From positions 1 to 64,000 of IMG/VR virus record IMGVR_UViG_3300022562_002256: a DNA stretch of 64,000 nt, one strand, 5' to 3'. Positions 1 through 64,000 of this stretch are shown in pieces (position 1 is the first letter of the stretch; the number at the start of each line of letters is the position of its first letter). The position numbers and the translations under genes are program-made. Under the pieces are notes generated by a model that did no database searches, was not told where the DNA came from, and saw only the letters and a program-made list of their open reading frames with translations. This DNA is from a virus.

Positions 1-547
1 CTGAGGGCGCGCACGCTGGGGGGGGCGGCAGGAATTGGCGCAGGTGCTCGTACTCCACCACGTGATCGTCGATGCCGTAGGAGTCTACAGCGCGACTCTT
101 GCATGCCCCAACGCGAATGGCCAAACGCGCCGCCGCCCGGGCCTCCGCCTCGTTCGCGTGGGGCACGATCGCCTTCGCGAACACCGGCGGGGATTCGGGC
201 TGTAGCATCGCCGCGACGCCGCGAACACCTCGCAGCCCACCACCAAGCGACAACTCGCCCAGAACGGTCACCCCTTCGAAATACGAGGCTGGGACGGACC
301 CCGCGTCGACGAGTGCGGCAAGGGCGACCGCGAGGTCACAGCCCGGGGGACGAAGGCCGGGGGCGGAGGCGGTGATCCCGAGATGCGTCGGCGGGGCGAG
401 GTCGGGAGGCAGACACGCCAGCGCGGCGCGGACGCGGACGCACGCCTCGCGCATTCCCGCATCCGAGATGACCGTGCGATCGGCTGTCAGCGCGGCGGTG
501 ATGGTGTGTAAGCGGGGGGTGAGCCCCGACGTCGTGATGGTCAGCAT
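1..547 (-). CDS. Mg-chelatase ChlI-like (ComM/YifB N-terminal) domain protein, cut by left edge
   Basis: The minus frame opens at ATG 547 and stays open to base 1, so the C-terminus is outside the window. The 182 visible residues resemble the Lon-protease-like fold that begins ComM/YifB proteins: a GCDLAVALAALVDAG stretch, then FEGVTVLGELSLGGGLRGVRGV and an IVPHANEAEA segment, which are the family's hallmark order. In ComM an AAA+ motor follows; here a Pro/Cys-rich linker (PPPPACAPS) is reached at the edge, so I cannot say whether the ATPase is present. A TGGCAC-N5-TCGCA promoter-like site lies 14 nt upstream. ComM acts in branch migration of recombining DNA; a recombination role is inference. 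Confidence 0.7.
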   Translation of the reverse strand, partial: MLTITTSGLTPRLHTITAALTADRTVISDAGMREACVRVRAALACLPPDLAPPTHLGITASAPGLRPPGCDLAVALAALVDAGSVPASYFEGVTVLGELSLGGGLRGVRGVAAMLQPESPPVFAKAIVPHANEAEARAAARLAIRVGACKSRAVDSYGIDDHVVEYEHLRQFLPPPPACAPS

Positions 548-559
548 TGCTGTTCATCC

Positions 560-575
560 TGCGAATTTTGTGCCA
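560..575 (-). promoter_or_regulatory. sigma-54-like -24/-12 site (weak -12)
   Basis: TGGCAC-AAAAT-TCGCA on the minus strand. The predicted start at about 549 is 2 nt before ATG 547. Its -12 half (TCGCA) departs from the others. Confidence 0.4.
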
Positions 576-699
576 TGACGCCCGTCACGGCCCCCTCCCA
601 GATGGACCGAGCAGTGGGCCCGCGATGACCGTAGGGTCGTGACGTCAAGGCCGCAAAAAGTATCGTGGAGCGACACGCCTCGCACGGCACCTCGCGCCA

Positions 700-1173
700 T
701 CAGCGCCGGCCTGGTGACGGCGCGAGGGTTGTGATGATGCCCCGGAACACGTGGGCCACCACCCATGGGCGGAGGGCGACGTGTGTGCCCAAGAACAACA
801 TCGGACACCTCGCCTCTAGACGAAAGATGAGCGCGCACTTGCCAGAGAACACGAACTGCACCGCATCGGGGACCGACCGCGCTGTGGCGTAGTTGATGGC
901 ATATTCCAAGGCGCGCCTGACGAGCGCCCGTTCTTCCTCGGGGAGGCGCTCCCACGCCGCCTCCCCTTCGGTCAAAAAAGTCTTGATGTGGCGCGCGACG
1001 CCTTGCTCGAAGCTGATGCGCTCGTCGCTGCGAGGGAAGTGGTCAAGTAGTTCAGCCAGCGCCAACACGTCGCCGGGGTGCTCGTCGAGGCTGTAGGCGG
1101 GGAACTCGACCCACTTGGATGCCAGAAGGCGATTGATGATGCGTTCCAGGGCGAGGTCGTCGACAACGTGCAT
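700..1173 (-). CDS. hypothetical protein, 157 aa
   Basis: I do not recognise a family. The protein is mixed helical and charged (runs such as ERLPEEERALVRRALEYA) with a hydrophobic C-terminal third. ATG 1173 is preferred because a promoter-like TGGCAC-N5-GTGCA ends 14 nt upstream and there is no Shine-Dalgarno. The upstream minus frame (1052-1522) runs into it; a one-base error in the CCCC run near 1225 would fuse the two into one longer gene, in which case the promoter would be internal. Confidence 0.6.
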   Translation of the reverse strand: MHVVDDLALERIINRLLASKWVEFPAYSLDEHPGDVLALAELLDHFPRSDERISFEQGVARHIKTFLTEGEAAWERLPEEERALVRRALEYAINYATARSVPDAVQFVFSGKCALIFRLEARCPMLFLGTHVALRPWVVAHVFRGIITTLAPSPGRR

Positions 1174-1522
1174 TGTGGAGCCGTGATGCACACGTCGTGC
1201 CAGGACGTAGCCGTGCTGGGGCCGCCTGTTCGCGCCGCGCGATATCGACCAACCGGCGCAGCCATGCCCCGCACGCGGCGTGGAGCACGTCGGGGTCGGT
1301 GAGCAGGCTGGCCTGAGCGGCGCCCCACCTCAGCCACAGCCTGGCGGCGTTGAGACGTCCATCGTCGATGGCGCGGTCGACTCTTCGGATGGCCCACCGG
1401 AAGTCGTTCCACAGCGCTGCTTGCGGTCGAGCGCGTTGTTGGCGCTCGAAGTTAGGCGACCAGTTGGTGATGACGCCAACGGCCAGCGTGAATGGACGGA
1501 TACGATCGGACGATTGTCGCAT
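1052..1522 (-). CDS. hypothetical protein, C-terminus uncertain
   Basis: Residues 1-80 look coding (RPQAALWNDFRWAIRRVDRA, then WLRWGAAQASLLTDPDVLH) but the last 40 residues are Arg/Pro-rich and overlap the next gene in another frame. The true gene probably ends near 1200 or continues into 700-1173 through a frameshift. ATG 1522 is the first plausible start. No family recognised. Confidence 0.45.
   Translation of the reverse strand: MRQSSDRIRPFTLAVGVITNWSPNFERQQRARPQAALWNDFRWAIRRVDRAIDDGRLNAARLWLRWGAAQASLLTDPDVLHAACGAWLRRLVDIARREQAAPARLRPGTTCASRLHNARCRRPRPGTHHQSPSGIQVGRVPRLQPRRAPRRRVGAG
1187..1202 (-). promoter_or_regulatory. sigma-54-like -24/-12 site
   Basis: TGGCAC-GACGT-GTGCA on the minus strand. 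Predicted +1 at about 1176, three bases before ATG 1173. It lies inside the upstream reading frame. Confidence 0.55.
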
Positions 1523-1570
1523 ACGCCAAATGTAACGCGACGGCGCCTGGTCGCAAGCATCGCTGTGGCC

Positions 1571-1599
1571 TTGACACGCGTCGCTGGCGGGTGTATGTT
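1571..1599 (+). promoter_or_regulatory. sigma-70-type promoter for the tRNA-like cluster
   Basis: TTGACA, 17-bp spacer, TATGTT. The predicted start is near 1606, about 55 nt upstream of the first tRNA-like gene (1660). Confidence 0.55.
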
Positions 1600-1659
1600 G
1601 TCGGTGTTGGTCGGTGGCCACAGCAACTCCCCCCAGGCGAGGTCGTCGACCAACATTGT

Positions 1660-1732
1660 AGCGCGGTGGTGTACTAGAGGCACACGAGGCTCATAACCTC
1701 GAGGACCGGGGCGGTTCCGGCGAGCGCTCCCA
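1660..1732 (+). tRNA. tRNA-Met-like (anticodon CAT), irregular T arm
   Basis: A clean anticodon arm CGAGG-CTCATAA-CCTCG gives anticodon CAT. The acceptor pairs AGCGC with GCGCT, and CCA is encoded at 730-732 of this kilobase (1730-1732). The acceptor stem has only five good pairs and the T arm lacks a canonical TTCRA loop and is about 3 nt short. Whether it is charged is uncertain. Confidence 0.5.
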
Positions 1733-1782
1733 GTTGACAATGCACGTGAGTTGTCACCTGTGCCTGGATTGATCACCAGGCA

Positions 1783-1851
1783 GAGCCATTCGTCTAGGTA
1801 GGAGGACCAGCCAAGAATGGACTGAGCCGGGTGCGAGTCCCGGATGGCTCA
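1783..1851 (+). tRNA. tRNA-like RNA with shortened anticodon arm
   Basis: The acceptor GAGCCAT pairs perfectly with ATGGCTC, and the T arm CCGGG-TGCGAGT-CCCGG is well formed. Between the D arm (GTCT/GGAC) and the T stem only 19 nt remain where 22-23 are normal, so no 5-bp, 7-nt anticodon arm can be drawn. Isotype cannot be assigned. Confidence 0.45.
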
Positions 1852-1864
1852 CGAGAAGCAGGTG

Positions 1865-1911
1865 TGGGCATCGCCTGGTGCACGGTGCCAGGAAGGGTTC
1901 AAAAGTGCCCA
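1865..1911 (+). ncRNA. minimal tRNA-like stem-closed element
   Basis: TGGGCAT and GTGCCCA close a 47-nt element that holds a CCTGG/CCAGG hairpin and a GGTTCAAAA T-loop-like segment. It resembles a tRNA reduced to acceptor plus one arm. A similar 27-nt element (GAGCAGC...GCTGCTC) follows at 1914-1940. Structure by eye only. Confidence 0.25.
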
Positions 1912-2163
1912 TAGAGCAGCGCTTGCCGGTTCGGCTGCTCGCGTACATGAGGAACCGACACTACGGGGCAGCAAGGACAGCACGGGTCATGCCGCGCGCG
2001 GGGTGCGATACCCCGTCCCCGACTAGCCCAGAAGGGCTGTGGGCCGGTGGCGACAGGGCAGATGTCGACGTGAGAAGACCCTGCACCTCAAGCCAGCGAG
2101 ACATTCGCGCCCGGCGCCGCATGGTGGTGGTCAACGCGATCATCCGCCTCCCGCGGCTTAATG

Positions 2164-2228
2164 GGGTCCGTAGCTTAACGGCAGAGTCCGCGACGGCGGC
2201 GGTGCCGGTTCAATTCCGGCCGGATCCA
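2164..2228 (+). tRNA. tRNA-like RNA lacking an anticodon loop
   Basis: The acceptor GGGTCCG pairs with CGGATCC (one G.T). The D arm TAGCTTAACGGCAGAGT and the T arm GCCGG-TTCAATT-CCGGC are typical of tRNA. Between D and T arms there are only 16 nt, enough for a short hairpin (CCGC-GACG-GCGG) but not for an anticodon loop, so about six bases are missing. Confidence 0.5.
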
Positions 2229-2538
2229 CGACAGCCAGGCACAGGGACACGTGTGTGCCTGAAGGGACGGATAATCTGACGCGCCTAGGGCATGGCCGCA
2301 AGGCCGGAGAGTAGGGCACCGATGAAGGCACCGGCCGGTAGGAAAGACCTCGACGAAACCCTCCGTGGCACGTGAGCCACGCTCAAAAAACACCGCTGGC
2401 CCGGCGACCCTGGTGCACCGGGGTGAGGGCGACTGGCCTCGAGCACAAGGGTGCGGGCATGGGTGACGTTCCATGTCACGGGCGTGGCGCTATACCACGC
2501 GGGGCCACTGGCGATGGCGATTGCCGAGGAGGAACGCC

Positions 2539-3408
2539 GTGAAGTTGAGCGATGCGCAGATACGCAAGGCCACGGCGCACACGATGTGCCCGGGCTGCGG
2601 CCACCTCATCGAGAACGCCCCCGATGGCGGTGTCATGTGTACGAACACGGCTTGTCCGGCGTGGCGGCGTGTCCTTCGGGAGCCCGAGCCCCCCGGTCGA
2701 TCGCCATTCAACAACGGCATGGATGCGATCGAGCCAGTGGTCGATCGGGCTGTGGTTTCGGCCGTTCCTTCCTCTCCTACGGGGGTGATGGCATTTGAGT
2801 GCCCCGAGTGCGGTCAAGTTGCCAAGTCCGATCCGACGCGCCTTTTTCTTTTCATTGTGTGCCAAAACGCCAAATGCAGGATGACGTGGCGTTTGCCGCG
2901 AACAACCCCCACGTACAGGGTCACTGCCAATACGCGGGTGCTAGTCACATCTCCGCGTCACGAGCCGAGTGATGCCGAGCGTGCCACGGAACGACTCGCG
3001 GCCTCACCGCCGTCGTGGGCGAGCCCGCTTGGCTGGCGGTTGGCGGTGATGGCTGAGGCGGAGTGGTACGCGAAGAGGTTTGGGGGTCGCTTAGCGCGGG
3101 GCAAACGCGAGGTGAGCACTCTGCGGCGGGTTGTTGGGCTACCGGCAGGTGCCCAATACCGCGGCGAGGACAGCGACTTCTACCGCACGCTGCGCGTGTA
3201 CCACCGGTGTCGCCTAGAGGGCATGCCCCACGACGCGGCGAAAGAGGTGGCCGCCGAGGAGATGTGGCTGTTGGACAAGGGGTTCATCGACCAGTACGCG
3301 CGGGGGCTCGAAAAGCCAGCGCAGCGGCTGCAGCGTCCGCGGGCGAATGACGGGCGGCGGACGTTCACGTGCCGCCTTGTCGGTGACGGCAATGATACCT
3401 ACAGATAG
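2539..3408 (+). CDS. double zinc-ribbon protein, 289 aa
   Basis: GTG 2539 follows GAGGAGG at ideal spacing. Two treble-clef/ribbon-like Cys clusters are visible: CPGCG...CTNTAC near residues 16-38 and CPECG...CQNAKC near 89-115. The C-terminal half is helical and charged and lacks further motifs. Probably binds nucleic acid, but no family is recognised. It heads a plus-strand run with 3392 and 3974 and comes directly after the tRNA-like cluster. Confidence 0.7.
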   Translation: MKLSDAQIRKATAHTMCPGCGHLIENAPDGGVMCTNTACPAWRRVLREPEPPGRSPFNNGMDAIEPVVDRAVVSAVPSSPTGVMAFECPECGQVAKSDPTRLFLFIVCQNAKCRMTWRLPRTTPTYRVTANTRVLVTSPRHEPSDAERATERLAASPPSWASPLGWRLAVMAEAEWYAKRFGGRLARGKREVSTLRRVVGLPAGAQYRGEDSDFYRTLRVYHRCRLEGMPHDAAKEVAAEEMWLLDKGFIDQYARGLEKPAQRLQRPRANDGRRTFTCRLVGDGNDTYR

Positions 3409-3958
3409 GGTGGTGGCTCTACGGGTCGCCGATGTTAGGCGTCGGACGCTGCTCGCGCAGGAGGAGCGGCGGGCGGCACAACGGGCGTTCGACGGTCTCG
3501 GCGCAGCCATCCGATGGCGCGGACCGCTGGATGAGTTCTACGCGTGGCGTGACGAGATGCGACCGGTGGTCGCAAAGCGGATCGATGATCTGGATGCCCG
3601 ACTCCGCCGCATCAACCGCATTGAAGCCGCTTGGCTATCCAAGGTGGCGGCCCGGCCCGCGGCTGGACCGCCCGCCGCATGCGCCACCGCGTCGTTGCCG
3701 GAAAAGGACATCCATCCAGACGTCACAGCGGTCGTCGAGCGATTGAACCGGACCACCGCGTTGCACGCGGTCCTATCCACCGTCACGACCGAGCAGCGTC
3801 GGGCCGTGTGCGAGTATGCCGCTGAGGTGTGTGAGTCGCAGGGCGCGGACCTCCCCGACGACTTGTGCGAGCGCGACGAGTACCGGCGCGGCCAGAAGCG
3901 TGCTGCGCTCGACTGCGCCACGATGATGCGGCGGCTTGCAGAACCGAGACGGCCATGA
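3392..3958 (+). CDS. hypothetical helical protein, 188 aa
   Basis: Overlaps the end of the zinc-ribbon gene by 17 nt, suggesting coupling. The Arg/Glu/Ala-rich sequence predicts long helices (residues 10-90), with a Pro/Ala linker near 95-105 and a second helical part. ATG 3392 chosen over earlier starts that lie deep in the upstream gene. No family recognised. Confidence 0.65.
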   Translation: MIPTDRVVALRVADVRRRTLLAQEERRAAQRAFDGLGAAIRWRGPLDEFYAWRDEMRPVVAKRIDDLDARLRRINRIEAAWLSKVAARPAAGPPAACATASLPEKDIHPDVTAVVERLNRTTALHAVLSTVTTEQRRAVCEYAAEVCESQGADLPDDLCERDEYRRGQKRAALDCATMMRRLAEPRRP

Positions 3959-3973
3959 GTGGAGAGTGTCCCA

Positions 3974-4195
3974 ATGCTTGAGGTAACCGTCCGCCTCAAC
4001 CCTCGGGGTGGTGGCCCGCGCGTGGCGGTGATCACCATCACGAACGACGAGACGGGCACCGAGGCTATCGGGAACTACGACGTCGTGGTGGACGCCGTGC
4101 CTCCGAGGCGAGCGCGGCTTGAGGGGTTCCGGCGTGCTCGTGGCCACGTGGCCCTGCTACACGCTGCGCTTGGGGCGGTGTTCGACGTCGAGTAG
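3974..4195 (+). CDS. hypothetical protein, 73 aa
   Basis: ATG 3974 has GGAGAG about 8 nt upstream; a GTG at 3959 is less likely. The N-terminal half is beta-rich (LEVTVRL, VAVITIT) and the C-terminal half helical. Last gene of the plus-strand run; it meets a minus-strand gene head-on. Confidence 0.6.
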   Translation: MLEVTVRLNPRGGGPRVAVITITNDETGTEAIGNYDVVVDAVPPRRARLEGFRRARGHVALLHAALGAVFDVE

Positions 4196-4358
4196 AGCTG
4201 CCAGGCGGTGTATCGGCGTACTCTGGCCAGGCCAGGAAGCCCGGTCGCGGCAGGCCGTCGAGCCCCATCATTGCTTGTGCCGCCCTTACGTGTGATGCGA
4301 AGGGGCCAGCCTTGCACACCTCCTCCGTCGAGGCAAACCAGACCAATTTGCGCTTCAT
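4065..4358 (-). CDS. small hypothetical protein, probable frameshift near 4220
   Basis: From ATG 4358 about 48 residues look coding (KRKLVWFASTEEVC, then RPGFLAWPEYADT). After that the annotated frame becomes Arg-rich and overlaps a plus-strand gene. In the neighbouring frame a natural end follows at once (IHRLAALLDVEHRPKRSV, stop), so I suspect a one-base shift and a real length near 67 aa. A sigma-54-like site at 4396-4411 is its likely promoter. Confidence 0.5.
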   Translation of the reverse strand: MKRKLVWFASTEEVCKAGPFASHVRAAQAMMGLDGLPRPGFLAWPEYADTPPGSSTRRRTPPQAQRVAGPRGHEHAGTPQAALASEARRPPRRRSSR

Positions 4359-4395
4359 ATCTGTCTCTCGCTTTCCGGTCGTCCGCCGTTCCTGT

Positions 4396-4411
4396 TGCAT
4401 AAAGCGTGCCA
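4396..4411 (-). promoter_or_regulatory. sigma-54-like -24/-12 site
   Basis: TGGCAC-GCTTT-ATGCA on the minus strand, predicted +1 near 4385, 27 nt before ATG 4358. Back-to-back with the plus-strand site at 4428. Confidence 0.5.
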
Positions 4412-4427
4412 TTATCGTGGTGCTCCA

Positions 4428-4443
4428 TGGCACAGCGCATGCA
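4428..4443 (+). promoter_or_regulatory. sigma-54-like -24/-12 site
   Basis: TGGCAC-AGCGC-ATGCA, predicted +1 near 4454, three bases before ATG 4457. Confidence 0.6.
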
Positions 4444-4456
4444 GTAGTGGAGTGCC

Positions 4457-4801
4457 ATGGTTGACTGTCAAACATGCGGGGCGTGCTGCGCTTCCCTTGT
4501 GCATGACGCGGAGGGGATCCCGTCTCTATCATCCAAGGACCTCGCGCGCATGAGCACGCGCACCGTCCGTCTTTATGTCCACCGCGACAGCGCGGTCCAC
4601 ACGACGTGGAAGCGGCAGCGTGGCGGCCCGCTTGCGGGTTTGCGCGTCTGTGTGTGCAGCGCGCTGTCGGGCTCGCTCATGCACCGTGTGCGGTGCATCA
4701 TCTACGAGGAGCGACCCGACGTGTGCCGCGAATTCGTCCCAGGCGGGCCAGCGTGTTTGGCCGCCCGCGAAGACGTGTGTGAGGTGCTTGCCGTGGTCTA
4801 G
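4457..4801 (+). CDS. YkgJ-family cysteine-cluster protein, 114 aa
   Basis: An N-terminal CQTCGACC motif (residues 4-11), then RCIIYEERPDVCREFVPGG and a further Cys, reproduce the CxxCxxCC...RPxxCRxF layout of the YkgJ/UPF0153 putative zinc- or iron-binding family. Length is normal. It stands alone behind its own promoter-like site with no Shine-Dalgarno. Function in phages is unknown. Confidence 0.75.
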   Translation: MVDCQTCGACCASLVHDAEGIPSLSSKDLARMSTRTVRLYVHRDSAVHTTWKRQRGGPLAGLRVCVCSALSGSLMHRVRCIIYEERPDVCREFVPGGPACLAAREDVCEVLAVV

Positions 4802-5377
4802 GAGCCATGCCCACCGCCCCCGACAGCCTTTGTCTCACCAGCGGTGAGAGTCACCACTGCCCGTAGCGCCGCAACCCATCGCCGTGGCAGTTTGCCGAGT
4901 TTGTCGGTGCGAGCGTTGGGGTTGTCGTCGAGCATGTCGGCGCAGAATTGGGCCAGGCTGTCCTTGAGGTGGTTGATTGCGTCGGCCGCGTCCGCCCGCC
5001 CCACAGCCCCACACCTCCACCTCGGGCCACGACGCCACCACCTCGTCGTCGTGGAATTCAAGCACCACCACGAGCGGCACCCGCAGTGCGAACCGCTCGG
5101 ACCCAAGGTCCACGATGGTTGTGGCCACGACAGACGCGGGCATGCCGCGGGGGCCAAGAATGGCGTTCAGCGTCGCGCGGCCCTCGGGGGTGCTGTCGGG
5201 ATGGGTCCGCAACCACGCTATGTCTTGTCGCAACTTGTCTAGCCACTCCTTTCTGGCGCGGTCTTCCGTGGCGCTGCCAGCGGCGAAACTCCCCGAACTA
5301 AACGTGAGCGGGCCATTGAGCCAACGTTTCACGACGTCTACGACACCGTCGGTGTAACTAGTCGTTTTAGTGGTCAT
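4798..5377 (-). pseudogene. hypothetical gene broken by a frameshift near 5000
   Basis: ATG 5377 opens a frame that looks coding to about residue 125 (TSYTDGVVDVVKRWLNGPL, VPLVVVLEFHDDEVVASWPE). It then turns Arg-rich, while the adjacent frame continues convincingly (DAINHLKDSLAQFCADM, then GKLPRRWVAALRAV) to a stop at 4798. The break lies in a G-rich patch with two GGGG runs, so a sequencing error is possible. Restored length about 192 aa. No family recognised. Last gene of the 6719-4798 operon. Confidence 0.55.
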
Positions 5378-5580
5378 TGGCGTTCCTCGGGTGGTGTGAT
5401 GGCGGGCTGCTCAAGTCGGCGCAGGCGCTTTGCCATGGCGCTCGCTTCGTGGTCTTCCAAAGAAGCCGCGAGCATATCGCCAGCGAGCGCGTACCGCTCG
5501 GCTTCTCGGCGTTTGCTGGCGACATCCGCCCATGAATCGGTGCTGTGCTTGGGGTTGCTCGGCGGTTGCGACACAACCAC
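5374..5580 (-). CDS. hypothetical protein, 68 aa
   Basis: Short helical protein (ASKRREAERYALAGDMLAAS). Its stop overlaps ATG 5377 of the next gene (ATGA type), showing it belongs to the minus operon. The N-terminus is uncertain; GTG 5580 is the first start. Confidence 0.55.
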   Translation of the reverse strand: MVVSQPPSNPKHSTDSWADVASKRREAERYALAGDMLAASLEDHEASAMAKRLRRLEQPAITPPEERQ

Positions 5581-5604
5581 TCATCTATGCACGGACCGTG
5601 CCAA

Positions 5605-5931
5605 TTACTGGGCGTGGCCCCTTGGCGGTGTGATCTTGGCGGGCGGCGCTCCAAGGCGCTCATCGGCGTCGCCAAGACCCCCGAGTCGCGTGGCTTCAGC
5701 GATGACCCACTCGAGATCCTCTTGGGTGTCGGGGATGTCGGCGATCCAGTCCAGGCTGTTGGCCCAGCGGTCGAACTCCGGCTCCCACCCAATATGGATG
5801 CTTTCCCAACTGTACCGCAGGCGCAGGTCGCCGATGGTGGCATACCCCCACTCTCCACCCCCGACGTCATGGGCGTCGTGGATGGAGCCCGTGATGGTGG
5901 CGCCCAGCGCTTCAAGCCACGTCTCAAGCAT
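5605..5931 (-). CDS. hypothetical protein, 108 aa
   Basis: ATG 5931 overlaps the upstream stop (ATGCTTGA). Acidic, Trp-rich middle (SWESIHIGWEPEFDRWANSL). No recognised domain. Overlapping starts and stops link it to 5924-6358 and to the downstream genes. Confidence 0.65.
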   Translation of the reverse strand: MLETWLEALGATITGSIHDAHDVGGGEWGYATIGDLRLRYSWESIHIGWEPEFDRWANSLDWIADIPDTQEDLEWVIAEATRLGGLGDADERLGAPPAKITPPRGHAQ

Positions 5932-6358
5932 CGGTCGACGCTCCCTCGCCTTGCTCAATCTCGATGGTGACCTTCACCCGACGACATGCGAGTGCGGCTA
6001 TCACGCGCACGTCGTCGATGTCCATGCGAGCGGTAAGACGTGTTCGCCCATCCGTCCCTGTCATCACGGCGTCGACAACGTCGTCGTTTACGATTAGCCA
6101 GTCGAGCACGCCGTGCAGCACGATGGGGCGAGGGGTCGCAGTAAGCGCAGCGATGCCAAGAGGGGTGATGCGCGCCTCGGGGCACTTGCCCCTGTTGTAG
6201 CGAACCAGCCCCACGTCAGCGAGCATGGCGAGGGTGAGGGCGACACGGAGCTCCCGCGTGTCGAGCACCTGCGCGAGCGCATCGACGCTGCTGCCACGGT
6301 CGCCCATCCAGGCAAGGGTTTCAAGCACGGGGCGCATGTCATCATAGGGCCGCGTCAT
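5924..6358 (-). CDS. winged-helix-like protein, 144 aa
   Basis: Residues 12-70 read as a winged helix (a VDALAQVLDTRELRVALTLA helix pair followed by GLVRYNRGKCPEARITPLG). The C-terminal 65 residues form an alpha/beta tail. ATG 6358 overlaps the previous stop (ATGA). It may be a transcription regulator of the local operon; this is inference from fold-like pattern only. Confidence 0.6.
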   Translation of the reverse strand: MTRPYDDMRPVLETLAWMGDRGSSVDALAQVLDTRELRVALTLAMLADVGLVRYNRGKCPEARITPLGIAALTATPRPIVLHGVLDWLIVNDDVVDAVMTGTDGRTRLTARMDIDDVRVIAALACRRVKVTIEIEQGEGASTDA

Positions 6359-6633
6359 GACGGACACTCCCCCATCGTTGCCAGCCACGCCTCTCGGCGC
6401 CGCAGCGCTTCGCGCCCCTCTGCCGTGACATGATCCTCGTGGTCAAGCCAGCCCCACCGGCGTACGACAACGAGGACCTTGGCGTGTCCGCCTGCCGCAA
6501 CACGCCCACGCAGTCCGGTGTCAAGCGGTTGCCCAGCGAGTGAGCAGTGAAGCACAGCCGCTTGCGCGGGGGTGGGGACACCACACGGGGGGCGCAGGAG
6601 CCGGTAGCGAAGGGGGCGGGGGTTACGCCTCAC
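6355..6633 (-). CDS. winged-helix-like small protein, 92 aa
   Basis: GTG 6633 overlaps the stop of the 29-codon ORF before it (GTGA) and follows GGGAGGG, so it is translationally coupled. The C-terminal part (WGWLDHEDHVTAEGREALRR) matches the wing-plus-last-helix pattern of small winged-helix regulators. Family not identified. Confidence 0.65.
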   Translation of the reverse strand: MRRNPRPLRYRLLRPPCGVPTPAQAAVLHCSLAGQPLDTGLRGRVAAGGHAKVLVVVRRWGWLDHEDHVTAEGREALRRREAWLATMGECPS

Positions 6634-6719
6634 GATGTGCCCTCCCGCGAGCGCAGTTCGTCGGCGGCCGCGTCCGTACGAGCTGAGGCGGGGTCGGGGG
6701 GCGCTGTGTCGTGTGCCAT
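6630..6719 (-). CDS. 29-aa leader ORF of the minus operon
   Basis: ATG 6719 has AGGAG 7 nt upstream and codes MAHDTAPPDPASARTD... to a TGA overlapping the next GTG. Too short for a domain call; acts at least as a coupling leader. Confidence 0.55.
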   Translation of the reverse strand: MAHDTAPPDPASARTDAAADELRSREGTS

Positions 6720-6742
6720 CTTTATCTCCTGCAGTAACACGA

Positions 6743-6758
6743 AGCACGTATCGTGCCA
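6743..6758 (-). promoter_or_regulatory. sigma-54-like -24/-12 site
   Basis: TGGCAC-GATAC-GTGCT on the minus strand. Predicted +1 near 6732, 13 nt before ATG 6719, which has its own Shine-Dalgarno. Drives the operon 6719-4798. Confidence 0.55.
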
Positions 6759-6799
6759 ATCATGTCTCCCCGCCCTGGTGGCGCCCTACGGGACGACAT

Positions 6800-6819
6800 G
6801 GGGCGCCATATGGCGCCCC
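6800..6819. promoter_or_regulatory. perfect 20-bp palindrome, candidate operator
   Basis: GGGGCGCCATATGGCGCCCC lies between the divergent operons starting at 6719 and 7020. A further GCGC...GCGC repeat follows at 6825-6840. Suits a dimeric repressor, but no owner is known. Confidence 0.4.
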
Positions 6820-6881
6820 CAGGGCGCGCATATTGTGCGCTACGTTTCGGAAATATTTACGTGGCCCTGATTCTGGCGTGT

Positions 6882-6897
6882 TGGCAGCATGTTTGCA
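6882..6897 (+). promoter_or_regulatory. weak sigma-54-like site
   Basis: TGGCAG-CATGT-TTGCA has correct spacing but no start codon at the usual distance. It may give a leader of about 110 nt for the tail gene at 7020. The 300-bp gap 6720-7019 otherwise holds only the palindrome. Confidence 0.3.
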
Positions 6898-7019
6898 TGT
6901 GTCGTCCGTGGCTTGGATGACGCGCCCCGTGACGGTTCACGTAAGTTTTGCGGGGGAAACGGGGGTACTCCCGCCGGTGGCGTCGACCGGGCCCTCGTGG
7001 TACAGTCGGTGGCACACCC

Positions 7020-8390
7020 ATGGCCCAGTTCGCACTGCTCCCGGATGGTCAAATCGACGATCGTGTGCGCCTCGTTCTCGGCAACGACGACGTGCACATT
7101 TTCGAGTCGTACGAGGTGCGGCAAGCGTACTTCACCGCCCCGTGCTCGTTCGCGTGCCGCCTGGGCAGTGGCGAGGTAACTCGCGCCATCACCACGCGCT
7201 ACGTGCCTGGGACCAAGTACATTGTGCGTGTGGGGACGGTGGCCCAGCAGTCCGGCCGCGTTGATGGGTACGCCCCCAACGACAGCGCCGGCGCGACCGA
7301 GGTCAACATCCGGGGCCGCGACTGGCTCGCGGCTCTCCACGATGACCAGATCACGGCCGACCAGTCCTTCGGCAACGCCACCTACGTCGAGTTGGTCGGC
7401 CGGGTTCTCCAACTGGTCGGCGTGTCCGAGTTCACCATCTTCGGCGACAACACGGCGAACAGGGGGGCACGCGCGGGAGTGCGGGGAGGTGGCTTCCGGC
7501 TGGTCTACACCCCCAGCGAGGCGACGAAGCAAGAGTTGGCGCGACTACTCGCCGAGCAGCGAGTAGCCATCGCGGCGAATTCGTCAGCGTTTTACGTGCC
7601 CGTCAACCCTGGGGACAAGCCCGCTGCGGTGCGGCTTGGCGTGACGGTGGTGGAAGCGGTGACTGCGGAAAATTCCAAAATCGAGATCATCAACCCACCC
7701 GCCAAGCCGCCACAGGCGAAACCGTTGCAGGCAAAGGCGGGTGGGCGGTGGTGGGACTTCCTCAAGAAAGAGCTCGACCGAGCGGGGCTGTTTTTGTTCG
7801 CGTCCGGCGAGGAGGGGGTGTTCATCCTCGGGCAGCCGCGGGTGGCGGGGCAGCGCGCTCTCTACCAGCTTATCCGACAGCGAGACGCACCTGCGAACAC
7901 GGTCAACGTCCTGTCGGCGCGGCATACCAACGACACAGTGAAACGGGCGAGTCACTACGTCGTGCACGGGCGAGGGGGCAAGGGGACCAAGAAAGGGGCG
8001 GCCAACGCGCCCGTGCGCGCGAGCTACATCGATGAGGAGATGGTCGAATGGGGCATCGAGCGGCGGCGTGTCGTCAAGGACGCCCATGCGACCAACGACC
8101 GACGCGCGGAGTACCTGTGCAAGCGGCTGGCGGCAGAAGACCGGCGGCGTGGGTGGACGCTGAGCTACATCGTCAAGGGGCATACGATGCCCTCGCTGAC
8201 GAACCCCCAGGAGCGGGTGGTTTGGGCGGTAGACACCATCGTCAACGTGCGCGACGACGAGTTGGGTGTTTTCGGGGACTTTTGGATTGAGGGGGTGGTC
8301 TTTCGCGGTGGCTCTGCCGGGACGACAACAGAACTAACGCTCATCCGGCCGGGGGACATCGTGCTCGGCGACCCGGACTTGGAGTCGTGA
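7020..8390 (+). CDS. tail hub / late control gpD- or Mu gpP-like baseplate protein, 456 aa
   Basis: The N-terminal quarter matches the gpD/gpP pattern: beta strands (FTAPCSFACRLG), then NIRGRDWLAALHDDQITADQ and a VELVGRVLQLVG helix, typical of the tail hub that joins tube and spike. Later sections hold a Pro/Lys linker near residue 220 and a long beta-rich part. ATG 7020 is preceded by a weak GGTGG. It opens the plus-strand baseplate region; the spike-like gene follows at 11136 after accessory genes. Confidence 0.7.
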   Translation: MAQFALLPDGQIDDRVRLVLGNDDVHIFESYEVRQAYFTAPCSFACRLGSGEVTRAITTRYVPGTKYIVRVGTVAQQSGRVDGYAPNDSAGATEVNIRGRDWLAALHDDQITADQSFGNATYVELVGRVLQLVGVSEFTIFGDNTANRGARAGVRGGGFRLVYTPSEATKQELARLLAEQRVAIAANSSAFYVPVNPGDKPAAVRLGVTVVEAVTAENSKIEIINPPAKPPQAKPLQAKAGGRWWDFLKKELDRAGLFLFASGEEGVFILGQPRVAGQRALYQLIRQRDAPANTVNVLSARHTNDTVKRASHYVVHGRGGKGTKKGAANAPVRASYIDEEMVEWGIERRRVVKDAHATNDRRAEYLCKRLAAEDRRRGWTLSYIVKGHTMPSLTNPQERVVWAVDTIVNVRDDELGVFGDFWIEGVVFRGGSAGTTTELTLIRPGDIVLGDPDLES

Positions 8391-8394
8391 GCGG

Positions 8395-8422
8395 TTGACG
8401 GGGCCCCCAGAGTGGTTATTGT
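8395..8422 (+). promoter_or_regulatory. sigma-70-type promoter
   Basis: TTGACG, 16-bp spacer, TATTGT, just after the tail-hub gene. Leads to 8444, which has GAAGGAG as ribosome site. Would allow separate expression of the cargo genes 8444-11139. Confidence 0.45.
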
Positions 8423-8443
8423 CGAGCCAACGAAGGAGCGGTC

Positions 8444-8716
8444 ATGGCCACGAAAACATGTGCGACGGCGGCGGCGTTTTGGGGCAGGTCGTTTGTCGTC
8501 GGCCAAGAGGTACGGGTCATTCGCGAGGCTGTCGGGGCGCTCGCGCGAGCAAAAACGGCGGTCAGTCCAAGCGACGGGCCGACGCTGCTGACGCTGGACA
8601 CGGCATCCGAGCACCTCACGCGCGCTGTGCGCGCGTTGGATGAGTTGTACAGCGCCCTCAGTGCGGAGGGGCACGACGCACAGGGCACGGCCGACGCGGC
8701 GGCGACCGCCACGTGA
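8444..8716 (+). CDS. hypothetical helical protein, 90 aa
   Basis: Good Shine-Dalgarno (GAAGGAG). Helix-forming throughout (VIREAVGALARAKTA, ASEHLTRAVRALDELYSAL). No family recognised. Stop overlaps the start of the ParB-like gene. Confidence 0.65.
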   Translation: MATKTCATAAAFWGRSFVVGQEVRVIREAVGALARAKTAVSPSDGPTLLTLDTASEHLTRAVRALDELYSALSAEGHDAQGTADAAATAT

Positions 8717-9033
8717 TGACGCCGGCGATGGTGGCATCCCATCAAAACGCCGTGGTGAACCCGCTCCACGCGCACTTTCGGCCGGACCACCTCGAACATG
8801 TGGTCGCCGAGATGCGTGTTAGGGGGGCGCCGGTGCTTCGCGCTCACTTCGACGGTGAGGTGTGGCATGCTCGAGAGGGCACCCACAGGCTACGGGCAGC
8901 GCTTCGCCTGGGGCTAGCCCCGATCCTTGTCCCCGTGCCGTGGCGCAAGACCCGGGGCGCGCTGGAGCGTGCGCGCCTTGCGGCGGCGCTCCATGGGCAC
9001 GTGTTTCCGGTCGTGGAGGTGCGGGCGGCATGA
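8716..9033 (+). CDS. ParB/sulfiredoxin-fold protein, 105 aa
   Basis: The order PVLRAHFDGEVWHAREGTHRLRAALRLGL resembles the ParB-like nuclease domain, where a G-x-HR motif follows the first strand pair. Only the catalytic-type core is present, without a helix-turn-helix, as in many phage ParB-fold proteins. Co-translated with neighbours by overlapping stop/start codons. Activity is unknown. Confidence 0.6.
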   Translation: MTPAMVASHQNAVVNPLHAHFRPDHLEHVVAEMRVRGAPVLRAHFDGEVWHAREGTHRLRAALRLGLAPILVPVPWRKTRGALERARLAAALHGHVFPVVEVRAA

Positions 9034-9398
9034 CTGACTTGACTATCCACGGCGCGACGCGGCTCGCGGGACTGCCAATCGACCAGGACGCCCGGTCTCT
9101 GGTCGCCGCAATAACGCAGAGCGTCCACAGCGGTGGCGACGACGCGGACGGCGTGTTTCTGATCTACACCCACGTGGACGCTCTCTTGAGTCGCGGGGCG
9201 TTCGGCGAGGTCGACTGCGCGCTCGACCTTATCGAGGTTTACGCGCTGCCGACGGTGTACCTCCTCGCGCTGCTGTCCATAACGGAACCGGCGCGCGACA
9301 AGCTGACAAGCCGAGCCGCGTTCGCGCGCAAGGTGCGATCGTGCATCGCCAAGACCGAGCCGGGGCAAGTCGACGACTTGCTGTACGGGATCGAGTAG
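9030..9398 (+). CDS. hypothetical protein, 122 aa
   Basis: ATG 9030 overlaps the previous TGA. The C-terminal half is hydrophobic-helical (YALPTVYLLALLSI) and then charged. No domain recognised. Member of the tightly overlapping 8444-11139 cassette. Confidence 0.65.
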   Translation: MTDLTIHGATRLAGLPIDQDARSLVAAITQSVHSGGDDADGVFLIYTHVDALLSRGAFGEVDCALDLIEVYALPTVYLLALLSITEPARDKLTSRAAFARKVRSCIAKTEPGQVDDLLYGIE

Positions 9399-9405
9399 GT
9401 GAGCC

Positions 9406-9651
9406 ATGAGACGAAGGCGGAAATACGAGTGGAACGTTGAGGTGGTGCCCCCCGACACATCGGCCGTCCAATCCGGGGCGGTGTGGGGCGTCGTGGTGCG
9501 AATTGGTGAGGATACCATCCCGCTCGAGATGCAGTCCACAGAGGCCGACGCCAATGCTTTGCGCGTCCATGCCACGATCTCAGTCGGTGATCTGATCGAT
9601 GCGGCGGTGCGAGCGGAGCGGCGGGCCCGCGCGAAGGAGGCGTCCCGATGA
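9406..9651 (+). CDS. hypothetical protein, 81 aa
   Basis: Basic N-terminus (MRRRRKYEW) followed by beta strands and a C-terminal helix rich in Arg/Ala. Start ATG 9406, overlapping end with 9648. No family recognised. Confidence 0.6.
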   Translation: MRRRRKYEWNVEVVPPDTSAVQSGAVWGVVVRIGEDTIPLEMQSTEADANALRVHATISVGDLIDAAVRAERRARAKEASR

Positions 9652-10037
9652 GCGGAGCGATGATCGAGCGGCACGTTTTGGAAGCAGCGGCACAGGCCGG
9701 ATTTGAGGCCACACGCGTGCTTTTTGACCTCACTGACGGTCAAGGTCGGCCACGGTGGAGCGAAGCCAGCGACGACCTGCAAAGTGGCGCGATTTTTTTG
9801 GCACAGTCCGTGCTAGAAACCGACTCGTCGAGCGGCGCTCACGACGCGGAATGCACTAAACTTCGCAACGACGGGTGGCGCTGGGGTCCTGTGTGGGATG
9901 GGGTGGCGAAGTTGTCGCCTTCGTTGGTGCCATATGCCGACTTGCTAGCGGACCGCCGCGCAGCAGGCGAGTTGTTCCGCAACGTCGTGGTGGCGTTTGT
10001 GGCGGCGTGGACCGCCGCCACCGAGGTGCCGGCATGA
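9648..10037 (+). CDS. RyR-domain protein, 129 aa
   Basis: The C-terminal half follows the RyR domain signature: NDGWRWGPVWDGVAKLSPSL then VPYADLL and a long final helix. The N-terminal 60 residues are helical. RyR domains occur in ryanodine receptors and also in prokaryotic and viral proteins, where their ligand is largely unknown. Part of the overlapping cargo cassette beside an exoribonuclease. Confidence 0.6.
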   Translation: MSGAMIERHVLEAAAQAGFEATRVLFDLTDGQGRPRWSEASDDLQSGAIFLAQSVLETDSSSGAHDAECTKLRNDGWRWGPVWDGVAKLSPSLVPYADLLADRRAAGELFRNVVVAFVAAWTAATEVPA

Positions 10038-10555
10038 CCACGGACTTCCTCGCCGGTCGCACCACGCTGCGCTACTACCTCGACACTGAGTTCTACGAGG
10101 ACGGCCGCACCATCGACCTCATCAGCCTAGGCATTGTCTGTGAGGACGGCCGAGAACTGTACGCCGTCAGCCTGGACGCGGACCTCGGCCGGGTCAGCGA
10201 GTGGGTGAAGCGGCATGTGCTCACACAACTCCCACCGCCGGGGGATGCTGCCTGGATGACCCGAACGGCCATGCGCGCCGCCGTGACCGCATTCACGAAC
10301 GTGGGGCGACCAGAGGTGTGGGGGTACTACGCCGACTACGATTGGGTGGTGCTGTGCCAGCTCTTTGGTACGATGATGGACCTCCCCGATCACCTTCCGC
10401 GTTACTGCATGGACCTCAAGCAACTCGCGGTGTCGCTTGGTGACCCCCAACTCCCACAGCAAGAGGCGGGTGAGCACAACGCGCTCGAGGATGCGCGGTG
10501 GAACAGGCGGACCCACGCATTCCTCGGTCGATTGGCGAAGGGAAGGGGCCGATGA
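10034..10555 (+). CDS. DEDDh 3'-5' exoribonuclease (Rv2179c/RNase-AS-like), 173 aa
   Basis: Catalytic residues are visible in order: YYLDTEFYEDG (Exo I Asp and Glu, residues 14-24), GYYADYDWVVL (Exo II Asp near 100) and GEHNALEDARW (Exo III His and Asp near 151-157). This is the small one-domain DEDDh group common in phages, which trims RNA 3' ends. Start ATG 10034 overlaps the previous stop. Confidence 0.8.
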   Translation: MTTDFLAGRTTLRYYLDTEFYEDGRTIDLISLGIVCEDGRELYAVSLDADLGRVSEWVKRHVLTQLPPPGDAAWMTRTAMRAAVTAFTNVGRPEVWGYYADYDWVVLCQLFGTMMDLPDHLPRYCMDLKQLAVSLGDPQLPQQEAGEHNALEDARWNRRTHAFLGRLAKGRGR

Positions 10556-11139
10556 GCACCAGTGCGGCGTGCGGCGCGGGCAACCCTGACGTCGTGGCAT
10601 TCACTCGCGCCGAAGCCGACATGCTCCGGGAGCTACTGCGCTACACGCCGACGTTTAGCGAGGAGGGTGTCGAGTGGGCCAAGGGGGAGATCCAGGCAAA
10701 GTTGGTGGCGTTTCTGGAAGAACAGCCCCGCACGACCGTGGTCGACGATGGGCCGCTAAGCACCGACGAGGGGCGGCGAGACATTACCACCGCCAGCCGC
10801 CGGATTCTGTCACTGGACGCCGACGGCGACGCTGCCCCCCCGACCGAGGGCACATGGCGCCGAGCCACGGACTTCCTGGTGACGCTAGCGAGCGCAGTGG
10901 GTGACCCCATCCACCGGCTAGGGAAGCCGCGGATTTGGCGCGGGCCCGATCGCTCCATCGATCTCTACTGGGAAACGGGGGAGACCCAGCTAGTATTCAA
11001 TGTCTCCGCCGCCGGCGAGGCGACCTACTACGGGTCCGGGCCGACCTGGACAATCAAGGGCATGACGCGCGTCGGTCTCGTCGATGTTGACGCCGGCCTC
11101 CTGGAGGCAGTGCGCGGTTTAGCGGAGGGTGCGCGATGA
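10552..11139 (+). CDS. hypothetical protein, 195 aa
   Basis: N-terminal 60 residues are helical (FTRAEADMLRELLRY), the middle is a variable Asp/Thr-rich linker, and the C-terminal 90 residues are beta-rich with several Trp (IWRGPDRSIDLYWETGETQL). Unrecognised. Its stop overlaps the spike gene start, so it is the last cargo gene before the baseplate continues. Confidence 0.65.
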   Translation: MSTSAACGAGNPDVVAFTRAEADMLRELLRYTPTFSEEGVEWAKGEIQAKLVAFLEEQPRTTVVDDGPLSTDEGRRDITTASRRILSLDADGDAAPPTEGTWRRATDFLVTLASAVGDPIHRLGKPRIWRGPDRSIDLYWETGETQLVFNVSAAGEATYYGSGPTWTIKGMTRVGLVDVDAGLLEAVRGLAEGAR

Positions 11140-11882
11140 CCCTCGCGTGGGAAGCGCCGGCGCTGTGTCGCACGACCGTGGTCGATGGGGACGGGCTGCT
11201 CGGCATCCGGCCGGAGTTCTTCGGCGCCCCCCCCGACGTGGTGGGTGGCGAGGGTGGCGGGCTCGACATGACGGCGATGTTCCCGACGGGCATCATCGCG
11301 CGACCCCGCGACCCCGACGTCGACACGGATGGCAACCCGTCCGCCGGCGCAGCGGTGGTGTATGGGTACTCCGGCGACGCCGGCTATGCCGCTCCGCAGT
11401 TTGACTGGCGGCTCATCGGCGCTTTCCCGATGCCCGACAAGGGCGGAACGGTGCTGGTCGGCGACGCGGGGCCCACAGGCGTCGCCTGGCTTGCTCTGCG
11501 GGGCGAGGACGGCGTGGCCGAGGTTGTGGTGCCTGACGGCGCATCGATTCGTTTACGGGCCCCCAGCGGCCGAACGCTGACCGTCAGCGCGGCGGGCATC
11601 GACATGATCGGAGCCGTGCAGGCTGGGGTGCCATCCGGCGACGACCCAGGGTCAAACCCCGCGGCGGTGGCGATTGCGGCGGGGCCGCTCACCGACTTCC
11701 TTGCCAAGGAAGAGGCGTGGGCGGTGCAGGTGGATGTCCAGGTGGCGGCGGTGAGCGCGGCGCTTGGCATACCGATCACGCCGGTATACGCGGCGGCTAT
11801 CACCCAACGCTCGACGGCGGCTGGCACGGTAGCATCGCCATACCCAGCGGGCATGGCGGCGACGCGGCTGAACGCGCGCTGA
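11136..11882 (+). CDS. baseplate spike / gpV-gp45-like protein, 248 aa
   Basis: The first 130 residues read as an OB-type domain (FPTGIIARPRDP, QFDWRLIGAFP). A triple-beta-like segment follows, VVVPDGASIRLRAPSGRTL and VSAAGIDMIGAV, resembling the repeated strands of tail spikes. A helical C-terminus ends it. Position between the hub gene and the wedge genes supports a spike. Sequence identity to known spikes cannot be tested here. Confidence 0.5.
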   Translation: MTLAWEAPALCRTTVVDGDGLLGIRPEFFGAPPDVVGGEGGGLDMTAMFPTGIIARPRDPDVDTDGNPSAGAAVVYGYSGDAGYAAPQFDWRLIGAFPMPDKGGTVLVGDAGPTGVAWLALRGEDGVAEVVVPDGASIRLRAPSGRTLTVSAAGIDMIGAVQAGVPSGDDPGSNPAAVAIAAGPLTDFLAKEEAWAVQVDVQVAAVSAALGIPITPVYAAAITQRSTAAGTVASPYPAGMAATRLNAR

Positions 11883-11942
11883 GGCGGTTAGCCTGTCAGT
11901 GCTCATCCCGGCGACCTTTCCTCCAAGTGCGAGAGCGGAGTC

Positions 11943-12635
11943 TCACTGCGATTGGGTGCATTGGCGAAGGACGTGTAAGGCGGCCTCGAGGCGCGTGACC
12001 CTTGCTCTGAGACGTGAGCACTCGTCGAGGGTCCTGTCGACGCGCTCAGCCACCGATTCACCGACACGCGCGCGATACCCGTGCTGTGTCAGAGTTTGTG
12101 CGATCGATGCAAGCTGATCCGTCGAGGATGGCGCGGTCTCGTCGCCTGAGACCGTTGGCCCGCAGCGATTGACCGCCAACCGCGCCACGGCGGTCACCGC
12201 ATCGTCGGCCGCCTTTCTTGCAGTGGCCATGGCGTCGAGGGCGCCACGGACTCCAGGGTCGTGGTGCTGCTGCTCGCGCGGTGCGCTGGCCCAGGCGAGC
12301 GAGTACGCGATGCGGGAATCAATGATGCGCTCGAAGCACGCTCGCGCGGCGGCGCGAGCGGCCACGAGGCGTGGCGCAAGTGCCGCCTGGAGGTACTTCC
12401 GTAGTGCGGCTGATGCGGCAGTCAGAATCGTCTGAGGGATTGTGCCACTCGGGTCCACGACATCCTCGCCGGTCCACGCTGCCTTGGGCACCAACTCCGT
12501 CCAAGGCGCCCCCGGCGCGGCGTACTCGATGCAGTTGAACTCGTCGACGATGAGTTGCGCCCCCTCGAGGACGACAAGCAGCCGGTCGGCATTGCTGTCG
12601 TCACCAACCTCTAGCACGGATACTGTCACGGTCAT
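11943..12635 (-). CDS. hypothetical protein, 230 aa, coiled-coil C-terminus
   Basis: Ends with a heptad-like stretch (DECSRLRARVTRLEAALHVL). The middle is Ala-rich helix. Overlaps nothing on the plus strand and meets the spike gene tail to tail. Last gene of the minus operon 14030-11943. No family recognised. Confidence 0.65.
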   Translation of the reverse strand: MTVTVSVLEVGDDSNADRLLVVLEGAQLIVDEFNCIEYAAPGAPWTELVPKAAWTGEDVVDPSGTIPQTILTAASAALRKYLQAALAPRLVAARAAARACFERIIDSRIAYSLAWASAPREQQHHDPGVRGALDAMATARKAADDAVTAVARLAVNRCGPTVSGDETAPSSTDQLASIAQTLTQHGYRARVGESVAERVDRTLDECSRLRARVTRLEAALHVLRQCTQSQ

Positions 12636-12662
12636 AACACCCTCACGCGGTTGTCGGTCTCA

Positions 12663-13283
12663 TCATCGAGCAACGCCGGCATCCTCAACCAACTCCTCCC
12701 ACCGCTTCCGCGCCGCTTCGTTGATGGCGGTCGCGAAATCAGGGATATCGTCCTCTGGCACCAGGTCCGGAACGAGGGGCTGCGCCTCGATCCACGTCGA
12801 CTGCCAGGACCCGGTCGGGAACGGATGAGCGGCCACGGCCTCGCGCTCCGCCCATGCCGCGCCCAGGTCACTTGGGCCCTGCCATAGCACAGCCAGCTTG
12901 ATGGCATCCATGAACGCCGCCGATGCCGCTCGCTGGGCTGGGGTCGCGGCGAGGACGTCGAGCAGACCTTGCGGTTCCGCGGAAGGGACGTGCATATCGA
13001 TTGCGGTACCGACCGACGCCGAAATCCGCCAGAGCCACTCTGGCTGGACCATCGCGTCGAACGCATCCTCCAGTGAACCATGGATAATTTCCGCCAACTC
13101 GGGGAGCCCATCCAACAACTCAGCGATTTGCTCCTTCGTCGGAAAGTCACCCAGAATCGCGGGACCGTCGACGGTCATGTAAGCGGGGCGAAACGACGGG
13201 TCTGGCAGCAGGCGGGCGTAGACGAACACCTCGCCGTCGACGGCGAGGGAGGGGTCGGTCAGGGCTCGGACAGGTGTGGTCAT
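12663..13283 (-). CDS. hypothetical protein, 206 aa
   Basis: Acidic, alpha-helical (TKEQIAELLDGLPELAEII, then AATPAQRAASAAFMDAI). ATG 13283 follows the 13293 stop by 9 nt. Two Trp-rich stretches. Unrecognised. Confidence 0.65.
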   Translation of the reverse strand: MTTPVRALTDPSLAVDGEVFVYARLLPDPSFRPAYMTVDGPAILGDFPTKEQIAELLDGLPELAEIIHGSLEDAFDAMVQPEWLWRISASVGTAIDMHVPSAEPQGLLDVLAATPAQRAASAAFMDAIKLAVLWQGPSDLGAAWAEREAVAAHPFPTGSWQSTWIEAQPLVPDLVPEDDIPDFATAINEAARKRWEELVEDAGVAR

Positions 13284-13292
13284 GGTGGTCTC

Positions 13293-13737
13293 TTATTGCA
13301 CGATGCGTGCCCGCTCGGCATACACTGCCCGGGCTCTGGTGCGCTGCTCTTCGAGCGCCCGGATGATCGGCGCGACCGTCTTGCGGACCAAGGCGTTCTG
13401 CCACCACGCCCCCTTCCAGTGGCCGCGCCGCTGGAGAAAGAATACGCCGTCGCACCATCGGATGCGCCGCCCTTCCTCCATCTCGTAGATTTCCCACTCG
13501 AGGCGTGCGGCGTTGTGGTTGGCGCCCCAGACGAAGCCCCCGGCACGGAGCGCCGCCGACATCTGAGCGGCGGCGTTGGAGCGCGGCGTTGGACCAAGCC
13601 CTTGTTCGCAGCGCTTGCGTGCGACCGCGAGCCGCTCGTCGCGACGCGATGTCGCCTCGCGCTTCGGCCTCGCGGGCCTGCTCTTGTATGCGGTGGGTGA
13701 CCGCCTGACGTTCCTGGAGTGCGTAGTCGTTCATCAT
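13293..13737 (-). pseudogene. hypothetical gene with an apparent frameshift near 13645
   Basis: From ATG 13737 residues 1-32 look coding (MNDYALQERQAVTHRI...). Near GCGTCGCGACGAG the coding pattern moves to the adjacent frame, which reads DERLAVARKRCEQGLG and continues through GGFVWGANHNAARLEWE to the stop at 13293. A single missing base explains it. Alternatively a separate gene starts at ATG 13562. Preceded by TGAGGT. Confidence 0.5.
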
Positions 13738-13751
13738 GGTCAGTCTCAACC

Positions 13752-14030
13752 TCAGCAGGCAAACGCTTCACCATAGCCACGGACGGCGCAGCCGTCGCCC
13801 ATGACGACGGCGGTGAAGAACTCTTCGATTTCTTCGACGGAGTAGCCAGCGGCCTCGACGCAGAACTCGACGGAGTAGCCGCTGATGCCCCCGCGGTTGA
13901 CATCGAAGTCACCGACCGTCTCCAGCCCGAGGCTGTTGATGATGCTCACCACCGTGTCCCCGGCGTCAAAGCTGGTTTCGGCTTCTACGGTCACGGTCAT
14001 CGATACGGCGGTCTTGGCGGCGGCGTTCAT
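13752..14030 (-). CDS. hypothetical protein, 92 aa
   Basis: Beta-rich with an acidic helix (SVEEIEEFFTAVVMG). ATG 14030 is placed by the sigma-54-like site that gives a start three bases upstream; no Shine-Dalgarno. First gene of the 14030-11943 operon and preceded by family A regulatory module copy A4. Confidence 0.65.
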   Translation of the reverse strand: MNAAAKTAVSMTVTVEAETSFDAGDTVVSIINSLGLETVGDFDVNRGGISGYSVEFCVEAAGYSVEEIEEFFTAVVMGDGCAVRGYGEAFAC

Positions 14031-14259
14031 ATCAGACGACACTTGCACGCTCCGTGCCACCGGCGTGGTGCCTGGATCATGCCAGCGCGCGCCGTGTGTT
14101 CAGCCTGGTTCTTCTGGACCATCGGCCCCTCAGCGCACCGTTTGCACGTCGACTTTGGCGAGTTGGTGAAGTTGGCCACTCCGCTGCCTGCGATCTAGCA
14201 CTCAAGTGGCTGCCATCAGGTGCCGGTAAATTCTGCCGGCCAAACGCAAAACGTGCGCC
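14031..14259 (-). repeat. family A regulatory module, copy A4
   Basis: On the minus strand: a GCCGGCAGAATTTACCGGC hairpin, the block CAGCCACTTGAGTGCT (as AGCACTCAAGTGGCTG on plus, 14199-14214), a CGTGCAAACGGTGCG block and a TGGTCCAGAA block, ending in the sigma-54-like site 14044-14059. The same order occurs at 23620, 49851 and 57258. Confidence 0.7.
14044..14059 (-). promoter_or_regulatory. sigma-54-like -24/-12 site
   Basis: TGGCAC-GGAGC-GTGCA on the minus strand, predicted +1 near 14033, ATG 14030. Confidence 0.65.
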
Positions 14260-14880
14260 TTAGTCCCCGCCGTGACCGTGCCCCCAGAGGTTGCCGTGTC
14301 GCGAGTCCTCGCTGCCGTAGCCGTCATCATCCAAGTCGGGTAGCGGCATAGCCATCGCGCGGGCGGCGAACTCGGCGGGGGTTATCATGGCCCGAAGAGC
14401 ATCGGCCGCTTTGCGCTCCTCGGCGGCGAAGTCCTCTCTGGTGGCCACTACGGCCAAGTGCCCGGCGCCGATGGCGTTCATGGCCACCGCCTCGAGGATG
14501 CCAAGAAACCGGTCGCAACAGTCACGCACGGGGTCACGCCGTCTACCCCACGGCTTCGGTAGCGCCTTAATGAAGGCTCGCACCACGGGGATAGCCGCCC
14601 GGGCGCTCAACTCATTGTCGATCGGGCCCGGGACAGCGCACCCAAGGCGCTCGATGTATTGGCGGCCGATCTCGGCGAGTCGTGGTGCAAACGCTGCCAT
14701 GAGGCTGCGGCTGTGGCCGTCGACCCAGTGCGCCAGCCAGCGCATGTGGGACAGGTCGGTGCACTCGCGCCACACCGTCGCGGCGTCGCGGTCTCCAACC
14801 CACGTCCACAACGTGCCGTCTGCGCCGTGCGCCCGAAGAAAGTTGGCGAAGTTCACGCTGAACTCGGGTCGAATGTTCAT
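14260..14880 (-). CDS. hypothetical protein, 206 aa
   Basis: ATG 14880 overlaps the stop of 14877-15227. Helical with conserved-looking aromatic residues (WTWVGDRDAATVWRE, MRWLAHWVDGH) and a Gly/His-rich tail (NLWGHGHGGD). No domain assigned. Confidence 0.65.
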   Translation of the reverse strand: MNIRPEFSVNFANFLRAHGADGTLWTWVGDRDAATVWRECTDLSHMRWLAHWVDGHSRSLMAAFAPRLAEIGRQYIERLGCAVPGPIDNELSARAAIPVVRAFIKALPKPWGRRRDPVRDCCDRFLGILEAVAMNAIGAGHLAVVATREDFAAEERKAADALRAMITPAEFAARAMAMPLPDLDDDGYGSEDSRHGNLWGHGHGGD

Positions 14881-15227
14881 GATGGGATGATTCTGGAGCG
14901 AGTGTCGGTTGGCGCCGTCCCGAAACGATCGAACCAGCCTCGGAACCACACCCCATTGGGGAGACGAGCGTGGTGACGCTGGATGAAGCGCTGAACCTGC
15001 AGGCGGTCAAGCTGTGGATGACACTTGAGCATGTAGTACGGGGTGCGGTGGAACCAATCCAAGATCAGCCCAAGCTTCTGGACATGCGGCTCCAACTCGC
15101 AGAGACCCCGGGTGCACTCTGCGATCCACGGCTCGAATGATGTCGTGGTTAGGCCGTAAACCTCAAACACGGCGATGCCCTTACCGGAGTTGAAGAGAAG
15201 TTCAGAGTCAGCGGCGGTGCTTGCCAT
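14877..15227 (-). CDS. hypothetical protein, 116 aa
   Basis: ATG 15227 lies four bases after the predicted start of the promoter-like site 15242-15257. Alpha/beta composition (GIAVFEVYGLTTTS, HVQKLGLILDWFHRTPYY) with several aromatic residues. Unrecognised. First gene of a two-gene unit with 14260. Confidence 0.65.
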   Translation of the reverse strand: MASTAADSELLFNSGKGIAVFEVYGLTTTSFEPWIAECTRGLCELEPHVQKLGLILDWFHRTPYYMLKCHPQLDRLQVQRFIQRHHARLPNGVWFRGWFDRFGTAPTDTRSRIIPS

Positions 15228-15241
15228 GGTCGACCGGCGCA

Positions 15242-15257
15242 TGCACACGCCGTGCCA
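15242..15257 (-). promoter_or_regulatory. sigma-54-like -24/-12 site
   Basis: TGGCAC-GGCGT-GTGCA on the minus strand, predicted +1 near 15231, ATG 15227. Confidence 0.65.
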
Positions 15258-15502
15258 CCTGTGGGGGCGTGGTGTTCAGTGTTGGCTGTGGCGTTATGCC
15301 ACGGATTTGTTCCAGGGTCGCGCGCCGACAGCCACTTGAGTGCTGGTTCTGCGACGTGTGGCGGTCTGCCACACCGTGGCAACATGCCACTCCCCGCCGG
15401 CGCGGCTAAGTGCTCGAAATCATTGACGCGACGTGGATCAGCACCGATCCACACACGTAAGGCAACACACGGCCAGCGCGCCGCGGGGCTACCACACCAC
15501 GA
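15258..15502. repeat. family B regulatory module, copy B1
   Basis: Between divergent sigma-54-like sites. Holds three palindromes of the GTGGC/GCCAC type: GTGGCG-TTA-TGCCAC (15288-15302), GTGTGGC-N5-GCCACAC (15356-15374) and GTGGCA-ACA-TGCCAC (15376-15390). It also has the CAGCCACTTGAGTGCT block shared with family A and GTGGATC-N6-GATCCAC (15433-15452). About 190 bp are nearly repeated at 46681-46890. Confidence 0.7.
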
Positions 15503-15518
15503 TGGCACGGACAGTGCA
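15503..15518 (+). promoter_or_regulatory. sigma-54-like -24/-12 site
   Basis: TGGCAC-GGACA-GTGCA, predicted +1 near 15529; the gene at 15550 has AAGGGAG, so this transcript is not leaderless. Confidence 0.6.
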
Positions 15519-15549
15519 AGACAAGGCCATATAAGAAGGGAGCGCTACG

Positions 15550-15792
15550 ATGATTTTACGCGTTGTCGCCGAGCTGGGGACGGAGGAGATAGGCGACGAG
15601 GGACCGACCGGACGGGTCCGGGTCGTGCTTGTTGCAGAACTCAGGGATTTTGGAGAGAACCCGCTAGGGCGAGCGACGACGGTGCGCGGTGTGGCCCGTG
15701 TGCAGCGCCGGTGGCGCATCCCGACGCGATGGCGCGTGATCCGGGAGGGACGCGCCCTCAAGCCAGGTGAAACCGTGATGGCGATGATCTGA
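15550..15792 (+). CDS. hypothetical protein, 80 aa
   Basis: All-beta looking N-terminus (MILRVVAELG, RVRVVLVAELRDFGE) and a basic tail (QRRWRIPTRWRVIREGR). Shine-Dalgarno AAGGGAG. Lone gene behind module B1. Unrecognised. Confidence 0.65.
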   Translation: MILRVVAELGTEEIGDEGPTGRVRVVLVAELRDFGENPLGRATTVRGVARVQRRWRIPTRWRVIREGRALKPGETVMAMI

Positions 15793-15815
15793 CCGCTGTT
15801 CACCGCCCCCCGGAT

Positions 15816-16784
15816 TTAGCGCGTCGGTCCCAGTATGCCACTCTCGCGCCCCCACCTCACCCAATCAGCAGCGGTTTCGCGGACGTTGCCGGCATGCTCT
15901 GGCAGCACGGGGTCGGCGCCGGTAATGGCCTGCAGCGCTGGCCCCCACAGCGTCGGCTCACGCTCCATGTCATCGAGAACCCACGGGAGCGCGAGTACTC
16001 CCATCGCGATGATCGCTTGGTATGCTGGGTGCTCCACGATTTCCGAAAGCGATGATGTGGCGGCCGTGTCGCGGCGCCAGCGTGCTGCCAAGACGTCGAA
16101 CACTCTCCCCGCGACCTCGTGTGCCGAGGCATAGGCGCGGTCGGGCAGACGCCGCTCGCTCATCTCGACTGCGATCTCCAATAGACGCCGCTCGACACCG
16201 CGGAGGTCGTCGTTTCCTTCCATGCGGTACTTGCGGGCGTACCCCATCCCGTCGAGGACCTCTTCATACAACTCGCGCCGGGAGTCGAGGCCGTCACTAG
16301 GACGTAAGGGGGTGCCGTACCGTTTGAGGCCCAGCGCCGCCCGCGCGTCGATGTCCCGGGCGAGTATCGGGTGCTCCGGCCGCACCTCCGCGCTGAGGAT
16401 GGCCATGATGTCTGTGGCGGCAGACAACGCTGGTGGCGCATGGTCGCTCGGCTTGGCAGCACCGCTGACACGCACACGGACGGTGTCCCCGGTCGCATCG
16501 ACAGCGGCGTCCCATGGCGAATCATCACCGGTGGGCGGGGGACCAGGTTCCCGTTTCGGTGTACCATAGAGGTAGTGGTCCACGTTGGCGGCGAGGTCGG
16601 TTGGCACCTTGGCCCACTCTTCGTCGGGCACCTCGCGCGCGAGTGCCTCCGCGATCTCTAAGAGCGACGGCGCCGCCGGGTCGAAAGGGATATCGTCGAG
16701 CCACGAACCGGCGTGATACTTCGCGTCTATAGGGCGGTCGAGCCCAGACGTCTCGCCGGTGTAGAGGTAACCCACGCCGTCCAT
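15816..16784 (-). CDS. possible MazG-like nucleotide pyrophosphohydrolase-related protein, 322 aa
   Basis: ATG 16784 follows the stop of 16787-17125. A central segment (residues about 150-190) DARAALGLKRYGTPLRPSDG followed by DSRRELYEEVLDGMGYARK resembles the helical block in phage proteins linked to MazG/dATP-dGTP pyrophosphohydrolases. The N-terminal third is low in motifs and the C-terminus helical. Catalytic EExxE residues are not clear, so enzymatic activity is uncertain. Confidence 0.5.
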   Translation of the reverse strand: MDGVGYLYTGETSGLDRPIDAKYHAGSWLDDIPFDPAAPSLLEIAEALAREVPDEEWAKVPTDLAANVDHYLYGTPKREPGPPPTGDDSPWDAAVDATGDTVRVRVSGAAKPSDHAPPALSAATDIMAILSAEVRPEHPILARDIDARAALGLKRYGTPLRPSDGLDSRRELYEEVLDGMGYARKYRMEGNDDLRGVERRLLEIAVEMSERRLPDRAYASAHEVAGRVFDVLAARWRRDTAATSSLSEIVEHPAYQAIIAMGVLALPWVLDDMEREPTLWGPALQAITGADPVLPEHAGNVRETAADWVRWGRESGILGPTR

Positions 16785-16786
16785 GG

Positions 16787-17125
16787 TTACCCCACGTCTG
16801 TGACGAAGTGCCACCCGGGCTCGTGGCCGTAGATCCCCAGCGACTCGGCCGCGGCGGTAACCGCGGCCGAGTCGTCGGTCGTCGGCACTCGACGAGGCGG
16901 CTGGGCATCCTCGCCGGAGCCCCACGCCATCGCCGTGCCGATGACCTGGAGCCCATAGTAACGGTGCATCGCATCGCCGTACTGCTCGACGGTCACCGTC
17001 GGGTGCCCGGAAAGCGGCACCCCACTCCCCTCGCGCTGCCATATTAGAAAGAGGGGGTCGGCGTCCCGGTTTGACTCCGGGATGAACACCCCAAAGGTCA
17101 CTGTAGCCGTGTAGATGAGTCCCAT
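16787..17125 (-). CDS. hypothetical protein, 112 aa
   Basis: Beta-rich N-terminus (IYTATVTFGVFIPE) and an Asp/Ala helix near residue 85. ATG 17125 is two bases after the predicted start of the site at 17138-17153. Coupled to 15816-16784. Confidence 0.6.
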   Translation of the reverse strand: MGLIYTATVTFGVFIPESNRDADPLFLIWQREGSGVPLSGHPTVTVEQYGDAMHRYYGLQVIGTAMAWGSGEDAQPPRRVPTTDDSAAVTAAAESLGIYGHEPGWHFVTDVG

Positions 17126-17137
17126 GCCACGGCGGCA

Positions 17138-17153
17138 TGCAAGCGCCGCGCCA
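17138..17153 (-). promoter_or_regulatory. sigma-54-like site with TGGCGC
   Basis: TGGCGC-GGCGC-TTGCA on the minus strand, predicted +1 near 17127, ATG 17125. One mismatch in the -24 half. Confidence 0.45.
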
Positions 17154-17234
17154 CCCCACGTTTAGGGCGGCAGTGGCACGGGTGTGCTATAGACCCCCCG
17201 ATGCCCGTCGACGCCAACGACCAGGAGGACTTCC

Positions 17235-17699
17235 ATGGGGGCCGGTGAGTACCCTTGCGGCTTCGGCCCGTGCGGGCTGGACCCGCTCCCCACGGGCTCG
17301 ACGCCCCGGTCGCTGTCGCCCCCGGTCGCCCTGCTGTTTGACGGCGCGACCCGAGACTTCCCGCTCAACCCGGACACCGGGCGCTACTATGGTGTGACCC
17401 CCGTAGCGCAGAAAGTCGAGCTGGCGCTGCTCATCGCGTTGAAGGCGTTGCGCGCGGCGCCGGCCGTGGGGATATCGTTCGAGGATGTTGTGCCCGTCGA
17501 GGGCGACAAATTCCAGGCCGACGTGGAAGCCGCGGTGCGTACGGCGCTCGCGCCGATGCTCAAGGCCGACGAGATCGAGCTCATCTCGATCGTGGCAGCG
17601 TCGCCGGTGCGGGGGGGCATCCGGGCTGCGGTGACGTTCAAAGACCTCACCGATCCTGTTGCTCCCGCCTACACACGTTACCTATCACCCCCGACATGA
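17235..17699 (+). CDS. baseplate wedge protein (gp25/gpW- or Mu gp46-like), 154 aa
   Basis: AGGAGG lies 7 nt upstream. After a short Gly/Pro N-terminus the protein has the compact alpha/beta pattern of baseplate wedge proteins: LLFDGATRDFPLNPDTGRYY, a long helix KVELALLIALKALR, then LAPMLKADEIELISI and RAAVTFKDLTDP. It directly precedes baseplate J, the standard order in Mu/P2-type phages. A 14-codon ORF from ATG 17201 overlaps its start and contains the ribosome site. Confidence 0.6.
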   Translation: MGAGEYPCGFGPCGLDPLPTGSTPRSLSPPVALLFDGATRDFPLNPDTGRYYGVTPVAQKVELALLIALKALRAAPAVGISFEDVVPVEGDKFQADVEAAVRTALAPMLKADEIELISIVAASPVRGGIRAAVTFKDLTDPVAPAYTRYLSPPT

Positions 17700-17714
17700 G
17701 CGAAGGGGACGTCC

Positions 17715-19217
17715 ATGGCTGACTCGTTTCCCACCGAGATCGTCACCTACACGCGGGAACAGGTGCTCGAGAAGTACGCACGGGACTACCAGTTCCGCCA
17801 GCCGCTCGCGGACGTGGGGCCCGGGACACAGCCGGCTATCGACGCGGCTGTGTGCGCCGACGCACTCGCGGTCCTGCACGCCGACGCTGTAGTGATAGGC
17901 AACAACACCAAGGACGAGACGAGCACCGACCAGGCCGTTGACGATGCCCTCCGTGTTGCAGGGGTGCCCCCCCGCCTGCCGGCCACTGGCGCGGTGGGGT
18001 ACGTGACCATTACTGCGTCGGTGGGCGGAGTGAACATCATCGCCGGGAGCGAAATCAAGACAAAGGCCACTCCGAAGCGCTACCAGTCGTTCGTGACGGG
18101 GCTGTACCAGAACGGCGATCAGGTGTTGATCGGCGGCATCGACACGGGGCCGTCGACCAACCAGGACGCCGGCACGGTGATGGTGTGGACCTCCCCGCCA
18201 CCCGGGCTCGCCACGGAGGCCGTGGTGTGGGAGGCGAGCGACGGCACGGGGCTCACAGGGGGGCGACTCGAGGAAAGCGACGCTGAGGCCATCGCGCGAC
18301 TGATCGCGACCCGGGCCAACCCGCCGGCGAGCGGCAACGAGGCGGCGTACATCAAGGAGACCGAGGCTACGCCGGGGCTGGCAATTCAGAAGGCGCTTGC
18401 CTACCCCGCCTCGCCGGCGGGGCCGGGGAACATGAGCGTCGCCTTCCTGTTGCGGCCGGCGACGCCCGGGGCGAATCGGCTCCCGAGTGGGGCGCAGCGT
18501 GCCCTGGTGGCGGCCAACCTCGCCGCGGTGTTTCCCGGGGATGACGGGATCTTTGTCCTGGATGTCGTCGGTGAGCCGTTGGACATCCACTTCGGCGTGG
18601 CATGGAGAGAGTCCGCCGTGGGTTGGGCGGACAAGACCCCGTGGCCCCCGTACATCTCCGGCGACCCGGTGGTGGTGAAGACGGGGACGTCGCCGACGGC
18701 GTTGGTGGTGCGAGTCATCACCGGGACCGCAACGACGTCGCCGCAGACGGGGCAGACGGTAGCGTTTTGGAACGGGTCGACGGGGGTGTTTGTACCAAAG
18801 CGGATCGCCTCGTTTGTGACGCACGTCGCGGACCAGGAGTGGACTCTCACATTCGACACGTCCAATGCGGCGAGCGACACAACGTACGTGCCGTTCTTGG
18901 GGCAGACGGTGATGCCCTACTCCGAGAGCCTCGATGACGTCGTGAGCGCGGTGATTGCGCACATCGACGGCATGGGGCCGGGGGAGGTCGTGGCGGTGTT
19001 TCCGGACCCAGGATTGAGGCAACGCCGTACGCCTCGAAGCCCGGCGGAGTGGCCCCACGACTTGACCAACCGGGTGCTGACTGGGGTACTCGCGGTCGGG
19101 TCGATCGCCGACGCCGAGTTGCTGTACCCGTCGGTGCCTTACCCCGTGCCTGTGGGCACCCCAGGCGTGCTCGTGTACCTGTTTGAGCTGCGCGACTTGG
19201 CCCTGTTCGAGCAGTAA
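17715..19217 (+). CDS. baseplate J-like protein, 500 aa
   Basis: Contains the baseplate J core: GYVTITASVGGVNIIAGSEI in the N-terminal part, an acidic LEESDAEAIARLIATR helix and the GNEAAYIKETEATPGLAIQKA segment equivalent to the family's GN..Y..W....PGV motif. Length is near the 350-500 residues usual for J-like proteins. It forms the outer baseplate wedge with the gene just upstream. Confidence 0.8.
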   Translation: MADSFPTEIVTYTREQVLEKYARDYQFRQPLADVGPGTQPAIDAAVCADALAVLHADAVVIGNNTKDETSTDQAVDDALRVAGVPPRLPATGAVGYVTITASVGGVNIIAGSEIKTKATPKRYQSFVTGLYQNGDQVLIGGIDTGPSTNQDAGTVMVWTSPPPGLATEAVVWEASDGTGLTGGRLEESDAEAIARLIATRANPPASGNEAAYIKETEATPGLAIQKALAYPASPAGPGNMSVAFLLRPATPGANRLPSGAQRALVAANLAAVFPGDDGIFVLDVVGEPLDIHFGVAWRESAVGWADKTPWPPYISGDPVVVKTGTSPTALVVRVITGTATTSPQTGQTVAFWNGSTGVFVPKRIASFVTHVADQEWTLTFDTSNAASDTTYVPFLGQTVMPYSESLDDVVSAVIAHIDGMGPGEVVAVFPDPGLRQRRTPRSPAEWPHDLTNRVLTGVLAVGSIADAELLYPSVPYPVPVGTPGVLVYLFELRDLALFEQ

Positions 19218-19235
19218 TCGGAGACGACGAACGAC

Positions 19236-19721
19236 ATGACAACACCGACCGAGAACACGCTGGCCCTTGTCCCCCCGCGCCGGCCGACGGAGGACGACTT
19301 CGGGGGCGCCGCCAAAGAGAACGACGCGCAGTTTCCCCCCAACGCGCTCACCATGCCCACCGCAGAAGAGTGGAACGAGAAGGTTCGCATGCTCGCCGCG
19401 GCGTGGCGTGTGACTCCCGTGGCTGTGGTGCCGGTGACGTTCATCGCGGGTGCGCCGACGGTGGGCACACCCCAGTGCGGCAACCCGGCGCTGACATCGG
19501 CCACGTTCACGCCCACGGATGTTGGACCGGGGGAGACGACGATCGCGTGGCCGGCGGGGACATTCCCCTCGGCGACCGTGCCGCCCAAGGCGTTCATCGA
19601 CGCTGTGGCGGGGATCTGGTTTGCGCCGATCGTGGTGCCGGGCGTTGACTCGGTGACGATCAAGACATACGATTCGACATCGACTCCGGGCGACGCTGAC
19701 TTCACCCTGTTCATCTTCTGA
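19236..19721 (+). CDS. hypothetical virion-associated protein, 161 aa
   Basis: Follows baseplate J by 18 nt in the position of Mu gp48 or a short fibre. A helical N-terminus (PTAEEWNEKVRMLAAAW) is followed by a beta domain (VVPVTFIAGAPTV, PGVDSVTIKTYDSTS). No family can be named; a tail-tip or fibre role is inferred from position. Confidence 0.6.
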   Translation: MTTPTENTLALVPPRRPTEDDFGGAAKENDAQFPPNALTMPTAEEWNEKVRMLAAAWRVTPVAVVPVTFIAGAPTVGTPQCGNPALTSATFTPTDVGPGETTIAWPAGTFPSATVPPKAFIDAVAGIWFAPIVVPGVDSVTIKTYDSTSTPGDADFTLFIF

Positions 19722-19741
19722 CCGTGGCGCTGGCGCCACGG
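19722..19741 (+). terminator. strong hairpin after the baseplate genes
   Basis: CCGTGGCGC-TG-GCGCCACGG begins right at the stop of 19236-19721. No T-run follows, so termination is only plausible. Confidence 0.35.
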
Positions 19742-19760
19742 CGTGGTTATGGTGACCGGC

Positions 19761-20009
19761 ATGGTGAGGCTCTTTTCGACGGCAGTCTTCTATGATGGAG
19801 TATTTCGTGTGATCGACGTCAGCTTCAGCCCCGAAGAGCGTCAAAGTTATGCGGCCGGGTTGTGTGACGCGGCGGCACATCTGGGGCACCGGGCGACGAC
19901 ATATTCCCTGCCGGACGAGGTGGAAGAGATGCGGCGAGTCGAGGGTGACGGGGCGGCCACGGCGCTTGAGGCGTGGGCGAATTGTTACAGGCCCGGTGCG
20001 TCGCCATGA
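19761..20009 (+). CDS. hypothetical protein, 82 aa, paralogue of next gene
   Basis: Shares the pattern VFYDGVFRVIDVSFSPEE, then a helix and SLPDEVEEMRRVEG with the following gene, indicating tandem duplication. Several in-frame starts exist (GTG 19743, ATG 19749); 19761 fits the paralogue. Unknown function. Confidence 0.55.
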   Translation: MVRLFSTAVFYDGVFRVIDVSFSPEERQSYAAGLCDAAAHLGHRATTYSLPDEVEEMRRVEGDGAATALEAWANCYRPGASP

Positions 20010-20266
20010 CGCCGCTGGGTACTCGACACCACGTTAGGGCTGACACTGTGGTCGCCACGTTCTACGAAGGCGTGTTTCTTGGACTCCACGTGGCCGACAG
20101 CGAGGAAGATGCGGTGGGGTACGCTGACGGCGTGAATGCCACTGTCATGGCGCTCGGCGTCGATGGTGGCGGTTATGTGATGCCGAGCGACGGTGACGCC
20201 ATGAAGCGAGTCGAACCGCAAGCATGGGTCGCGCTCGAGGCGTATCAGCGCAGGTACGGTACATGA
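20006..20266 (+). CDS. hypothetical protein, 86 aa, tandem paralogue
   Basis: ATG 20006 overlaps the previous stop (ATGA). The pattern VATFYEGVFLGLHVADSEED ... MPSDGDAMKRVEP aligns with 19761-20009. Unknown function. Confidence 0.6.
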   Translation: MTPLGTRHHVRADTVVATFYEGVFLGLHVADSEEDAVGYADGVNATVMALGVDGGGYVMPSDGDAMKRVEPQAWVALEAYQRRYGT

Positions 20267-20691
20267 AAGCGTCGGTTGACGCCCTGCACGCACATGTCGT
20301 GGCGCCGGTGTGCCCCGAAGGGGTGTTCCACCGGTTCAGCGCGTCATTGTCGTCTGGCATGATGATGGCATCATGCCTCGCCGCCAGCGGTGCGTCGTGG
20401 CCGTACCTGCGCTACCTGGTGGACATGGCACGGCGGCGGGCTGAGGAACGCGCTGAGCAACTCGTGGTTGAGCGAGCCATGGCGACCGGACCTGCCACTG
20501 CCGTGTTCGGTGCGGAGGTTGACGCAGGTGCGCCTTCCGATCAGCGCAGCGATGGGTCGAGCACGCCGGAAGCCGATCTCCGTGCCATTTGCCGGCTGGC
20601 GACCGGGCGACGTCCGGCTGGCAACCGAGCGAAGAGGCGGCGGATGGCATCACCACGCTACCGGCGGCGGATGGGATGGGCGCGGTGGTGA
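20263..20691 (+). CDS. hypothetical protein, 142 aa
   Basis: ATG 20263 overlaps the previous TGA. A helical middle (YLRYLVDMARRRAEERAEQL) looks coding; the last 40 residues are Arg-rich and less certain, and a frameshift cannot be excluded. Stop overlaps GTG of the next gene. Confidence 0.5.
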   Translation: MKASVDALHAHVVAPVCPEGVFHRFSASLSSGMMMASCLAASGASWPYLRYLVDMARRRAEERAEQLVVERAMATGPATAVFGAEVDAGAPSDQRSDGSSTPEADLRAICRLATGRRPAGNRAKRRRMASPRYRRRMGWARW

Positions 20692-20918
20692 AGGAGAAGC
20701 GCGATTTCGCGCCATTCCCATGCGCTGAATGCGGTCACGACGTCGTGTTGGCTCCCGGGCGATATCGAACGCGTGAATGCACGCCGGGGCAGCCTTTGCC
20801 AATTCCTGATGACTTCTTGTTGCCCACTTGCACAGCCTGTGGCGAGGTACACATGACCCTGGATATTTCGGAAGCGCTTGATCAACATCTTGGTGTGGTG
20901 GGAGCGCCGCCGTCGTGA
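20688..20918 (+). CDS. small zinc-ribbon protein, 76 aa
   Basis: GTG 20688 overlaps the previous TGA. CAECG (residues 11-15) and CTACG (47-51) form a two-knuckle ribbon, followed by a helix MTLDISEALDQHL. Layout recalls YgiT/MqsA-type N-terminal ribbons but is too short to assign. Confidence 0.6.
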   Translation: MKEKRDFAPFPCAECGHDVVLAPGRYRTRECTPGQPLPIPDDFLLPTCTACGEVHMTLDISEALDQHLGVVGAPPS

Positions 20919-21634
20919 CCACCACCGACCGAACCTGCCTATCGTACTGGTTCCCCTTGCTGCAGGCCACAGGTGCGCGGGTGCCTCGCACCACCATCGT
21001 GACCACCACGTTGCCGCTCTACATGATCCCCTACGGCGAGGGGGTGCCGGGGTACGTGCGGTTCCGCGACGAGGTGCGCGCGGCGTGCGACGCGATGGGA
21101 TATCCGTGCTTCTTGCGCACCGGGTACGGGTCGGGAAAGCACGCGTGGCGAGACACGTGCTACATCGAGGGCCCCGACAAGCTCGACCGGCACATCTACG
21201 AGCTGCTCGAGTGGAGCGGTACGGTCGACTTGGTGGGACTGCCCGTCAACGTTTGGGCGGTGCGCGAGTTCCTCCGACTGCGCGCCGGGTTCACCGCCTT
21301 CCGGAGCATGCCCGTGGCGACAGAGTACCGTTTCTTTTGCGACGGGGGGCGGGTGGTGTGCTCTCACCCCTACTGGCCTCCCGAGTCGATTCGTGGGCCA
21401 TCCTGCGCCGACTGGCGGGCCGTCCTCGCGGCGCAGAGCGTGATGCCGCCCCCCGGCGATTTGGGGCGCGAGGTCGCGAGGGTGGCGGATGCATTCGCCG
21501 CGCCCGGGTATTGGTCGATGGACTGGGCGCTGACCGTGGGCGGGGAGTGGTACGCGATCGACATGGCGGACGGTGCGCGGTCGTTTCACTGGCCTGGGTG
21601 CGGTGTGCCCCGGCGAGTCGCGCGGGCGGAGTAA
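20915..21634 (+). CDS. ATP-grasp enzyme-like protein, 239 aa
   Basis: GTG 20915 overlaps the previous stop. Motifs of an ATP-grasp: a Gly-rich loop CFLRTGYGSGKHAW (near residue 65), VREFLRLRAGFTAFRSMPVA with the basic nucleotide-contacting segment, EYRFFCDGGRV, and the metal site YWSMDWALTVGGEWYAIDMA (near 195-215). These resemble the phage/bacterial R2K-type ATP-grasp proteins, which ligate an amine to a carboxylate; the substrate is unknown. Confidence 0.65.
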   Translation: MTTTDRTCLSYWFPLLQATGARVPRTTIVTTTLPLYMIPYGEGVPGYVRFRDEVRAACDAMGYPCFLRTGYGSGKHAWRDTCYIEGPDKLDRHIYELLEWSGTVDLVGLPVNVWAVREFLRLRAGFTAFRSMPVATEYRFFCDGGRVVCSHPYWPPESIRGPSCADWRAVLAAQSVMPPPGDLGREVARVADAFAAPGYWSMDWALTVGGEWYAIDMADGARSFHWPGCGVPRRVARAE

Positions 21635-21638
21635 GCGA

Positions 21639-21932
21639 ATGAGTGAGAAATTCAACAGCGGGCGGGGCGCGGTCATCTGCGATGGGTGCCGCACCATGTT
21701 GTTGGCGGACCGGCTGCCTGGTGGCGGGTTCGCCCGGGTCATCAAGCCCGTGCTCATCGCGGCGCGCAATCCCGATGAGCCAGACATGTGGCTGTCGCAG
21801 GTCGACTTTTGCTCAGCCGCGTGTGCCCACGCCTATTGTCAAAGCGAGGACTGTGAGCCGGCGGAGAGACCTGCCATCTGCCTCGCTCTTGCCGGCTACT
21901 ACGAGGGCATCAAGGAAGCGGCGCGTGACTGA
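21639..21932 (+). CDS. zinc-finger-like protein, 97 aa
   Basis: Cys pairs ICDGCRTML (near 14-20) and FCSAACAHAYC (near 56-66) suggest one zinc site closing a short beta domain. Start ATG 21639, 5 nt after the ATP-grasp gene; likely co-translated. Unrecognised. Confidence 0.6.
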   Translation: MSEKFNSGRGAVICDGCRTMLLADRLPGGGFARVIKPVLIAARNPDEPDMWLSQVDFCSAACAHAYCQSEDCEPAERPAICLALAGYYEGIKEAARD

Positions 21933-22065
21933 CAAGAGCCACGCCGAGCGGATCGCTGCCGTGCTCGACGGTCGAGCACGGCACGCCGTGCTTTGCGCTC
22001 GCGTGGAAGCCATCGAGCCACTGCTCCCCGATGGGTGCGCCTCGCTCATGCCCACCGACGATTGA
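21925..22065 (+). CDS. hypothetical protein, 46 aa
   Basis: GTG 21925 overlaps the upstream gene end. Helical (AERIAAVLDGRARHAVLCARVEAI). Ends before a 28-bp palindrome. Too short to classify. Confidence 0.5.
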   Translation: MTDKSHAERIAAVLDGRARHAVLCARVEAIEPLLPDGCASLMPTDD

Positions 22066-22083
22066 TGTGAGGGCGACCGCGCG

Positions 22084-22111
22084 CCGTCGCGCCTCGGCCG
22101 AGGCGCGACGG
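22084..22111. terminator. perfect 28-bp palindrome, hairpin or operator
   Basis: Arms CCGTCGCGCCTCGG / CCGAGGCGCGACGG with no loop, between 22065 and 22168. As RNA it would be a very stable hairpin ending the 19761-22065 run; without a T-tract an operator is equally possible. Confidence 0.4.
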
Positions 22112-22167
22112 TCGGCAGCTACGCCTGCTGTAGCGGGCGCGGCCCGTCTCTTGCTTTTCTCGCGCGC

Positions 22168-22644
22168 ATGGGAGACGGCCGCCGGTTCACCGAATACGCA
22201 GCGTACATCCACCGCAACTTCCCCCGCGCTCGGCTCGTGGCCGACGTCGCGGGCGGTGCTGGCCGCCTCAACGTGGCGCTTTCTCGACTCGGCCACGATG
22301 TGACCACGCACGACCCCGCCGCGCCAGCCACGGCCCGAATCCGGGTTGTGCGGGCGCTGTTCACGGTCGATACACCGGGCGACTTCGATCTGATCGTCGG
22401 TCTGCATCCGGACGCGGCGACCGATGTGATCGTTGTGGTGGCGTGTGCCCGTCGTGTCCCGTTTGTGGTGGTGCCCTGCTGCGTCTTGCCGACGGCGACG
22501 CGATTCGACGGGCCCCGCAACGCTCGCGCATGGATGGCGCACCTCGAGCGCACGGCTGTGCGAGGTGGCATGCGTGTCGAGCGGGGGCGCCTACGCATCA
22601 CGGGGCAGGCCGACGTGCTCACCGGACGACCCGCTAGGGTCTAG
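22168..22644 (+). CDS. class I SAM-dependent methyltransferase-like protein, 158 aa
   Basis: LVADVAGGAGRLNVALSRLG followed by DVTTHDP is the SAM-binding motif I and acidic loop of a Rossmann methyltransferase; DLIVGLHPDAATDVIVVVA and a PFVVVPCC strand follow. Resembles small methyltransferases that act on RNA or DNA bases, target unknown. Its stop overlaps the sigma gene stop on the other strand. Confidence 0.65.
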   Translation: MGDGRRFTEYAAYIHRNFPRARLVADVAGGAGRLNVALSRLGHDVTTHDPAAPATARIRVVRALFTVDTPGDFDLIVGLHPDAATDVIVVVACARRVPFVVVPCCVLPTATRFDGPRNARAWMAHLERTAVRGGMRVERGRLRITGQADVLTGRPARV

Positions 22645-23429
22645 CGGGTCACGTGTGGCCGAAGGATGCCTCGTAGTTTTGCCTTCGCGCTTACCTCGAT
22701 CTGGCGAATGCGCTCCCGTGACAGCCCCATGATGTTGCCGACCTCGGCGAGGGTCCGCACCTCTTTGCCCCCGGCCTTGTTCGGGTCAAACGGGGTGGGC
22801 GCACGGTCGAGGAATCGTAGCACGATGACCTTGCGCTCGGCGGGGCTCAGGCCGTTCAGTGCCGCTCGCACGGCCGCCGCGCGCTCGCTGGCGCTGGCCT
22901 GTTCTTCGGGTGTGTCTTGGGCGGTGCCGAGGATGTCGTGCTTGGTCTTGCCTCCTCCGTCATCAAAGGTCGCGACGTCGAGCGAGTCGGCATCACGGTC
23001 GCGAAGGTTCCAAGCGTCACGGACGAACCGATAGCTCGGCCTGGTCAACTCGGCTGCATCTTCGGCGGTGGCGGCGCCGCGCCGCTTTGCCGACCGGAGC
23101 GCATCCTGCAGGTAGACCGGCACGCGGACTTGTCGCTCGTGATTCTGGATCTCGCGTTGGATCCGATGCCGAACCCAATGAGCAGCGTACGTGCTCAGTT
23201 CGATCCCGCGAGAAGGGTCGTACTTGGCGGTCAACGCGTAAGCGAACCCCTGAAGCCCCGCTGCCATGAGGTCGTCGCGGAGGTGGCGCCGCCCGACCAG
23301 GAAGCGCTTAACGACCGACGCGACGAAGCCCTTGTGGGCCTTGATGATCGCATCTATCAGGCGGCGGTCCCCTGTCGCCTGAGCTTGTGCGATCAGCGCC
23401 CGGCCGGTTTCGCCGCGATAAGGGTTCAA
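22641..23429 (-). CDS. sigma-70-family RNA polymerase sigma factor, 262 aa
   Basis: Region 2 is clear (DLMAAGLQGFAYALTAKYDP, then ELSTYAAHWVRHRIQREIQN) and region 4 is complete (LNGLSPAERKVIVLRFL, then LSRERIRQIEVSAKAKLRGI). Region 1.1 is absent and region 3 short, as in RpoH-like or phage factors. Upstream starts to 23594 lie in the promoter. TTG 23429 overlaps the TGA of a 24-codon ORF and starts NPYRGETGRALI, matching the usual N-terminus. Preceded by a sigma-54-like site. Confidence 0.8.
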   Translation of the reverse strand: MNPYRGETGRALIAQAQATGDRRLIDAIIKAHKGFVASVVKRFLVGRRHLRDDLMAAGLQGFAYALTAKYDPSRGIELSTYAAHWVRHRIQREIQNHERQVRVPVYLQDALRSAKRRGAATAEDAAELTRPSYRFVRDAWNLRDRDADSLDVATFDDGGGKTKHDILGTAQDTPEEQASASERAAAVRAALNGLSPAERKVIVLRFLDRAPTPFDPNKAGGKEVRTLAEVGNIMGLSRERIRQIEVSAKAKLRGILRPHVTR

Positions 23430-23500
23430 CTTATGTACCCCGACGGTAGCGCCCCATGCGTGAGGTGTGCGACTTCGTGGTCGATGACGCTGGGGTTCAT
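23426..23500 (-). CDS. 24-aa leader ORF coupled to the sigma gene
   Basis: ATG 23500 lies 3 nt after the predicted start of the promoter-like site 23514-23529, the standard spacing in this genome. It codes MNPSVIDHEVAHLTHG... and its TGA overlaps the TTG of the sigma gene. It could be a coupling leader or, if a base is missing, the true N-terminus of sigma. Confidence 0.5.
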   Translation of the reverse strand: MNPSVIDHEVAHLTHGALPSGYIS

Positions 23501-23513
23501 GTCGTTTCATCGA

Positions 23514-23529
23514 TGCACACCGCGTGCCA
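23514..23529 (-). promoter_or_regulatory. sigma-54-like -24/-12 site before the sigma gene
   Basis: TGGCAC-GCGGT-GTGCA on the minus strand, predicted +1 near 23503. Confidence 0.65.
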
Positions 23530-23619
23530 CTGTAGCGTGCATCGACTTCGGGCCAGTCCTTCGTTCGACAAGCGGCCGCTCCCGCGCCGGGCAATCGTCA
23601 CGTCCCCGCCCGCGCACTT

Positions 23620-23868
23620 CTTGCGTTTAGCCGGCAGAATTTACCGGCACCTGCTGACAGCCGGTTGAGCGCTAGATCGTGCGCGTCGGAGTGGCCAACT
23701 TCACCAAGTGGCCAAAATCGGCGCGCAAACGGTGCGTGTTGGGGTGATAGTCCAGGATTGGTGTACCAACAGCGCCGGCCGGACCCCGCGAGATCGCGCG
23801 GCAACGCCGTGGTGGCACGCATGCAAGAGGACGCGCCGTTGGCACAGCGCGTGCAAGTGTGTACCCCC
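23620..23868 (+). repeat. family A regulatory module, copy A1
   Basis: Contains CACTTCTTGCGTTTAGCC, a GCCGGC...ACCGGC hairpin, CGCGCAAACGGTGCG and ATAGTCCAGGAT, and ends in the site 23840-23855. The CAGCCACTTGAGTGCT block is diverged here. The gap 23501-23868 between divergent genes holds only regulatory sequence. Confidence 0.7.
23840..23855 (+). promoter_or_regulatory. sigma-54-like -24/-12 site
   Basis: TGGCAC-AGCGC-GTGCA, predicted +1 near 23866, ATG 23869. Confidence 0.65.
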
Positions 23869-24333
23869 ATGAAGACGCCCCTCACCAGCACCGACTTCGC
23901 CCTCGCCGCCGCGCAACCCCTCACCCTGGCAGACGCGCTGGTCGATGTCGCGGACATCGCGGCGCGACTGGCGCGCTACGACGGGCGACTCGGAGACTGG
24001 GCGGGTTCGATTGATGCCGTCGACCACTGGGTGGTCGACGGTTTCCGGACCGCCGTCAAGCTCCTCGCAGCTCGGGTGGCACGGTTCCTGGCGCCGAGCG
24101 AGGCGACGGTGGTCGGGTGGGCGCTCGACCACGTGTGCGCGGGCGACGCGTACGCTACGCGCGAGCTCGCCGGGCGGTTCGCATCGGCGGTGGCTCGCAA
24201 CCGCATGGTGCGCGCGATTGAGGCAAGGCTGGACGCGCCGCGGTGGGGCAAACTGTGCGAGGCGCTAAGGCGCGGGAGCGCCTCGTCGAAGCAGATGGAT
24301 CTGGCGCGTGATCTCGTCGCGGAGGCGGCGTGA
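23869..24333 (+). CDS. hypothetical helical protein, 154 aa
   Basis: Placed at ATG 23869 by promoter spacing, no Shine-Dalgarno. Ala/Arg-rich helices throughout (LVDVADIAARLARYDGRLG, KLLAARVARFL). No family recognised. Alone behind module A1. Confidence 0.6.
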   Translation: MKTPLTSTDFALAAAQPLTLADALVDVADIAARLARYDGRLGDWAGSIDAVDHWVVDGFRTAVKLLAARVARFLAPSEATVVGWALDHVCAGDAYATRELAGRFASAVARNRMVRAIEARLDAPRWGKLCEALRRGSASSKQMDLARDLVAEAA

Positions 24334-24442
24334 CAGCGAAACGCACACACGGTGGCGGCTCTCACCTACCCATCGGGATGCGACGGGTGTGCCCATGACC
24401 AGCAGCGCATAACGGCGCCGGGTCGGATGCGCGCCTGCTTGG

Positions 24443-24458
24443 TGGCACGGTTCGTGCT
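24443..24458 (+). promoter_or_regulatory. sigma-54-like -24/-12 site
   Basis: TGGCAC-GGTTC-GTGCT, predicted +1 near 24469, ATG 24471. Confidence 0.6.
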
Positions 24459-24470
24459 TAGCTGTGAGCC

Positions 24471-25463
24471 ATGAACATGACCCAAGGAGAGCGGGAATTT
24501 TTGGTTGCTGTCGGTATCCACGGCGCTGTGCGCGAGGGGCGGCAGTGGCGCGCCGGCGGCATCGTCATCAGCCGCACAGCCATCGGGCGGCTGATCCGCG
24601 GGGGATATCTGACGGGCCACAGGGGAGTGGTGCGCCGCGATCTGACGCAGCTCGGCCGCCGCGCCATCGCCCAGGGGAAGGCACCATCCGTGGGGGTGGA
24701 GGTGATCGCACGTGGGCACAACACGACGCTGCGTGGCCGCGTGGCATGCGCCACGACGCATGAAGCACTCCTCGTCCCGAGCGACTCACCGCGACCGTCA
24801 CCGGACGGTGTCCCGGTGGTGTACGTGGTGCATCGCCCGCACGCGGGTGCCCCGTGGAAGGGCTACATGTCTCCGGTGGGACTCCACATCCGCGGGCCCG
24901 GTGCGCGCGTGCTGGATGCCCTTCTCCCGCCTGCGTGGCGTGCTCCACTGACGTCCCGCCCCCACACTGCAGCACGACTCGTCGAGGTGTCCGACCGCCT
25001 CGCGTTGATCGGCGCGAGGCCGACCACTGTGGAGGAAAAGGCTGCCGAGGCTGCGCTGCCGTTGTCGTCTGTGCGGTGGTGGCTTCGGGTGTGGGAGGAG
25101 CAGCGGCGACGCCGTGCTCGCGCGTACAAGCTGGCTGCGGAAGTGCCGGCGCATGAGCGCTACCTGTCGGAGACTATTCGGCGCGACCCTGCGCCCTTCC
25201 TGGCGGCCGAGTTAGATGCCGCCATCGGAAAAATGAAACGGGACATTCTGCCCACCTTCGATGGTGCGGCGCGGAGTGACATGGCCGCTGTGCGGCCACT
25301 GGAGTGGTTCATAGCGAGACACCGAGAGATGTGGATTTTGGAGGACACGGTGTCCCGTGCTTACCCCGAGGTTGAAGCCTGGGCTCGCGACGTGGTGACG
25401 GCACGCCGCGAGCGTCAGCGCCAGTGGGACGCGCGGCTCGCTCAGCAGCGCGGAACGCCCTAG
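24471..25463 (+). CDS. hypothetical protein with winged-helix-like N-terminus, 330 aa
   Basis: Residues 1-75 read as a wing-helix unit (IVISRTAIGRLIRGGYL, DLTQLGRRAIAQ). The middle is a beta domain (VPVVYVVHRPHAGAPWKGY) and the C-terminus a long charged helix (WWLRVWEEQRRRRARAYKLA). Could be a DNA-binding regulator, but no family is recognised. Confidence 0.6.
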   Translation: MNMTQGEREFLVAVGIHGAVREGRQWRAGGIVISRTAIGRLIRGGYLTGHRGVVRRDLTQLGRRAIAQGKAPSVGVEVIARGHNTTLRGRVACATTHEALLVPSDSPRPSPDGVPVVYVVHRPHAGAPWKGYMSPVGLHIRGPGARVLDALLPPAWRAPLTSRPHTAARLVEVSDRLALIGARPTTVEEKAAEAALPLSSVRWWLRVWEEQRRRRARAYKLAAEVPAHERYLSETIRRDPAPFLAAELDAAIGKMKRDILPTFDGAARSDMAAVRPLEWFIARHREMWILEDTVSRAYPEVEAWARDVVTARRERQRQWDARLAQQRGTP

Positions 25464-25489
25464 CCAACGCGATCACCCGAGGCGACAAG

Positions 25490-25505
25490 TGGCACGGCGC
25501 GTGCA
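25490..25505 (+). promoter_or_regulatory. sigma-54-like -24/-12 site
   Basis: TGGCAC-GGCGC-GTGCA, predicted +1 near 25516, ATG 25518. Confidence 0.65.
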
Positions 25506-25517
25506 TATATGGTGGGC

Positions 25518-25964
25518 ATGATGAAGTGGAACGGCAAACCGAAACCGCCCCGCGTCGACGCGGGGCAGTGGTGGGGCACTTTGGTTGACTACAGCTTTGA
25601 CGGGACCGACATCATGGTCGGACACGTGAGACGCCTTCACCCCGATTGTGTGTCGATCGGCGATTCCACCGACACCGTGCCACATGGCCAAGTTTACCTG
25701 GGTTGCGGCGAGCGACCTTCCCCGTCCCCCGGCATGGTCGAACGACTCGCACGCGTGGGGAGCCGCGTGCTCCCCGGTCCCACGCGAGGGGCTGCGCTCG
25801 ATGACCGCGATCCAAAGGGGCGATGGCTCCTGCGGGAGATCGCCAAGGACGTGGCGATCGGAGAGGCCGAGCGGCGAGCCAAAGGGGAGGCGAGCAAGCT
25901 GACCCCAACTGAGTTGGTGATGCTCGAGACGTGGCGCTCGCTGCGCACGCTGGGGTACGCGTAA
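25518..25964 (+). CDS. hypothetical protein, 148 aa
   Basis: N-terminal beta barrel-like part (WWGTLVDYSFDGTDIMVGHV) and helical C-terminus (LLREIAKDVAIGEAERRAKG). ATG 25518 fits promoter spacing; a second ATG follows. Unrecognised. Confidence 0.6.
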   Translation: MMKWNGKPKPPRVDAGQWWGTLVDYSFDGTDIMVGHVRRLHPDCVSIGDSTDTVPHGQVYLGCGERPSPSPGMVERLARVGSRVLPGPTRGAALDDRDPKGRWLLREIAKDVAIGEAERRAKGEASKLTPTELVMLETWRSLRTLGYA

Positions 25965-25966
25965 CG

Positions 25967-25982
25967 TGGCCCGATTCGTGCA
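25967..25982 (+). promoter_or_regulatory. sigma-54-like site with TGGCCC
   Basis: TGGCCC-GATTC-GTGCA, predicted +1 near 25993, GTG 25995. An AGGAGG sits upstream of the predicted start, so read-through from 25518 may also translate the gene. Confidence 0.5.
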
Positions 25983-25994
25983 AGGAGGTCGGTC

Positions 25995-26399
25995 GTGAAC
26001 ACCGACACAACTGTGATTGATGACACGGCCGTCCGAGCGTTTGGCACGCGCTGGAGCCTCGATGGAGGCGACGTCCTCGTCCTCATGGAGGTGGTGGGGC
26101 GTTGCTCTGTCGCTCTCGCTGCGGGGGTCGGTGGGAAGTGGCCGGGATGGGGCTACGCTGCGGTTTGCGAAGACGCCGACGACGGGCAGATGCCGCCCCT
26201 CGTGGACGTGCGCGTTCCGCTCTCGCGATGGGGCGAATTCGTAGCCGCCGTGGTGGATCTCCTCGTCGATGGTGAGGACGTCAGGATCTACCCGAACCGC
26301 CACTTCGCGGCCAAGTGTATGTTGGCCGGGGAGTGGGAAGACCACCCGATCGGCCAGGCGCTGCTCGGAACAGCAGACGCCGTCCGCCGAGTGGCATAG
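25995..26399 (+). CDS. hypothetical protein, 134 aa
   Basis: GTG 25995. Beta-rich first half (DGGDVLVLMEVVGRCSVALA) and an alpha/beta second half (WGEFVAAVVDLLVDGEDVRI). Unrecognised. Confidence 0.6.
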   Translation: MNTDTTVIDDTAVRAFGTRWSLDGGDVLVLMEVVGRCSVALAAGVGGKWPGWGYAAVCEDADDGQMPPLVDVRVPLSRWGEFVAAVVDLLVDGEDVRIYPNRHFAAKCMLAGEWEDHPIGQALLGTADAVRRVA

Positions 26400-26407
26400 T
26401 ACTTGCA
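26392..26407 (+). promoter_or_regulatory. sigma-54-like site, closest to the classical -12
   Basis: TGGCAT-AGTAC-TTGCA, predicted +1 at 26418, one base before ATG 26419. Overlaps the end of the upstream gene. Confidence 0.6.
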
Positions 26408-26418
26408 GGGCAACCGTT

Positions 26419-26736
26419 ATGTTCATCGCCTTGCTCTCAGGCCGGATTCAGCACTGTTCCTGTGACGCCGGTTGCTCTACCGGCTGGGTCAGGCTGAATG
26501 CAACCGATCCCGTGGCAGCGGTTAAGGAGGCGACCGCCCTGTACCCGACATATTGGCCTGGGTGCGGGCGTGCGCTGCTCGCGGTGAGAGCTATCAAGGT
26601 CGTGGAAGTGGCGATGGAAGTCGACCTCGCAGATGATATCCAGGCGGTTGAGGAGGCGCGACGTGGTGAGTGCGCCAGGCGGTCTGAGTGTGAGCACCAG
26701 CCCAAGCGGCGGGTGTCGCCCACAATTTCGCGGTGA
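26419..26736 (+). CDS. hypothetical protein, 105 aa
   Basis: Cys residues in HCSCDAGCSTGW (10-21) and YWPGCGRA suggest a metal site. The C-terminus is a charged helix (AMEVDLADDIQAVEEARRG). Start fixed by the promoter. Unrecognised. Confidence 0.6.
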   Translation: MFIALLSGRIQHCSCDAGCSTGWVRLNATDPVAAVKEATALYPTYWPGCGRALLAVRAIKVVEVAMEVDLADDIQAVEEARRGECARRSECEHQPKRRVSPTISR

Positions 26737-26742
26737 GTGTTC

Positions 26743-26958
26743 ATGATTGAGAGGCGTTGGTGGGGCGGGGTTGTTGAGCGGATTGAGCGTGTCCCGGGGG
26801 GCCCGCCACATGTTCCACGTGCATCGCGGCCGTACAGTGGCGTGCCTCAGCCGACGACGGTTGGTTGGCTAACTGCTGGAGACGGCAAACGGTGCTGCCG
26901 TTCAAATGCCGAACGCGTGGCTCGGCGGCGTCGGCGCCGCCAGCGCGGGAAGAGGTAG
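26743..26958 (+). CDS. doubtful small ORF, 71 aa
   Basis: Basic, Arg/Pro-rich product with low coding character and no ribosome site; its start is 7 nt after the previous gene. The gap 26737-26999 otherwise shows no feature except the Shine-Dalgarno of the next gene. Confidence 0.2.
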   Translation: MIERRWWGGVVERIERVPGGPPHVPRASRPYSGVPQPTTVGWLTAGDGKRCCRSNAERVARRRRRRQRGKR

Positions 26959-26999
26959 AACTTGGGGGGGGGCGGAAACACGAAGAGAAGGAGGACAGC

Positions 27000-27668
27000 A
27001 TGCCTTTGCGTGCGAGGACAGATACGGCTCCGGAACCGGAGCAAACGTGGGACGGCCGCGGCCAGGAACCCGGTGAGAAGAACTACGGGCGGTCGCTTAC
27101 CATCGTGGAGGCGCTCGCCGGGGATCGCGTGCGCGTGCGGCACGACGGTCTCCACGGCCGGGTGAATGGCACCATGTCGTACGACAGCCTATGGTCGGGG
27201 TGGGCGCTTCGGCCCAAGGTTGCGACGGCGCCGCCCCCCGCCGAAGCCCCGCCCCCGGTGGCCGAGCCGCCGGAAACGAAACTCGCGGAGACGGCCGTCA
27301 TGGCGAAAGCACCGGGCGGGGCAGTGTTCGATGGGCTGTACACCACGCCGGTTGATGTGACCGGCGTGCAGGATGGAATCGCCCTGCCGTCCCAGGTGTC
27401 GCTGCCGCTGGCCGAGCAGGCGCAAGGTCCCAACCCCGCGCCGAACGCTCATGCCGCCCCGACGCCGTCGGCGAGAACCGTCTCCGCGCTGGAGCGTATC
27501 GCCATCGCGTTGGAGAACGCTGTGGCTTTATTCAAGCGCTATGCGTCGGCGACCGACCCCATCGCCCAGGCGGCGCTCGGGGACGCACGGGATGCAGGTA
27601 GGCTGGCGAGGGGGTTGGCCAACGGCCATGACGCTTGCGAGGAACGCCCCATCCCGCGCGAGGAGTGA
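27000..27668 (+). CDS. hypothetical protein with Pro-rich linker, 222 aa
   Basis: ATG 27000 follows AAGGAGG. Residues 28-65 form a small beta domain (RSLTIVEALAGDRVRVRHDG). A long Pro/Ala linker covers 75-100 and 145-165, and the C-terminus is helical (ALERIAIALENAVALFKRY). Modular, maybe scaffold-like; function unknown. Confidence 0.6.
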   Translation: MPLRARTDTAPEPEQTWDGRGQEPGEKNYGRSLTIVEALAGDRVRVRHDGLHGRVNGTMSYDSLWSGWALRPKVATAPPPAEAPPPVAEPPETKLAETAVMAKAPGGAVFDGLYTTPVDVTGVQDGIALPSQVSLPLAEQAQGPNPAPNAHAAPTPSARTVSALERIAIALENAVALFKRYASATDPIAQAALGDARDAGRLARGLANGHDACEERPIPREE

Positions 27669-27680
27669 CCGCCAACCACC

Positions 27681-28103
27681 ATGAGCGCCCCCACCGCCCC
27701 GCCGTGTCTCCGCCAGTCGGCCAGGTTCTACGCCATGGCTCGGGCGGTGGCTCGAGCCGTGCGGTGGGGGCTCGAGCGGGGCATGGTGGACACCGCCATC
27801 CATCAGGCAGCCATGATCGAAATCCGCCGGTTGATGGCGGACGGTATGGCGCTTCGTGTGCAGGAGCGGCTCGTCGAGGCACGTCGCTCCATCGGGACCA
27901 CCGTCCGCTCGCATTACCGGGCGCGGTGGTATGGGGTGGTCGTAGGGTGCTCTACCACCCCAGGCTTGGAGCAGTGTGTCGTGGTGCGGATCACGCACGA
28001 TCGGAACGGTAAGCCGGTCGCCAAACCCAACTCGCCGGGGCGGTTGATCGAGATCGATCCGGTATGGCTCACGCTTACCCCGCCTCCTAAAGCCGAGACA
28101 TGA
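27681..28103 (+). CDS. hypothetical protein, 140 aa
   Basis: Basic helical N-terminus (ARAVARAVRWGLERGMVDTA) and a beta-barrel-like C-terminus (ARWYGVVVGCSTTPGLEQCV). Stop overlaps the next ATG. Unrecognised. Confidence 0.6.
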   Translation: MSAPTAPPCLRQSARFYAMARAVARAVRWGLERGMVDTAIHQAAMIEIRRLMADGMALRVQERLVEARRSIGTTVRSHYRARWYGVVVGCSTTPGLEQCVVVRITHDRNGKPVAKPNSPGRLIEIDPVWLTLTPPPKAET

Positions 28104-28363
28104 CACCGAACCGTCGCCACGCCCCTGAGCCAACGATGCCCCGGCGTACCGATCGCCCCGCTGCCCCGCCGCCATCGAGCCCCCTGTCGCTGATGGACCT
28201 GGTGGCGCTCGACCTGCTCGACTCGCGCTACACCGCGGCTCTGGCGAGCGCATCAGCCGGCGACACGACAGCGCTCGCGAAGGCGCACCGTGCGCTCGAC
28301 GAGATGGAAGCCATCCTCTCAAAGAAGCTGCAGTGTAGACCTAGCGGCGGCCCGATGATATAA
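28100..28363 (+). CDS. hypothetical protein, 87 aa
   Basis: ATG 28100 overlaps the previous TGA. Pro-rich first 30 residues, then helices (LMDLVALDLLDSRYTAALAS). Unrecognised. Confidence 0.55.
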   Translation: MTPNRRHAPEPTMPRRTDRPAAPPPSSPLSLMDLVALDLLDSRYTAALASASAGDTTALAKAHRALDEMEAILSKKLQCRPSGGPMI

Positions 28364-28400
28364 CTGGCCCACCGCTCGCGGGCGAGGTCTTGGACGCCAC

Positions 28401-28655
28401 ATGATGTCTACAGCGCTTGACGACATGGTTCGCCGTGGCGCGACCGACATCCACCTCACGACGGGCGAGCGTGTCGGTCGACGGCATGCCGCCTTCTTTC
28501 GGGCATATGGGTTCGCCCCTGTCGATTGGCATCTTGGTCGCTATCGACGTGGCACATCGGAGGTCGTGTGGGTGAGACCGCCGGGAGGCATCATCCACTC
28601 CAGCAGCGAGGCCACGACATCGCCGTGCCACAGGTTGAAAACGGGGACGCCGTGA
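28401..28655 (+). CDS. hypothetical protein, C-terminus uncertain
   Basis: About 55 residues look coding (DDMVRRGATDIHLTTGERVG, then GFAPVDWHLGRYRRG). The remainder overlaps the minus-strand SLOG gene by 115 nt, and a TGA in a neighbouring frame at 28571-28573 suggests the real end is there. Confidence 0.45.
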   Translation: MMSTALDDMVRRGATDIHLTTGERVGRRHAAFFRAYGFAPVDWHLGRYRRGTSEVVWVRPPGGIIHSSSEATTSPCHRLKTGTP

Positions 28656-29176
28656 GCGGCGGCGATGCGGATGGCCTGGCCTGTTCCCCCGGTACTTCGC
28701 GACGTCTGCACGCGCACTCCGTCGGCGCCATCCGGCGTCCAGCACAACACGAACGCCGATGCCCGATCGAGTCCGGGCCCAAGGATTTGGTGGACGTTGC
28801 GGGCATGTAGTGCCCGTGCTCCCGGCGACAACCGCGCCCAACCCGGGTGATACCGTGCTGCGATGGCGTGAGCTTGCGGGGATGCTTCGGGTTGAAGCAG
28901 GCTTGGTATGGGGCGGCCCCACCGGTTGACCGCGTCGAACCCAGCCCACGGCAGGTATACCTCCGCCCATCCGCTAGCCCCCAGCAAGAAATAGGTGTCG
29001 GCCCCCTCAGCGCCACCCGTGCGCAGCCTCCATCCTCCTCGCCACACCAGTTCCTCGGCAGCACGTCGCATGAGCGCCAACACGTCAGGCGGCGTTCGAC
29101 GCGACCCGATACCAGTGTACGCGGCCGGGGTCGGTGTCGAGTCGACCAGCGACCGAAACGACTTGTGGTCAGCCAT
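28541..29176 (-). CDS. SLOG/DprA-like Rossmann protein, 211 aa
   Basis: AYTGIGSRRTPPDVLALMRR followed by GGWRLRTGGAEGADTYFLLG is the nucleotide-binding start of the SLOG superfamily (DprA/LOG/YpsA). The C-terminal FVLCWTPDGADGV, then STGGTGQAIRIAAAHGVPVF completes the fold. Many phage homologues are annotated DprA-like. It ends the 32509-28541 operon and overlaps the preceding stop. Confidence 0.75.
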   Translation of the reverse strand: MADHKSFRSLVDSTPTPAAYTGIGSRRTPPDVLALMRRAAEELVWRGGWRLRTGGAEGADTYFLLGASGWAEVYLPWAGFDAVNRWGRPIPSLLQPEASPQAHAIAARYHPGWARLSPGARALHARNVHQILGPGLDRASAFVLCWTPDGADGVRVQTSRSTGGTGQAIRIAAAHGVPVFNLWHGDVVASLLEWMMPPGGLTHTTSDVPRR

Positions 29177-29477
29177 GGCCCTGCCCTGCACGCCATGCCA
29201 GAAACTCGCGCCCCACGCCCGCGTGGGGAAGGGGTCGCTCATCAGCCTGCCGTTGCTTGAGCACCTCCGCGCGAGCGAACGCCACAACGTCGGGCCACCC
29301 CGCGAACTCGCGACTGTACGCAGTGTAGCCGTGACGAGTGACGCTCGTCACGGCCATGCCCTCGGTGGCCACGACGGCATCCCTTGCGGCGTAGGGTGGG
29401 CGCTGGAGCACGACATTGCCGCCGTCGCGCGCGAGGAGCCAGCCGTCGTTCTTGTCCAAGGCGAGAAGCGAGATCAC
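29169..29477 (-). CDS. hypothetical protein, 102 aa
   Basis: GTG 29477 overlaps the previous TGA. Beta-rich first half (DKNDGWLLARDGGNVVLQRP) and a helical DVVAFARAEVLKQRQAD. Overlaps the SLOG gene start. Unrecognised. Confidence 0.6.
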   Translation of the reverse strand: MISLLALDKNDGWLLARDGGNVVLQRPPYAARDAVVATEGMAVTSVTRHGYTAYSREFAGWPDVVAFARAEVLKQRQADERPLPHAGVGREFLAWRAGQGHG

Positions 29478-29722
29478 AGCGGTGGCTCCATGCGCCGCAG
29501 GGCCCGCCCCTGCGCCCGTCCGCGCTCGATGGCGCGCACCAACGGCGACCTCGGGCCTGCCCGCTCGGCCATCTCCCGCAGCGTGCGAGGCGGTTTCTTG
29601 CCCCCGAGCGCCCAGCGCCACGCGATCTGCTCGATCTCTATTAGAGCGGCGGCCATCGCCATGCCGTCTGGGCCCTCCGCGCGCCGACACAGGCTTTTCG
29701 TTGTTGATTTAAGCAACCTCAT
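29474..29722 (-). CDS. hypothetical protein, 82 aa
   Basis: Helical, basic (AALIEIEQIAWRWALGGKKP, LREMAERAGPRSPLVRAIER). Starts and stops overlap both neighbours. Unrecognised. Confidence 0.6.
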   Translation of the reverse strand: MRLLKSTTKSLCRRAEGPDGMAMAAALIEIEQIAWRWALGGKKPPRTLREMAERAGPRSPLVRAIERGRAQGRALRRMEPPL

Positions 29723-29958
29723 CGCCGAGCCCCGCTGAGAGCGGCGAGGAGAGTCCTCTTCTCGCTCAGGTGAGACAGCGAGATGCCATCAACAATCTCC
29801 CGGGCCCGCTCGAGCCCATCGTTGAAGCCCGCGTCACGCTCTGGTGTTGTCGGTGGCTGCGCGCGACGCATGGTAGCCATGGCGAGGCGGTGGTCGAGAA
29901 ACAGCGCCACGGTTGCGATGACGACGACTCCGGCGATGATGAAAAACGGCGTGCTCAT
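29719..29958 (-). CDS. small single-pass membrane protein, 79 aa
   Basis: Residues 5-23 (FFIIAGVVVIATVALFLDH) form a membrane helix; the rest is a charged cytoplasmic-type tail with DGLERAREIVDGIS. Unknown function in the TIR-SLOG operon. Confidence 0.65.
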   Translation of the reverse strand: MSTPFFIIAGVVVIATVALFLDHRLAMATMRRAQPPTTPERDAGFNDGLERAREIVDGISLSHLSEKRTLLAALSGARR

Positions 29959-29961
29959 GTT

Positions 29962-30195
29962 CTAGTCGGCCCTCGCAAAGGGTGGATTCTCACTCGTGTC
30001 CCAGTAAACCCGACGGTTGCCACAGTCACATCGTCGGCTCACGCCGTCCCACCCGCGGCAGGCCGCGTCGCAGGCGTCGGAGCCAGCAAACGAGTGCCAT
30101 TCGCCGCCGCTCGGGCGCGGCAGGCCACAGTCGTCATACCACGCGTCAACGTCGGCCCGCGTGGCATGTGGTGGTGGGAATGCAACGGCGCTCAT
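29962..30195 (-). CDS. CDCGNRR zinc-knuckle protein, 77 aa
   Basis: The C-terminal part CRGWDGVSRRCDCGNRRVYW carries closely spaced Cys likely to bind zinc and is shared with 50108-50539. The N-terminal 40 residues are not shared. Overlaps its upstream neighbour by 4 nt. Unknown function. Confidence 0.6.
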   Translation of the reverse strand: MSAVAFPPPHATRADVDAWYDDCGLPRPSGGEWHSFAGSDACDAACRGWDGVSRRCDCGNRRVYWDTSENPPFARAD

Positions 30196-30410
30196 TCCTC
30201 GAAGTCCTCGGCACCGCCGGACTCGAACTGGATGGTGTCCTCACCATCATAGAGGACCGGCTCCATATTGCCCACCTCGAGTTCCCACGCCGTGCGGAGT
30301 TCCGCAAGCGCACGCCGGCGCGAACATCCGAGCCGCCGCATGACGGCGCGAATGCACCGCTCGCCAGCCATGACGGTGACACGCATTTCGGTCGGGCTGA
30401 TTGTGCTCAC
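30192..30410 (-). CDS. hypothetical protein, 72 aa
   Basis: GTG 30410 overlaps the ASCH gene stop. Basic helix-turn-helix-like middle (ERCIRAVMRRLGCSRRRALA) and an acidic tail. Possibly DNA-binding, not assignable. Confidence 0.55.
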   Translation of the reverse strand: MSTISPTEMRVTVMAGERCIRAVMRRLGCSRRRALAELRTAWELEVGNMEPVLYDGEDTIQFESGGAEDFEE

Positions 30411-31015
30411 GTGCCGCACACACGTCGAATGGTAACCATCGGTTGCGCTCCCGCCACAGGCGCCTCCAGCTTGCACTTGCGGCACGTCATCGCCGCCCCT
30501 TCGGTCTCGCGGGGGCCTGGCATCCCACACCCCGCGCACGCGCCGATCCAAAACGCACCCCGCCCGCCCACGCATGGGATCGGCTCGACCTCCAACACAG
30601 CGCCGAGCCGGAGGCCATGCTCGCCGGGGACCGCCCACGGGTCACGTGGCGCGGGCCCGTTCGCGACCACGCCCACGAGCTCGGCCAGCGCGACCACATG
30701 GCCGGCGCGAGCGATGGCATCGCGTAGGGTCCACCTTTCGGGACCAGTCCACCGCGCGCCAGTCACGATGAAAGCGTCGCGGTGCGCGGCGATGGCATCC
30801 GAAAGGTCGGCGACCTTGCTTGCCGTCAACGTGAGCCACCCCCGCCAGCCCCGAAGCCGCCCGGCGACGCTCGGGGCTCGGTTCTCGATCCGCTTGCCGG
30901 CCCACAGGATGAGCCACCACCACGGTGGTAGCAGCGTGAGAGCTCGCTGGGGTAGCGGCACCGCCGGCGACTCGCCGCGGGCCAATGCGGCGGTGATGGT
31001 GGCCATGTCGATCAT
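30407..31015 (-). CDS. ASCH-domain-like protein, 202 aa
   Basis: ALTLLPPWWWLILWAGKRIE and NRAPSVAGRLRGWRGWLTLT match the ASCH/PUA-like start, where a buried aromatic cluster precedes the K-x-x-E-N segment. Then VVALAELVGVV continues the barrel. The C-terminus adds Cys pairs (CAGCG, CRKCK) forming a ribbon. ASCH proteins bind RNA or hydrolyse modified nucleosides. ATG 31015 overlaps the Gp37/Gp68 stop. Confidence 0.65.
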   Translation of the reverse strand: MIDMATITAALARGESPAVPLPQRALTLLPPWWWLILWAGKRIENRAPSVAGRLRGWRGWLTLTASKVADLSDAIAAHRDAFIVTGARWTGPERWTLRDAIARAGHVVALAELVGVVANGPAPRDPWAVPGEHGLRLGAVLEVEPIPCVGGRGAFWIGACAGCGMPGPRETEGAAMTCRKCKLEAPVAGAQPMVTIRRVCGT

Positions 31016-32055
31016 CGGGGCCTCCCTGGCATTTCGTCCCACGTGCGGCCGTCTAGCAGCCGCCCGGCAGCCTTCTTGCCGACGTCATAGAGAACGACCT
31101 CATCATCACTTTCCCGCGGAAGCACCCCTAGCCGCCATACCCCGCTGCGGCTGAGGCTTCCCCATCGCCCCGGGGGACAGGGTAGCGCCGTCTGGTCCCG
31201 GGGCACGTAGCGACCCCATTGTTTGAACAGAAAGGGCACCCCCGCGGCCTGACACTGATCCCTGACACCACGAACCCAATCGGGGTGCATCGGCCGCCCG
31301 TGTCGCCCGCTCTCGCCGCCCACGATAACCCAGTCGAGAGGCGCCGCCGCCTGCCCGGTGTGCAGGTGCTCCGAAATGTCGCCTGGGTCCTCGAGCAGCG
31401 GCTCCATGCTCAGATATCGCACCCAGGCCGGGATCGACCGGAGCGCCGCGATTCGGGGGATGCCATGTCGCCTGTCCTCCACAGTGGTTCCTACCCACAC
31501 GTTTGGTAGCGGCCACGGCGTCGCGAGAAGCTCGGGGGTGATCTGGCGGAGCAGCGGGTGTTGGCACCGGCGCTGCGCTTCGACCAGGCACCGCGCCGCC
31601 GGCGACATGCCCCGCCCGGCGTTGGCGTCGGCCGCGCTCTGGGTCAGCCAGTCGAACCACTGCACGAGCCGGTCCGCGCGCTTGGTGAGCACTTGGAAGG
31701 TATGCCACCAGGCCGTAAGCATGATCCCCCACACGGCAGCGATGTACTCGTCGCTCACGCCCTCACCGTAAATGTCGCTCATGGAGCAGACGAAGATCGT
31801 GCGCGCACGAGTCCACCGGAGCGGCTGGTCGAGCACCGCCGGCACCTCGCGGAAGTCGCCAGTCCACACTCGCAACTTGCGACCACCCGCGAACCCGGGG
31901 CGGGTCAATCCGGCGTAGCTCGCCTGCCCCATCGCCTCGAGCCGCGCGGTCATCTCCTCGGCGTAGCAGTTGGCACACCCCGGTGACACCGGTTGGCAGC
32001 CGTGGACGGGGTTCCACGTGGCCTCTGTCCACTCGATCGTGCTGTTGTCACCCAT
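31012..32055 (-). CDS. Gp37/Gp68 family (DUF5131) protein, 347 aa
   Basis: Begins DNSTIEWTEATWNPVHGCQP with VSPGCANCYAEEM, the diagnostic start of the phage Gp37/Gp68 family, whose CxxxC-type cysteines (HGC...GCANC) suggest an iron-sulfur site. Downstream PNVWVGTTVEDRRH and LDWVIVGGESG are also typical. Length is normal for the family. Biochemical role is not established. ATG 32055 overlaps the TIR-like gene stop. Confidence 0.85.
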   Translation of the reverse strand: MGDNSTIEWTEATWNPVHGCQPVSPGCANCYAEEMTARLEAMGQASYAGLTRPGFAGGRKLRVWTGDFREVPAVLDQPLRWTRARTIFVCSMSDIYGEGVSDEYIAAVWGIMLTAWWHTFQVLTKRADRLVQWFDWLTQSAADANAGRGMSPAARCLVEAQRRCQHPLLRQITPELLATPWPLPNVWVGTTVEDRRHGIPRIAALRSIPAWVRYLSMEPLLEDPGDISEHLHTGQAAAPLDWVIVGGESGRHGRPMHPDWVRGVRDQCQAAGVPFLFKQWGRYVPRDQTALPCPPGRWGSLSRSGVWRLGVLPRESDDEVVLYDVGKKAAGRLLDGRTWDEMPGRPR

Positions 32056-32509
32056 CGCTGCAGCCGCCCCCTCGCCTTGCTTCATCCACAATCTTGCGCG
32101 CCGCCTCCAGGATTGTGGTAACTCGCATTCCCGGCCAAGCTGTACGAAGAGGACACTCTGGCGGGTTCAGCGACGGGATGTCCCCGAGCTGGATCGACCG
32201 TTCCTTTCCCGTTGTGGTGTCGGTGTACTTGTATGACGCAAAACGGATGAGCGCGAAGTCAACGTGGAGAAAAAACAGGGGCGTGCCAGCGCTGAGGATG
32301 GCGGACGCGTCGCGCTCACGTGCCGCCGACGCCAGGAAGTGCGCAGACACCAGCGCCACGGCGACATCGGCCCGTCGTTCTACGTCGGTGATGATATCTA
32401 CCGGGATGTCGCTGCCTTGCACTACATCAGCGACCGCGCGGCTCACGACCGCCGCCACGTCGCTGTCCTGTTCCGCCCAACACATGAGGACCCTACGCCT
32501 GGTGGTCAA
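32048..32509 (-). CDS. TIR-like domain protein, 153 aa
   Basis: TTG 32509 has AAGGAG 8 nt upstream. RRVLMCWAEQDSDVAAVVSR then ADVAVALVSAHFLASAARER and TPLFFLHVDFALIRF follow the TIR order: first strand with acidic loop, a long helix, the VxLVSxxFLxS strand and a following Glu-bearing helix (RERDASAIL). Bacterial TIRs often hydrolyse NAD+ or bind partners in defence; activity here is unproven. First protein gene after the tRNA-like gene. Confidence 0.5.
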   Translation of the reverse strand: MTTRRRVLMCWAEQDSDVAAVVSRAVADVVQGSDIPVDIITDVERRADVAVALVSAHFLASAARERDASAILSAGTPLFFLHVDFALIRFASYKYTDTTTGKERSIQLGDIPSLNPPECPLRTAWPGMRVTTILEAARKIVDEARRGGGCSDG

Positions 32510-32529
32510 GATTTGTGCTCCTTCCGTAG

Positions 32530-32651
32530 TGGACGCGGCGGGATTCGAACCCGCAATAGCCTCTGTTCAGTTACGCGATGGTGAGTCGCGCAGCCGGAGG
32601 CACCGCGGTTTCTAGCCGCAGCGGCTTTGCCCTTCTAGCCATCTCACGCCC
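32530..32651 (-). tRNA. oversized class II tRNA-like gene (Ser-like, loop CTAGAAA)
   Basis: Acceptor GGGCGTG/CGCGTCC and T arm GCGGG-TTCGAAT-CCCGC are canonical. The D arm closes GGC/GCC, and the anticodon arm TGCGG-CTAGAAA-CCGCG gives AGA (Ser). The variable region is about 48 nt, more than twice the usual length. It contains a GCCTC/GAGGC stem that encloses CGCGA-CTCACCA-TCGCG, itself shaped like a second anticodon arm (CAC). CCA is not encoded. Confidence 0.6.
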
Positions 32652-32661
32652 GTTTCGCACC

Positions 32662-32878
32662 TCATGCATCATTCGTGCCAACGGACTCAGTGGCATCATC
32701 GGGTGGAGCGCAGTCCAACACAAGGCTCGTTCCTGTCTCGCTCAGGTGCTCGACCACCGCGGTCATTGCCTCGCTGGCAACCACCGCCCACCGATCGTCG
32801 GCGGTGCGGCACGCGAGCTCGATGCACGGCGCCCAGGATGGCGTCACCGATGGGGCCGTAGTAGTTCGTGGCAGTCAT
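32662..32878 (-). pseudogene. small hypothetical gene with apparent frameshift near 32835
   Basis: ATG 32878 overlaps the upstream stop and reads TATNYYGPIGDAILGA. Near GGGCGCC the coding pattern moves to the adjacent frame (CIELACRTADDRWAVVASEA, MTAVVEHLSETGTSLVL) to a stop at 32662. Restored length about 71 aa. Confidence 0.5.
32665..32680 (-). promoter_or_regulatory. sigma-54-like -24/-12 site upstream of tRNA
   Basis: TGGCAC-GAATG-ATGCA on the minus strand. Predicted +1 near 32654, three bases before the tRNA 5' end at 32651. Confidence 0.6.
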
Positions 32879-33462
32879 GGCGCACCAGCCTTGAAGAATT
32901 GGGGGAGCGCGGCTCGGTCAGCGCCGGTCAGCGTGGGTGGTCCCCCGATCGCCTCAGCGATTCGCCGTTCGATCTCGACTCGCTCGGGTGCGTCATGTGG
33001 AACGCCTGCGCTGATTAGCCCACGCTGCAGGTCGAGCAGGACTTGCGCCTCCTCGCCGTAAAGGGGCCTTGCAGATTCCCATGCGTCCGGGCAAACCCCG
33101 GCGTCACGCAGGATGCGCCTGGCACGCACGCGCAGTGCGTCGCACACACACCGCGTCTTTTCTGCGCGTGTCAGCGCGAAGTCGGAGGTGTGGTTGTGGT
33201 CCTCGGCGAGGTCGGGCTGATGGACGAACTCGAGCAGCCGCTTGTCCTCAAGAAGCGACTCAGCGGCGTGGCACATCCCGATGTGCGTCCACGATCGTTC
33301 GCCCAACACCCCCGTCAGGTCGCCCCGGTCGAGTGCTCGTAGTGCCGTCGCTGGCACCGACGCCCCGCTGTCGGCGTCCTGCCACCACAGCGCCCCATCG
33401 ATGCGACGTAGCACCCACCCCGTCGCCCGAAGGTACTGCTCAACGATTGCTCGATGGATCAT
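32875..33462 (-). CDS. hypothetical protein, 195 aa
   Basis: Alpha-helical protein (IHRAIVEQYLRATGWVLRRI; RIEGALWWQDA-like start, later RVRARRILRDAGVCPDAWES). Contains His-rich EDHNHTSD near residue 90. Unrecognised. In the 37141-32662 minus operon. Confidence 0.6.
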   Translation of the reverse strand: MIHRAIVEQYLRATGWVLRRIDGALWWQDADSGASVPATALRALDRGDLTGVLGERSWTHIGMCHAAESLLEDKRLLEFVHQPDLAEDHNHTSDFALTRAEKTRCVCDALRVRARRILRDAGVCPDAWESARPLYGEEAQVLLDLQRGLISAGVPHDAPERVEIERRIAEAIGGPPTLTGADRAALPQFFKAGAP

Positions 33463-34216
33463 GACTTCCTAGCCCGGTTCGCTGCTGCACGTCCTGTGCC
33501 ATACGGTCGCCACGTCGGTCTGCCTCAGCGCGCAGTTCGACCAACAGCGCATCGAGCGCTTCGAAGGCGTCGAACCCGTGGTAGTCGGCGATCGATTCAC
33601 GATCGATTCGCAAGTCATCGGCGTGCGACGAGATCATCGCCCTTACCGCCCGCACTTGCGGGCCGGTTAGGTCAGACCACTTGAAAGGTCGATGGTCTGC
33701 GCGCACCACCACGTACTCGTCGGGGTAGGCGGCGGCAAGCTCACGGTGCTTGCGCTCCTGCCCCTCTGCTGTTTCCGACTGGCTCATCGCCGTCATCCGT
33801 TGGTGTTGTTGGTTCGGGCGGTTTGGGGTCTCAGCCCGGGATTTGGCCATCCCATCGGCGTGGTCCGTAAGGATCGAAATGTAACGCAACGGGACATCTG
33901 CCTGGGTCAGCGATGGCGGGGAGTCCACGGCGTCGCTGTAGCGCGCGCAGGCGTCGATCAGGGAGGCGTAGGCGTCGTGGGCGGTGGGCTCGCGGTCGGT
34001 GGCGCACCACGCGAGCGCGGCGTCGACGACCGGCCGCATTCTCGCGATTTGCTGGTTCAAATACAGCTTGTCGCCCTCAAGCCCAGCGCGCTCCTCGGCT
34101 TGCGCTTCCTTGAGGCGCACGATCTCGGCATGGAGGTTGTCGGCCCGCCCGGTCTCGGCAGCGAGCTGCCCACGGAGCCGCTCGAGTTCTGCGCGCTGAT
34201 CGGCGTCCTGGGTCAT
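33440..34216 (-). CDS. coiled-coil protein, 258 aa
   Basis: Residues 6-60 are a clear coiled coil (QRAELERLRGQLAAETGRAD, NLHAEIVRLKEAQAEERAG). The middle is helical, and after a Gln/Asn linker near 138 comes KWSDLTGPQVRAVRAMISSH. ATG 34216 overlaps the HTH gene stop. Possibly two domains; no family recognised. Confidence 0.65.
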   Translation of the reverse strand: MTQDADQRAELERLRGQLAAETGRADNLHAEIVRLKEAQAEERAGLEGDKLYLNQQIARMRPVVDAALAWCATDREPTAHDAYASLIDACARYSDAVDSPPSLTQADVPLRYISILTDHADGMAKSRAETPNRPNQQHQRMTAMSQSETAEGQERKHRELAAAYPDEYVVVRADHRPFKWSDLTGPQVRAVRAMISSHADDLRIDRESIADYHGFDAFEALDALLVELRAEADRRGDRMAQDVQQRTGLGSHDPSSNR

Positions 34217-34566
34217 GATTCGCCTCCACCCGCCGAGTCGGTGCGCCTCGTCTTGCCGTGTCGCGCAGCATACTTCACAATCGCGGACACCGCTTGACGG
34301 GACACCCCCAGCGCTCGAGCTGCGGCGGAAAACGAGCCATGCTCATCCACGGCGGCGAGGACCTCACCCTGACGCGTCGTCAACCCAGCGGGCGGTCGAC
34401 CACCACGGCGTCGTGGGAGTGCCGGGTCGCGCCGCAACGCTGCCGTGCGGCCACGGCAGCGGCCACAACGAGCGAGGGGCTCGCGCGGGTCGACATCGCC
34501 CCCGCACGTGCCGCACTTACCGGCGGCTCGACGCCGGGCATAGGAGGAGGCTGGCTCACTTGCCAT
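34213..34566 (-). CDS. zinc-ribbon plus helix-turn-helix regulator, 117 aa
   Basis: CGTCGGDV...CGRCRGR (17-40) forms a zinc ribbon. LTTRQGEVLAAVDEHGSFSA and AARALGVSRQAVSAIVKYAA form a helix-turn-helix of the sigma-region-4/LysR-like type. Likely DNA-binding; it could regulate the long minus operon in which it lies. Confidence 0.65.
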   Translation of the reverse strand: MASEPASSYARRRAAGKCGTCGGDVDPREPLARCGRCRGRTAALRRDPALPRRRGGRPPAGLTTRQGEVLAAVDEHGSFSAAARALGVSRQAVSAIVKYAARHGKTRRTDSAGGGES

Positions 34567-34966
34567 CGGGAGCCTCCTCTTCGCCATCCCCCGTGTCATC
34601 GGCGGTGTCTGTCGCGGGAGTCACCGGCAGGCCAACAACCAGGCTATCGAGTCCACCCAGGGCGTCGGCGAGCACGCTACATGCGAGCGCTGCAGCAGCT
34701 CGGCGCCCGACCAAGCTCGCTTGGTCGGCTTGCACCGAGGCCAGGCGGAGGCGCCGTGCATCGACAATCGCGACGGCCTTGCGAATCGCACCGTTGATCT
34801 TGTCGGCGGTGTTGCCCACCAGCCTCGTCTCGATGCGGCGGAACAGCCCCGCCGTGCCGGGAAGGCCCAAGTCGAGAGCCTCCTCCATGGCGTCGGTTAC
34901 AATCATCTTGGCCAGGGCCAACCGGCCCTGGGCCTCCTTCTGCGCCTGTGTTAATTTCGTCTTCAT
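34556..34966 (-). CDS. hypothetical protein, 136 aa
   Basis: Helical (LALAKMIVTDAMEEALDLGL, RIETRLVGNTADKINGAIRK) with an acidic C-terminus. ATG 34966. Overlaps the open frame of the zinc gene, which probably ends earlier than its stop suggests. Confidence 0.6.
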   Translation of the reverse strand: MKTKLTQAQKEAQGRLALAKMIVTDAMEEALDLGLPGTAGLFRRIETRLVGNTADKINGAIRKAVAIVDARRLRLASVQADQASLVGRRAAAALACSVLADALGGLDSLVVGLPVTPATDTADDTGDGEEEAPDGK

Positions 34967-35117
34967 TCGTTGTCTCGCCTTCATCTTGGCAATATGGGCA
35001 CACGCCAGACCCACCGCAGGTCCCACACTCGTCGTCTCCGTCATCCCCAGACCCACCACAATCGGGGCATGCCCCCGAGTCGTCGCAGTCGGGGCAGTAG
35101 TCGGATGTGCTATCCAT
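34677..35117 (-). CDS. DnaJ-type zinc-knuckle protein, likely only first 55 residues real
   Basis: Four CxxC knuckles in the first 50 residues (CPDCDDSG, CPDCGGSG, CGTCGGSG, CPYCQDEG) copy the DnaJ cysteine-rich pattern. Beyond residue 55 the frame is a shadow of 34556-34966 and lacks a stop until 34677, so a frameshift or fusion with the next gene is likely. Confidence 0.5.
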   Translation of the reverse strand: MDSTSDYCPDCDDSGACPDCGGSGDDGDDECGTCGGSGVCPYCQDEGETTNEDEINTGAEGGPGPVGPGQDDCNRRHGGGSRLGPSRHGGAVPPHRDEAGGQHRRQDQRCDSQGRRDCRCTAPPPGLGASRPSELGRAPSCCSARM

Positions 35118-35532
35118 CGGCGGTCACTCCCCGCCCGTTCTTGAGAAGCACCAGGCGCGTACCTCCGCCGCGGTCGCCGACATGGATGCCACCGCCCCAG
35201 CCCCCCCAGCGGCGTGGCAGCAAGCGACCGGGTACGCGGCGCAGCACGCCGGGACGGTTCCGGTACGCGCCAGCGAACGGCTCGCGATGCCCTTCCGCTG
35301 GCCAGAGCCTGGCGCGCCACAGCCACCAAGGGTCGACCCTGAAGGGCACCCGCAGCCGGCCCGACGAGTCGATGCGCACCACTCCGAGGCGCGCCGCTGC
35401 GTTTACGACGGCTTCAACGATGCGTCCCACCTGTCGGAGATCGTTCCAAGGGGCCATTGCGTCCTCCGCGTCCCCTGTCAACATAATCACGCACTGGGCG
35501 TTGTCGAGCAGGCGCCCGCTCCCGGTGCGCAA
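35110..35532 (-). CDS. hypothetical protein, 140 aa
   Basis: Start uncertain (TTG 35532; ATG 35484 is possible). LRQVGRIVEAVVNAAARLGV then RIDSSGRLRVPFRVDPWWLW look coding; the last 40 residues are Gly/Arg-rich. Unrecognised. Confidence 0.5.
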   Translation of the reverse strand: MRTGSGRLLDNAQCVIMLTGDAEDAMAPWNDLRQVGRIVEAVVNAAARLGVVRIDSSGRLRVPFRVDPWWLWRARLWPAEGHREPFAGAYRNRPGVLRRVPGRLLPRRWGGWGGGIHVGDRGGGTRLVLLKNGRGVTADG

Positions 35533-35547
35533 GGTTGCGCCACGCCC

Positions 35548-35766
35548 TCACTCGGATGGGGGGGGCTGCGCTCCGAGAAACTGCGCGACGCCCGTGCCGA
35601 ACCGGATGAACTGTTGAGGGTCGCAGTGGTGTAGAAATGTCGGCGGGGCATCGCCAGAAAACGGAAAGTCGCCGTCGTGCCACACGTAGGCGTCGAAGCA
35701 GTCACCTATCGGGACCACGATGCACTTGCCGCAGTACCCGCCCATCTGTGGGTACCACGTCGCCAT
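35548..35766 (-). CDS. hypothetical Cys-containing protein, 72 aa
   Basis: GYCGKCIVVPIGDCFDAYVW holds three Cys/one His-type ligands; the C-terminus is FGTGVAQFLGAQPPPSE. An upstream ATG at 35852 (reading MDNRNIGPPSAEEG) in another frame may be the true start if one base is wrong near 35775. Confidence 0.5.
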   Translation of the reverse strand: MATWYPQMGGYCGKCIVVPIGDCFDAYVWHDGDFPFSGDAPPTFLHHCDPQQFIRFGTGVAQFLGAQPPPSE

Positions 35767-35886
35767 GCCGATGTCCCCACAGACGGCAGGGTGATTCGCG
35801 CGCCCGATGAACCCTCCTCAGCGGAAGGAGGGCCGATGTTGCGGTTGTCCATGAACCGCCCGCGCAGCAACAATCATGCCAGCGCG

Positions 35887-36163
35887 TCAGGAGTAGGGCG
35901 ACTTGCCGCTCCCGTTCCCAGACCCCCTCGCCGATTCCAAGTCCCAACCCGTGGCCTGAAGCCTGCCCGTCCCCCACCCCTGTCCCCAAACGGCTCCCAT
36001 GACCAGATGCGTGCCCCACTCCCCACCCGCCCCCGTACCCATCGCCTCGCCCATCACCGATGCCGCGGCCGTCGCTGTGGCCGTCGAATCGCTCTGACAC
36101 CGAGAGAGCGGGGATGCCAGAGCCCGCTCCGGAGCCCGCCCCTTGGCAGATCAAGGGGCCCAT
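35887..36163 (-). pseudogene. Gly-rich repeat protein with homopolymer frameshift near 35930
   Basis: ATG 36163 overlaps the upstream gene end. The product is dominated by Gly-x repeats (GDGRGDGYGGGWGVGHASGH, SGHGLGLGIGEG). At a run of five C (plus strand near 35930) the repeat pattern passes to another frame, SGNGSGKSPYS, ending in TGA 35887. The uncorrected frame instead runs on to 35702. Such a run could be a slippage switch or an assembly error. Function unknown. Confidence 0.5.
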
Positions 36164-36577
36164 GACGACGCGGCGCGGAGGTTGGATTCGGCGGCTCGAG
36201 TGCACCGGATGGTCGCGCACGGGTCGTACAGGTCAATCCACGGTACCGGAGCGGTTACCTCGCTGCCTTCGCCGCACGCCGCGTGCGGCCTACGCTCGCA
36301 CGTAGCGGTCTCGGATCGCGGCGGGCGGCTCGGTTCGGTTGCGTACACGGTCATGGTCGACGGGGCGGTCGATGTCCTCGGCGAAGATGCGGAGTTCCTC
36401 GGCCTGTTCTCGAGTGGCCAGTGCGTCCCGGCGGGTAAGCCTTGCATACGCCTCCGCGAACCGCCGCACGTCGGCGCGTGGGACACCGCGCGAGCGTGAC
36501 ACTTGTTCGATGTCGTCGTGGCTCATGGGCCCATCCTGCTCAATCCGGTCGGTGATGATTTTTGATGTCGGGATCAT
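36151..36577 (-). pseudogene. hypothetical gene, probable frameshift near 36290
   Basis: ATG 36577 opens 95 codons ending at 36290 (SHDDIEQVSRSRGVPRADVR, FAEAYARLTRRDALA). An adjacent frame without a start codon then reads GEGSEVTAPVPWIDLYDPCA to TGA 36151, which overlaps the next ATG 36163. One base change would join them into about 141 aa. Confidence 0.5.
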
Positions 36578-36601
36578 GGGTGGCTCCGGTGGTGGCCTTG
36601 G

Positions 36602-36937
36602 TCAAGGGGCGATGAAGCACTTGGGCGTGTTGGTGAGGGCGTGGTGGAGGCTCGCAGAGGCGCCCTCGTCGCACACGACGACGTGACCCAGCAGAGCCCC
36701 GTCGACGTCGCGCAGCCACGCCTGTTTGGTGTTGCCGCCGTCACGCCATTCGTCACGGCTGACACCGAGCATCGCGAGGCACTTGAGCAGGTCACCCACG
36801 CCACCAACCGTGACGCTCGATGAGTAGAAGTCGATATGTCCGATCAGTCCGCTTATGTGGCGGGGAAAAATCACACCGACCCCGCACTTTCTCGCTGCGT
36901 CGTCGGCCAGATCCATGACATGCTTGTGTGTCGTCAT
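36602..36937 (-). CDS. hypothetical protein, 111 aa
   Basis: Alpha/beta protein (HVMDLADDAARKCGVGVIFP, then IDFYSSSVTVGGVGDLLKCL). Codon use and length are consistent with a real gene; no family recognised. Second gene of the operon. Confidence 0.65.
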   Translation of the reverse strand: MTTHKHVMDLADDAARKCGVGVIFPRHISGLIGHIDFYSSSVTVGGVGDLLKCLAMLGVSRDEWRDGGNTKQAWLRDVDGALLGHVVVCDEGASASLHHALTNTPKCFIAP

Positions 36938-36943
36938 CGCAAC

Positions 36944-37141
36944 CTACCTCACGGACTCGACGAATGACAGCGCCACACCACCACGCGTCGGCTTGGTGAT
37001 CGTGATCGTTCCGCCCGTCGTGGCACTCGCAAAGTCGGCTGCTTCCCGCCGCGCCTCGTCAATTGAGTGGCCGCCGTCGTACTCGCCGTCCACGTTGCGC
37101 CCGCCAGCCTTGCATCCTGAAAGTTTGATGATGTACGTCAT
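36944..37141 (-). CDS. hypothetical protein, 65 aa
   Basis: ATG 37141 is three bases after the predicted start of 37155-37170. Small beta protein (TYIIKLSGCKAGGRNVDGEY, GGTITITKPTRGGVALSF). First gene of the 37141-32662 operon. Confidence 0.65.
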   Translation of the reverse strand: MTYIIKLSGCKAGGRNVDGEYDGGHSIDEARREAADFASATTGGTITITKPTRGGVALSFVESVR

Positions 37142-37154
37142 GCCCAAGCCTATC

Positions 37155-37170
37155 TGCACGCACCGTGCCA
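37155..37170 (-). promoter_or_regulatory. sigma-54-like -24/-12 site
   Basis: TGGCAC-GGTGC-GTGCA on the minus strand, predicted +1 near 37144, ATG 37141. Confidence 0.65.
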
Positions 37171-37424
37171 TCGCGGGCGACGTGTGTGCGCGGGGGTCGA
37201 CATGGCGAGTTTCGGCCCAGTTGCCGCTCGACGCGTGGTGCGCTCGACCCCGGCTGGTCAGCCCATCACCACCAAGCGCGTAAGGCCGTGCGCGCTTGGT
37301 GCGTAGCGTCTTGCCAAAACCGCGCACAACTTTACGCGCCTACGTGGATCGACATAGATCCACGTCGGTGCGTTTTCCGGCCGCCGCATGCCATCGGGCG
37401 GCGCCGCCTTGTGTTCGGTCGCCG
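37171..37424. promoter_or_regulatory. divergent regulatory region with palindromic operator
   Basis: Between divergent sigma-54-like sites. ACGTGGATC-N6-GATCCACGT (37342-37365) is a 9-bp-arm palindrome also present in modules B1 and B2. No reading frame is supported. Confidence 0.55.
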
Positions 37425-37440
37425 TGGCACGGTGCGTGCA
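37425..37440 (+). promoter_or_regulatory. sigma-54-like -24/-12 site
   Basis: TGGCAC-GGTGC-GTGCA, predicted +1 near 37451, ATG 37454. Confidence 0.65.
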
Positions 37441-37453
37441 AGTGGCATCTGGC

Positions 37454-37786
37454 ATGCGAACCAAGTCATCTACCCCCAAATCCGTCGCTCCCGCCTTTCC
37501 GTCCGTCGACGCGCTGTGCGCCGTGCTAAAGCGCATGTTTCTCGGAGCAGCCCTCGAACGTGTGGCGGCCCGGCGTGAGCTCGACTCGATCATCGACGCG
37601 GCCACCGTGGGCGAGCGCGCCCTGGTGGAGGCAATCCAAACGGCCTATGCACAGGGCATCATCGATGGCTCGACTGCGCGGGCACCGGAGGAACCTCGCC
37701 CGGGCAGCAAGGTGATTGGGGCCACTGCGCCGACGCCCCCGACTCCGCCCCGCCGTGTCAGCGGTACGACCCGCGTGTTGGCATAG
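37454..37786 (+). CDS. hypothetical helical protein, 110 aa
   Basis: LCAVLKRMFLGAALERVAAR and ALVEAIQTAYAQGIIDGSTA are helices; the C-terminus is a Pro/Thr tail. Start set by promoter spacing, no Shine-Dalgarno. Unrecognised. Confidence 0.6.
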   Translation: MRTKSSTPKSVAPAFPSVDALCAVLKRMFLGAALERVAARRELDSIIDAATVGERALVEAIQTAYAQGIIDGSTARAPEEPRPGSKVIGATAPTPPTPPRRVSGTTRVLA

Positions 37787-37794
37787 TACGTGCA
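37779..37794 (+). promoter_or_regulatory. sigma-54-like site before the fibre gene
   Basis: TGGCAT-AGTAC-GTGCA overlaps the end of 37454-37786. Predicted +1 near 37805 gives a 130-nt leader for 37934, including an ATG-TAG minigene. Confidence 0.55.
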
Positions 37795-37842
37795 TGCACA
37801 TGGGGGGTCGTGTCAACTAGTCACCCACGGCAGGAGGATACC

Positions 37843-37848
37843 ATGTAG
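37843..37848 (+). other. start-stop minigene ATG-TAG with strong ribosome site
   Basis: GGCAGGAGGATACC precedes ATG followed at once by TAG, in the leader of the fibre gene. Could trap or position ribosomes. Confidence 0.35.
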
Positions 37849-37933
37849 CGAATAGCACCGACTCGTTACGCACGCCGGGGCGCGCCAGCGTCCGGCTCGT
37901 GCCTTCATCGCCGGGGCGTGCTATCGTCGCCCC

Positions 37934-39001
37934 ATGGCCAACTTTGTACGTCTGCGCCCTCCTCTCGGGTGGGTATTCGCGAGCACAGTCTCGCCGGCCG
38001 AGTTTGAGGAGTTCGACGACATCCGTCCGAAGCTCATCAACGCCGCCGACGGGAGCACGCACGCGTGCTCATCACAAATCATCCTTGGCGGCGCTGGGCT
38101 GTGGGTGTCGGGCCCCTCGCGGCTGGACGACATCACAGAGGCTGCACTCGACCCCGCGGGGGGCACATTCACCGTGTCACCCGGGGCGACGCTGACAGTC
38201 GCCGGCGGGGCCGCTGACAGCGGCGAGATCCTGGTTACGGACGGCGTTTTCCCCGGCCTGATTACCTTGGAGCAGAACACCGTGCTCACCGCCAAAGGGG
38301 GAGCCACAATCCATGTGGATGTGTCGGCGATCGAGGTGGTAGATGGCGTGCTTCAGGTCGCGAACGGTGGGATCCTCTCGGTATCGCTTGGCGGCACGGT
38401 CATCATCAACAACGGCGCGACCCTGAATTCGGTCGGCACCACCGTGTTCTCCAGCAGCACATGGCCACAGCTCTCTCCGGCGCGCCCGTGGAATCGCCGG
38501 AGCCTAACGATCGCGGCATGCACCGGAACCGACCAGACCATGACGGCCCCCAACGGGAGCACCACGCCGGATGCATGGAAGATCATCCGTTTGGGCAACA
38601 TCGACCAGATTTTCGCGACCAGCACCGACAACCCGGGTGCCAACATGATCATCGAGTTCGCCGACCTGCCACATGGTGCGACGATGGCGCAGGTGGACAT
38701 CACGTGCATTGGCTCATCTCCCGGAACGGGCGGAATGACGTTCCCGTCCTACCAGATCATCCGGTGGACCGGCACTGTGGTGCAAACGATGTCGGCCATA
38801 ATACCGGACAGCCACGTGTTGGCGGACTGGAACGTGTCGGAGCTCACCACGGCCGTGCCGGTCACCTCGCTCGGAACGATCGATCGCACCTATCGATACG
38901 GGTTGCGCGTGTATCTCGCCCATCACTCGCCCCCGGCGGGGCAGGCATACTACACAGATTGCAAGGCCAGCGGTACAGCCGGGTCTATCCAGGTTGGATA
39001 G
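37934..39001 (+). CDS. fibre-like structural protein, 355 aa
   Basis: Residues 75-190 are repeated short strands with many Gly/Thr/Val (GTFTVSPGATLTVAGG, GVLQVANGGILSVSLGGTVI, INNGATLNSVG), a beta-helix signature. The C-terminal 150 residues form a beta domain (MIIEFADLPHGATMAQVDIT). Such proteins are tail fibres or decoration proteins. A GGGGCG/CGCCCC hairpin sits just before ATG 37934. Confidence 0.6.
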   Translation: MANFVRLRPPLGWVFASTVSPAEFEEFDDIRPKLINAADGSTHACSSQIILGGAGLWVSGPSRLDDITEAALDPAGGTFTVSPGATLTVAGGAADSGEILVTDGVFPGLITLEQNTVLTAKGGATIHVDVSAIEVVDGVLQVANGGILSVSLGGTVIINNGATLNSVGTTVFSSSTWPQLSPARPWNRRSLTIAACTGTDQTMTAPNGSTTPDAWKIIRLGNIDQIFATSTDNPGANMIIEFADLPHGATMAQVDITCIGSSPGTGGMTFPSYQIIRWTGTVVQTMSAIIPDSHVLADWNVSELTTAVPVTSLGTIDRTYRYGLRVYLAHHSPPAGQAYYTDCKASGTAGSIQVG

Positions 39002-39002
39002 A

Positions 39003-39323
39003 CTACGGCGCGCACGGGGGAGGCCCCCCGTCGTAGTACACAACGCCCCCGTCGGCGAAGTGGCACGCCGCGGCATGGATGTAGTACACGCCACATATTG
39101 GGTCGCACAGGTCACGCGTGCAGTCGTCGCCATCATCGGGATCGATGAGGACGTGTGCTGTCTCGCCGGTGAGCGGGTCACATGAGTCTTCGGTGCAGGC
39201 GTCACCATCGTCGACGATGGCCGGGTCGCACAGCTCAGGCCCGCCGTCGTTTCCGCCAACGACGATCACACCATCACCGCATGCGGCAACGAGCACCAAA
39301 AAAAGAAAAAGTCTGGCCCTCAT
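39003..39323 (-). CDS. secreted Cys-rich lipoprotein-like protein, 106 aa
   Basis: Signal and lipobox-like start RLFLFLVLVAACGDG. Then two repeats of DxGDACTEDSCDPLTG / DGDDCTRDLCDPICG type, common in secreted myxobacterial proteins. A Cys-rich tail follows. Shine-Dalgarno GAGAGG. Probably exported to the host envelope; host-derived cargo is likely. Confidence 0.6.
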   Translation of the reverse strand: MRARLFLFLVLVAACGDGVIVVGGNDGGPELCDPAIVDDGDACTEDSCDPLTGETAHVLIDPDDGDDCTRDLCDPICGVYYIHAAACHFADGGVVYYDGGPPPCAP

Positions 39324-39334
39324 ATGTCCTCTCC

Positions 39335-39580
39335 TCAGTTCGGCAACCCGCAGTCGGGGAGCGGTGGGGCGGGGGTGAGCCCGCAGTCAAGGTCGGGGCC
39401 ACCGTCCACAGCGCCGCCGCCGGATCCTCCGGCGCCCCCAGTCCCGCCGTCACCGCCCTCCGCGCTCGGTGCGGCGCCACTGCCGCCAGCCCCTCCGTCG
39501 GGCGCCACCCCGCCGCCGCACCCGGCCATGACCATCAGTATGCCGGCGCTGGCCATAATCAAGAGTCGATTGCTACTCAT
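39335..39580 (-). CDS. Gly-rich lipoprotein, 81 aa
   Basis: Signal peptide LLIMASAGILMVMAGCG with Cys at the lipobox, then Gly/Ala/Ser low-complexity (GGAGGSGAAPSAEGGDGGTG). Ends with paired Cys. Such sequences are typical of myxobacterial surface lipoproteins. Adjacent to 39003-39323 and likely co-transcribed. A spanin-like lysis role is possible but unsupported. Confidence 0.55.
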   Translation of the reverse strand: MSSNRLLIMASAGILMVMAGCGGGVAPDGGAGGSGAAPSAEGGDGGTGGAGGSGGGAVDGGPDLDCGLTPAPPLPDCGLPN

Positions 39581-39731
39581 GCCGCCAATTTGCGCACGGC
39601 ACCGGCGAAGTGCAACCATGACACACCGCGACATGGCGCGACAAGTGCCCTGGAACATGTTGCGCCTGGGTGGCACGCCCACATTTCTCCATGTCGCGAA
39701 ATCGACACTGATGGCGCGCGAGGCCGCGCCG

Positions 39732-39875
39732 TCAGTCGGCGAGAGCGCGCCAGAAAAGGTAGGCGCCGCCGCCCACCGTGCCGAGAAACACCGCAAGCAC
39801 AACCAGTATGCGCATGACGGCGACGACGGTGGAGAAAGTAGGGTGCGAGTTCGGGGAACGGGCGGGGTCAAGCAT
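39732..39875 (-). CDS. 47-aa single-pass membrane protein
   Basis: AAGGAG lies 6 nt before ATG 39875. Residues 21-40 (MRILVVLAVFLGTVGGGAYL) form a membrane helix. Size fits a holin-like or membrane anchor protein; no evidence beyond topology. Confidence 0.6.
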   Translation of the reverse strand: MLDPARSPNSHPTFSTVVAVMRILVVLAVFLGTVGGGAYLFWRALAD

Positions 39876-39916
39876 GGGGGCTCCTTGGTGCGCGTTGATG
39901 ATAACACCGCCTCAGC

Positions 39917-39944
39917 TTGACACCACTCCCCGCGGTGCTACATG
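39917..39944 (+). promoter_or_regulatory. sigma-70-type promoter, leaderless
   Basis: TTGACA, 16-bp spacer, TACATG; ATG 39952 is 8 nt after the -10, so the transcript would be leaderless. Confidence 0.55.
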
Positions 39945-39951
39945 GCGCACC

Positions 39952-40599
39952 ATGCGAGCTTCCACGTGCCTCACCTCCCTTGTCGGCGCTGTCATGGTGA
40001 CTGGCGCTCTTTGCGTCGCTCTTTGCAGCCCGAGCAGACGATACAGCCCTCCGTCGGACGTCGAACCCGTCCGCATGAAGCCGGTGGCAGCGTCCAACGT
40101 GCCAAGAGAAGCCAGCGAGCTGCTCGACATCACGCGGGCGTACTGGCGGTTGGTGCGGGACGCGCAAGGGCACGCCGCCATTCTGGGGGCGTGCAAGCCC
40201 GGCAAGCCTTGTGCGCACGCGCTGACGTATGCTGCCCCAACCCTACCAGCCCCGCGGGCGGTGACACCATGCGGCAAGAAGGCTGAGGACGACTACCGCG
40301 CCTACATTCAGTATGTGTCTGGGGTTGCCGCGAGCTACATGGGCATCGTTCCCCCACGGATCGAACCCGTGCACACCGGGGGCGTCACCCACCTGGAGAC
40401 CGACGCATGCTACAGGAGGCTGTTCGTGTGCCGCTTTCGCCGGAACGTGTGTTGGGCAAACAAAGTGGCTGACGCGTTGGGGTTGGGGGATGAGAACGAG
40501 ACGGGCAACTACGCGCGGCCTCTCCTCGATGCGTCGACATGCGAGGTCTTCGTCGACTCCGACGAGAGGCTAGGCGATCGGCTGTGTCATTCGCCATGA
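39952..40599 (+). CDS. exported or membrane-anchored hypothetical protein, 215 aa
   Basis: N-terminal hydrophobic segment LVGAVMVTGALCVALC suggests a signal or anchor. The remainder is polar with eight spread Cys (CKPGKPC, CGKK, CYRRLFVCRFRRNVC), suggesting disulfides. Start follows the leaderless promoter. Unrecognised. Confidence 0.6.
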   Translation: MRASTCLTSLVGAVMVTGALCVALCSPSRRYSPPSDVEPVRMKPVAASNVPREASELLDITRAYWRLVRDAQGHAAILGACKPGKPCAHALTYAAPTLPAPRAVTPCGKKAEDDYRAYIQYVSGVAASYMGIVPPRIEPVHTGGVTHLETDACYRRLFVCRFRRNVCWANKVADALGLGDENETGNYARPLLDASTCEVFVDSDERLGDRLCHSP

Positions 40600-40670
40600 C
40601 CCAACGGTCACCGCGGGGGCGTCACAATTGCTGATGTCAGAGGCATCATGAAGCACAGCGCCGAGAGTTT

Positions 40671-41279
40671 TCACGCCGGCCGACCAAACGCCCCCGCCCC
40701 GACGGCGTAGAGGCAGCCCCCCAAGTCCGCGAGGACATCGAGCTCGGATCGCCCCTCGACTTTGGCCAGCTTGGCGCACCTCCATCGTGTCGGTGCGCGC
40801 CGTGGGCATCGAGGGCTCGTCGCGGGGTGTAGAATGCGCAGCAGCCCAGCATGGGTCGCAACGCGTGGGCATGTCGTCGGAGCCTCCGAGCGACCCGGGC
40901 CGCACGATCGGTCGCCCACATCCGATACAGGCGCCGCGGTCGTGCACCTCCCTCGCACGCCGCGGGCGCTCGAATGTCCACGTCGAGCCACAGCCGGTGC
41001 ACCGCTCCCCTTCCCACGCCGACCCGTCCTCGCTGACCACCTGGGCCAGCTTGCCGGCTCGACACCGGGGGCACGCATGGCGCTCCGGAGCCACCGAGCC
41101 ATCGACCAGCCCGGCGTGACCGGCTGGCAGTGTCGCCTCGTCGAGCGCGGCGAGAAGCACACGCCTCGAGCCGGGGCGGTGAAGCGCCGGTTGGCCGCGG
41201 TGTAGTCCAGGCCCTCCTCGCGCACGTGGTCAAGAAATGCGGTCGCCTCTTGGCCGGGGTCCTGCCGGCGGTCAGTCAT
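40671..41279 (-). pseudogene. zinc-ribbon protein gene with two apparent frameshifts
   Basis: ATG 41279 begins TDRRQDPGQEATAFLDHVRE. Near 41170 coding passes to the frame starting GTG 41160, which reads CPRCRAGKLAQVV, CTGCGSTWTFE, CIGCGRPIV and CDPCWAA: four CxxC knuckles. Near 40790 it returns to the first frame (SELDVLADLGGCLYAVGAG) and stops at 40671. Restored length about 200 aa. Nucleic-acid binding likely. Confidence 0.5.
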
Positions 41280-42840
41280 CGAACAATCTCCCTTGCCGCT
41301 TCTCGGTCTCGACGGCCTTGGGCATCTCGTCGCCCGCCATGAACGCGGCCACGGCTTGCGGCGTGCATGCTTGCCACGCGGTGAGTCGAGCGCGGGTGAT
41401 CACGCACGCCTCGACACAGAACCCCGCCCCGACCCACTCCACCCCGCGCATCCACGCGGCAATCGCGAACGCGCCCGACCCAGCGCACAGATCACCAACG
41501 CGCCGCGCCCCCGTGAGCTTGAGCAGGTGCAGGCACAGCCCGAGCGGCTTGACCGTGGGGTGCACGTTGCCCTGTGCTCGCGTCTGGGCTTGCTTTCTAG
41601 TCGCTGACACAATGACGTCCGGGTTCGTGGCATCAGGTGTTACCTCCCATTGCTCCCTGGTCACCTGGTCGAATCCGAACGGATTGTCACGGTTCGCTCT
41701 CCAGTATAGCTCCTCGCAGCCGAAGTGCCGCTCAGATGGGCCGCACTTGCCGACGAATCGGAACGGCGGCGTTTGGCTGAAAAAGCGCGAGGGCCCGCCT
41801 TCGTCGGCGTGGCCGTACCCAACGCTATCGCTCGAGCTTCCACCGTACCCCTGGCTACCGGCGCTGTTGTTCCTCGGTCTATCCGTTGACACGCTGTGCC
41901 CTCCCTGCGCGTCGACCTCCGCCATCGGACAGCACCACCCCCCAGGCTCGCCACATTCGCACCGAGGAGCGGGGCCGCCTGATTCTGCGAGCCACGTCGA
42001 GCCGCACGTCTCGCAGCCTGCGACGCAGCGATAGGCGGGGATGGTCTCGGTTCCGTCGACAGCAAAACCATCCCATTTGTCCGCGCGCACGGTCGAGCCC
42101 ATGGCGATCTTGAATGCGCCCGCCTGTTCTCCGGTATGGTCTCTCGGCTGCGAGCCCCTAACCTTCCGCGCCCCCGTCCGCTCACAACGCTCATCGTGCG
42201 AGAATATCACGTTGCCAGGCCGGCCGCCGTCGGTGTGTCGCGTCGGTTCCTTGTACAGAGCCCCACCCGACGCGAACAGCACGCCCGGGCCGCCTGTGTG
42301 CGACCGCAACTCGCCCCTCGGAACCCGTACGGCGTCCACGTCGAGACGCACCGCGCCCGGACTCTTTGTAGCCACGAGCCAGTGCTCGGCCAGCGGTCGG
42401 AGCGTATGGCGCCCTTTCGGCCAGCCTTGCGCCTGGATGTGCGTGATGACATCTCGGACGAAGAACCCAGCGAGCCGCAGCGCCTCAGCCGTCCAGTCCG
42501 ACGTGCGCGGTATGGCCCACACGATCGCGATGCCCTCGGGCGTCAGGCAGTCGTACGCCGCCGCAAACCGCTCAGCCCAGTACATCACGAACGCGTGGCG
42601 CTCTTGGATGTCACGGAGGTGCGCCTTCGACCGCGCGGGGAAGGGGGGCTCGTAGTGGGTGGCAGGGTTCGACCTGTCCCAACGCCTACTCATGAATGCG
42701 ATCCCGGCCGGGGGGTCGGTCACCACCGCGTCAAGCGGAAGTTCCTCGCCGGCTGCGATCCGCGCGGCCAGAGCGCGATACACATCGAGGCAGTCCCCGT
42801 GATAGAGGCGTACGTTTTGTGCTCCAAACCAGGGGATCAT
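41272..42840 (-). CDS. N4/N6-type DNA methyltransferase with zinc-ribbon insertion, 522 aa
   Basis: Catalytic motif IV is VVTDPPAGIAFM (residues 38-49), a DPPA variant of DPPY. The C-terminal SAM site is NVHPTVKPLGLCLHLLKLTG then DLCAGSGAFAIAAWMRGVEW. Between them (about 270-330) sits a Cys-rich insertion CETCGSTW...CECGEP...CC that looks like a zinc ribbon. Probably modifies phage DNA against restriction; target sequence unknown. ATG 42840 overlaps the upstream stop. Confidence 0.8.
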   Translation of the reverse strand: MIPWFGAQNVRLYHGDCLDVYRALAARIAAGEELPLDAVVTDPPAGIAFMSRRWDRSNPATHYEPPFPARSKAHLRDIQERHAFVMYWAERFAAAYDCLTPEGIAIVWAIPRTSDWTAEALRLAGFFVRDVITHIQAQGWPKGRHTLRPLAEHWLVATKSPGAVRLDVDAVRVPRGELRSHTGGPGVLFASGGALYKEPTRHTDGGRPGNVIFSHDERCERTGARKVRGSQPRDHTGEQAGAFKIAMGSTVRADKWDGFAVDGTETIPAYRCVAGCETCGSTWLAESGGPAPRCECGEPGGWCCPMAEVDAQGGHSVSTDRPRNNSAGSQGYGGSSSDSVGYGHADEGGPSRFFSQTPPFRFVGKCGPSERHFGCEELYWRANRDNPFGFDQVTREQWEVTPDATNPDVIVSATRKQAQTRAQGNVHPTVKPLGLCLHLLKLTGARRVGDLCAGSGAFAIAAWMRGVEWVGAGFCVEACVITRARLTAWQACTPQAVAAFMAGDEMPKAVETEKRQGRLFDD

Positions 42841-43037
42841 TCTCGCACCAACTCCCGCGCTTGCCGGGCGGCCTCGCGAGCGGCGCGGCGGTGGATCTTG
42901 GCGACGTCCGCGACTGGCTGCCACGGCTCGCCGGCCTTGAAGGCCAGCTCGGCCCGAACCTCGGCGCACCCGCGGAGGTATGCCTGCGTCACGGCCTCGC
43001 GCAGCAATCGTCGGAGCCTCCGTTCGATCGCGGTCAT
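42837..43037 (-). CDS. hypothetical helical protein, 66 aa
   Basis: Basic helices (IERRLRRLLREAVTQAYLRG; AARQARELVRE). ATG 43037 overlaps the previous stop and its own stop overlaps the methyltransferase start, so it is co-translated with it. Unknown role. Confidence 0.6.
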   Translation of the reverse strand: MTAIERRLRRLLREAVTQAYLRGCAEVRAELAFKAGEPWQPVADVAKIHRRAAREAARQARELVRE

Positions 43038-43234
43038 CCGCCACACCCGGGACACATCCCCGACCCGTCGCACTGCTCGCAGTCAGGGTTGTCCCCGCCG
43101 CAGGGGCAGCCCCCCTCGTCGTGGCAGACCAGGCAGTCGATCGGCAGCGGGCTGGGTGGGGCGTCCACCGATGGCTTCCCGAGGAAGGCGTCCACTGCCG
43201 CCCGCGTGGCGTTGGGGTCAGGCCATGTGCTCAT
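43034..43234 (-). CDS. small DnaJ-type zinc-knuckle protein, 66 aa
   Basis: The C-terminal 35 residues hold CLVCHDEG, CPCGGDNP, CEQCDGSG and CPGCGG knuckles, similar to 34677-35117. ATG 43234 is chosen because ATG 43243 abuts the TATAGG -10 box. First gene of the methyltransferase operon. Confidence 0.55.
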   Translation of the reverse strand: MSTWPDPNATRAAVDAFLGKPSVDAPPSPLPIDCLVCHDEGGCPCGGDNPDCEQCDGSGMCPGCGG

Positions 43235-43243
43235 GTCGGTCAT

Positions 43244-43271
43244 CCTATACGGAGGTGGGGCTCGCGCGCAA
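43244..43271 (-). promoter_or_regulatory. sigma-70-like promoter of methyltransferase operon
   Basis: TTGCGC, 16-bp spacer, TATAGG on the minus strand, 10 nt before ATG 43234. Confidence 0.4.
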
Positions 43272-43462
43272 CGTGCGCACGAACACCCCACCGCGCAACT
43301 GTGCCCCATCCCGTCGCTACGGCGCCGCCAAGCGTGGCTGAGGCACCGGACGGGCTGCCACAGCCAAGCGGGCACCAAACCCGCGCCACAGGCCCACCAC
43401 GGGGCGGTGACGGTCACCGTGTGGCGCCGACGGGCCCGCCGACTCCCCGTCGGCGAATCGTC

Positions 43463-43492
43463 TTGGTTGCCGACTCCACAAAACTGTGCTAA
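43463..43492 (+). promoter_or_regulatory. candidate promoter of fibre gene 43537
   Basis: TTGGTT, 18-bp spacer, TGCTAA. The rest of the gap 43272-43536 holds a CCGACGGG/CCCGTCGG hairpin near 43425-43455 and no convincing frame. Confidence 0.35.
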
Positions 43493-43536
43493 GCGCGGGG
43501 GCGACACCCGCCGTCACCCAGCCAACCGAGGACCCC

Positions 43537-44991
43537 ATGCCCAGTCCACCCGACCTCGCGCTCGACCCCAACGACGCCAAGCTCGCCGCTGGCACCAAGC
43601 CGGACGGTACGCCGAGTTCGATCGCGCTCGATGCAGACGGCCAACTCCTCGTCGGCGGCAGTGCGCTGCCGGCTGGCGCCGCAACCAGCGCGTTGCAGGG
43701 CGCTGGGCTGCCCTCTGCGTTCACCGATGGCGGTGGCGTCAAGGTCGGCATCGTCGACGCTTTGCCATCAGGAACAAACACCATCGGCGCAGTCACCGGT
43801 GCCGCTGGCACAGCGCTCGCGACCGAGGATGGGGTCCAGTCGCTTCGGAACCCGTATGGCGAGCTGCGACTGGAGACTGACGCTCTCCAGTATGCCAACT
43901 TCGCGGCCGGTCTCGCCGCTGCGAAGGTGACCCCGAATGTGACCGGCTCGGGCGCCGTGGTGTGGGACACCACCTATCGCTGCGCTCGCCTGTCGGTCGG
44001 AACCGCCGTGGGCACGGCTGTAATTTTGGCTAATACGCCGGGAACCTATCGAACGGACGACGTCAGCGGGCTGGAGGTCACCTTTTTCGTAGGTCCCGAG
44101 CAGGACGCCGCTCTTTTCATCGAAATCGGTGTCATCGCCGACCACGGCCTCGCGAGCTTGTTCCGGTTGACAGACGGCCGCGTGTACATCGTGATTGTCC
44201 ATGCGAGTCTCCCTGGAGGCGAGGAGGCATTTGAGATCACCGACGCCGTGGCGGCTGTCGATTTTGCGGTGGGATGGCATACGATCTCGCTGCGGACCGC
44301 TGGGGAAGGCGGCTGGTGGAGCGAGCTCCGGATTGATGGTATTGTGATTTTTGGTGGGTTTGCACCCCCCGGCCCGATTGTGAGTGCGGCGTGGCATGAA
44401 ACTCGTATCGGTGTGCGTGTGCGATCGACGGCGACCACGCCAGCCGGCGGTTCTGTCTACGTGCGAGGATTTTCGTTCACCACGAACAAGGTGCCGCCGA
44501 TTTCGATCGCGACGGTCACGCGCCCATCGGTGTCTGTTGGAACAACCCAGATCGGCTTGTTCGGCGTCGCCCCGGCCACGACCGTGAATGGGGTGTTCTG
44601 TTATCAGCCGGCCTGGCCAATCGAGTTGGCGCTGGTGACCGAAGCGACGTCGGGGATGGCTTTGTATGCCTATGAAGTAGCCCCATCGGCGCCCGATCCG
44701 TTCAACGGGACCGGAGCGTGGACCGCGGTGCCAGGAACCACGCTCGTGGCGAACACGACGCCCAGTGTCCTGCCTGCCGATCTTGTCTTGCCCGGCGCGA
44801 TATTGCGAGGGATAGCTACACTGTCGAACGACTTGGATCTTTCCGCCATCTACGGGCCCGGGCGTCTGGCGCTCTACGTCCCCCCGCTCGTGACGGCCAG
44901 TTCGCGCCTTGTTGTGGTAGCAGCTCGGGCCAGTGGCGCCGCCGCGCAGACGACCGGCGTTATGTCAATCGGAGTGCAGTACACCACGTAG
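43537..44991 (+). CDS. fibre-like structural protein, 484 aa
   Basis: Starts with the fibre-like modular pattern ALDPNDAKLAAGTKPDGTPS and IALDADGQLLVGGSALPAGA, VKVGIVDALPSGTNTIGAV, commonly found in phage minor tail proteins. The middle 200 residues form a jelly-roll/lectin-like beta domain (TISLRTAGEGGWWSELRIDG). GAGGA precedes ATG 43537. A receptor-binding or structural role is inferred. Confidence 0.6.
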   Translation: MPSPPDLALDPNDAKLAAGTKPDGTPSSIALDADGQLLVGGSALPAGAATSALQGAGLPSAFTDGGGVKVGIVDALPSGTNTIGAVTGAAGTALATEDGVQSLRNPYGELRLETDALQYANFAAGLAAAKVTPNVTGSGAVVWDTTYRCARLSVGTAVGTAVILANTPGTYRTDDVSGLEVTFFVGPEQDAALFIEIGVIADHGLASLFRLTDGRVYIVIVHASLPGGEEAFEITDAVAAVDFAVGWHTISLRTAGEGGWWSELRIDGIVIFGGFAPPGPIVSAAWHETRIGVRVRSTATTPAGGSVYVRGFSFTTNKVPPISIATVTRPSVSVGTTQIGLFGVAPATTVNGVFCYQPAWPIELALVTEATSGMALYAYEVAPSAPDPFNGTGAWTAVPGTTLVANTTPSVLPADLVLPGAILRGIATLSNDLDLSAIYGPGRLALYVPPLVTASSRLVVVAARASGAAAQTTGVMSIGVQYTT

Positions 44992-45529
44992 ACCAATGGC
45001 ACGCCGCGGGGCATCGCATGGCGCGTGCCACTCCCACCCCCGCGATGCGCCCACGGTGCCCAGCAGCGCGGAGCGTGGCTGACACCGCTTGAAGGGTTGT
45101 CCCCTCCGTCACCACGTCGTCGATGAGGAGCACGTCCTCATGCGCGCCCAACCCATCCGGCTGATACGCCAGTGAGCGCAGGTGCTCGGCGATGGGTAGC
45201 CCGCCCCGCCCCTCTCGGCGACGCAGCCTCGATGACTCGACGTCGTACGCGCGCACCACTGGCTCCGCCACCCGCGAACCGCCACCCAGCCCGACCAGGG
45301 CTTCCGCGAGGGGCCGAAGGGAGGGGCGCGTCCACGAGGAGCGGGGCACCGGCACAACCACGCCACCGAACGAGGGAATGCACGCCGCAAGCGCCCGCGC
45401 CGAGCGGAGGGTGGCGTCGCGCTCCCCCGCTTTCAACGCCTCAATGATGTCCCGTGCGGCGGCGGTGCGCTGGCTCAACCCGCGGTAGCGCCGCGACAGG
45501 TAGGGGAGAGGAGCGACGATGTTGAGCAT
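44960..45529 (-). CDS. ComF-like phosphoribosyltransferase, 189 aa
   Basis: The PRPP loop VLLIDDVVTEGTTLQAVSAT (near 128-147) is complete, and the N-terminal part VVVPVPRSSWTRPS, LRPLAEALVGL matches ComF-type PRTases. The N-terminal zinc finger of ComF is missing. Start fixed by the site at 45542-45557. Role could be nucleotide salvage or DNA uptake-derived; unknown here. Confidence 0.7.
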   Translation of the reverse strand: MLNIVAPLPYLSRRYRGLSQRTAAARDIIEALKAGERDATLRSARALAACIPSFGGVVVPVPRSSWTRPSLRPLAEALVGLGGGSRVAEPVVRAYDVESSRLRRREGRGGLPIAEHLRSLAYQPDGLGAHEDVLLIDDVVTEGTTLQAVSATLRAAGHRGRIAGVGVARAMRCPAACHWSTWCTALRLT

Positions 45530-45541
45530 ACGCCAGCAACT

Positions 45542-45557
45542 TGCACGATCCGCGCCA
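45542..45557 (-). promoter_or_regulatory. sigma-54-like site with TGGCGC
   Basis: TGGCGC-GGATC-GTGCA on the minus strand, predicted +1 near 45531, ATG 45529. Confidence 0.5.
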
Positions 45558-45572
45558 CAACGGCTCAAGTGG

Positions 45573-46361
45573 TCAAGCCGCAGCGAACCGCTTCCGTCGC
45601 TCGGCGACCATCGCGTCTGCATACTTCGCGGCACTCTCTGCCATCGTCTCAAATGCGAGCGGAACGGGAAACCGCGCGTCGCGGCCACCATCAACCGGCT
45701 ACGTCGCGGCAAGCGCATTGAACACCTCTGCCTCGGTCAGAGGCCGCCCTGCGGTGTTGATGCGTCGGAAGACCTCACGCGCAAGCGCCTCGTCGCCGTG
45801 GACGACGAGCACGCCGACCCGTGTCTCGTGGAGTCTCGCCGCCGCTGCGTAAAGACGAGTCCCGCGGTCTCTAGCCAGGCGCCACGCTGTGTCGTCGGCC
45901 GACGACACAGACTCGTACAAGCCAGTTAAGAATTCTTGACATGCAGCGGTTTCAAGGACCGCGCGCACGGGGGCGTACCGCGCGGGGGGGCGTACCGCGC
46001 TCGCCGGCGCATCGTGTTCTGCCACCACGTATCGATCCTCGTCCATGTCGAATCGAACCGGTGACGTGCCATCCCATGCACGTGCGAGAGACGTGACCCG
46101 CTGCTGACCATCGATCAGCCACGCCGTGGGACCGGTCTGCCAGACTACGATCGTGCCCACGGGCACGCCACGGTCCAGCGAGTCCCATAACGCGGCCTCG
46201 TCCGCCGGTTCCCAGCAGAAGGGGCGCTGAAATGCGGGCACGCGCCACCCGCCTGCTGCGGCGTGCTCGGCGACGTGCGCGACCCACAACGCTGCCGGCT
46301 CAACGCCACCCCACAACGAGTGCCGGCGTGTGGGAGGCGGGGTATGTTTGGGCCGACTCAT
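45573..46361 (-). CDS. DUF262 (GmrSD N-like) protein, interrupted by in-frame TAG
   Basis: ATG 46361 overlaps the previous stop. PAFQRPFCWEPADEAALWDS, VPVGTIVVWQTG, and WLIDGQQRVTSLARAWDG are the DUF262 nuclease motifs (IDGQQR is catalytic). EVFRRINTAGRPLTEAEVFN follows. A TAG sits at 45699-45701; 41 plausible in-frame codons (ARFPVPLAFETMAESAAKYA) follow to TGA 45573. Either readthrough, a CAG-to-TAG change, or a short gene ending at 45699. DUF262 proteins act in restriction of modified DNA. Confidence 0.65.
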
Positions 46362-46636
46362 TGCCCGACCTTGCGCCCCGCCACGTCCACGGCGTCGTCG
46401 ACGTAAACCCCACGTTCCTGGCGCCACGTGCGTCCCCATGTGGGCGGGGGGCCGTGCGCGTTCTCGCGCTCGAGTCGGGCGGGCACACCCTCAAGGCTGC
46501 CGGCCTTGAGGGACACCTGCGTTTGCGCTGGGCAGCGCCGCCCAAAAAGCTCTACCGCGTCGTCCGGTGACGCGGCGAGCAGCGCCCCGATGACCCGACC
46601 GGGGGGGAACACCTTGATAACGAACCACTCGCTCAT
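46358..46636 (-). CDS. hypothetical protein, 92 aa
   Basis: ATG 46636 is two bases after the predicted start of 46649-46664. Alpha/beta (FVIKVFPPGRVIGALLAASP) with a charged tail. Stop overlaps the DUF262 start, so the pair forms one unit. Confidence 0.6.
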   Translation of the reverse strand: MSEWFVIKVFPPGRVIGALLAASPDDAVELFGRRCPAQTQVSLKAGSLEGVPARLERENAHGPPPTWGRTWRQERGVYVDDAVDVAGRKVGQ

Positions 46637-46648
46637 GGCCGGCCATGT

Positions 46649-46664
46649 TGCACAGGCCGTGCCA
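46649..46664 (-). promoter_or_regulatory. sigma-54-like -24/-12 site
   Basis: TGGCAC-GGCCT-GTGCA on the minus strand, predicted +1 near 46638, ATG 46636. Confidence 0.65.
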
Positions 46665-46936
46665 ACCGAGATGCCCCTGCCGGCGAGGTGTTCAGTGGTT
46701 TGGTGGTGTTCAGTATTGGCTGTGGCGTTATGCCACGGAGTTGTTCCGGGATCGCGTGCTGACAGCCACTTGAGTGCTGGCTCTGCGATGTGTGGCACTC
46801 CGCCACACCGTGGCAACATGCCACGCCCCGCCGACGCGGCCAAGTGCTCGAAATCATTGACGCGGCGTGGATCGACCCCGATCCGCCACCGTAAGGCAAC
46901 ATACGGCACGCCCCCAACAACGCCACAACCACCAGG
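46665..46936. repeat. family B regulatory module, copy B2
   Basis: Near copy of B1 with the same three palindromes at 46722-46736, 46790-46808 and 46810-46824, the CAGCCACTTGAGTGCT block and GTGGATC-N6-GATCCGC (46867-46886). Flanked by divergent sigma-54-like sites. Confidence 0.7.
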
Positions 46937-46952
46937 TGGCACGGCGCGTGCA
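46937..46952 (+). promoter_or_regulatory. sigma-54-like site reading into noncoding DNA
   Basis: TGGCAC-GGCGC-GTGCA, predicted +1 near 46963. No open frame follows, so it may produce an RNA from 46963 toward tRNA-Tyr. Confidence 0.6.
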
Positions 46953-46962
46953 TTCACCGTCT

Positions 46963-47664
46963 GGCGTAACGACGGTCGGCACCCGCAGCCCGCGTGTGCT
47001 ACAACCGCCGAGAACGGAGGAGACGGTCGCGGGGTTACGAGGTGGATCGGTCGAACTGGTCTTGTCGAGGTGATACCTCAATTAAGCGCGAAAGCGGCGC
47101 TGACCCCACCGAATCGAGGCACGTACGCACGAAAAATGTGGAGCACGGCGTGACCACACGTGATTGTCGACGTAACCCTGCGGCCAGTCCCCACGTCACG
47201 AATGGAGTTCGGTCAAGCATACCAGGGATAGAGTTCAGCCTGGGACGGTACGCGCCGCACCGTGAGAGTGCCAAGCGCCTCTTAGCCGTCAGTTAAAGCC
47301 CCGTAAAACCCCCCGCAGGGGGGCGGGGTCGGATGACCGGGCAAGTCATCCGACGTAAGCCGGGCACCCGACTCTATCCCTGATATGCTCGACCGAACCC
47401 CCACCTGTCTGCGGCACGCATTATGCATGAGTTCTCGACGTCGGCGTCGGCGACAGCCGACCGACCCGGTAGGCGGTGACCAATCCGCACCGGTCATCCC
47501 ACCCCGGCCTCTCCGGAGGCACCCACGTCCCGCCACCAGGCGGCCCTAACTGAGCCTCCCGCAAGGTCACCTCTCCCCGCCGTGGTGCGGCGAGTGGGCG
47601 ACCACCGGGAGCGACGACGAAGGAGCATGATGTCAGCGCGAAGCGATGTCGCCGCGCTGACCTT
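46963..47664 (+). ncRNA. candidate structured noncoding RNA region upstream of tRNA-Tyr
   Basis: About 700 nt without a supported frame. Contains a nested C-rich/G-rich hairpin at 47299-47328, a GTCGGATGAC/GTCATCCGAC hairpin at 47328-47354, and a GTCAGCGCG/CGCGCTGAC hairpin at 47634-47663. Two 32-bp inverted repeats flank the central part. Boundaries unknown. Confidence 0.35.
47204..47401. repeat. 198-bp element with 32-bp imperfect inverted terminal repeats
   Basis: 47204-47235 and the reverse of 47370-47401 match at about 28 of 32 positions (core CAGGGATAGAGT and GTTCGGTC). Could be a MITE-like element or paired operators. Confidence 0.45.
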
Positions 47665-47747
47665 GGAGGGTTGCCCGAGTGGTCAAAGGGAGCAGATTGT
47701 AAATCTGCCGGCGAAAGCCTTCGGTGGTTCGAGTCCACCACCCCCCA
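47665..47747 (+). tRNA. tRNA-Tyr (anticodon GTA)
   Basis: Class II cloverleaf: acceptor GGAGGGT/ACCCCCC (one mismatch), anticodon arm CAGAT-TGTAAAT-CTG type loop with GTA, a variable arm of Tyr length and T arm GGTGG-TTCGAGT-CCACC. CCA is not encoded. Confidence 0.85.
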
Positions 47748-47775
47748 CCCAATTTCAATACCAACGGAGCACCAC

Positions 47776-48000
47776 ATGGCTACATCGATCCGATCCCCCC
47801 TTGCACGCGCGCGTCCCCATGCCGCGCGCCTCGCGGTCGTCGACGAGATGCCCGAGGCTGCCGACCTGCCATACCCTAACGACGGCGACTCGCTGGCCGT
47901 TTGGCGAGGCTTTGTCATCAATGCGGCCAACGCCCCGTCGGCGCCGCCGTCGTGGCACCTGACCGCCCTTGCGGCGCTCGTCGGCGAGGTGTCCGCGTGA
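47776..48000 (+). CDS. hypothetical protein, 74 aa
   Basis: ATG 47776, 29 nt after tRNA-Tyr. Helical C-terminus (LAVWRGFVINAANAPSAPPS, WHLTALAALVGEV). Stop overlaps GTG of the next gene. Unrecognised. Confidence 0.6.
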   Translation: MATSIRSPLARARPHAARLAVVDEMPEAADLPYPNDGDSLAVWRGFVINAANAPSAPPSWHLTALAALVGEVSA

Positions 48001-48146
48001 AGCGCGTCGAGCAATTGTTGGACGTCATCGGCGATGACCAGCTACCAGCGACGCTGCGGTGGTTAGCCGCGTAGCATGCCCGGCAAGCCATCGCGGCCGA
48101 CGTGGGCCTGGGCGCGCTCGCGGGCCTTATCGCGGATGTCTGCTGA
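47997..48146 (+). CDS. small helical protein with in-frame TAG, 25 or 49 aa
   Basis: GTG 47997 overlaps the previous stop. MKRVEQLLDVIGDDQLPATL then RWLAA, TAG at 48072-48074, then HARQAIAADVGLGALAGLIA to TGA 48144. Third-position G/C stays high past the TAG. Read as Gln, the joined helix is continuous. Confidence 0.45.
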
Positions 48147-48206
48147 CGCTCGCCGCCCTCCAGGCGCCTTGCGGAGTGTCCGCTCATGGCTATGTTGGCG
48201 GCCATG

Positions 48207-49349
48207 GATTTTAGTCTTGCAGCGAAGGATTTCAGCGCAGCCGTACACCGCTGTACGGCTGCGACCAACAAAACCAGCGCGATGCCGGTGCTCGCAACCG
48301 TGTTGCTCCGGGCGGGCCCCGGTGAAGTCACGGTCACTGGCACCGACCTCTACAACACCGTCGCCGTTCGGGTGGCGGCTGATGTGGCGCGACCGGGGGC
48401 GTACTGCCTCGATGGGGTCGACCTGGCCAAGCGCATCCAAGCGATGCCGGGGGGAGTCGTCCAGATCGTTCAGGCTCCGCCAGCGACCCCGGATACCCCG
48501 CTCGGTCCCGTAAAAATCCAGGCAGTGGGGACACGACGGGCCTTCGTCATGAGTGGGATCCCCGCTCATGACTACCCAAACGTGGAGGCGTCGCTCGACG
48601 CCACCCCACTCGCCTTGCCCGCCGGGGTGCTCACGCGACTGCTACGCCAGGTCATGGCGTCGATTTCGACGGACGAAACCCGAGCACACGTCAACTGCGC
48701 TCGGGTGGAGTTGAAGGGTTCGTCGGCGCGCATGGTGTCAACCGACGGGCATCGTTTGACCCTTGCCACCGCCACCTTGCCCGACAAGGCGCTCCCCTGC
48801 GTCGAGGCGCTGCTCTCGCGCGCGGCGGCTGGCATCCTGCGCAAGCTCTTGGAAGAGGTGAACCCAGCCACGGATGTCAGCCTGCGTTTTGCATCGCCTT
48901 CGCTTGTTGTAAGCGTGGGGAACGTCACATTTACGACAAAGCTCGTAGACGCGGCGTTCCCGCCATATCAGCAGGTCGTTCCCGCCCCGCGCGACGTGTC
49001 GTACCGGGTTGCGCGCCTTCCCCTCCTGGACATGGTGAAGGCTGTCGCGATTGCGAGCGACACCCACGGGATTCGACTGACGTTTGGTCAGGACAATATC
49101 CTCGCGGAGGGGAACAATGCCGAGCTTGGAAGCGGATCCGACGAGATCGGATGTGTGGCCGGTCCTGGCGCGGTTCCACCGGCATTTGTAGCTGCCTTCA
49201 ACTCGAGTTACCTCCGGGACGCGCTGAGCGTCACCGACGTGGACGAGGTGGCTCTGACGATCGACGGGGAGCTCTCCCCGCTGGTCATCAAACCAGTCGG
49301 AGCCGACGAGCCGTCTTACCTGGCAGTCGTGATGCCCATGCGGGTCTGA
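48207..49349 (+). CDS. dnaN: DNA polymerase III sliding clamp (beta, DnaN), 380 aa
   Basis: Three-domain clamp: MDFSLAAKDFSAAVHRCTAA start, domain 1 VTVTGTDLYNTVAVRV, domain 2 HVNCARVELKGSSARMVSTD with GHRLTLA, and domain 3 AAFNSSYLRDAL and the C-terminal LAVVMPMRV that binds polymerase partners. Length is standard. ATG 48207 matches the family start; ATG 48186 is also open. No polymerase is in the window, so the clamp serves a phage or host polymerase. Confidence 0.85.
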   Translation, partial: DFSLAAKDFSAAVHRCTAATNKTSAMPVLATVLLRAGPGEVTVTGTDLYNTVAVRVAADVARPGAYCLDGVDLAKRIQAMPGGVVQIVQAPPATPDTPLGPVKIQAVGTRRAFVMSGIPAHDYPNVEASLDATPLALPAGVLTRLLRQVMASISTDETRAHVNCARVELKGSSARMVSTDGHRLTLATATLPDKALPCVEALLSRAAAGILRKLLEEVNPATDVSLRFASPSLVVSVGNVTFTTKLVDAAFPPYQQVVPAPRDVSYRVARLPLLDMVKAVAIASDTHGIRLTFGQDNILAEGNNAELGSGSDEIGCVAGPGAVPPAFVAAFNSSYLRDALSVTDVDEVALTIDGELSPLVIKPVGADEPSYLAVVMPMRV

Positions 49350-49350
49350 C

Positions 49351-49560
49351 CTACTGCGCGGCACACTTGTGGGGATTGCCGTGATTGGCGGGGAGGCACT
49401 CGCCACACTCCTGGCAGAAAGCGTCGTCTCCGTAGCAAGCGGGGCAGACGAGCTTGGCGTCCTCGATCCGGTGGATTGGCCACCCCTTGCGGATCTCGCA
49501 AGGGGTGAGCACCGCGTGGCATACCTGGCAGTCGATGGTGGTGGTCATGGGTGGTTTCAT
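49351..49560 (-). CDS. four-cysteine-pair zinc protein, 69 aa
   Basis: ATG 49560 overlaps the previous TGA. CQVCHAVLTPC, CPACYGDD, CQECGECLP and a final HKC form zinc ribbons. Converges on dnaN. Unknown function. Confidence 0.6.
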   Translation of the reverse strand: MKPPMTTTIDCQVCHAVLTPCEIRKGWPIHRIEDAKLVCPACYGDDAFCQECGECLPANHGNPHKCAAQ

Positions 49561-49679
49561 TCGTCGGTGGTTTCGTCCGCCAGATCCATGGCCAATTCGT
49601 AGTAGTGCAGGAGTTCCAGGTCGCGGTGCATTTCGTCGGTGGTGGTGTAGGTTCCGTAATCGCAGGTGGTGGTATCCAT
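49557..49679 (-). CDS. 40-aa acidic protein
   Basis: ATG 49679 to TGA 49557: MDTTTCDYGTYTTTDEMHRD then LELLHYYELAMDLADETTDE. Strong coding character despite size; stop overlaps the zinc gene start. Confidence 0.55.
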   Translation of the reverse strand: MDTTTCDYGTYTTTDEMHRDLELLHYYELAMDLADETTDE

Positions 49680-49732
49680 ATGGGTGCCTCGTCGGTGGAT
49701 TGGTGGTTGCCGTCGTTACGCCCATAGACACT

Positions 49733-49748
49733 TGCACGCACCGTGCCA
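49733..49748 (-). promoter_or_regulatory. sigma-54-like -24/-12 site
   Basis: TGGCAC-GGTGC-GTGCA on the minus strand, predicted +1 near 49722; ATG 49679 is 43 nt further, an exception to the leaderless rule. Confidence 0.6.
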
Positions 49749-49850
49749 ACAGGCAACGCGGGGTCGCCATGCCCACAAACCAGCGGCGATCTGGCGGAGT
49801 TGGCACTCCGCCCCGAACTTCGCGCGCTTGGATGACGACACATGGCGCGC

Positions 49851-50107
49851 ACTTCTTGCGTTTAGCCGGCAGAATTTACCGGCACCTGATGGCAGCCACT
49901 TGAGTGCTACATCGTGAGCGCCACCGTAAGCGGATTCACCAACCTGCCAAAATCGACGCGCAAACGGTGCGTGTTGGGATCATAGTCCAGAATCGGCGGA
50001 GCGCCCGGCTGGACTCAGCCCCCGAAACCACGACGGTTTCGATATGGCGACGTAGAGCACCGTTGGCACGGTGCGTGCAAGTGCCGTCTGGCATTAGGAG
50101 GCTGAAC
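49851..50107 (+). repeat. family A regulatory module, copy A2
   Basis: CACTTCTTGCGTTTAGCC, GCCGGC...ACCGGC hairpin, CAGCCACTTGAGTGCT, GCCACCGTAAGCGG, CGCGCAAACGGTGCG and ATAGTCCAGAAT in order, ending in site 50064-50079. The gap 49749-49850 shows nothing else. Confidence 0.75.
50064..50079 (+). promoter_or_regulatory. sigma-54-like -24/-12 site
   Basis: TGGCAC-GGTGC-GTGCA, predicted +1 near 50090, then AGGAGG and ATG 50108. Confidence 0.65.
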
Positions 50108-50539
50108 ATGCACGAGTGTGTAAAGGACGGCGAGTACATCCTGGGCGTGGAGGAGACGATGCCGCCTGGGCCTTACGACCTTGAGCCTCGGTGGGTGGAG
50201 TCGGAGACCACGCTCGGCCTCAGCGTGGGCACGGTCTGGGCCCCGAACGCCATCACGCCAACAAATGTCAAGGAGCATGTCATCGTGGCGTGGTCGGACG
50301 ACTCACTCGTCCTTCTCCGGCGCAAACAAGACGACGGTCGTCCGCCGTGGCTCCTCTCTCGACGGTTGTTCCTGGAGAAATACGTGGCTGTCGATGTCAC
50401 GTGGCTGCCGTTTGACGGCGATGGCTCCTGCCGTGACTGGTGCCTCGGCTGGGACGGAGCAAGCAGCCGCTGTGACTGCGGCAATCGCCGACTGCACTGG
50501 GAGACAAACGACGGCGTGCCAACCCCCACGGTGTGGTGA
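50108..50539 (+). CDS. CDCGNRR zinc-knuckle protein, 143 aa
   Basis: ATG 50108 has AGGAGG. The C-terminal WCLGWDGASSRCDCGNRRLH is shared with 29962-30195. The N-terminal 100 residues form a beta domain (EHVIVAWSDDSLVLLRRKQD). Unknown function; the motif suggests a common ligand or partner. Confidence 0.65.
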   Translation: MHECVKDGEYILGVEETMPPGPYDLEPRWVESETTLGLSVGTVWAPNAITPTNVKEHVIVAWSDDSLVLLRRKQDDGRPPWLLSRRLFLEKYVAVDVTWLPFDGDGSCRDWCLGWDGASSRCDCGNRRLHWETNDGVPTPTVW

Positions 50540-50605
50540 CTCCGGCGGTGCCGAGGACTTCGATGAATGGATGATAGTCCAGGATCGGCGTACCGACCGC
50601 GCCGC
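50540..50605 (+). repeat. partial family A module
   Basis: ATAGTCCAGGATCGGCGTACC (in part) repeats the promoter-proximal block of A1 just before site 50606-50621. Confidence 0.4.
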
Positions 50606-50621
50606 TGGCACAGCACGTGCA
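50606..50621 (+). promoter_or_regulatory. sigma-54-like -24/-12 site
   Basis: TGGCAC-AGCAC-GTGCA, predicted +1 near 50632, ATG 50635. Confidence 0.65.
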
Positions 50622-50634
50622 TCAACTTCTAGAC

Positions 50635-50811
50635 ATGAAGAAGTCGCCAAGCACTAAGAAACCATTGCCCGACTACGGTCCTGTCAACCCGCCGATGCGC
50701 GTTTGGTTGCGCATCGTCAATGGGCATGTTGTCGAAACGTTTTTTTCCTCGCAGGCCGCAAACGCCTCTGAGGACCAAGATCACATCCACGCCTACGTAC
50801 TCGAGGAGTGA
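50635..50811 (+). CDS. hypothetical protein, 58 aa
   Basis: Basic N-terminus (KKSPSTKKPLP), then a small beta unit (MRVWLRIVNGHVVETFFSSQ) and acidic end. Start set by promoter spacing. Unrecognised. Confidence 0.55.
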   Translation: MKKSPSTKKPLPDYGPVNPPMRVWLRIVNGHVVETFFSSQAANASEDQDHIHAYVLEE

Positions 50812-50903
50812 TCGGCGTCGGCTGGCATCGAGTTGGTCTCAAGTGGACGTTGATGCATCGGCACCCAAGAACCCCACGGTGGGGGGTGAGGGATGGTGTG
50901 TGG

Positions 50904-51068
50904 TCATCCCTCATACCGGGTCGTCTCCCAGCCAGGTTGTCGCGGCACCGCTGGGGGTTCCTCCCCTTGCTCCCATCGACGGAAGACCTCGTCCATCTCG
51001 TCATCGGTTGGGTTATCACCGAGCCAAGCGAGCCATCGGTTCAGACGGGCAGCGGCATCGTTGCTCAT
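50904..51068 (-). CDS. 54-aa acidic protein coupled to SbcDC
   Basis: ATG 51068 overlaps the nuclease TGA (ATGA). RLNRWLAWLGDNPTDDEMDE and VFRRWEQGEEPPAVPRQ look coding. The 92 nt before 50904 hold nothing recognised. Confidence 0.55.
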   Translation of the reverse strand: MSNDAAARLNRWLAWLGDNPTDDEMDEVFRRWEQGEEPPAVPRQPGWETTRYEG

Positions 51069-54000
51069 GCCGGCACCATAACCACGGCGTCGACCATGGC
51101 TAGGGTCGGCGGGCTGTCCGGCGGCACAAGGAGCACCGTGCCGAGCCCCAACTCCCTAACCGCGGCGCGCAGCATGCTGAACCACGCCTCAACGCATGGC
51201 CCCCGCAGCGGGCCTGATGTCTCGTCAAAGGCGAGGGTCGCCCCCGGCACCGCGCCCCACCGTTCGATCACTACTCCCGCTGTCGCCAGCGCGAGCGCGG
51301 TGCTCAGTAGCGCTCGCTCGCCTTTGGAGCACGCTCGCACCTCTCGTTCGCGTTGGTCCGGATGGCTGATCGCGATCCACCGCGCCTGCTCAATCGAGCG
51401 CTTACCCCGTGCGGCCGTCCGTGTTCCACGGTACTCGATCGACCACCCCGCACCATCGGCTGCGCGTAACAAGTCGGTTGCGATCTCGGCGATCTCCTCC
51501 CCGGCCAACTCCATCTCGAGCGCCTGGACCCCGTCACGGCCGAGTGCTTGCGCCAGCTCGCCCGCGTCCTCGGCCCGCCGCTCCAGTTCTTCGGTGGCCT
51601 CACGGACTCGGGCAGCCCTCGCTGCGGCATCCCGCTCCCGGGCGAGGCGGTCTACCGCAAGCGCAAGCCGTGTCGCGGCGACGGAGGCGCCCCGCGCCGC
51701 GTGTTCTACGTCAGCTTGGCCCACCGGGGCCGGCTCGTCACCAAAAGCCTGTAGCACGGCCGAAGCGTCGGTGTGTCGGGCTGTCGCGTCGGCGAGTTGG
51801 TCGTCGAGGAGGGCCACGCGCTCAGCCGCTCGGATGGCCTGGGTCGAGCGGGTCTGGGCGGCGACCAGCGCGCGATGACGTGCTTCCAGCGAATGCCGTT
51901 CCGTCGCCACCTCGTCGATGCTCCTCAATGCCGCTGCGCGCGCGGCCCTGAGCGGGGCGAGTTCGTTCGCGATGGTGACAAGACGCGCGGCGATCCCGCC
52001 GCGCGTTCTCTCAGCGGTGGCGATGGCAGCGTCGATGTCGGCCACCAGGCGAGTCGGTGCACGTGCGAGTCGTTCCCGTGCTGCGGCAAGTCGCGCAGCG
52101 GCGCTGGCAGCGCGTGATGTCAGGTCCACGATGTTCGGATGGGTGTAGGCATCATCGGCGGCGATGGCACGGCGAGAGCGTCGCCTCACCTCGGCCACGC
52201 TGCTCGATGCCACGTCGGGAGATGCCGCGACAATCGCTGAGGCGGCGATCCGGCCGATGTCGGTGAGCGCGGTGCGCAAGGGGGTCACGCGCCCGGTCTG
52301 AGCGACGTGCGTGGCTGCTTCCAGCGCGGCGGCGGCGGCTCTCTCGGATGCCTCCAACTCCGGGAGGCTCTCCCGCAGCCTCTCGGCACCCTCGGCCTGG
52401 GTTCGCTCCGCACGCAAAGCGTCGAGGCGGTGGTCGATGTCTGCAAGCGCGCGGGCTGCCTCGTGTTCGGCGTCGCGACTGGAGCGAATCGCCTCGTCGG
52501 CTGTGCTGACGTCAGCTCGCAAAACGCTCTCCCGCTGGCGCAGCACATCGAGCGCTTCAACCACCTCCTCGATGTGTTCGGGGGGGGGCGCTGCGCAATC
52601 GGCCGCTTGTCTTGCCGCCGCGAGCTCGGTGGTCAGCCGTTCGACTCGCACTGCCGCCGCGTCGGCGGTGGTGCAAAGCGCGCGCCACTGAGTCCACCGC
52701 GCCGCGTCGACGCGGGCTTGAGCGGCGGCGCAGTCGGCGGTGTGGCTTGCGGCCGTCGCATCGACAACCGCTCGTTCGGCACCCGTAACGTCGACGGGAC
52801 CGATCGCTGTGCTCTCTGTGCGCTTAGCGGCGACATCCTTGTCGATCGCGGCCCGCGCCGCCCGTGCCGCCGCTGCCCATGCTTCATAGTTCCCGGCGCC
52901 CAGGATGCCCAATAACGCGGCTTTCAGCCCCGAGTCGTACAGCGTGCCGATCCCATCGCTCCCGTCCCATAGAAAGGCGAACGCGAGCAACAGCACCGGG
53001 TCGGGCAGGTGCTGGCGCGCCCACTCACGGAACGCCTGGCGCCCGCCGACGAACGTGGCGGCGTCCTCGCCCAACGGGCAAACACGCACGGTGCCACCGC
53101 CATCGGTCATTTCGTGATGGATTGTCCATGCCCCTGTGGCGGTGACAACCTCCACCTCGAGATACGGGTTGGGGCCGGTGACCATCCTGTCGAACGCGCC
53201 GTGTGTGGGGCTTTCCTCTCGCAGCGCCGCGAGCATGAGACCGAGCAGCGTGCTCTTCCCCGCCCCGTTCCCGCCCGCGAGTGCCACGATCGGCGGCATA
53301 TCGCGCACCAGATACTCGGCCTCGCCGACGAAAGGGCCGAGCCCCCGACACGCTACACGCTCGAATCGCACCAGTCCCCCAGCGTCTTCCGGGGATGTCG
53401 CCACCATCTCATCGAGCATGGCGAGCACCCGCTCCCGACGTGCCGGCCGTCGACCAATGGCTGTCCAATAGGCGTCGAGCCTATCGTGGACGGACGGAAC
53501 CTTGTCGATGCCCGCCGCACGCGCACGGGTGACCCGTTGGGGCACAGGTTCAAGTTTGACCGCGACCGCCCCCGCGGCGAGGATGTCGTCTCGCGCCGAC
53601 TCGGCGGCGGCCACGATGCACGCGCGGTTGGCGTCGGTGGTGGTGTAACGAAGCCGCACGTCCGCACCTCGACACGACGCCAGCGTCGGTGTCGCGTCGC
53701 CTGCAGCGTGCTCTCGCCCGTAGGACAACACCAGACCCGCCCCGGCTACCCAGTTGCCAACAAGCAGAACCAGCGGCGTGGCGGGGGCGATGCGCCGCTC
53801 GAACGATACACGACGCCCGTCGACGTGAACAAGTACATAGCCCTTTGGCCCCAGCTCGCCGTATGTCGTGGCATACGGCGCCCCCGGGTAGCAGGCTGGC
53901 CGCCCCCCGATGAGCCAATCCTGCGCCGCGTGGACGTGGCCGAGTAGGTAAGCGTCGGCCGCCGCGCGAGCCAGGTCGTCGTTTGTCACGTCGAGGTCGC

Positions 54001-54559
54001 CCCGCCCTTGCGCCGGCTGGTCGTTCGACAGCCGTGCCCCGGCGACCATGGCATGCCCCACCAAGATGCGCGCGGCGTCAGTGCCAACGATGGCTGCCCC
54101 CAAGTCGTCCAGGATCGCGCGCATCTCTTCGCGAAGCGCAGCCGTTGTCGGTGTGCCCCCCCGCGCCTGGACGCGTCGGAGCAAGTCTGCACGCCGGAGA
54201 TGAGGCAGACAGGCAAGGCGCACGCCGGCCACGTCTATCACTCCGGGCTGCTCTACCACCGTAACGGGGTGCGCCGTGCCGAAGGAGTCGAGGATCGCCA
54301 GGTCTCGTTCGACGTCGTGATTGCCCGCGACCACGACGAGCGGGGCTGTGCGGGTGGCTTCTCTGCAAAACCACCGCGCCACGAGCCGCTCGTCGGGGCG
54401 CGAACCGGAGTGATACACGTCCCCCGCGACTACGGTGGCGGCGACGTTCGCTCGCGCGGCGTCATCAAGGATCCACTCCAAGATGCGTTGGCACTCGGAC
54501 AGCCGACCACCAGGCCGCGCCGAGATGTGAATGTCCGCGAGCGCGGCGATGGTCGTCAT
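51065..54559 (-). CDS. fused SbcD-SbcC (Mre11-Rad50) nuclease-ATPase, 1164 aa
   Basis: Residues 1-330 are the SbcD/Mre11 phosphoesterase: ADIH (8-11), VVAGDVYH, VVAGNHDVER, LVGHAMVAG and LLGHVHA metal ligands. From about 395 the SbcC/Rad50 part begins: RFERVACRGLGPFVGEAEYL, Walker A LAGGNGAGKSTLL (near 435). Then comes a long coiled coil without a CxxC zinc hook, the signature CSKGERALLSTALALA and Walker B TLAFDETSGPL. Normally two separate genes. Processes DNA ends in recombination. Confidence 0.85.
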   Translation of the reverse strand: MTTIAALADIHISARPGGRLSECQRILEWILDDAARANVAATVVAGDVYHSGSRPDERLVARWFCREATRTAPLVVVAGNHDVERDLAILDSFGTAHPVTVVEQPGVIDVAGVRLACLPHLRRADLLRRVQARGGTPTTAALREEMRAILDDLGAAIVGTDAARILVGHAMVAGARLSNDQPAQGRGDLDVTNDDLARAAADAYLLGHVHAAQDWLIGGRPACYPGAPYATTYGELGPKGYVLVHVDGRRVSFERRIAPATPLVLLVGNWVAGAGLVLSYGREHAAGDATPTLASCRGADVRLRYTTTDANRACIVAAAESARDDILAAGAVAVKLEPVPQRVTRARAAGIDKVPSVHDRLDAYWTAIGRRPARRERVLAMLDEMVATSPEDAGGLVRFERVACRGLGPFVGEAEYLVRDMPPIVALAGGNGAGKSTLLGLMLAALREESPTHGAFDRMVTGPNPYLEVEVVTATGAWTIHHEMTDGGGTVRVCPLGEDAATFVGGRQAFREWARQHLPDPVLLLAFAFLWDGSDGIGTLYDSGLKAALLGILGAGNYEAWAAAARAARAAIDKDVAAKRTESTAIGPVDVTGAERAVVDATAASHTADCAAAQARVDAARWTQWRALCTTADAAAVRVERLTTELAAARQAADCAAPPPEHIEEVVEALDVLRQRESVLRADVSTADEAIRSSRDAEHEAARALADIDHRLDALRAERTQAEGAERLRESLPELEASERAAAAALEAATHVAQTGRVTPLRTALTDIGRIAASAIVAASPDVASSSVAEVRRRSRRAIAADDAYTHPNIVDLTSRAASAAARLAAARERLARAPTRLVADIDAAIATAERTRGGIAARLVTIANELAPLRAARAAALRSIDEVATERHSLEARHRALVAAQTRSTQAIRAAERVALLDDQLADATARHTDASAVLQAFGDEPAPVGQADVEHAARGASVAATRLALAVDRLARERDAAARAARVREATEELERRAEDAGELAQALGRDGVQALEMELAGEEIAEIATDLLRAADGAGWSIEYRGTRTAARGKRSIEQARWIAISHPDQREREVRACSKGERALLSTALALATAGVVIERWGAVPGATLAFDETSGPLRGPCVEAWFSMLRAAVRELGLGTVLLVPPDSPPTLAMVDAVVMVPA

Positions 54560-54617
54560 GAGCGCGTCACGGCCGCAATGTATGACCGAGTTTGGCTGAG
54601 GTCAACGCGACCGTCCG

Positions 54618-55742
54618 CTACGCCGCAGGCGGCGGGGGCCGATCGGAGCCCGGCACCTGCGGCGGCGCCCCGTCCGTCAACCGCGGATCAACGGGGGCTG
54701 TGACGCCTGCCTTTTCGCACTCCTCGGCGAACCGGGCGTTGAATGTGGCGCCGAGAGACACCATGCGCTCAGGGCTCACGCCAAATTTCTTGAATGCCGC
54801 GAAGAGCCCCTTCTTGGCTGACGCGAGGGCGGCGAACCGTTTCTCGTTCGAGTCTGACATAACTTGTGGCTCCGACGCCTTCTGGATGGCCGCAGCCAGC
54901 GCCTCGCCCACCGTCCGAGGCTCGGCCGGCGTTGGCGCGTCACTAAGCCAGTCAGCGATGATTTGAGCGAAATCATCTCCTGGATTCATAAACACGTCCC
55001 CGGGGGGGAGCAAGTCACACCGCGTCTTGGCAACAATGAGCCGCACCTCGGTTCGCGGCTTCCGCCCGGCCGTTTTCGCGGCAGTGACGTCCGAGACGAT
55101 TGGGACCTGCACCAATTCGCAGAAGAGGTCGGGCTCGTACTCGATGCCCTTCCGTGCGACCGGTCCCAGTCCAACCTTGGTGGGCTCGAGCTTACCCTTA
55201 TCGGTTTGGCTAATTACGTAGTCCATCTCCGATCGAAGGGTGCCTATGATATGGCACGGGCTCTCCAGAATACGCTGGACAAAGCGTGTGTGCGCCGGGG
55301 ACATCTTCCGCCAACCGGTCGAAAAGGCGTTCTTTGACGTGGACCCCTCGGTGATCCTGTCCACCGACTCGAGAACCCCGCCGATGCCAGCCCACACAGG
55401 GCTGAACGAGTCAACAACGATGACGCCGGCCCGCTGCGCTTCGCAGAAGTCGAGGGCCGCTGTATATGCCTCGATTGACTGGTCGTCTGCTGGCATGGGG
55501 ACGTGTTTGAATTGGAACCCGGTGCCCCGGCGAGGAGAGTACGCGTACTTCAGCAGCGACTTGTTCTCCACGTCGACTGCGTACACCGGCCCGAGATTCA
55601 GCGTCCGTACGAGGAACGTCGCGACCGAGAGGGCGGTGTAGCTCTTGCCACTTCCCGCAGGGCCAGCCAGAAATAGGCGCAGGAGAATGCCCTCCCGCGT
55701 TGCATCACGTGCTTGAAACTGGTACTTTTGACTGGTTTGCAT
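54618..55742 (-). CDS. RecA/Sak4-like AAA ATPase, 374 aa
   Basis: ATG 55742 lies 7 nt after a sigma-70-like -10. Walker A LFLAGPAGSGKSYTALSVAT (residues 20-39), then VYAVDVENKSLLKYA and Walker B GVIVVDSFSPVWAG. Similar to the phage AAA_24/Sak4 group of single-strand annealing or RecA-core ATPases. Pro-rich C-terminal tail. Next to the SbcDC gene, pointing to a recombination module. Confidence 0.75.
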   Translation of the reverse strand: MQTSQKYQFQARDATREGILLRLFLAGPAGSGKSYTALSVATFLVRTLNLGPVYAVDVENKSLLKYAYSPRRGTGFQFKHVPMPADDQSIEAYTAALDFCEAQRAGVIVVDSFSPVWAGIGGVLESVDRITEGSTSKNAFSTGWRKMSPAHTRFVQRILESPCHIIGTLRSEMDYVISQTDKGKLEPTKVGLGPVARKGIEYEPDLFCELVQVPIVSDVTAAKTAGRKPRTEVRLIVAKTRCDLLPPGDVFMNPGDDFAQIIADWLSDAPTPAEPRTVGEALAAAIQKASEPQVMSDSNEKRFAALASAKKGLFAAFKKFGVSPERMVSLGATFNARFAEECEKAGVTAPVDPRLTDGAPPQVPGSDRPPPPAA

Positions 55743-55748
55743 GCCAGA

Positions 55749-55776
55749 AGCATAACCACTGCATTCATGCATGCAA
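55749..55776 (-). promoter_or_regulatory. sigma-70-like promoter, leaderless
   Basis: TTGCAT, 16-bp spacer, TATGCT on the minus strand; ATG 55742 follows the -10 by 7 nt. Confidence 0.5.
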
Positions 55777-55783
55777 CAGACCG

Positions 55784-56251
55784 TCACCGGCTCACACGGT
55801 CGCCGCGGCACCGCTTCCGCGAGCGCGGACCGCTGCTGCCGGGCCCGTCACCGGCGAGATGCACGCGGATGGAGTCGCCCCCGGTCGTAAACGTGCCATC
55901 CGCGGCCGGTCGCAGCCGAGCGGGCATGAGCACCACCACGCCCCCAGAAACGTCGAGGCGGCGCTCCCCCGCGTCCGGAAGCACATCAAGAAGCGCTGCC
56001 CGCAGCGCTGCCGACCGCTGACTATCCGTGGCGATGCGTCGCTCTACCTCAACCAGCTCGGCGGCGAGTGCAGTGGCCCGCGCGCGTAGCTCACCCGGCG
56101 TAGCCGGCCACCCGTCGTCGATGATGGCAGTGTCGGGCCCACCCGTCGCCCCGAGCGAGAAGGGCCCCGACCGCATGGTGTCCGGAGCGTCCGCGGCGCC
56201 CTCCGGCGTTGTGTCTGGGCACAGATCGTCGACCAAAAGTGAGGTGCTCAT
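55784..56251 (-). CDS. hypothetical protein, 155 aa
   Basis: A helical segment PGELRARATALAAELVEVER (52-71) extends into a short coiled coil, then a small beta unit (RLDVSGGVVVLMPARLR). The start fits the site at 56264-56279. Unrecognised. Confidence 0.6.
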   Translation of the reverse strand: MSTSLLVDDLCPDTTPEGAADAPDTMRSGPFSLGATGGPDTAIIDDGWPATPGELRARATALAAELVEVERRIATDSQRSAALRAALLDVLPDAGERRLDVSGGVVVLMPARLRPAADGTFTTGGDSIRVHLAGDGPGSSGPRSRKRCRGDRVSR

Positions 56252-56263
56252 GCCGCGCGACCA

Positions 56264-56279
56264 TGCACCATCCGTGCCG
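56264..56279 (-). promoter_or_regulatory. sigma-54-like site with CGGCAC
   Basis: CGGCAC-GGATG-GTGCA on the minus strand, predicted +1 near 56253, ATG 56251. Confidence 0.5.
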
Positions 56280-56348
56280 CTCTGGTGGTGACGCCACCGC
56301 CGCTAGCACGCGACCGCGAAAAATCAACTGGATCGACGGTGCACCATG

Positions 56349-56364
56349 TGGCACACTGCGTGCA
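56349..56364 (+). promoter_or_regulatory. sigma-54-like -24/-12 site
   Basis: TGGCAC-ACTGC-GTGCA, predicted +1 near 56375, ATG 56377. Confidence 0.65.
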
Positions 56365-56376
56365 TGAGGTTGAGCC

Positions 56377-56772
56377 ATGGAACCGAACGTCGCCACCACG
56401 GCCCCCGCACGAAGGGGCCGCCCCCGTAAGCCCGCCCCGCCCCCTCCGGACCCCGCTCGGCTCGAAGCCGCTCTCGAGATCGCCAGAAGCCTCGAGCCCG
56501 GGTCACTGGTGTTTGTCGAGTATGTCGCTGCGTCAGCGGCGCACCCCAGCCCCGCCGCGCTGCGGTCGGTTGCGGCTGGATTCCCCCAGAGTTACTACGT
56601 CGGGACATACCTCGGGTACCACCTAACGGCCGCCGGGCACGTTGTCCTGCGGCTGGAGGTCATCAACCGAGGGGGCGAGCGCCGCGCCATCAACCCGCTC
56701 AAGGGCGACTTGCGCGCGGTCCGGGTCATACACCCCGCCCCGCCCCCCGACGCTATGCCCATTGCGTCGTGA
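56377..56772 (+). CDS. hypothetical protein with AT-hook-like N-terminus, 131 aa
   Basis: ARRGRPRKPAPPP (residues 10-22) is an AT-hook-like basic Pro segment. The rest is alpha/beta (RLEAALEIARSLEPGSLVFV, HVVLRLEVINRGGERRAINP). May bind DNA. First gene of the 56377-57930 run. Confidence 0.6.
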   Translation: MEPNVATTAPARRGRPRKPAPPPPDPARLEAALEIARSLEPGSLVFVEYVAASAAHPSPAALRSVAAGFPQSYYVGTYLGYHLTAAGHVVLRLEVINRGGERRAINPLKGDLRAVRVIHPAPPPDAMPIAS

Positions 56773-57020
56773 TGCCCGCCCGCTGGTACATCCCTGGGTC
56801 TGCGATTGCTGCGGCAGTCCGACGAGTGGCACCGGGTAAGCGGCCTCCGCTCGCCCTCCTTGCCCCGCTGGAGCGGCTTTGTCTGCGTGCCGCGGGGAGA
56901 CTGCCTCACGTTCCCATGGAATCTGCCAGGACCCCCGGCCGTGCGAGCGCGGGGTACAAGAAGGCGCTCGTGAAAGCCATCAGGCGTGCGTGCTGTGCCC
57001 CCGACTTACGGAGGTGGTAA
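56769..57020 (+). CDS. hypothetical basic protein, 83 aa
   Basis: GTG/ATG start overlaps the previous stop. Basic, helical (ALLAPLERLCLRAAGRLPHV, GYKKALVKAIRRACC). Unrecognised. Confidence 0.55.
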   Translation: MMPARWYIPGSAIAAAVRRVAPGKRPPLALLAPLERLCLRAAGRLPHVPMESARTPGRASAGYKKALVKAIRRACCAPDLRRW

Positions 57021-57021
57021 G

Positions 57022-57249
57022 ATGGACAGGTTGCCTCGCGGCGAGTTCGTGCAAACGTGGTTTGACGGAGGTCGAGACGGATCCGGGTTCACATTCGGCG
57101 TCATCGAGGCCAGCGGGCCCACGGCGTTCGTGGTCAGATGGGAAAGCGGTAACCGACACCGCCGCAAACACGGGCATCCCGACATCCACCGCATCACCGA
57201 TCCAGAGTTGCGCCTCGAGGCGGCGCGCACACTGAAACGAACGACCTAG
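57022..57249 (+). CDS. hypothetical protein, 75 aa
   Basis: GGAGG precedes ATG 57022. Small beta domain (FVQTWFDGGRDGSGFTFGVI, GPTAFVVRWESG) of SH3-like look. Unrecognised. Confidence 0.6.
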   Translation: MDRLPRGEFVQTWFDGGRDGSGFTFGVIEASGPTAFVVRWESGNRHRRKHGHPDIHRITDPELRLEAARTLKRTT

Positions 57250-57257
57250 ACCCAAAC

Positions 57258-57514
57258 GCACATCCTGCGTTTAGGCGGCAGAATTTACCGGCACCTGGCG
57301 GCAGCCACTTGAGTGCTACGTCGTGAGTGTCACCGTAAGCGGATTCACCAACTAGGCAAAATCGACGCGCAAGGCGTGCGCGCTGGGCCAACTTTCCAGA
57401 CTTGGCGGGCCGCGCGCGTCGGCCGGGCGCCGTCAAAACATCGCGCAAATTGAGGGATCGCCCCAAGAGCACAAGCGCCGATGGTTGGCACGCCACGTGC
57501 AAGTAGGTTCGGAC
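57258..57514 (+). repeat. family A regulatory module, copy A3
   Basis: Same block order as A2 (CTGCGTTTAGGCGGCAG, TTTACCGGCACCTG, CAGCCACTTGAGTGCT, CACCGTAAGCGG), ending in site 57486-57501; the central block is more diverged. Confidence 0.7.
57486..57501 (+). promoter_or_regulatory. sigma-54-like -24/-12 site
   Basis: TGGCAC-GCCAC-GTGCA, predicted +1 near 57512, ATG 57515. Confidence 0.65.
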
Positions 57515-57724
57515 ATGATGAACACGAGGACCGCGACCCAGCAAGCCTATGCCGACGCAGTAGCGAAATACGGTGCCGCGCGCGACGCCGGTGCGAGCAG
57601 CGAGGAGATCAACGCGCTCTACGCCGAGGTCGCCGAAACCTGGAACGCGGTGCTCGCGGCCGACGAAGCCCCCAAAGACCCGCGCCCCCAACCCCGCCGC
57701 GGACGCCTCAGCAGGAAGTGGTAA
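57515..57724 (+). CDS. hypothetical helical protein, 69 aa
   Basis: Amphipathic helices (ATQQAYADAVAKYGAARDAG, EINALYAEVAETWNAVL) and a basic tail. Start set by promoter spacing. Unrecognised. Confidence 0.6.
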   Translation: MMNTRTATQQAYADAVAKYGAARDAGASSEEINALYAEVAETWNAVLAADEAPKDPRPQPRRGRLSRKW

Positions 57725-57726
57725 CA

Positions 57727-57930
57727 ATGCTCACGCAAGACGCACCTATCGGGTTTCTCCGAGCCGCCTACCGTGTGTTGGTGGGTGGCGACCCATGCGG
57801 GCTGACCCGCATGGAAGTCCTTCAAGCGCTCGACCGAGTGGTGTGGACGCCATGGTCCAGTGGGCACGATACAGGCATGCCCCGTCACCCCTCGGGAGCC
57901 GCGCTAGTCGCCAGCATGAACCTGGTGTAG
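57727..57930 (+). CDS. hypothetical protein, 67 aa
   Basis: ATG 57727, 2 nt after the previous stop. GFLRAAYRVLVGGDPCGLTR then MEVLQALDRVVWTPW look coding. Overlaps the end of the lysozyme gene by 46 nt, so the last residues are uncertain. Confidence 0.55.
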   Translation: MLTQDAPIGFLRAAYRVLVGGDPCGLTRMEVLQALDRVVWTPWSSGHDTGMPRHPSGAALVASMNLV

Positions 57931-58634
57931 GTGGCATCGCGGGCCGCAACCCACTTCGCTCCTGACGAGCAAGCTCGCCCCGAACCATAACCGACGATTG
58001 CGGGGCGGAACCATCGATCGGCCGGCACCCATCGTGAGCACCTCGCCCGTGCGGCCGAGAGAATGCGCGCTGCCACCACGAAGCACCGGCGCGTGGACGC
58101 CGCGTCCAGTCCGACGAGCTCGCGGCCGGTAACGCCCCACTTCTTACTTCGGCCGTCCAACCCTCCAATGTTGATTTGGGCGAGGCACACCGAGCGGCAC
58201 CACCGTCGCTTTTGCCCCCCGGCGTCTCGCCATACTGAGCAGTCCCCGACGGCCGCCGGACCCACCCCGCTGTGCACATCTCGTCGAAACCCGCTTTCGT
58301 GGTACGCGATGGTCGCAAGCCCCATGGCGAGGTCCTGTGCGGGCCATGGCCACAACGGCTCGGCGCCGTCATGGCCGACCCGTACCGCCTGCTTTGCAAC
58401 GTCGACGATGGCGCGCGCGATGGTGCCGTACCGCGCCGTCGCCTCCGCAGCGGTCTCGAGTCTTACCCACGCGCGATGCGAGAAAGACCACCGTGGTGGA
58501 TATGCTGCCACATCGAGCGAGCACGTCGGCGCCGCGCGGCTGGTTCCGCATTCGGCGGCGGGCACAACCGAGTAGTGACTGGCACCGGGCGGTGCCAGTG
58601 CCAGCATGATCTGGAGGATCACCGATTCGAGCAT
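57885..58634 (-). CDS. lytic transglycosylase/lysozyme-like endolysin candidate, 249 aa
   Basis: ATG 58634 with GGAAAG. Core motif GLATIAYHESGFRRDVHSGV (Glu near residue 113) and VCLAQINIGG downstream match the SLT-type lysozyme fold (ES-G-F ... GLxQI). An N-terminal hydrophobic stretch may act as a signal-anchor. Several Cys suggest disulfides. Could be an endolysin or a tail-associated wall enzyme; no holin is certain nearby. Confidence 0.65.
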   Translation of the reverse strand: MLESVILQIMLALAPPGASHYSVVPAAECGTSRAAPTCSLDVAAYPPRWSFSHRAWVRLETAAEATARYGTIARAIVDVAKQAVRVGHDGAEPLWPWPAQDLAMGLATIAYHESGFRRDVHSGVGPAAVGDCSVWRDAGGQKRRWCRSVCLAQINIGGLDGRSKKWGVTGRELVGLDAASTRRCFVVAARILSAARARCSRWVPADRWFRPAIVGYGSGRACSSGAKWVAARDATYTRFMLATSAAPEG

Positions 58635-58729
58635 TTTGGTCTTTCCTGGTTAGTCTCTGTCCATTCGCCGAGTGCGAGGCCGACGTCATTTTTCACCCCG
58701 TCCACGACACGACGAGCGCGCGGATGGTT

Positions 58730-59284
58730 TCATCCGTGGTTCTCGACACGTCCAACCCCCGCGGCGCTGGCATGGCGCGTGACACGGTCCATGAACGCAA
58801 GTAGCGCGGCGACATCGGGATCTGACGCAAGGAGCATGCCGTTGTCGTGCATGAGACGGATACGCCCGGCCGAGCACCATTCCACAGGGTCCAACTCCTC
58901 GGTGGCGTGCGGCGCGGCAGACTGACCAGCGACGAGGCCGAAGCACGTCAAGCGCACAGGCACCGTTACGGCGGGCGGATCACGGTCAACCACATACAGG
59001 CACGGCGGCAGTCCCCCTTCGGCCCATACGGGGGCGCGATACCACCGACCCCCGCGCGAGTAGCCGGTTTCCTCGGCGAGCTCGCGGTACATCGCGTCGA
59101 GCAGCCCCTCGCCCGGCTCTACCTTACCCCCCGGCTGACACCACATCCCAGGTTCCGAGTTGCCGGGTGTGCGCTGCCCGAGCAGCAGATAGGGCCGTCC
59201 GTCCTCGGGGCCGACGCGCACCACGGCGGCGCAAACCACCTCGAGACGCCCGTCGGCGATGAGACGGGGCTCCGGGGCGGTCAC
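58730..59284 (-). CDS. Nudix hydrolase, 184 aa
   Basis: GTG 59284 overlaps the previous TGA. The Nudix box GKVEPGEGLLDAMYRELAEE followed by TGY fits Gx5Ex7REUxEExGU exactly (near residues 60-82). Flanks PYLLLGQRTPG and GMWCQPGG are typical of ADP-ribose or nucleotide-sugar/NTP pyrophosphatases. Substrate unknown. Confidence 0.85.
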   Translation of the reverse strand: MTAPEPRLIADGRLEVVCAAVVRVGPEDGRPYLLLGQRTPGNSEPGMWCQPGGKVEPGEGLLDAMYRELAEETGYSRGGRWYRAPVWAEGGLPPCLYVVDRDPPAVTVPVRLTCFGLVAGQSAAPHATEELDPVEWCSAGRIRLMHDNGMLLASDPDVAALLAFMDRVTRHASAAGVGRVENHG

Positions 59285-59445
59285 GGTGTTACCGCCCGGC
59301 AGATCATGGCGCCCTGCCGGCGGCGCGCACGGCGAGTTTGCTTCTTGTGCCACAGCCGCGAGACACGGCTCTTGTGCCACTCGGCGAGGTCCACGTCGAA
59401 CCCCGTCTTGACCCGTACGCCCACTCGATGGACTTGACCCTTCAT
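59281..59445 (-). CDS. 54-aa basic protein
   Basis: AAAGGACC precedes ATG 59445. VHRVGVRVKTGFDVDLAEWH then a Lys/Arg-rich C-terminus. Sits between HAD and Nudix genes. Unrecognised. Confidence 0.5.
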   Translation of the reverse strand: MKGQVHRVGVRVKTGFDVDLAEWHKSRVSRLWHKKQTRRARRRQGAMICRAVTP

Positions 59446-59456
59446 GATGGTCCTTT

Positions 59457-59820
59457 CTAGCACGGGACAGCCGAGGGGCAAACGTTCGGCACGCTTCGCG
59501 CCTCGCCTGATGGTGCGTCGCGGATCTTGCGGCCCAACATACTCTGGACGATCGTCGATCCAAACGACGTGTGCGCCACCCTCGGGCATGTTTTGGTCCA
59601 TCCACCGCTCGAGCGCCTCGCGTTTCCAGCCACCGGCGGCAAAGACAACCGGCATGACGTCGCCCACCGCCCGCCGCACCTCGGCTCCCCGCCGTCCCTC
59701 ATCGGAGCGCCCTGTCAGCATGACGCACGTGTGCCCGCGCGCGAGCATGACACGGGCGAGGTCGCGAAAGACGCCGGGCTCGCGCGTCCACGTGCCATCG
59801 TAGTCGAACACCACGATCAT
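59457..59820 (-). pseudogene. HAD-superfamily phosphatase-like gene, apparent frameshift near 59545
   Basis: ATG 59820 starts IVVFDYDGTWTREPGVFRDL (HAD motif I DxDGT, residues 6-10), motif II VMLTGRSD and a WIDDRPEYVG motif IV-like end. After YVG the pattern moves to an adjacent frame (RKIRDAPSGEARSVPNVC) ending TAG 59457, just before the next gene's ribosome site. Uncorrected, the frame fuses to the next gene. Small HAD of polynucleotide-kinase 3'-phosphatase type is possible. Confidence 0.6.
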
Positions 59821-60243
59821 GTTTCGCGCGCCACGGTCCACGGCCCCGCGTGATATCGCGCGGACCCGTCCCGCATCAGGCCGGACTCGTTCGCTCTTGC
59901 CACCAGCCAGTCGAGGCGTGCGGCCTTGCTTACGAGCACCAATAGACCCATCGCTACATCATCCGCCGTCGAGCGACCTGTGATGCCGCGCGCTACCGCG
60001 GCGATCCGCCTGTCATCTGTGCTGCAATGCTCGGTGTAGGCCAGTCGCACAAGTTGGACTTCGACCGTCACGGTGGCGGTCATCACGCCCATAGCGCCCC
60101 GCACGGGATCGTGGTTGATCGCGCACTGGATCACGGTGGCCCAGGGGTGTCACAAGGAACATGGCTTGCGACTGAAGGGCGGTGACGTCCGGGGGCACGA
60201 GAACCCCGAGACCCTCGGCTGTTACGTAGGTGGGCTCACTCAT
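59817..60243 (-). pseudogene. hypothetical gene, probable frameshift near 60135
   Basis: ATG 60243 reads SEPTYVTAEGLGVLVPPDVT, then ALQSQAMFLVTPLG. The adjacent frame continues VIQCAINHDPVRGAMGVMTA and on to a stop at 59817. Restored length about 141 aa. If no error exists, a gene starting at ATG 60083 remains. Unrecognised. Confidence 0.5.
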
Positions 60244-60691
60244 AAACGCTGTCCTCGTCGGCCACGGCGCCTGGCCCTGGGGTGATCGCCACAATGCCCG
60301 CGTCGTGGGCTGCGAGCAACTCCGCCACCCGCGAGGCGGTCGCCTTGGTGAACACCACAGTGTTTGGCTCGGCATCTTGCTCGGCACACGCCTGAAGGAG
60401 TGCCGCCCTTACCACGTCTCCTGTCAGCCGATACCGTGAAGGCGGCAGCGGTTTCCCCCGCGGCACAGCGATGGCCAGCCAGTCGTACCGCCACCGCCCT
60501 CCGCGGACAGCGAGAATGCGCCCGATCGAGCGCCTGTCTGCCTTCTGCCGCTCGGCCACCACGAGGGCTCGTTCTTCCTGCGTGAATGTCACACTGTCGG
60601 AGTGGTCACCCGTAACCACCAGTGCGCCACGTGGCGCATCGCATGCCACCACCACGCGCGGCGACGGGCGCCAATCATCTCTCATAGCCAT
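60236..60691 (-). CDS. hypothetical protein, 151 aa
   Basis: ATG 60691 (an earlier GTG adds a hydrophobic stretch TWLAIVIIVGGMAM). Alpha/beta protein with a central beta part (ALVVTGDHSDSVTFTQEERA) and helical C-terminus (ATASRVAELLAAHDAGIVAI). Stop overlaps the next start. Unrecognised. Confidence 0.55.
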   Translation of the reverse strand: MAMRDDWRPSPRVVVACDAPRGALVVTGDHSDSVTFTQEERALVVAERQKADRRSIGRILAVRGGRWRYDWLAIAVPRGKPLPPSRYRLTGDVVRAALLQACAEQDAEPNTVVFTKATASRVAELLAAHDAGIVAITPGPGAVADEDSVYE

Positions 60692-60705
60692 CCCCCCGAC
60701 GATAA

Positions 60706-60900
60706 TCACGATCGCGAGCCATGTCGACCCCTCGTGGTGGGGCTCGGCGAACATGGGCCCCGGTGCCCTGGCTCGCGGAGGCACTCAACCTTGCCGTCGG
60801 TGCCAGCGTGAATGACCTTCAGGCAGAACCTCGCGGGCCAGGAGTTGCTGATACGCCTCATCTGCGCTGCACGTCGCGCTTTGCGCTGCCTTCGGTTCAT
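60706..60900 (-). CDS. small basic zinc-site protein, 64 aa
   Basis: Very basic N-terminus (NRRQRKARRAAQMRRI) and CLREPGHRGPCSPS, a Cys/His pair typical of small phage proteins. ATG 60900 overlaps the previous stop. Confidence 0.55.
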   Translation of the reverse strand: MNRRQRKARRAAQMRRISNSWPARFCLKVIHAGTDGKVECLREPGHRGPCSPSPTTRGRHGSRS

Positions 60901-61454
60901 CGGTGCACCCTGCCGCGGTTGCTGTCACGCATCCACCTAACACCCCGGCGGCGTCCGAACCGACGTCGGCCGTTTGGCGGCCTCGGTCCCTCCGATGGCA
61001 GCCAGGCGTCGATCGAACGGCTTAGCCGGCGGAGCCAACACACTTCCCAGGGGCGCACGTCCTCCAGCCACGAGGGGTCAGAGGCGATCTCCGGAGCGTC
61101 GTCGATCGCTTCGTAGGGGTCGTCGTCGCCGCTCCAAAAGCGCCCGTCGCGATCAGGCAGCCACCGCCACGTGGTCGGCCAACCGAGAGCGTGAATCGCC
61201 GCTGTGAGCACGACCGGGTGGACGATGGGGTGGCGCCAAAAACCGAGAAACCCGTCCTCGGTCATACGTGGAGCGTCGTGGTCGATGAAATCGACCACTC
61301 GGTTGATGCGGTTCAGGGCACGCCTCGCCGGCACAGCGTCGGTCCACTCTATGGCCAAAAATGGTCGTGGGCCACTGGGCTGGACCACCGCCAGAAGGCG
61401 CGATGCCGGCGGTGACCGGCGAAAACAAAACCACTCGGCGTAGGGCGGCGTCAC
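60897..61454 (-). CDS. hypothetical protein, 185 aa
   Basis: GTG 61454. Trp-rich alpha/beta protein (FLGFWRHPIVHPVVLTAAIH, WPTTWRWLPDRDGRFWSGDD) with a basic C-terminus. Unrecognised. Follows 61461-62993 on the minus strand. Confidence 0.6.
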   Translation of the reverse strand: MTPPYAEWFCFRRSPPASRLLAVVQPSGPRPFLAIEWTDAVPARRALNRINRVVDFIDHDAPRMTEDGFLGFWRHPIVHPVVLTAAIHALGWPTTWRWLPDRDGRFWSGDDDPYEAIDDAPEIASDPSWLEDVRPWEVCWLRRLSRSIDAWLPSEGPRPPNGRRRFGRRRGVRWMRDSNRGRVHR

Positions 61455-61460
61455 GTGCGC

Positions 61461-62993
61461 CTACGTGAGCGGGCGGCTCACGTGGTGAGCCGCTAGGTTC
61501 TCTGCCTGCTGTATGCAGCACCGCACGACCAGCTTGAGCGCGATCCTGACTTCAGCGCGCTCGGCCTTTCGCGGCGCACGGTACTCGGCCAACCATTGTG
61601 CTCGCTGCCCTTCCTCCTGAGCGATATGCAACAACCGCGCCAAGAACTCGCGGTGTGCCTTCCAGTCGCCGCACTGAGGGACGGTCCATCCGACGGGTCG
61701 CCACTCATACCGTACGTTGGCGAGCACGTACGACACCAAGACCGTCTGCGCGAGCACGTCCAGGAAGTTGTCCACATCGGCGGCATCCCGTTGTCCCCCA
61801 GCGAACAGCAGCCACGACACGTTCATCCCGAACCCATCGACGCTTGGGTTTTGGGAAATGAACGACCCGATGGTGCCGTGACGGCACGCCCACTCACGCC
61901 ACTGGGCGCTTTGACCCAGTGTGCGTTCATAGAACGACGCGTCAAGGCCGACGCTATCGACAATCGTGTGGCAAAGCGCCTGCCACACGTCCTCTCGCAC
62001 CATCGCTTGTGCCAATGGCACGCCGGAGCGACCCCGGGATTCGAGTGATGGCGGGGCAAACCTGAACGTGTGCTCGCCATCCCGTGTCCCGGGCTTGGGG
62101 TGAACGAGAAGCTGAGGGTGGCCGTCTCCTGGCGACAGCATCACCGAGTACCTGCGCGCAAGTCGTTTCGCAAGCGCCGTGAGCCGGATGCTCGCCTCGA
62201 TGTCGCTCGAATGCCCGCCAACCCGAACGCGCACCTCGCCGCGGCGCAGCCGGGCTACGATGAATTTGTGGTCCTCGTTTCCCAATTGTGATATGTCTAT
62301 AAGCCACGTGGCGCGGTATGGCCAACCGATCGTGCCGTCGCCGTTCAGGCTCCACCATTCGCCCCCATGCCACACGAACTCGCCGGGCACGTCGACATCA
62401 TCGCCGTAGCCACACCGTTCCCGCCATCGACTCATCGTTTCCCCCAGATCCGGTGTATAGGGGCATGGCCCCCCCACGCCGTCGTCAAGGTCGGTCACGA
62501 TGGCCCGCCCGCCGCCGAATCCCATGTGTGGGTCGGCAGAAGGATCGTAGCGGTTGGTGGCGGCGGAGGTTGGGATTCCCCGCGAAACCTTGCGGGGTGC
62601 AAACAACGCCGGCACGTTCTCGGCGTGGCGCTTATGGTCCTGGCCCGTCTCAAGTGTCGCGCTGACACGCACCTGCCTTTCCCACAGGGCTTCGAGCAAC
62701 TCGTCGAACTGGCACGTGTTGTCGCCCCACCCCTGTTCGATCATGTCGACGCCCAACCCATCGAGCCAGTTCTGCGCGATGGCGGCGTCACGCTTGTCCA
62801 CGTCGGTGATCGAGCCGCAGTCGTTGTATTGCCCGCGCACGGGGAGCGCGCGGAGGTACCACGATCGCTCTCCGTCGCCCACGTCGTCGCCCGCCGGGCC
62901 GAATGGGCTGGACTGGAGGAGCAACAGCCGCACCGGCGTTCCACCCGCGATGGGCAAGCCAGATACCGCACACGTGAAGTCGAATGACCCCAT
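61461..62993 (-). CDS. large hypothetical protein, 510 aa
   Basis: AGAGGCG precedes ATG 62993. Begins FDFTCAVSGLPIAGGTPVRL, a pattern seen in phage and plasmid proteins of unknown role. The middle has WLIDISQLGNEDHKFIVARL and two Trp-rich strands; the C-terminus is helical (HREFLARLLHIAQEEGQRAQ). No enzyme motif found. Confidence 0.65.
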   Translation of the reverse strand: MGSFDFTCAVSGLPIAGGTPVRLLLLQSSPFGPAGDDVGDGERSWYLRALPVRGQYNDCGSITDVDKRDAAIAQNWLDGLGVDMIEQGWGDNTCQFDELLEALWERQVRVSATLETGQDHKRHAENVPALFAPRKVSRGIPTSAATNRYDPSADPHMGFGGGRAIVTDLDDGVGGPCPYTPDLGETMSRWRERCGYGDDVDVPGEFVWHGGEWWSLNGDGTIGWPYRATWLIDISQLGNEDHKFIVARLRRGEVRVRVGGHSSDIEASIRLTALAKRLARRYSVMLSPGDGHPQLLVHPKPGTRDGEHTFRFAPPSLESRGRSGVPLAQAMVREDVWQALCHTIVDSVGLDASFYERTLGQSAQWREWACRHGTIGSFISQNPSVDGFGMNVSWLLFAGGQRDAADVDNFLDVLAQTVLVSYVLANVRYEWRPVGWTVPQCGDWKAHREFLARLLHIAQEEGQRAQWLAEYRAPRKAERAEVRIALKLVVRCCIQQAENLAAHHVSRPLT

Positions 62994-63037
62994 AATCGCC
63001 TCTTAGTATCAGGGCCACACGCTGCGGGCCCGTCGCA

Positions 63038-63655
63038 TCACCACAGCCCCAACACACGTGGGACTGCTCGCGTGTCCCCCCGAACGACGGTGGCCAGCGC
63101 TGCCACCGTGGCAGCGACGTCCTCGACGTTGATGAACGCGTCACGTCCGACGGAGTCGACTCCAATGTACCATTGCGCGTGAATGCCACCACTGTTGAGC
63201 GGGGACAGGTGCCACATCTCCTGGGCACCTGTGTGCTCTTGGGCCTCCTCCCATGTCCGCCCGACGACGGCGAGCACGCCGATACGGCGGATAGCAGCCG
63301 CCACGCGCTCGCACCGGCTGAGCGCGGCCTTGACCTGTGCTTCCGTCGGCGATGGGAGCGTCTCCCCCGACAACCGAGCCTCGGCAACCACGTGAGCCAA
63401 ACGCCGCTGCGCCGCCTCCGACAGCCCGCGGACGTCGACCGGCTGACCGGCATACACCAGCAGCCGGTCGACCACGACCATCGCCCCGCCGTACGCCTGG
63501 CATATACGCTGCCATGTCGCCCGATCTCGAGGCCACCTCTTCCCGGTCTCGATGTCGGATAAGTAGGGTGGGCTGACGCTCAACTCGGTGGCGGCGCGAC
63601 GCAGGGTCACACCGCGCAGTTTGCGCGTCTCTCGAAGGTAGGAGCCGGGTGTCAC
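63038..63655 (-). CDS. XRE-family helix-turn-helix protein, 205 aa
   Basis: GTG 63655 lies 7 nt after a sigma-70-type -10. Residues 5-60 are an XRE domain (YLRETRKLRGVTLRRAATEL then SVSPPYLSDIETGKRWPRDR). The C-terminal 130 residues are helical then beta, without a known peptidase motif. Candidate phage repressor or regulator. Confidence 0.75.
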   Translation of the reverse strand: MTPGSYLRETRKLRGVTLRRAATELSVSPPYLSDIETGKRWPRDRATWQRICQAYGGAMVVVDRLLVYAGQPVDVRGLSEAAQRRLAHVVAEARLSGETLPSPTEAQVKAALSRCERVAAAIRRIGVLAVVGRTWEEAQEHTGAQEMWHLSPLNSGGIHAQWYIGVDSVGRDAFINVEDVAATVAALATVVRGDTRAVPRVLGLW

Positions 63656-63661
63656 CCGGCA

Positions 63662-63690
63662 ACGATAACGCTTGTTCGCTGCAATGTCAA
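63662..63690 (-). promoter_or_regulatory. sigma-70-type promoter, leaderless
   Basis: TTGACA, 17-bp spacer, TATCGT on the minus strand, GTG 63655 at 7 nt. Confidence 0.6.
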
Positions 63691-63713
63691 CTTGACTCCG
63701 GCGTTCCCGGGGC

Positions 63714-63998
63714 TTATTCGGCGGGTTTCGCGGCGGAGTCTCCCTTGGTGTGCGACGCGAGGCGCCGCAGGAGCAGGATCGACTCCACCACCTTGGCGAC
63801 AGGTTCGTCTTGAAGGCGCGCTGCCACCTCAGCGAGGTAGGCATGCGACAAATCTGACCCATCACTGAACAGGGCTGCCAGGGTAAGCGGCGGGGCGGGG
63901 GCCGTCGCTTCGACAACGGCTGGCGGCGGTGCCTGTTCGCCCAACAGTTCGGCGCGCTCGCACGCATCAGGCATACCAAAAAGGAGTGGGACCTCCAC
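63714..63998 (-). CDS. hypothetical protein, N-terminus possibly beyond right edge
   Basis: Stop at 63714. Starts at GTG 63998 or ATG 63974; the frame may also enter from outside. Helical (LSHAYLAEVAARLQDEPVAK, VVESILLLRRLASHTK). Directly upstream of the XRE gene promoter. Unrecognised. Confidence 0.5.
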   Translation of the reverse strand: MEVPLLFGMPDACERAELLGEQAPPPAVVEATAPAPPLTLAALFSDGSDLSHAYLAEVAARLQDEPVAKVVESILLLRRLASHTKGDSAAKPAE

Positions 63999-64000
63999 GC

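Follow-up and report, generated by a model that had tools for sequence, protein, structure and literature searches.

Oriented -24/-12-type sites at a fixed distance from start codons suggest near-leaderless, sigma-54-like promoters across a phage genome

RNA polymerase carrying sigma-54 (RpoN) does not open DNA alone, but needs an AAA+ activator, a protein responsive to stress, to nitrogen or to the state of the envelope. T at -14 is the usual, though not invariant, base of its promoter consensus. Among phages, the start-associated sequences (SAS/ESAS) of Cluster K mycobacteriophages are an asymmetric motif repeated before mainly non-structural genes, close to the ATG and with constant spacing; some copies have an additional upstream inverted-repeat element, and the motif contains AGGAG 3-7 bp from the start, which is the position of a ribosome-binding site (PMC3203893). 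Thermus phage phiYS40 has leaderless genes whose promoter motif resembles an extended -10 box, of the sigma-70 class (cited in PMC4842269). Our literature searches returned no phage regulon built on sigma-54 promoters.

The window analysed here, the whole stretch of 64,000 nt, is part of a phage record of about 198 kb. An earlier note had proposed some 28 sites of the form TGGCAC-N5-DTGCW in it and had listed 20 as the best. All 20 were found at their places, 19 as exact copies and one, at 26392–26407 (+), with one mismatch; this last copy is without an ATG at 12 or 13 nt and is doubtful. The list had missed five exact copies (4396−, 5588−, 6743−, 9799+ and 33486−), so that the window holds 24, where dinucleotide shuffles average 0.32 and never exceed 4. 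In the whole record the count was 51, shuffles giving 0.82 on average and at most 4, and the reversed pattern gave 2 matches. The strong copies are thus far denser than in shuffled sequence. When two mismatches were tolerated, 126 matches were obtained for 94 expected; as this excess is small, the weaker copies are mostly due to chance unless tied to an ATG.

The fixed spacing that had been claimed was fully borne out. Between the blocks TGGCAC and KTGCA, a gap of 5 bp was found 41 times, and gaps of 2-4 and 6-9 bp 0-1 times each. This sole spacing corresponds to GG-N10-GC, the sigma-54 phase, and the conserved GG and GC, 10 bp apart, share the strand of the gene. The motif in full reads TGGCACG-N4-GTGCA and spans -26 to -11, with the sigma-54 block TGGCACG at -26 to -20; TGGCAC is invariant by construction, being set by the search pattern, and G follows at -20 in 42 of the 51 sites.

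The sites precede genes, as had also been noted: only 3 of the 51 lie inside called genes, the called coding fraction of the record being 59% (both figures come from a rough gene caller). An ATG stands exactly 12 or 13 nt past the last base of the motif in 30 of the 51 copies, for 0.02 expected, and never at these distances on the mirror side, which means that the motif is directional. Among the putative promoters of the window, the ATG is at 12 nt for TGGCACGGTTCGTGCT (24443–24458, +), TGGCACGGCGCGTGCA (25490–25505, +), TGGCACGGCCTGTGCA (46649–46664, −) and TGGCACACTGCGTGCA (56349–56364, +). It is at 13 nt for TGGCACGACGTGTGCA (1187–1202, −), TGGCACAGCGCATGCA (4428–4443, +), TGGCACGGAGCGTGCA (14044–14059, −), TGGCACGCGGTGTGCA (23514–23529, −), TGGCACAGCGCGTGCA (23840–23855, +), the divergent pair of TGGCACGGTGCGTGCA (37155–37170, −, and 37425–37440, +), TGGCACAGCACGTGCA (50606–50621, +) and TGGCACGCCACGTGCA (57486–57501, +). 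TGGCACGGCGTGTGCA (15242–15257, −) has its ATG at 14 nt, and TGGCACGGTCCGTGCA (5588–5603, −) a GTG at 13 nt. Inexact copies tied to an ATG are GGGCACGCATCGTGCA (13297–13312, −; ATG at 13 nt, 206-aa ORF), TGGCGCGGATCGTGCA (45542–45557, −; ATG at 12 nt, 189-aa ORF) and CGGCACGGATGGTGCA (56264–56279, −; ATG at 12 nt, 155-aa ORF, divergent with 56349), with one mismatch each, and TGGCGCGGCGCTTGCA (17138–17153, −; ATG at 12 nt, 112-aa ORF), which has two mismatches and the canonical TTGCA. Starts are further away for TGGCACGGACAGTGCA (15503–15518, +; ATG at 31 nt, Shine-Dalgarno (SD) sequence present), the promoter-like TGGCACGATACGTGCT (6743–6758, −; ATG about 23 nt downstream, SD-like AGGAG), TGGCACAGGACGTGCA (33486–33501, −; ATG at 23 nt, AGGA present), TGGCACGGTGCGTGCA at 50064–50079 (+; ATG at 28 nt, strong SD AGGAGG), TGGCACGCTTTATGCA (4396–4411, −; ORF beginning after 37 nt, the site forming a divergent pair with 4428) and an exact copy at 49733–49748 (−; short ORF beginning 53 nt downstream). 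Further exact copies are at 9799–9814 (+), 32665–32680 (−) and 46937–46952 (+).

The ATG distance and the SD pattern suggest a transcription start some 12 nt past the GC. With +1 placed at this twelfth nt, the ATG distance gives leaders of 2-3 nt, so that most of the mRNAs would be nearly leaderless. The 12-13 nt spacers have an SD energy of −2.88, identical to that of shuffled spacers (−2.88), and hence no SD signal, to be compared with −5.0 (shuffled, −4.2) for the other genes of the phage. Sites with a distant ATG have a mean SD energy of −4.4, and roughly four of these twelve possess a strong SD. The proteins encoded downstream of the sites have no homology among them.

An intergenic element of about 135 bp, element E, is present in 12 copies in the whole record; neither this enhancer-like element nor the near-leaderless geometry had been described in the earlier note. 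Twenty of the 51 sites adjoin a copy of E, all of them pointing outward, and no copy has a site facing the wrong way. The gap between E and the nearest site is 79-98 bp in 14 cases of 21, and site pairs are divergent 12 times and convergent once. Copies of subfamily A lie at 14128–14263 (+), 68 bp upstream of promoter 14044−; at 23609–23742 (−), between the divergent promoters 23514− and 23840+; at 49845–49977 (−), between the divergent sites 49733− and 50064+; and at 57253–57387 (−), 98 bp upstream of promoter 57486+. Subfamily B, each copy of which contains three GTGGC-N5-GCCAC dyads, is found at 15273–15420 (−), between the divergent promoters 15242− and 15503+, and at 46707–46854 (−), between the likewise divergent 46649− and 46937+. 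An RNA model of E gave no covariation, and Rfam no match to it. Some of this layout is owed to duplicated cassettes. From the position of E near the promoters, which is enhancer-like, we infer a role as enhancer.

The phage sites share with bacterial sigma-54 promoters the TGGCACG block, the GG-N10-GC phase and A or T at -11, and transcription from them probably also begins 12 nt past the GC. As with bacterial enhancer-binding proteins, a dyad-bearing element lies some 80-100 bp upstream, often common to divergent promoters. They differ by G instead of T at -14, by predicted starts that are almost leaderless, by their number (a single phage genome of 198 kb has about 50), by the lack of an upstream element at most sites, and by the absence of a detectable RpoN or activator in the phage. 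The likeness to phiYS40 is in the placing of promoters, which lets the mRNA begin with the start codon; the blocks are of the -24/-12 type here, and extended -10-like there.

We consider it moderately probable that these sites are oriented -24/-12-type promoters for genes, most of them small, throughout the phage, and that they are read by the sigma-54 polymerase of the host, with E as enhancer. Transcription would start 2-3 nt before the ATG and give mostly near-leaderless mRNAs, an SD site often being there when the ATG is further off. A host AAA+ activator would open the promoters, and has to be assumed since no activator gene was found in the phage; E, usually 79-98 bp upstream at 20 sites, would be its enhancer, and the regulon would be expressed early. 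Of the sigma-54-type regulon first proposed, the size and the sigma-54 geometry are well supported, and reading by the host sigma-54 polymerase is inferred. Viral records of different lineages have the same motif and ATG geometry, in smaller arrays, which speaks for this scheme. Several facts count against it: -14, where the canonical base is T, is G in 44 of the 51 sites; copies with the canonical TTGCA and a near ATG are mostly single per viral record among the matches listed; a host activator must be assumed; only 20 sites of 51 are near a copy of E, in a layout partly owed to duplicated cassettes; and the bacterial genomes searched have at most three such promoters.

The predominance of G for the first T of TTGCA (G 44, A 6, T 1), already pointed out in the earlier note, leaves room for another recogniser, as does the absence of RpoN and of an enhancer-binding protein from the phage. 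The sites could be near-leaderless promoters read by a dedicated phage or host initiation factor that resembles sigma-54 only in its recognition sequence, G at -14 being its signature. This is possible, though we hold it to be doubtful. It would fit the four sigma-70-family matches in the phage, an unusual number; one is a 262-aa factor with regions 2 and 4 (22641–23429, −), encoded behind promoter 23514− and its 24-aa ORF, and an ORF at 34213–34599 (−) matches region 4 only. It would also fit that GTGCA forms arrays in several viral records, while TTGCA with a near ATG is mostly single per record among the matches listed. However, a block gap of 5 bp is unfit for -35/-10 recognition by sigma-70-family factors, four of the array records (G041, G011, G009 and G015) have no sigma-70 region 4, and no gene family common to all array records was found, some being partly covered.

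For the sigma-54 reading, Pfam searches of the phage record found neither the DNA-binding (DBD) nor the core-binding (CBD) domain of RpoN; Sigma54_activat gave nothing beyond Walker-A chance matches, and no plausible ORF had GAFTGA. RpoN was also absent from the other array records, where the sole Sigma54_activat match, in G015, was by eye of the ComM/YifB type and not an EBP. K-mer enrichment revealed no clear late-gene promoter motif in the record. No relatives were found in viral_contigs with the major capsid and portal proteins, and named phages gave no near 15-kb DNA match. Myxococcota were prominent among genome matches to the motif; Myxococcus phage Mx8, from a sigma-54-rich host, has one internal site only, without the ATG geometry. 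No bacterial genome searched had more than three such promoters, so that motif density gave no host assignment.

The partly palindromic half-sites GCAC-N5-GTGC had raised the alternative of an operator. A dimeric regulator would then bind at a constant spacing from the start codons and cover promoters that escaped recognition. This is improbable, because the motif is strictly oriented, with asymmetric outer bases and the ATG on one side only, and it does not tolerate changes symmetrically. In the ATG-linked one-mismatch copies, changes are confined to -26, -22, -14 and -11 (to -26 and -22 within the TGGCACG block) and spare GG and GC; -14 varies, whereas its mirror position, the C of TGGCAC on the -20 side, is constant. 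Moreover, the 20 bp upstream of the motif contain no other conserved promoter element.

The fixed ATG distance, and the 4-bp stem that GCAC-N5-GTGC could form, would also suit an mRNA element that acts as a short hairpin or as a signal for translation, in the manner of SAS, which are likewise repeated, asymmetric and close to the ATG, some with an upstream element. We regard this as very improbable: where -14 is A or T the stem is disrupted, with the partner unchanged, and the motif lies 12-13 nt from the ATG without SD complementarity, in contrast to the AGGAG of SAS within 3-7 bp. Distant-ATG sites exist, several with an SD of their own, and divergent pairs round a shared element suggest a function at the DNA level. 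A single-subunit, T7-like phage polymerase, although such phages typically repeat one promoter near many genes, is most unlikely, as no RNA polymerase family was matched in Pfam by the largest proteins of this terminally repeated record, including all those above 600 aa, and bipartite blocks rich in G+C and phased as GG-N10-GC are atypical of T7-like promoters.

If promoters of the sigma-54 type are indeed used, tens of phage genes would couple infection to host physiology, a situation undescribed in the literature searched, and nature would offer numerous promoters of this type in which -14 is G. It would also suggest that -24/-12 promoters can yield leaderless mRNA systematically. We would give an even chance to a division of labour in which host sigma-54 serves one gene class, with shared phage enhancers and near-leaderless mRNAs, and the phage's own sigma-70-family factors serve other genes. 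If the reader is not sigma-54, a novel recognition factor of sigma-54-like specificity would be at least equally surprising. If the reading holds, with its smaller versions in several other phages, it would represent a previously unseen phage transcription strategy.

The window holds 24 exact copies of the motif TGGCAC-N5-DTGCW and the whole record 51, far above the 0.32 and 0.82 copies, respectively, of dinucleotide-preserving shuffles; the reversed pattern, as a control, was found twice in the whole record, versus 51 times for the true motif. The fixed spacing claimed in the earlier note was borne out: with KTGCA as the second block, 41 copies had the two blocks 5 nt apart, and any other spacing gave 0 or 1. 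The consensus reads TGGCACG[G]nn[C]GTGCA[A/T]. The predicted proteins downstream of the sites, mostly 50-200 aa long, show no homology to one another at E 1e-3, which means that the motif was not merely copied together with one gene family.

In 30 of the 51 copies, an ATG lies exactly 12 or 13 nt past the last motif base (0.02 in shuffles), and no comparable peak is present on the mirror side. We are confident that the sites are functional, oriented promoters. In sigma-54 numbering, transcription would begin 12 nt downstream of the GC cytosine, which would leave a leader of 2-3 nt. Such near-leaderless transcripts are likely, and they are consistent with the 12-13-nt spacers, whose Shine-Dalgarno (SD) signal does not exceed that of shuffled sequence, whereas other genes of the phage do have one. 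Several of the 12 sites with an ORF start 19-60 nt away have a strong SD (e.g. AGGAGG), a comparison made over windows of unequal length and to be read for its direction only.

Which factor reads these sites? Sigma-70 region 4 was matched four times in the record, an unusually large set of genes or fragments for one phage genome: at 22671-22862 (-), in the gene at window 22641-23429 (-), which itself lies downstream of site 23514-; at 34261-34389 (-), in the ORF at window 34213-34599 (-); at 78348-78515 (+), within genome 77556-78608 (+); and at 95998-96156 (+), within genome 95491-96246 (+). However, blocks merely 5 bp apart are not expected as the target of a sigma-70-type factor, and region 4 was not found in four other viral records with the motif (G041, G011, G009 and G015). 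A phage-specific polymerase, also raised in the earlier note, fares worse, as no RNA polymerase match was obtained among phage proteins >600 aa and no NADFDGD-type motif was seen. Neither RpoN (sigma-54) domain was detected in the record, nor any true enhancer-binding protein. This leaves host sigma-54 as the simplest candidate for the reader, and probably the actual one; spacing, orientation and ATG geometry speak more firmly for the sigma-54 type of the promoters.

Mismatched copies were gathered via their ATG at 12 or 13, and the excess was judged against other offsets; it was clear at 0 and 1 mismatch, and weak at 2. The nine ATG-linked one-mismatch copies are changed at -26 (3), -22 (1), -14 (3) or -11 (2), with GG and GC intact in all. 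The -14 changes bear on the partly palindromic operator (GCAC-N5-GTGC) of the earlier note: they break the dyad and the partner base is not changed to match, which argues against a symmetric operator. An RNA hairpin is opposed likewise, its potential GCAC/GTGC stem being disrupted without compensation.

Regions upstream of the sites share further words besides the motif. By profile search, an intergenic element of ~135 bp, E, was detected 12 times, in two subfamilies, A and B. Wherever a motif copy lies no more than 300 bp from E, it points away from it, the nearest gaps being mostly 79-98 bp. Each subfamily B copy (genome 15273-15420, 46707-46854, 106341-106488 and 157227-157374) has three GTGGC-N5-GCCAC dyads, and the subfamily holds 12 of the 13 such dyads in the record. 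Because the B module, promoter-side flank included, is 79-93% identical across >200 bp, part of the layout reflects cassette duplication. No support was found for an RNA fold of E, nor was E found in the other loci examined. We give about even chances to E being an activator-bound enhancer. A 56-63-bp repeat, apparently unrelated to E, is present at four places with 71-91% identity (window about 33790-33850; genome 116248-116308, 172845-172900 and 190949-191011).

The record (198,045 bp, 66% G+C), of which the window is the first 64 kb, is probably a complete genome, since it has a direct terminal repeat of 144 bp. By its Pfam and PHROGs matches, the phage is a myovirus whose head module (portal, protease) is Mu-like; tail sheath, baseplate J, DnaB, RecD2, SSB and a DNA clamp were also identified. 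A 1164-aa protein (window 51065-54559, -) combines a calcineurin-like phosphoesterase domain with an ABC-type Walker region, and may be a fused SbcD/SbcC-like nuclease. The protein at genome 167611-168705 (-) weakly matches an IS1/IS66 transposase.

Other viral records also carry the motif with an ATG at 12-15: G041 (11 sites, TTGCA being present in some), G011 (11, several probably by chance), G009 (4), G016 (3) and G015 (5). In G041:26001-46000 (locus L141), eleven copies stand in tandem on one strand ahead of small genes, with the ATG mostly at 15 nt rather than 12-13. G041 and our phage have capsid, portal, DnaB and DUF4942 relatives in common; the DUF4942 protein at genome 135201-136019 (+), whose ATG lies 12 nt past a weaker motif copy, CGGCACGGCCGTTGCA, is 48-49% identical to its counterpart at L141:4850-5638 (-). 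G011 is related to G016, and this pair has little similarity to the pair of G041 and our phage. Bacterial genomes chosen for holding one match had 1-3 copies each; the motif was matched in 32 of 379 Myxococcota genomes, while the control gave few matches, and no bacterium among the genomes searched came near the motif density of the phage. In Burkholderiales (Ramlibacter, Polaromonas, Hydrogenophaga; loci L074, L096, L116 and L128), the motif stands 12 nt before the ATG of a similar ABC-transporter-ATPase-like gene, which suggests a cellular near-leaderless sigma-54-type promoter.

Leaderless mRNAs and the sigma-54 promoter definition were checked against papers on transcription start mapping. 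Among the papers searched, none described a phage regulon built on sigma-54 promoters. The closest analogue by layout is the start-associated sequences (SAS/ESAS) of Cluster K mycobacteriophages (PMC3203893), which differ in that they contain an SD. Finally, 70-100 kb and 180-198 kb of the record, where replication and structural genes are located, are free of sites, and we infer that the site-bearing genes form an early class.
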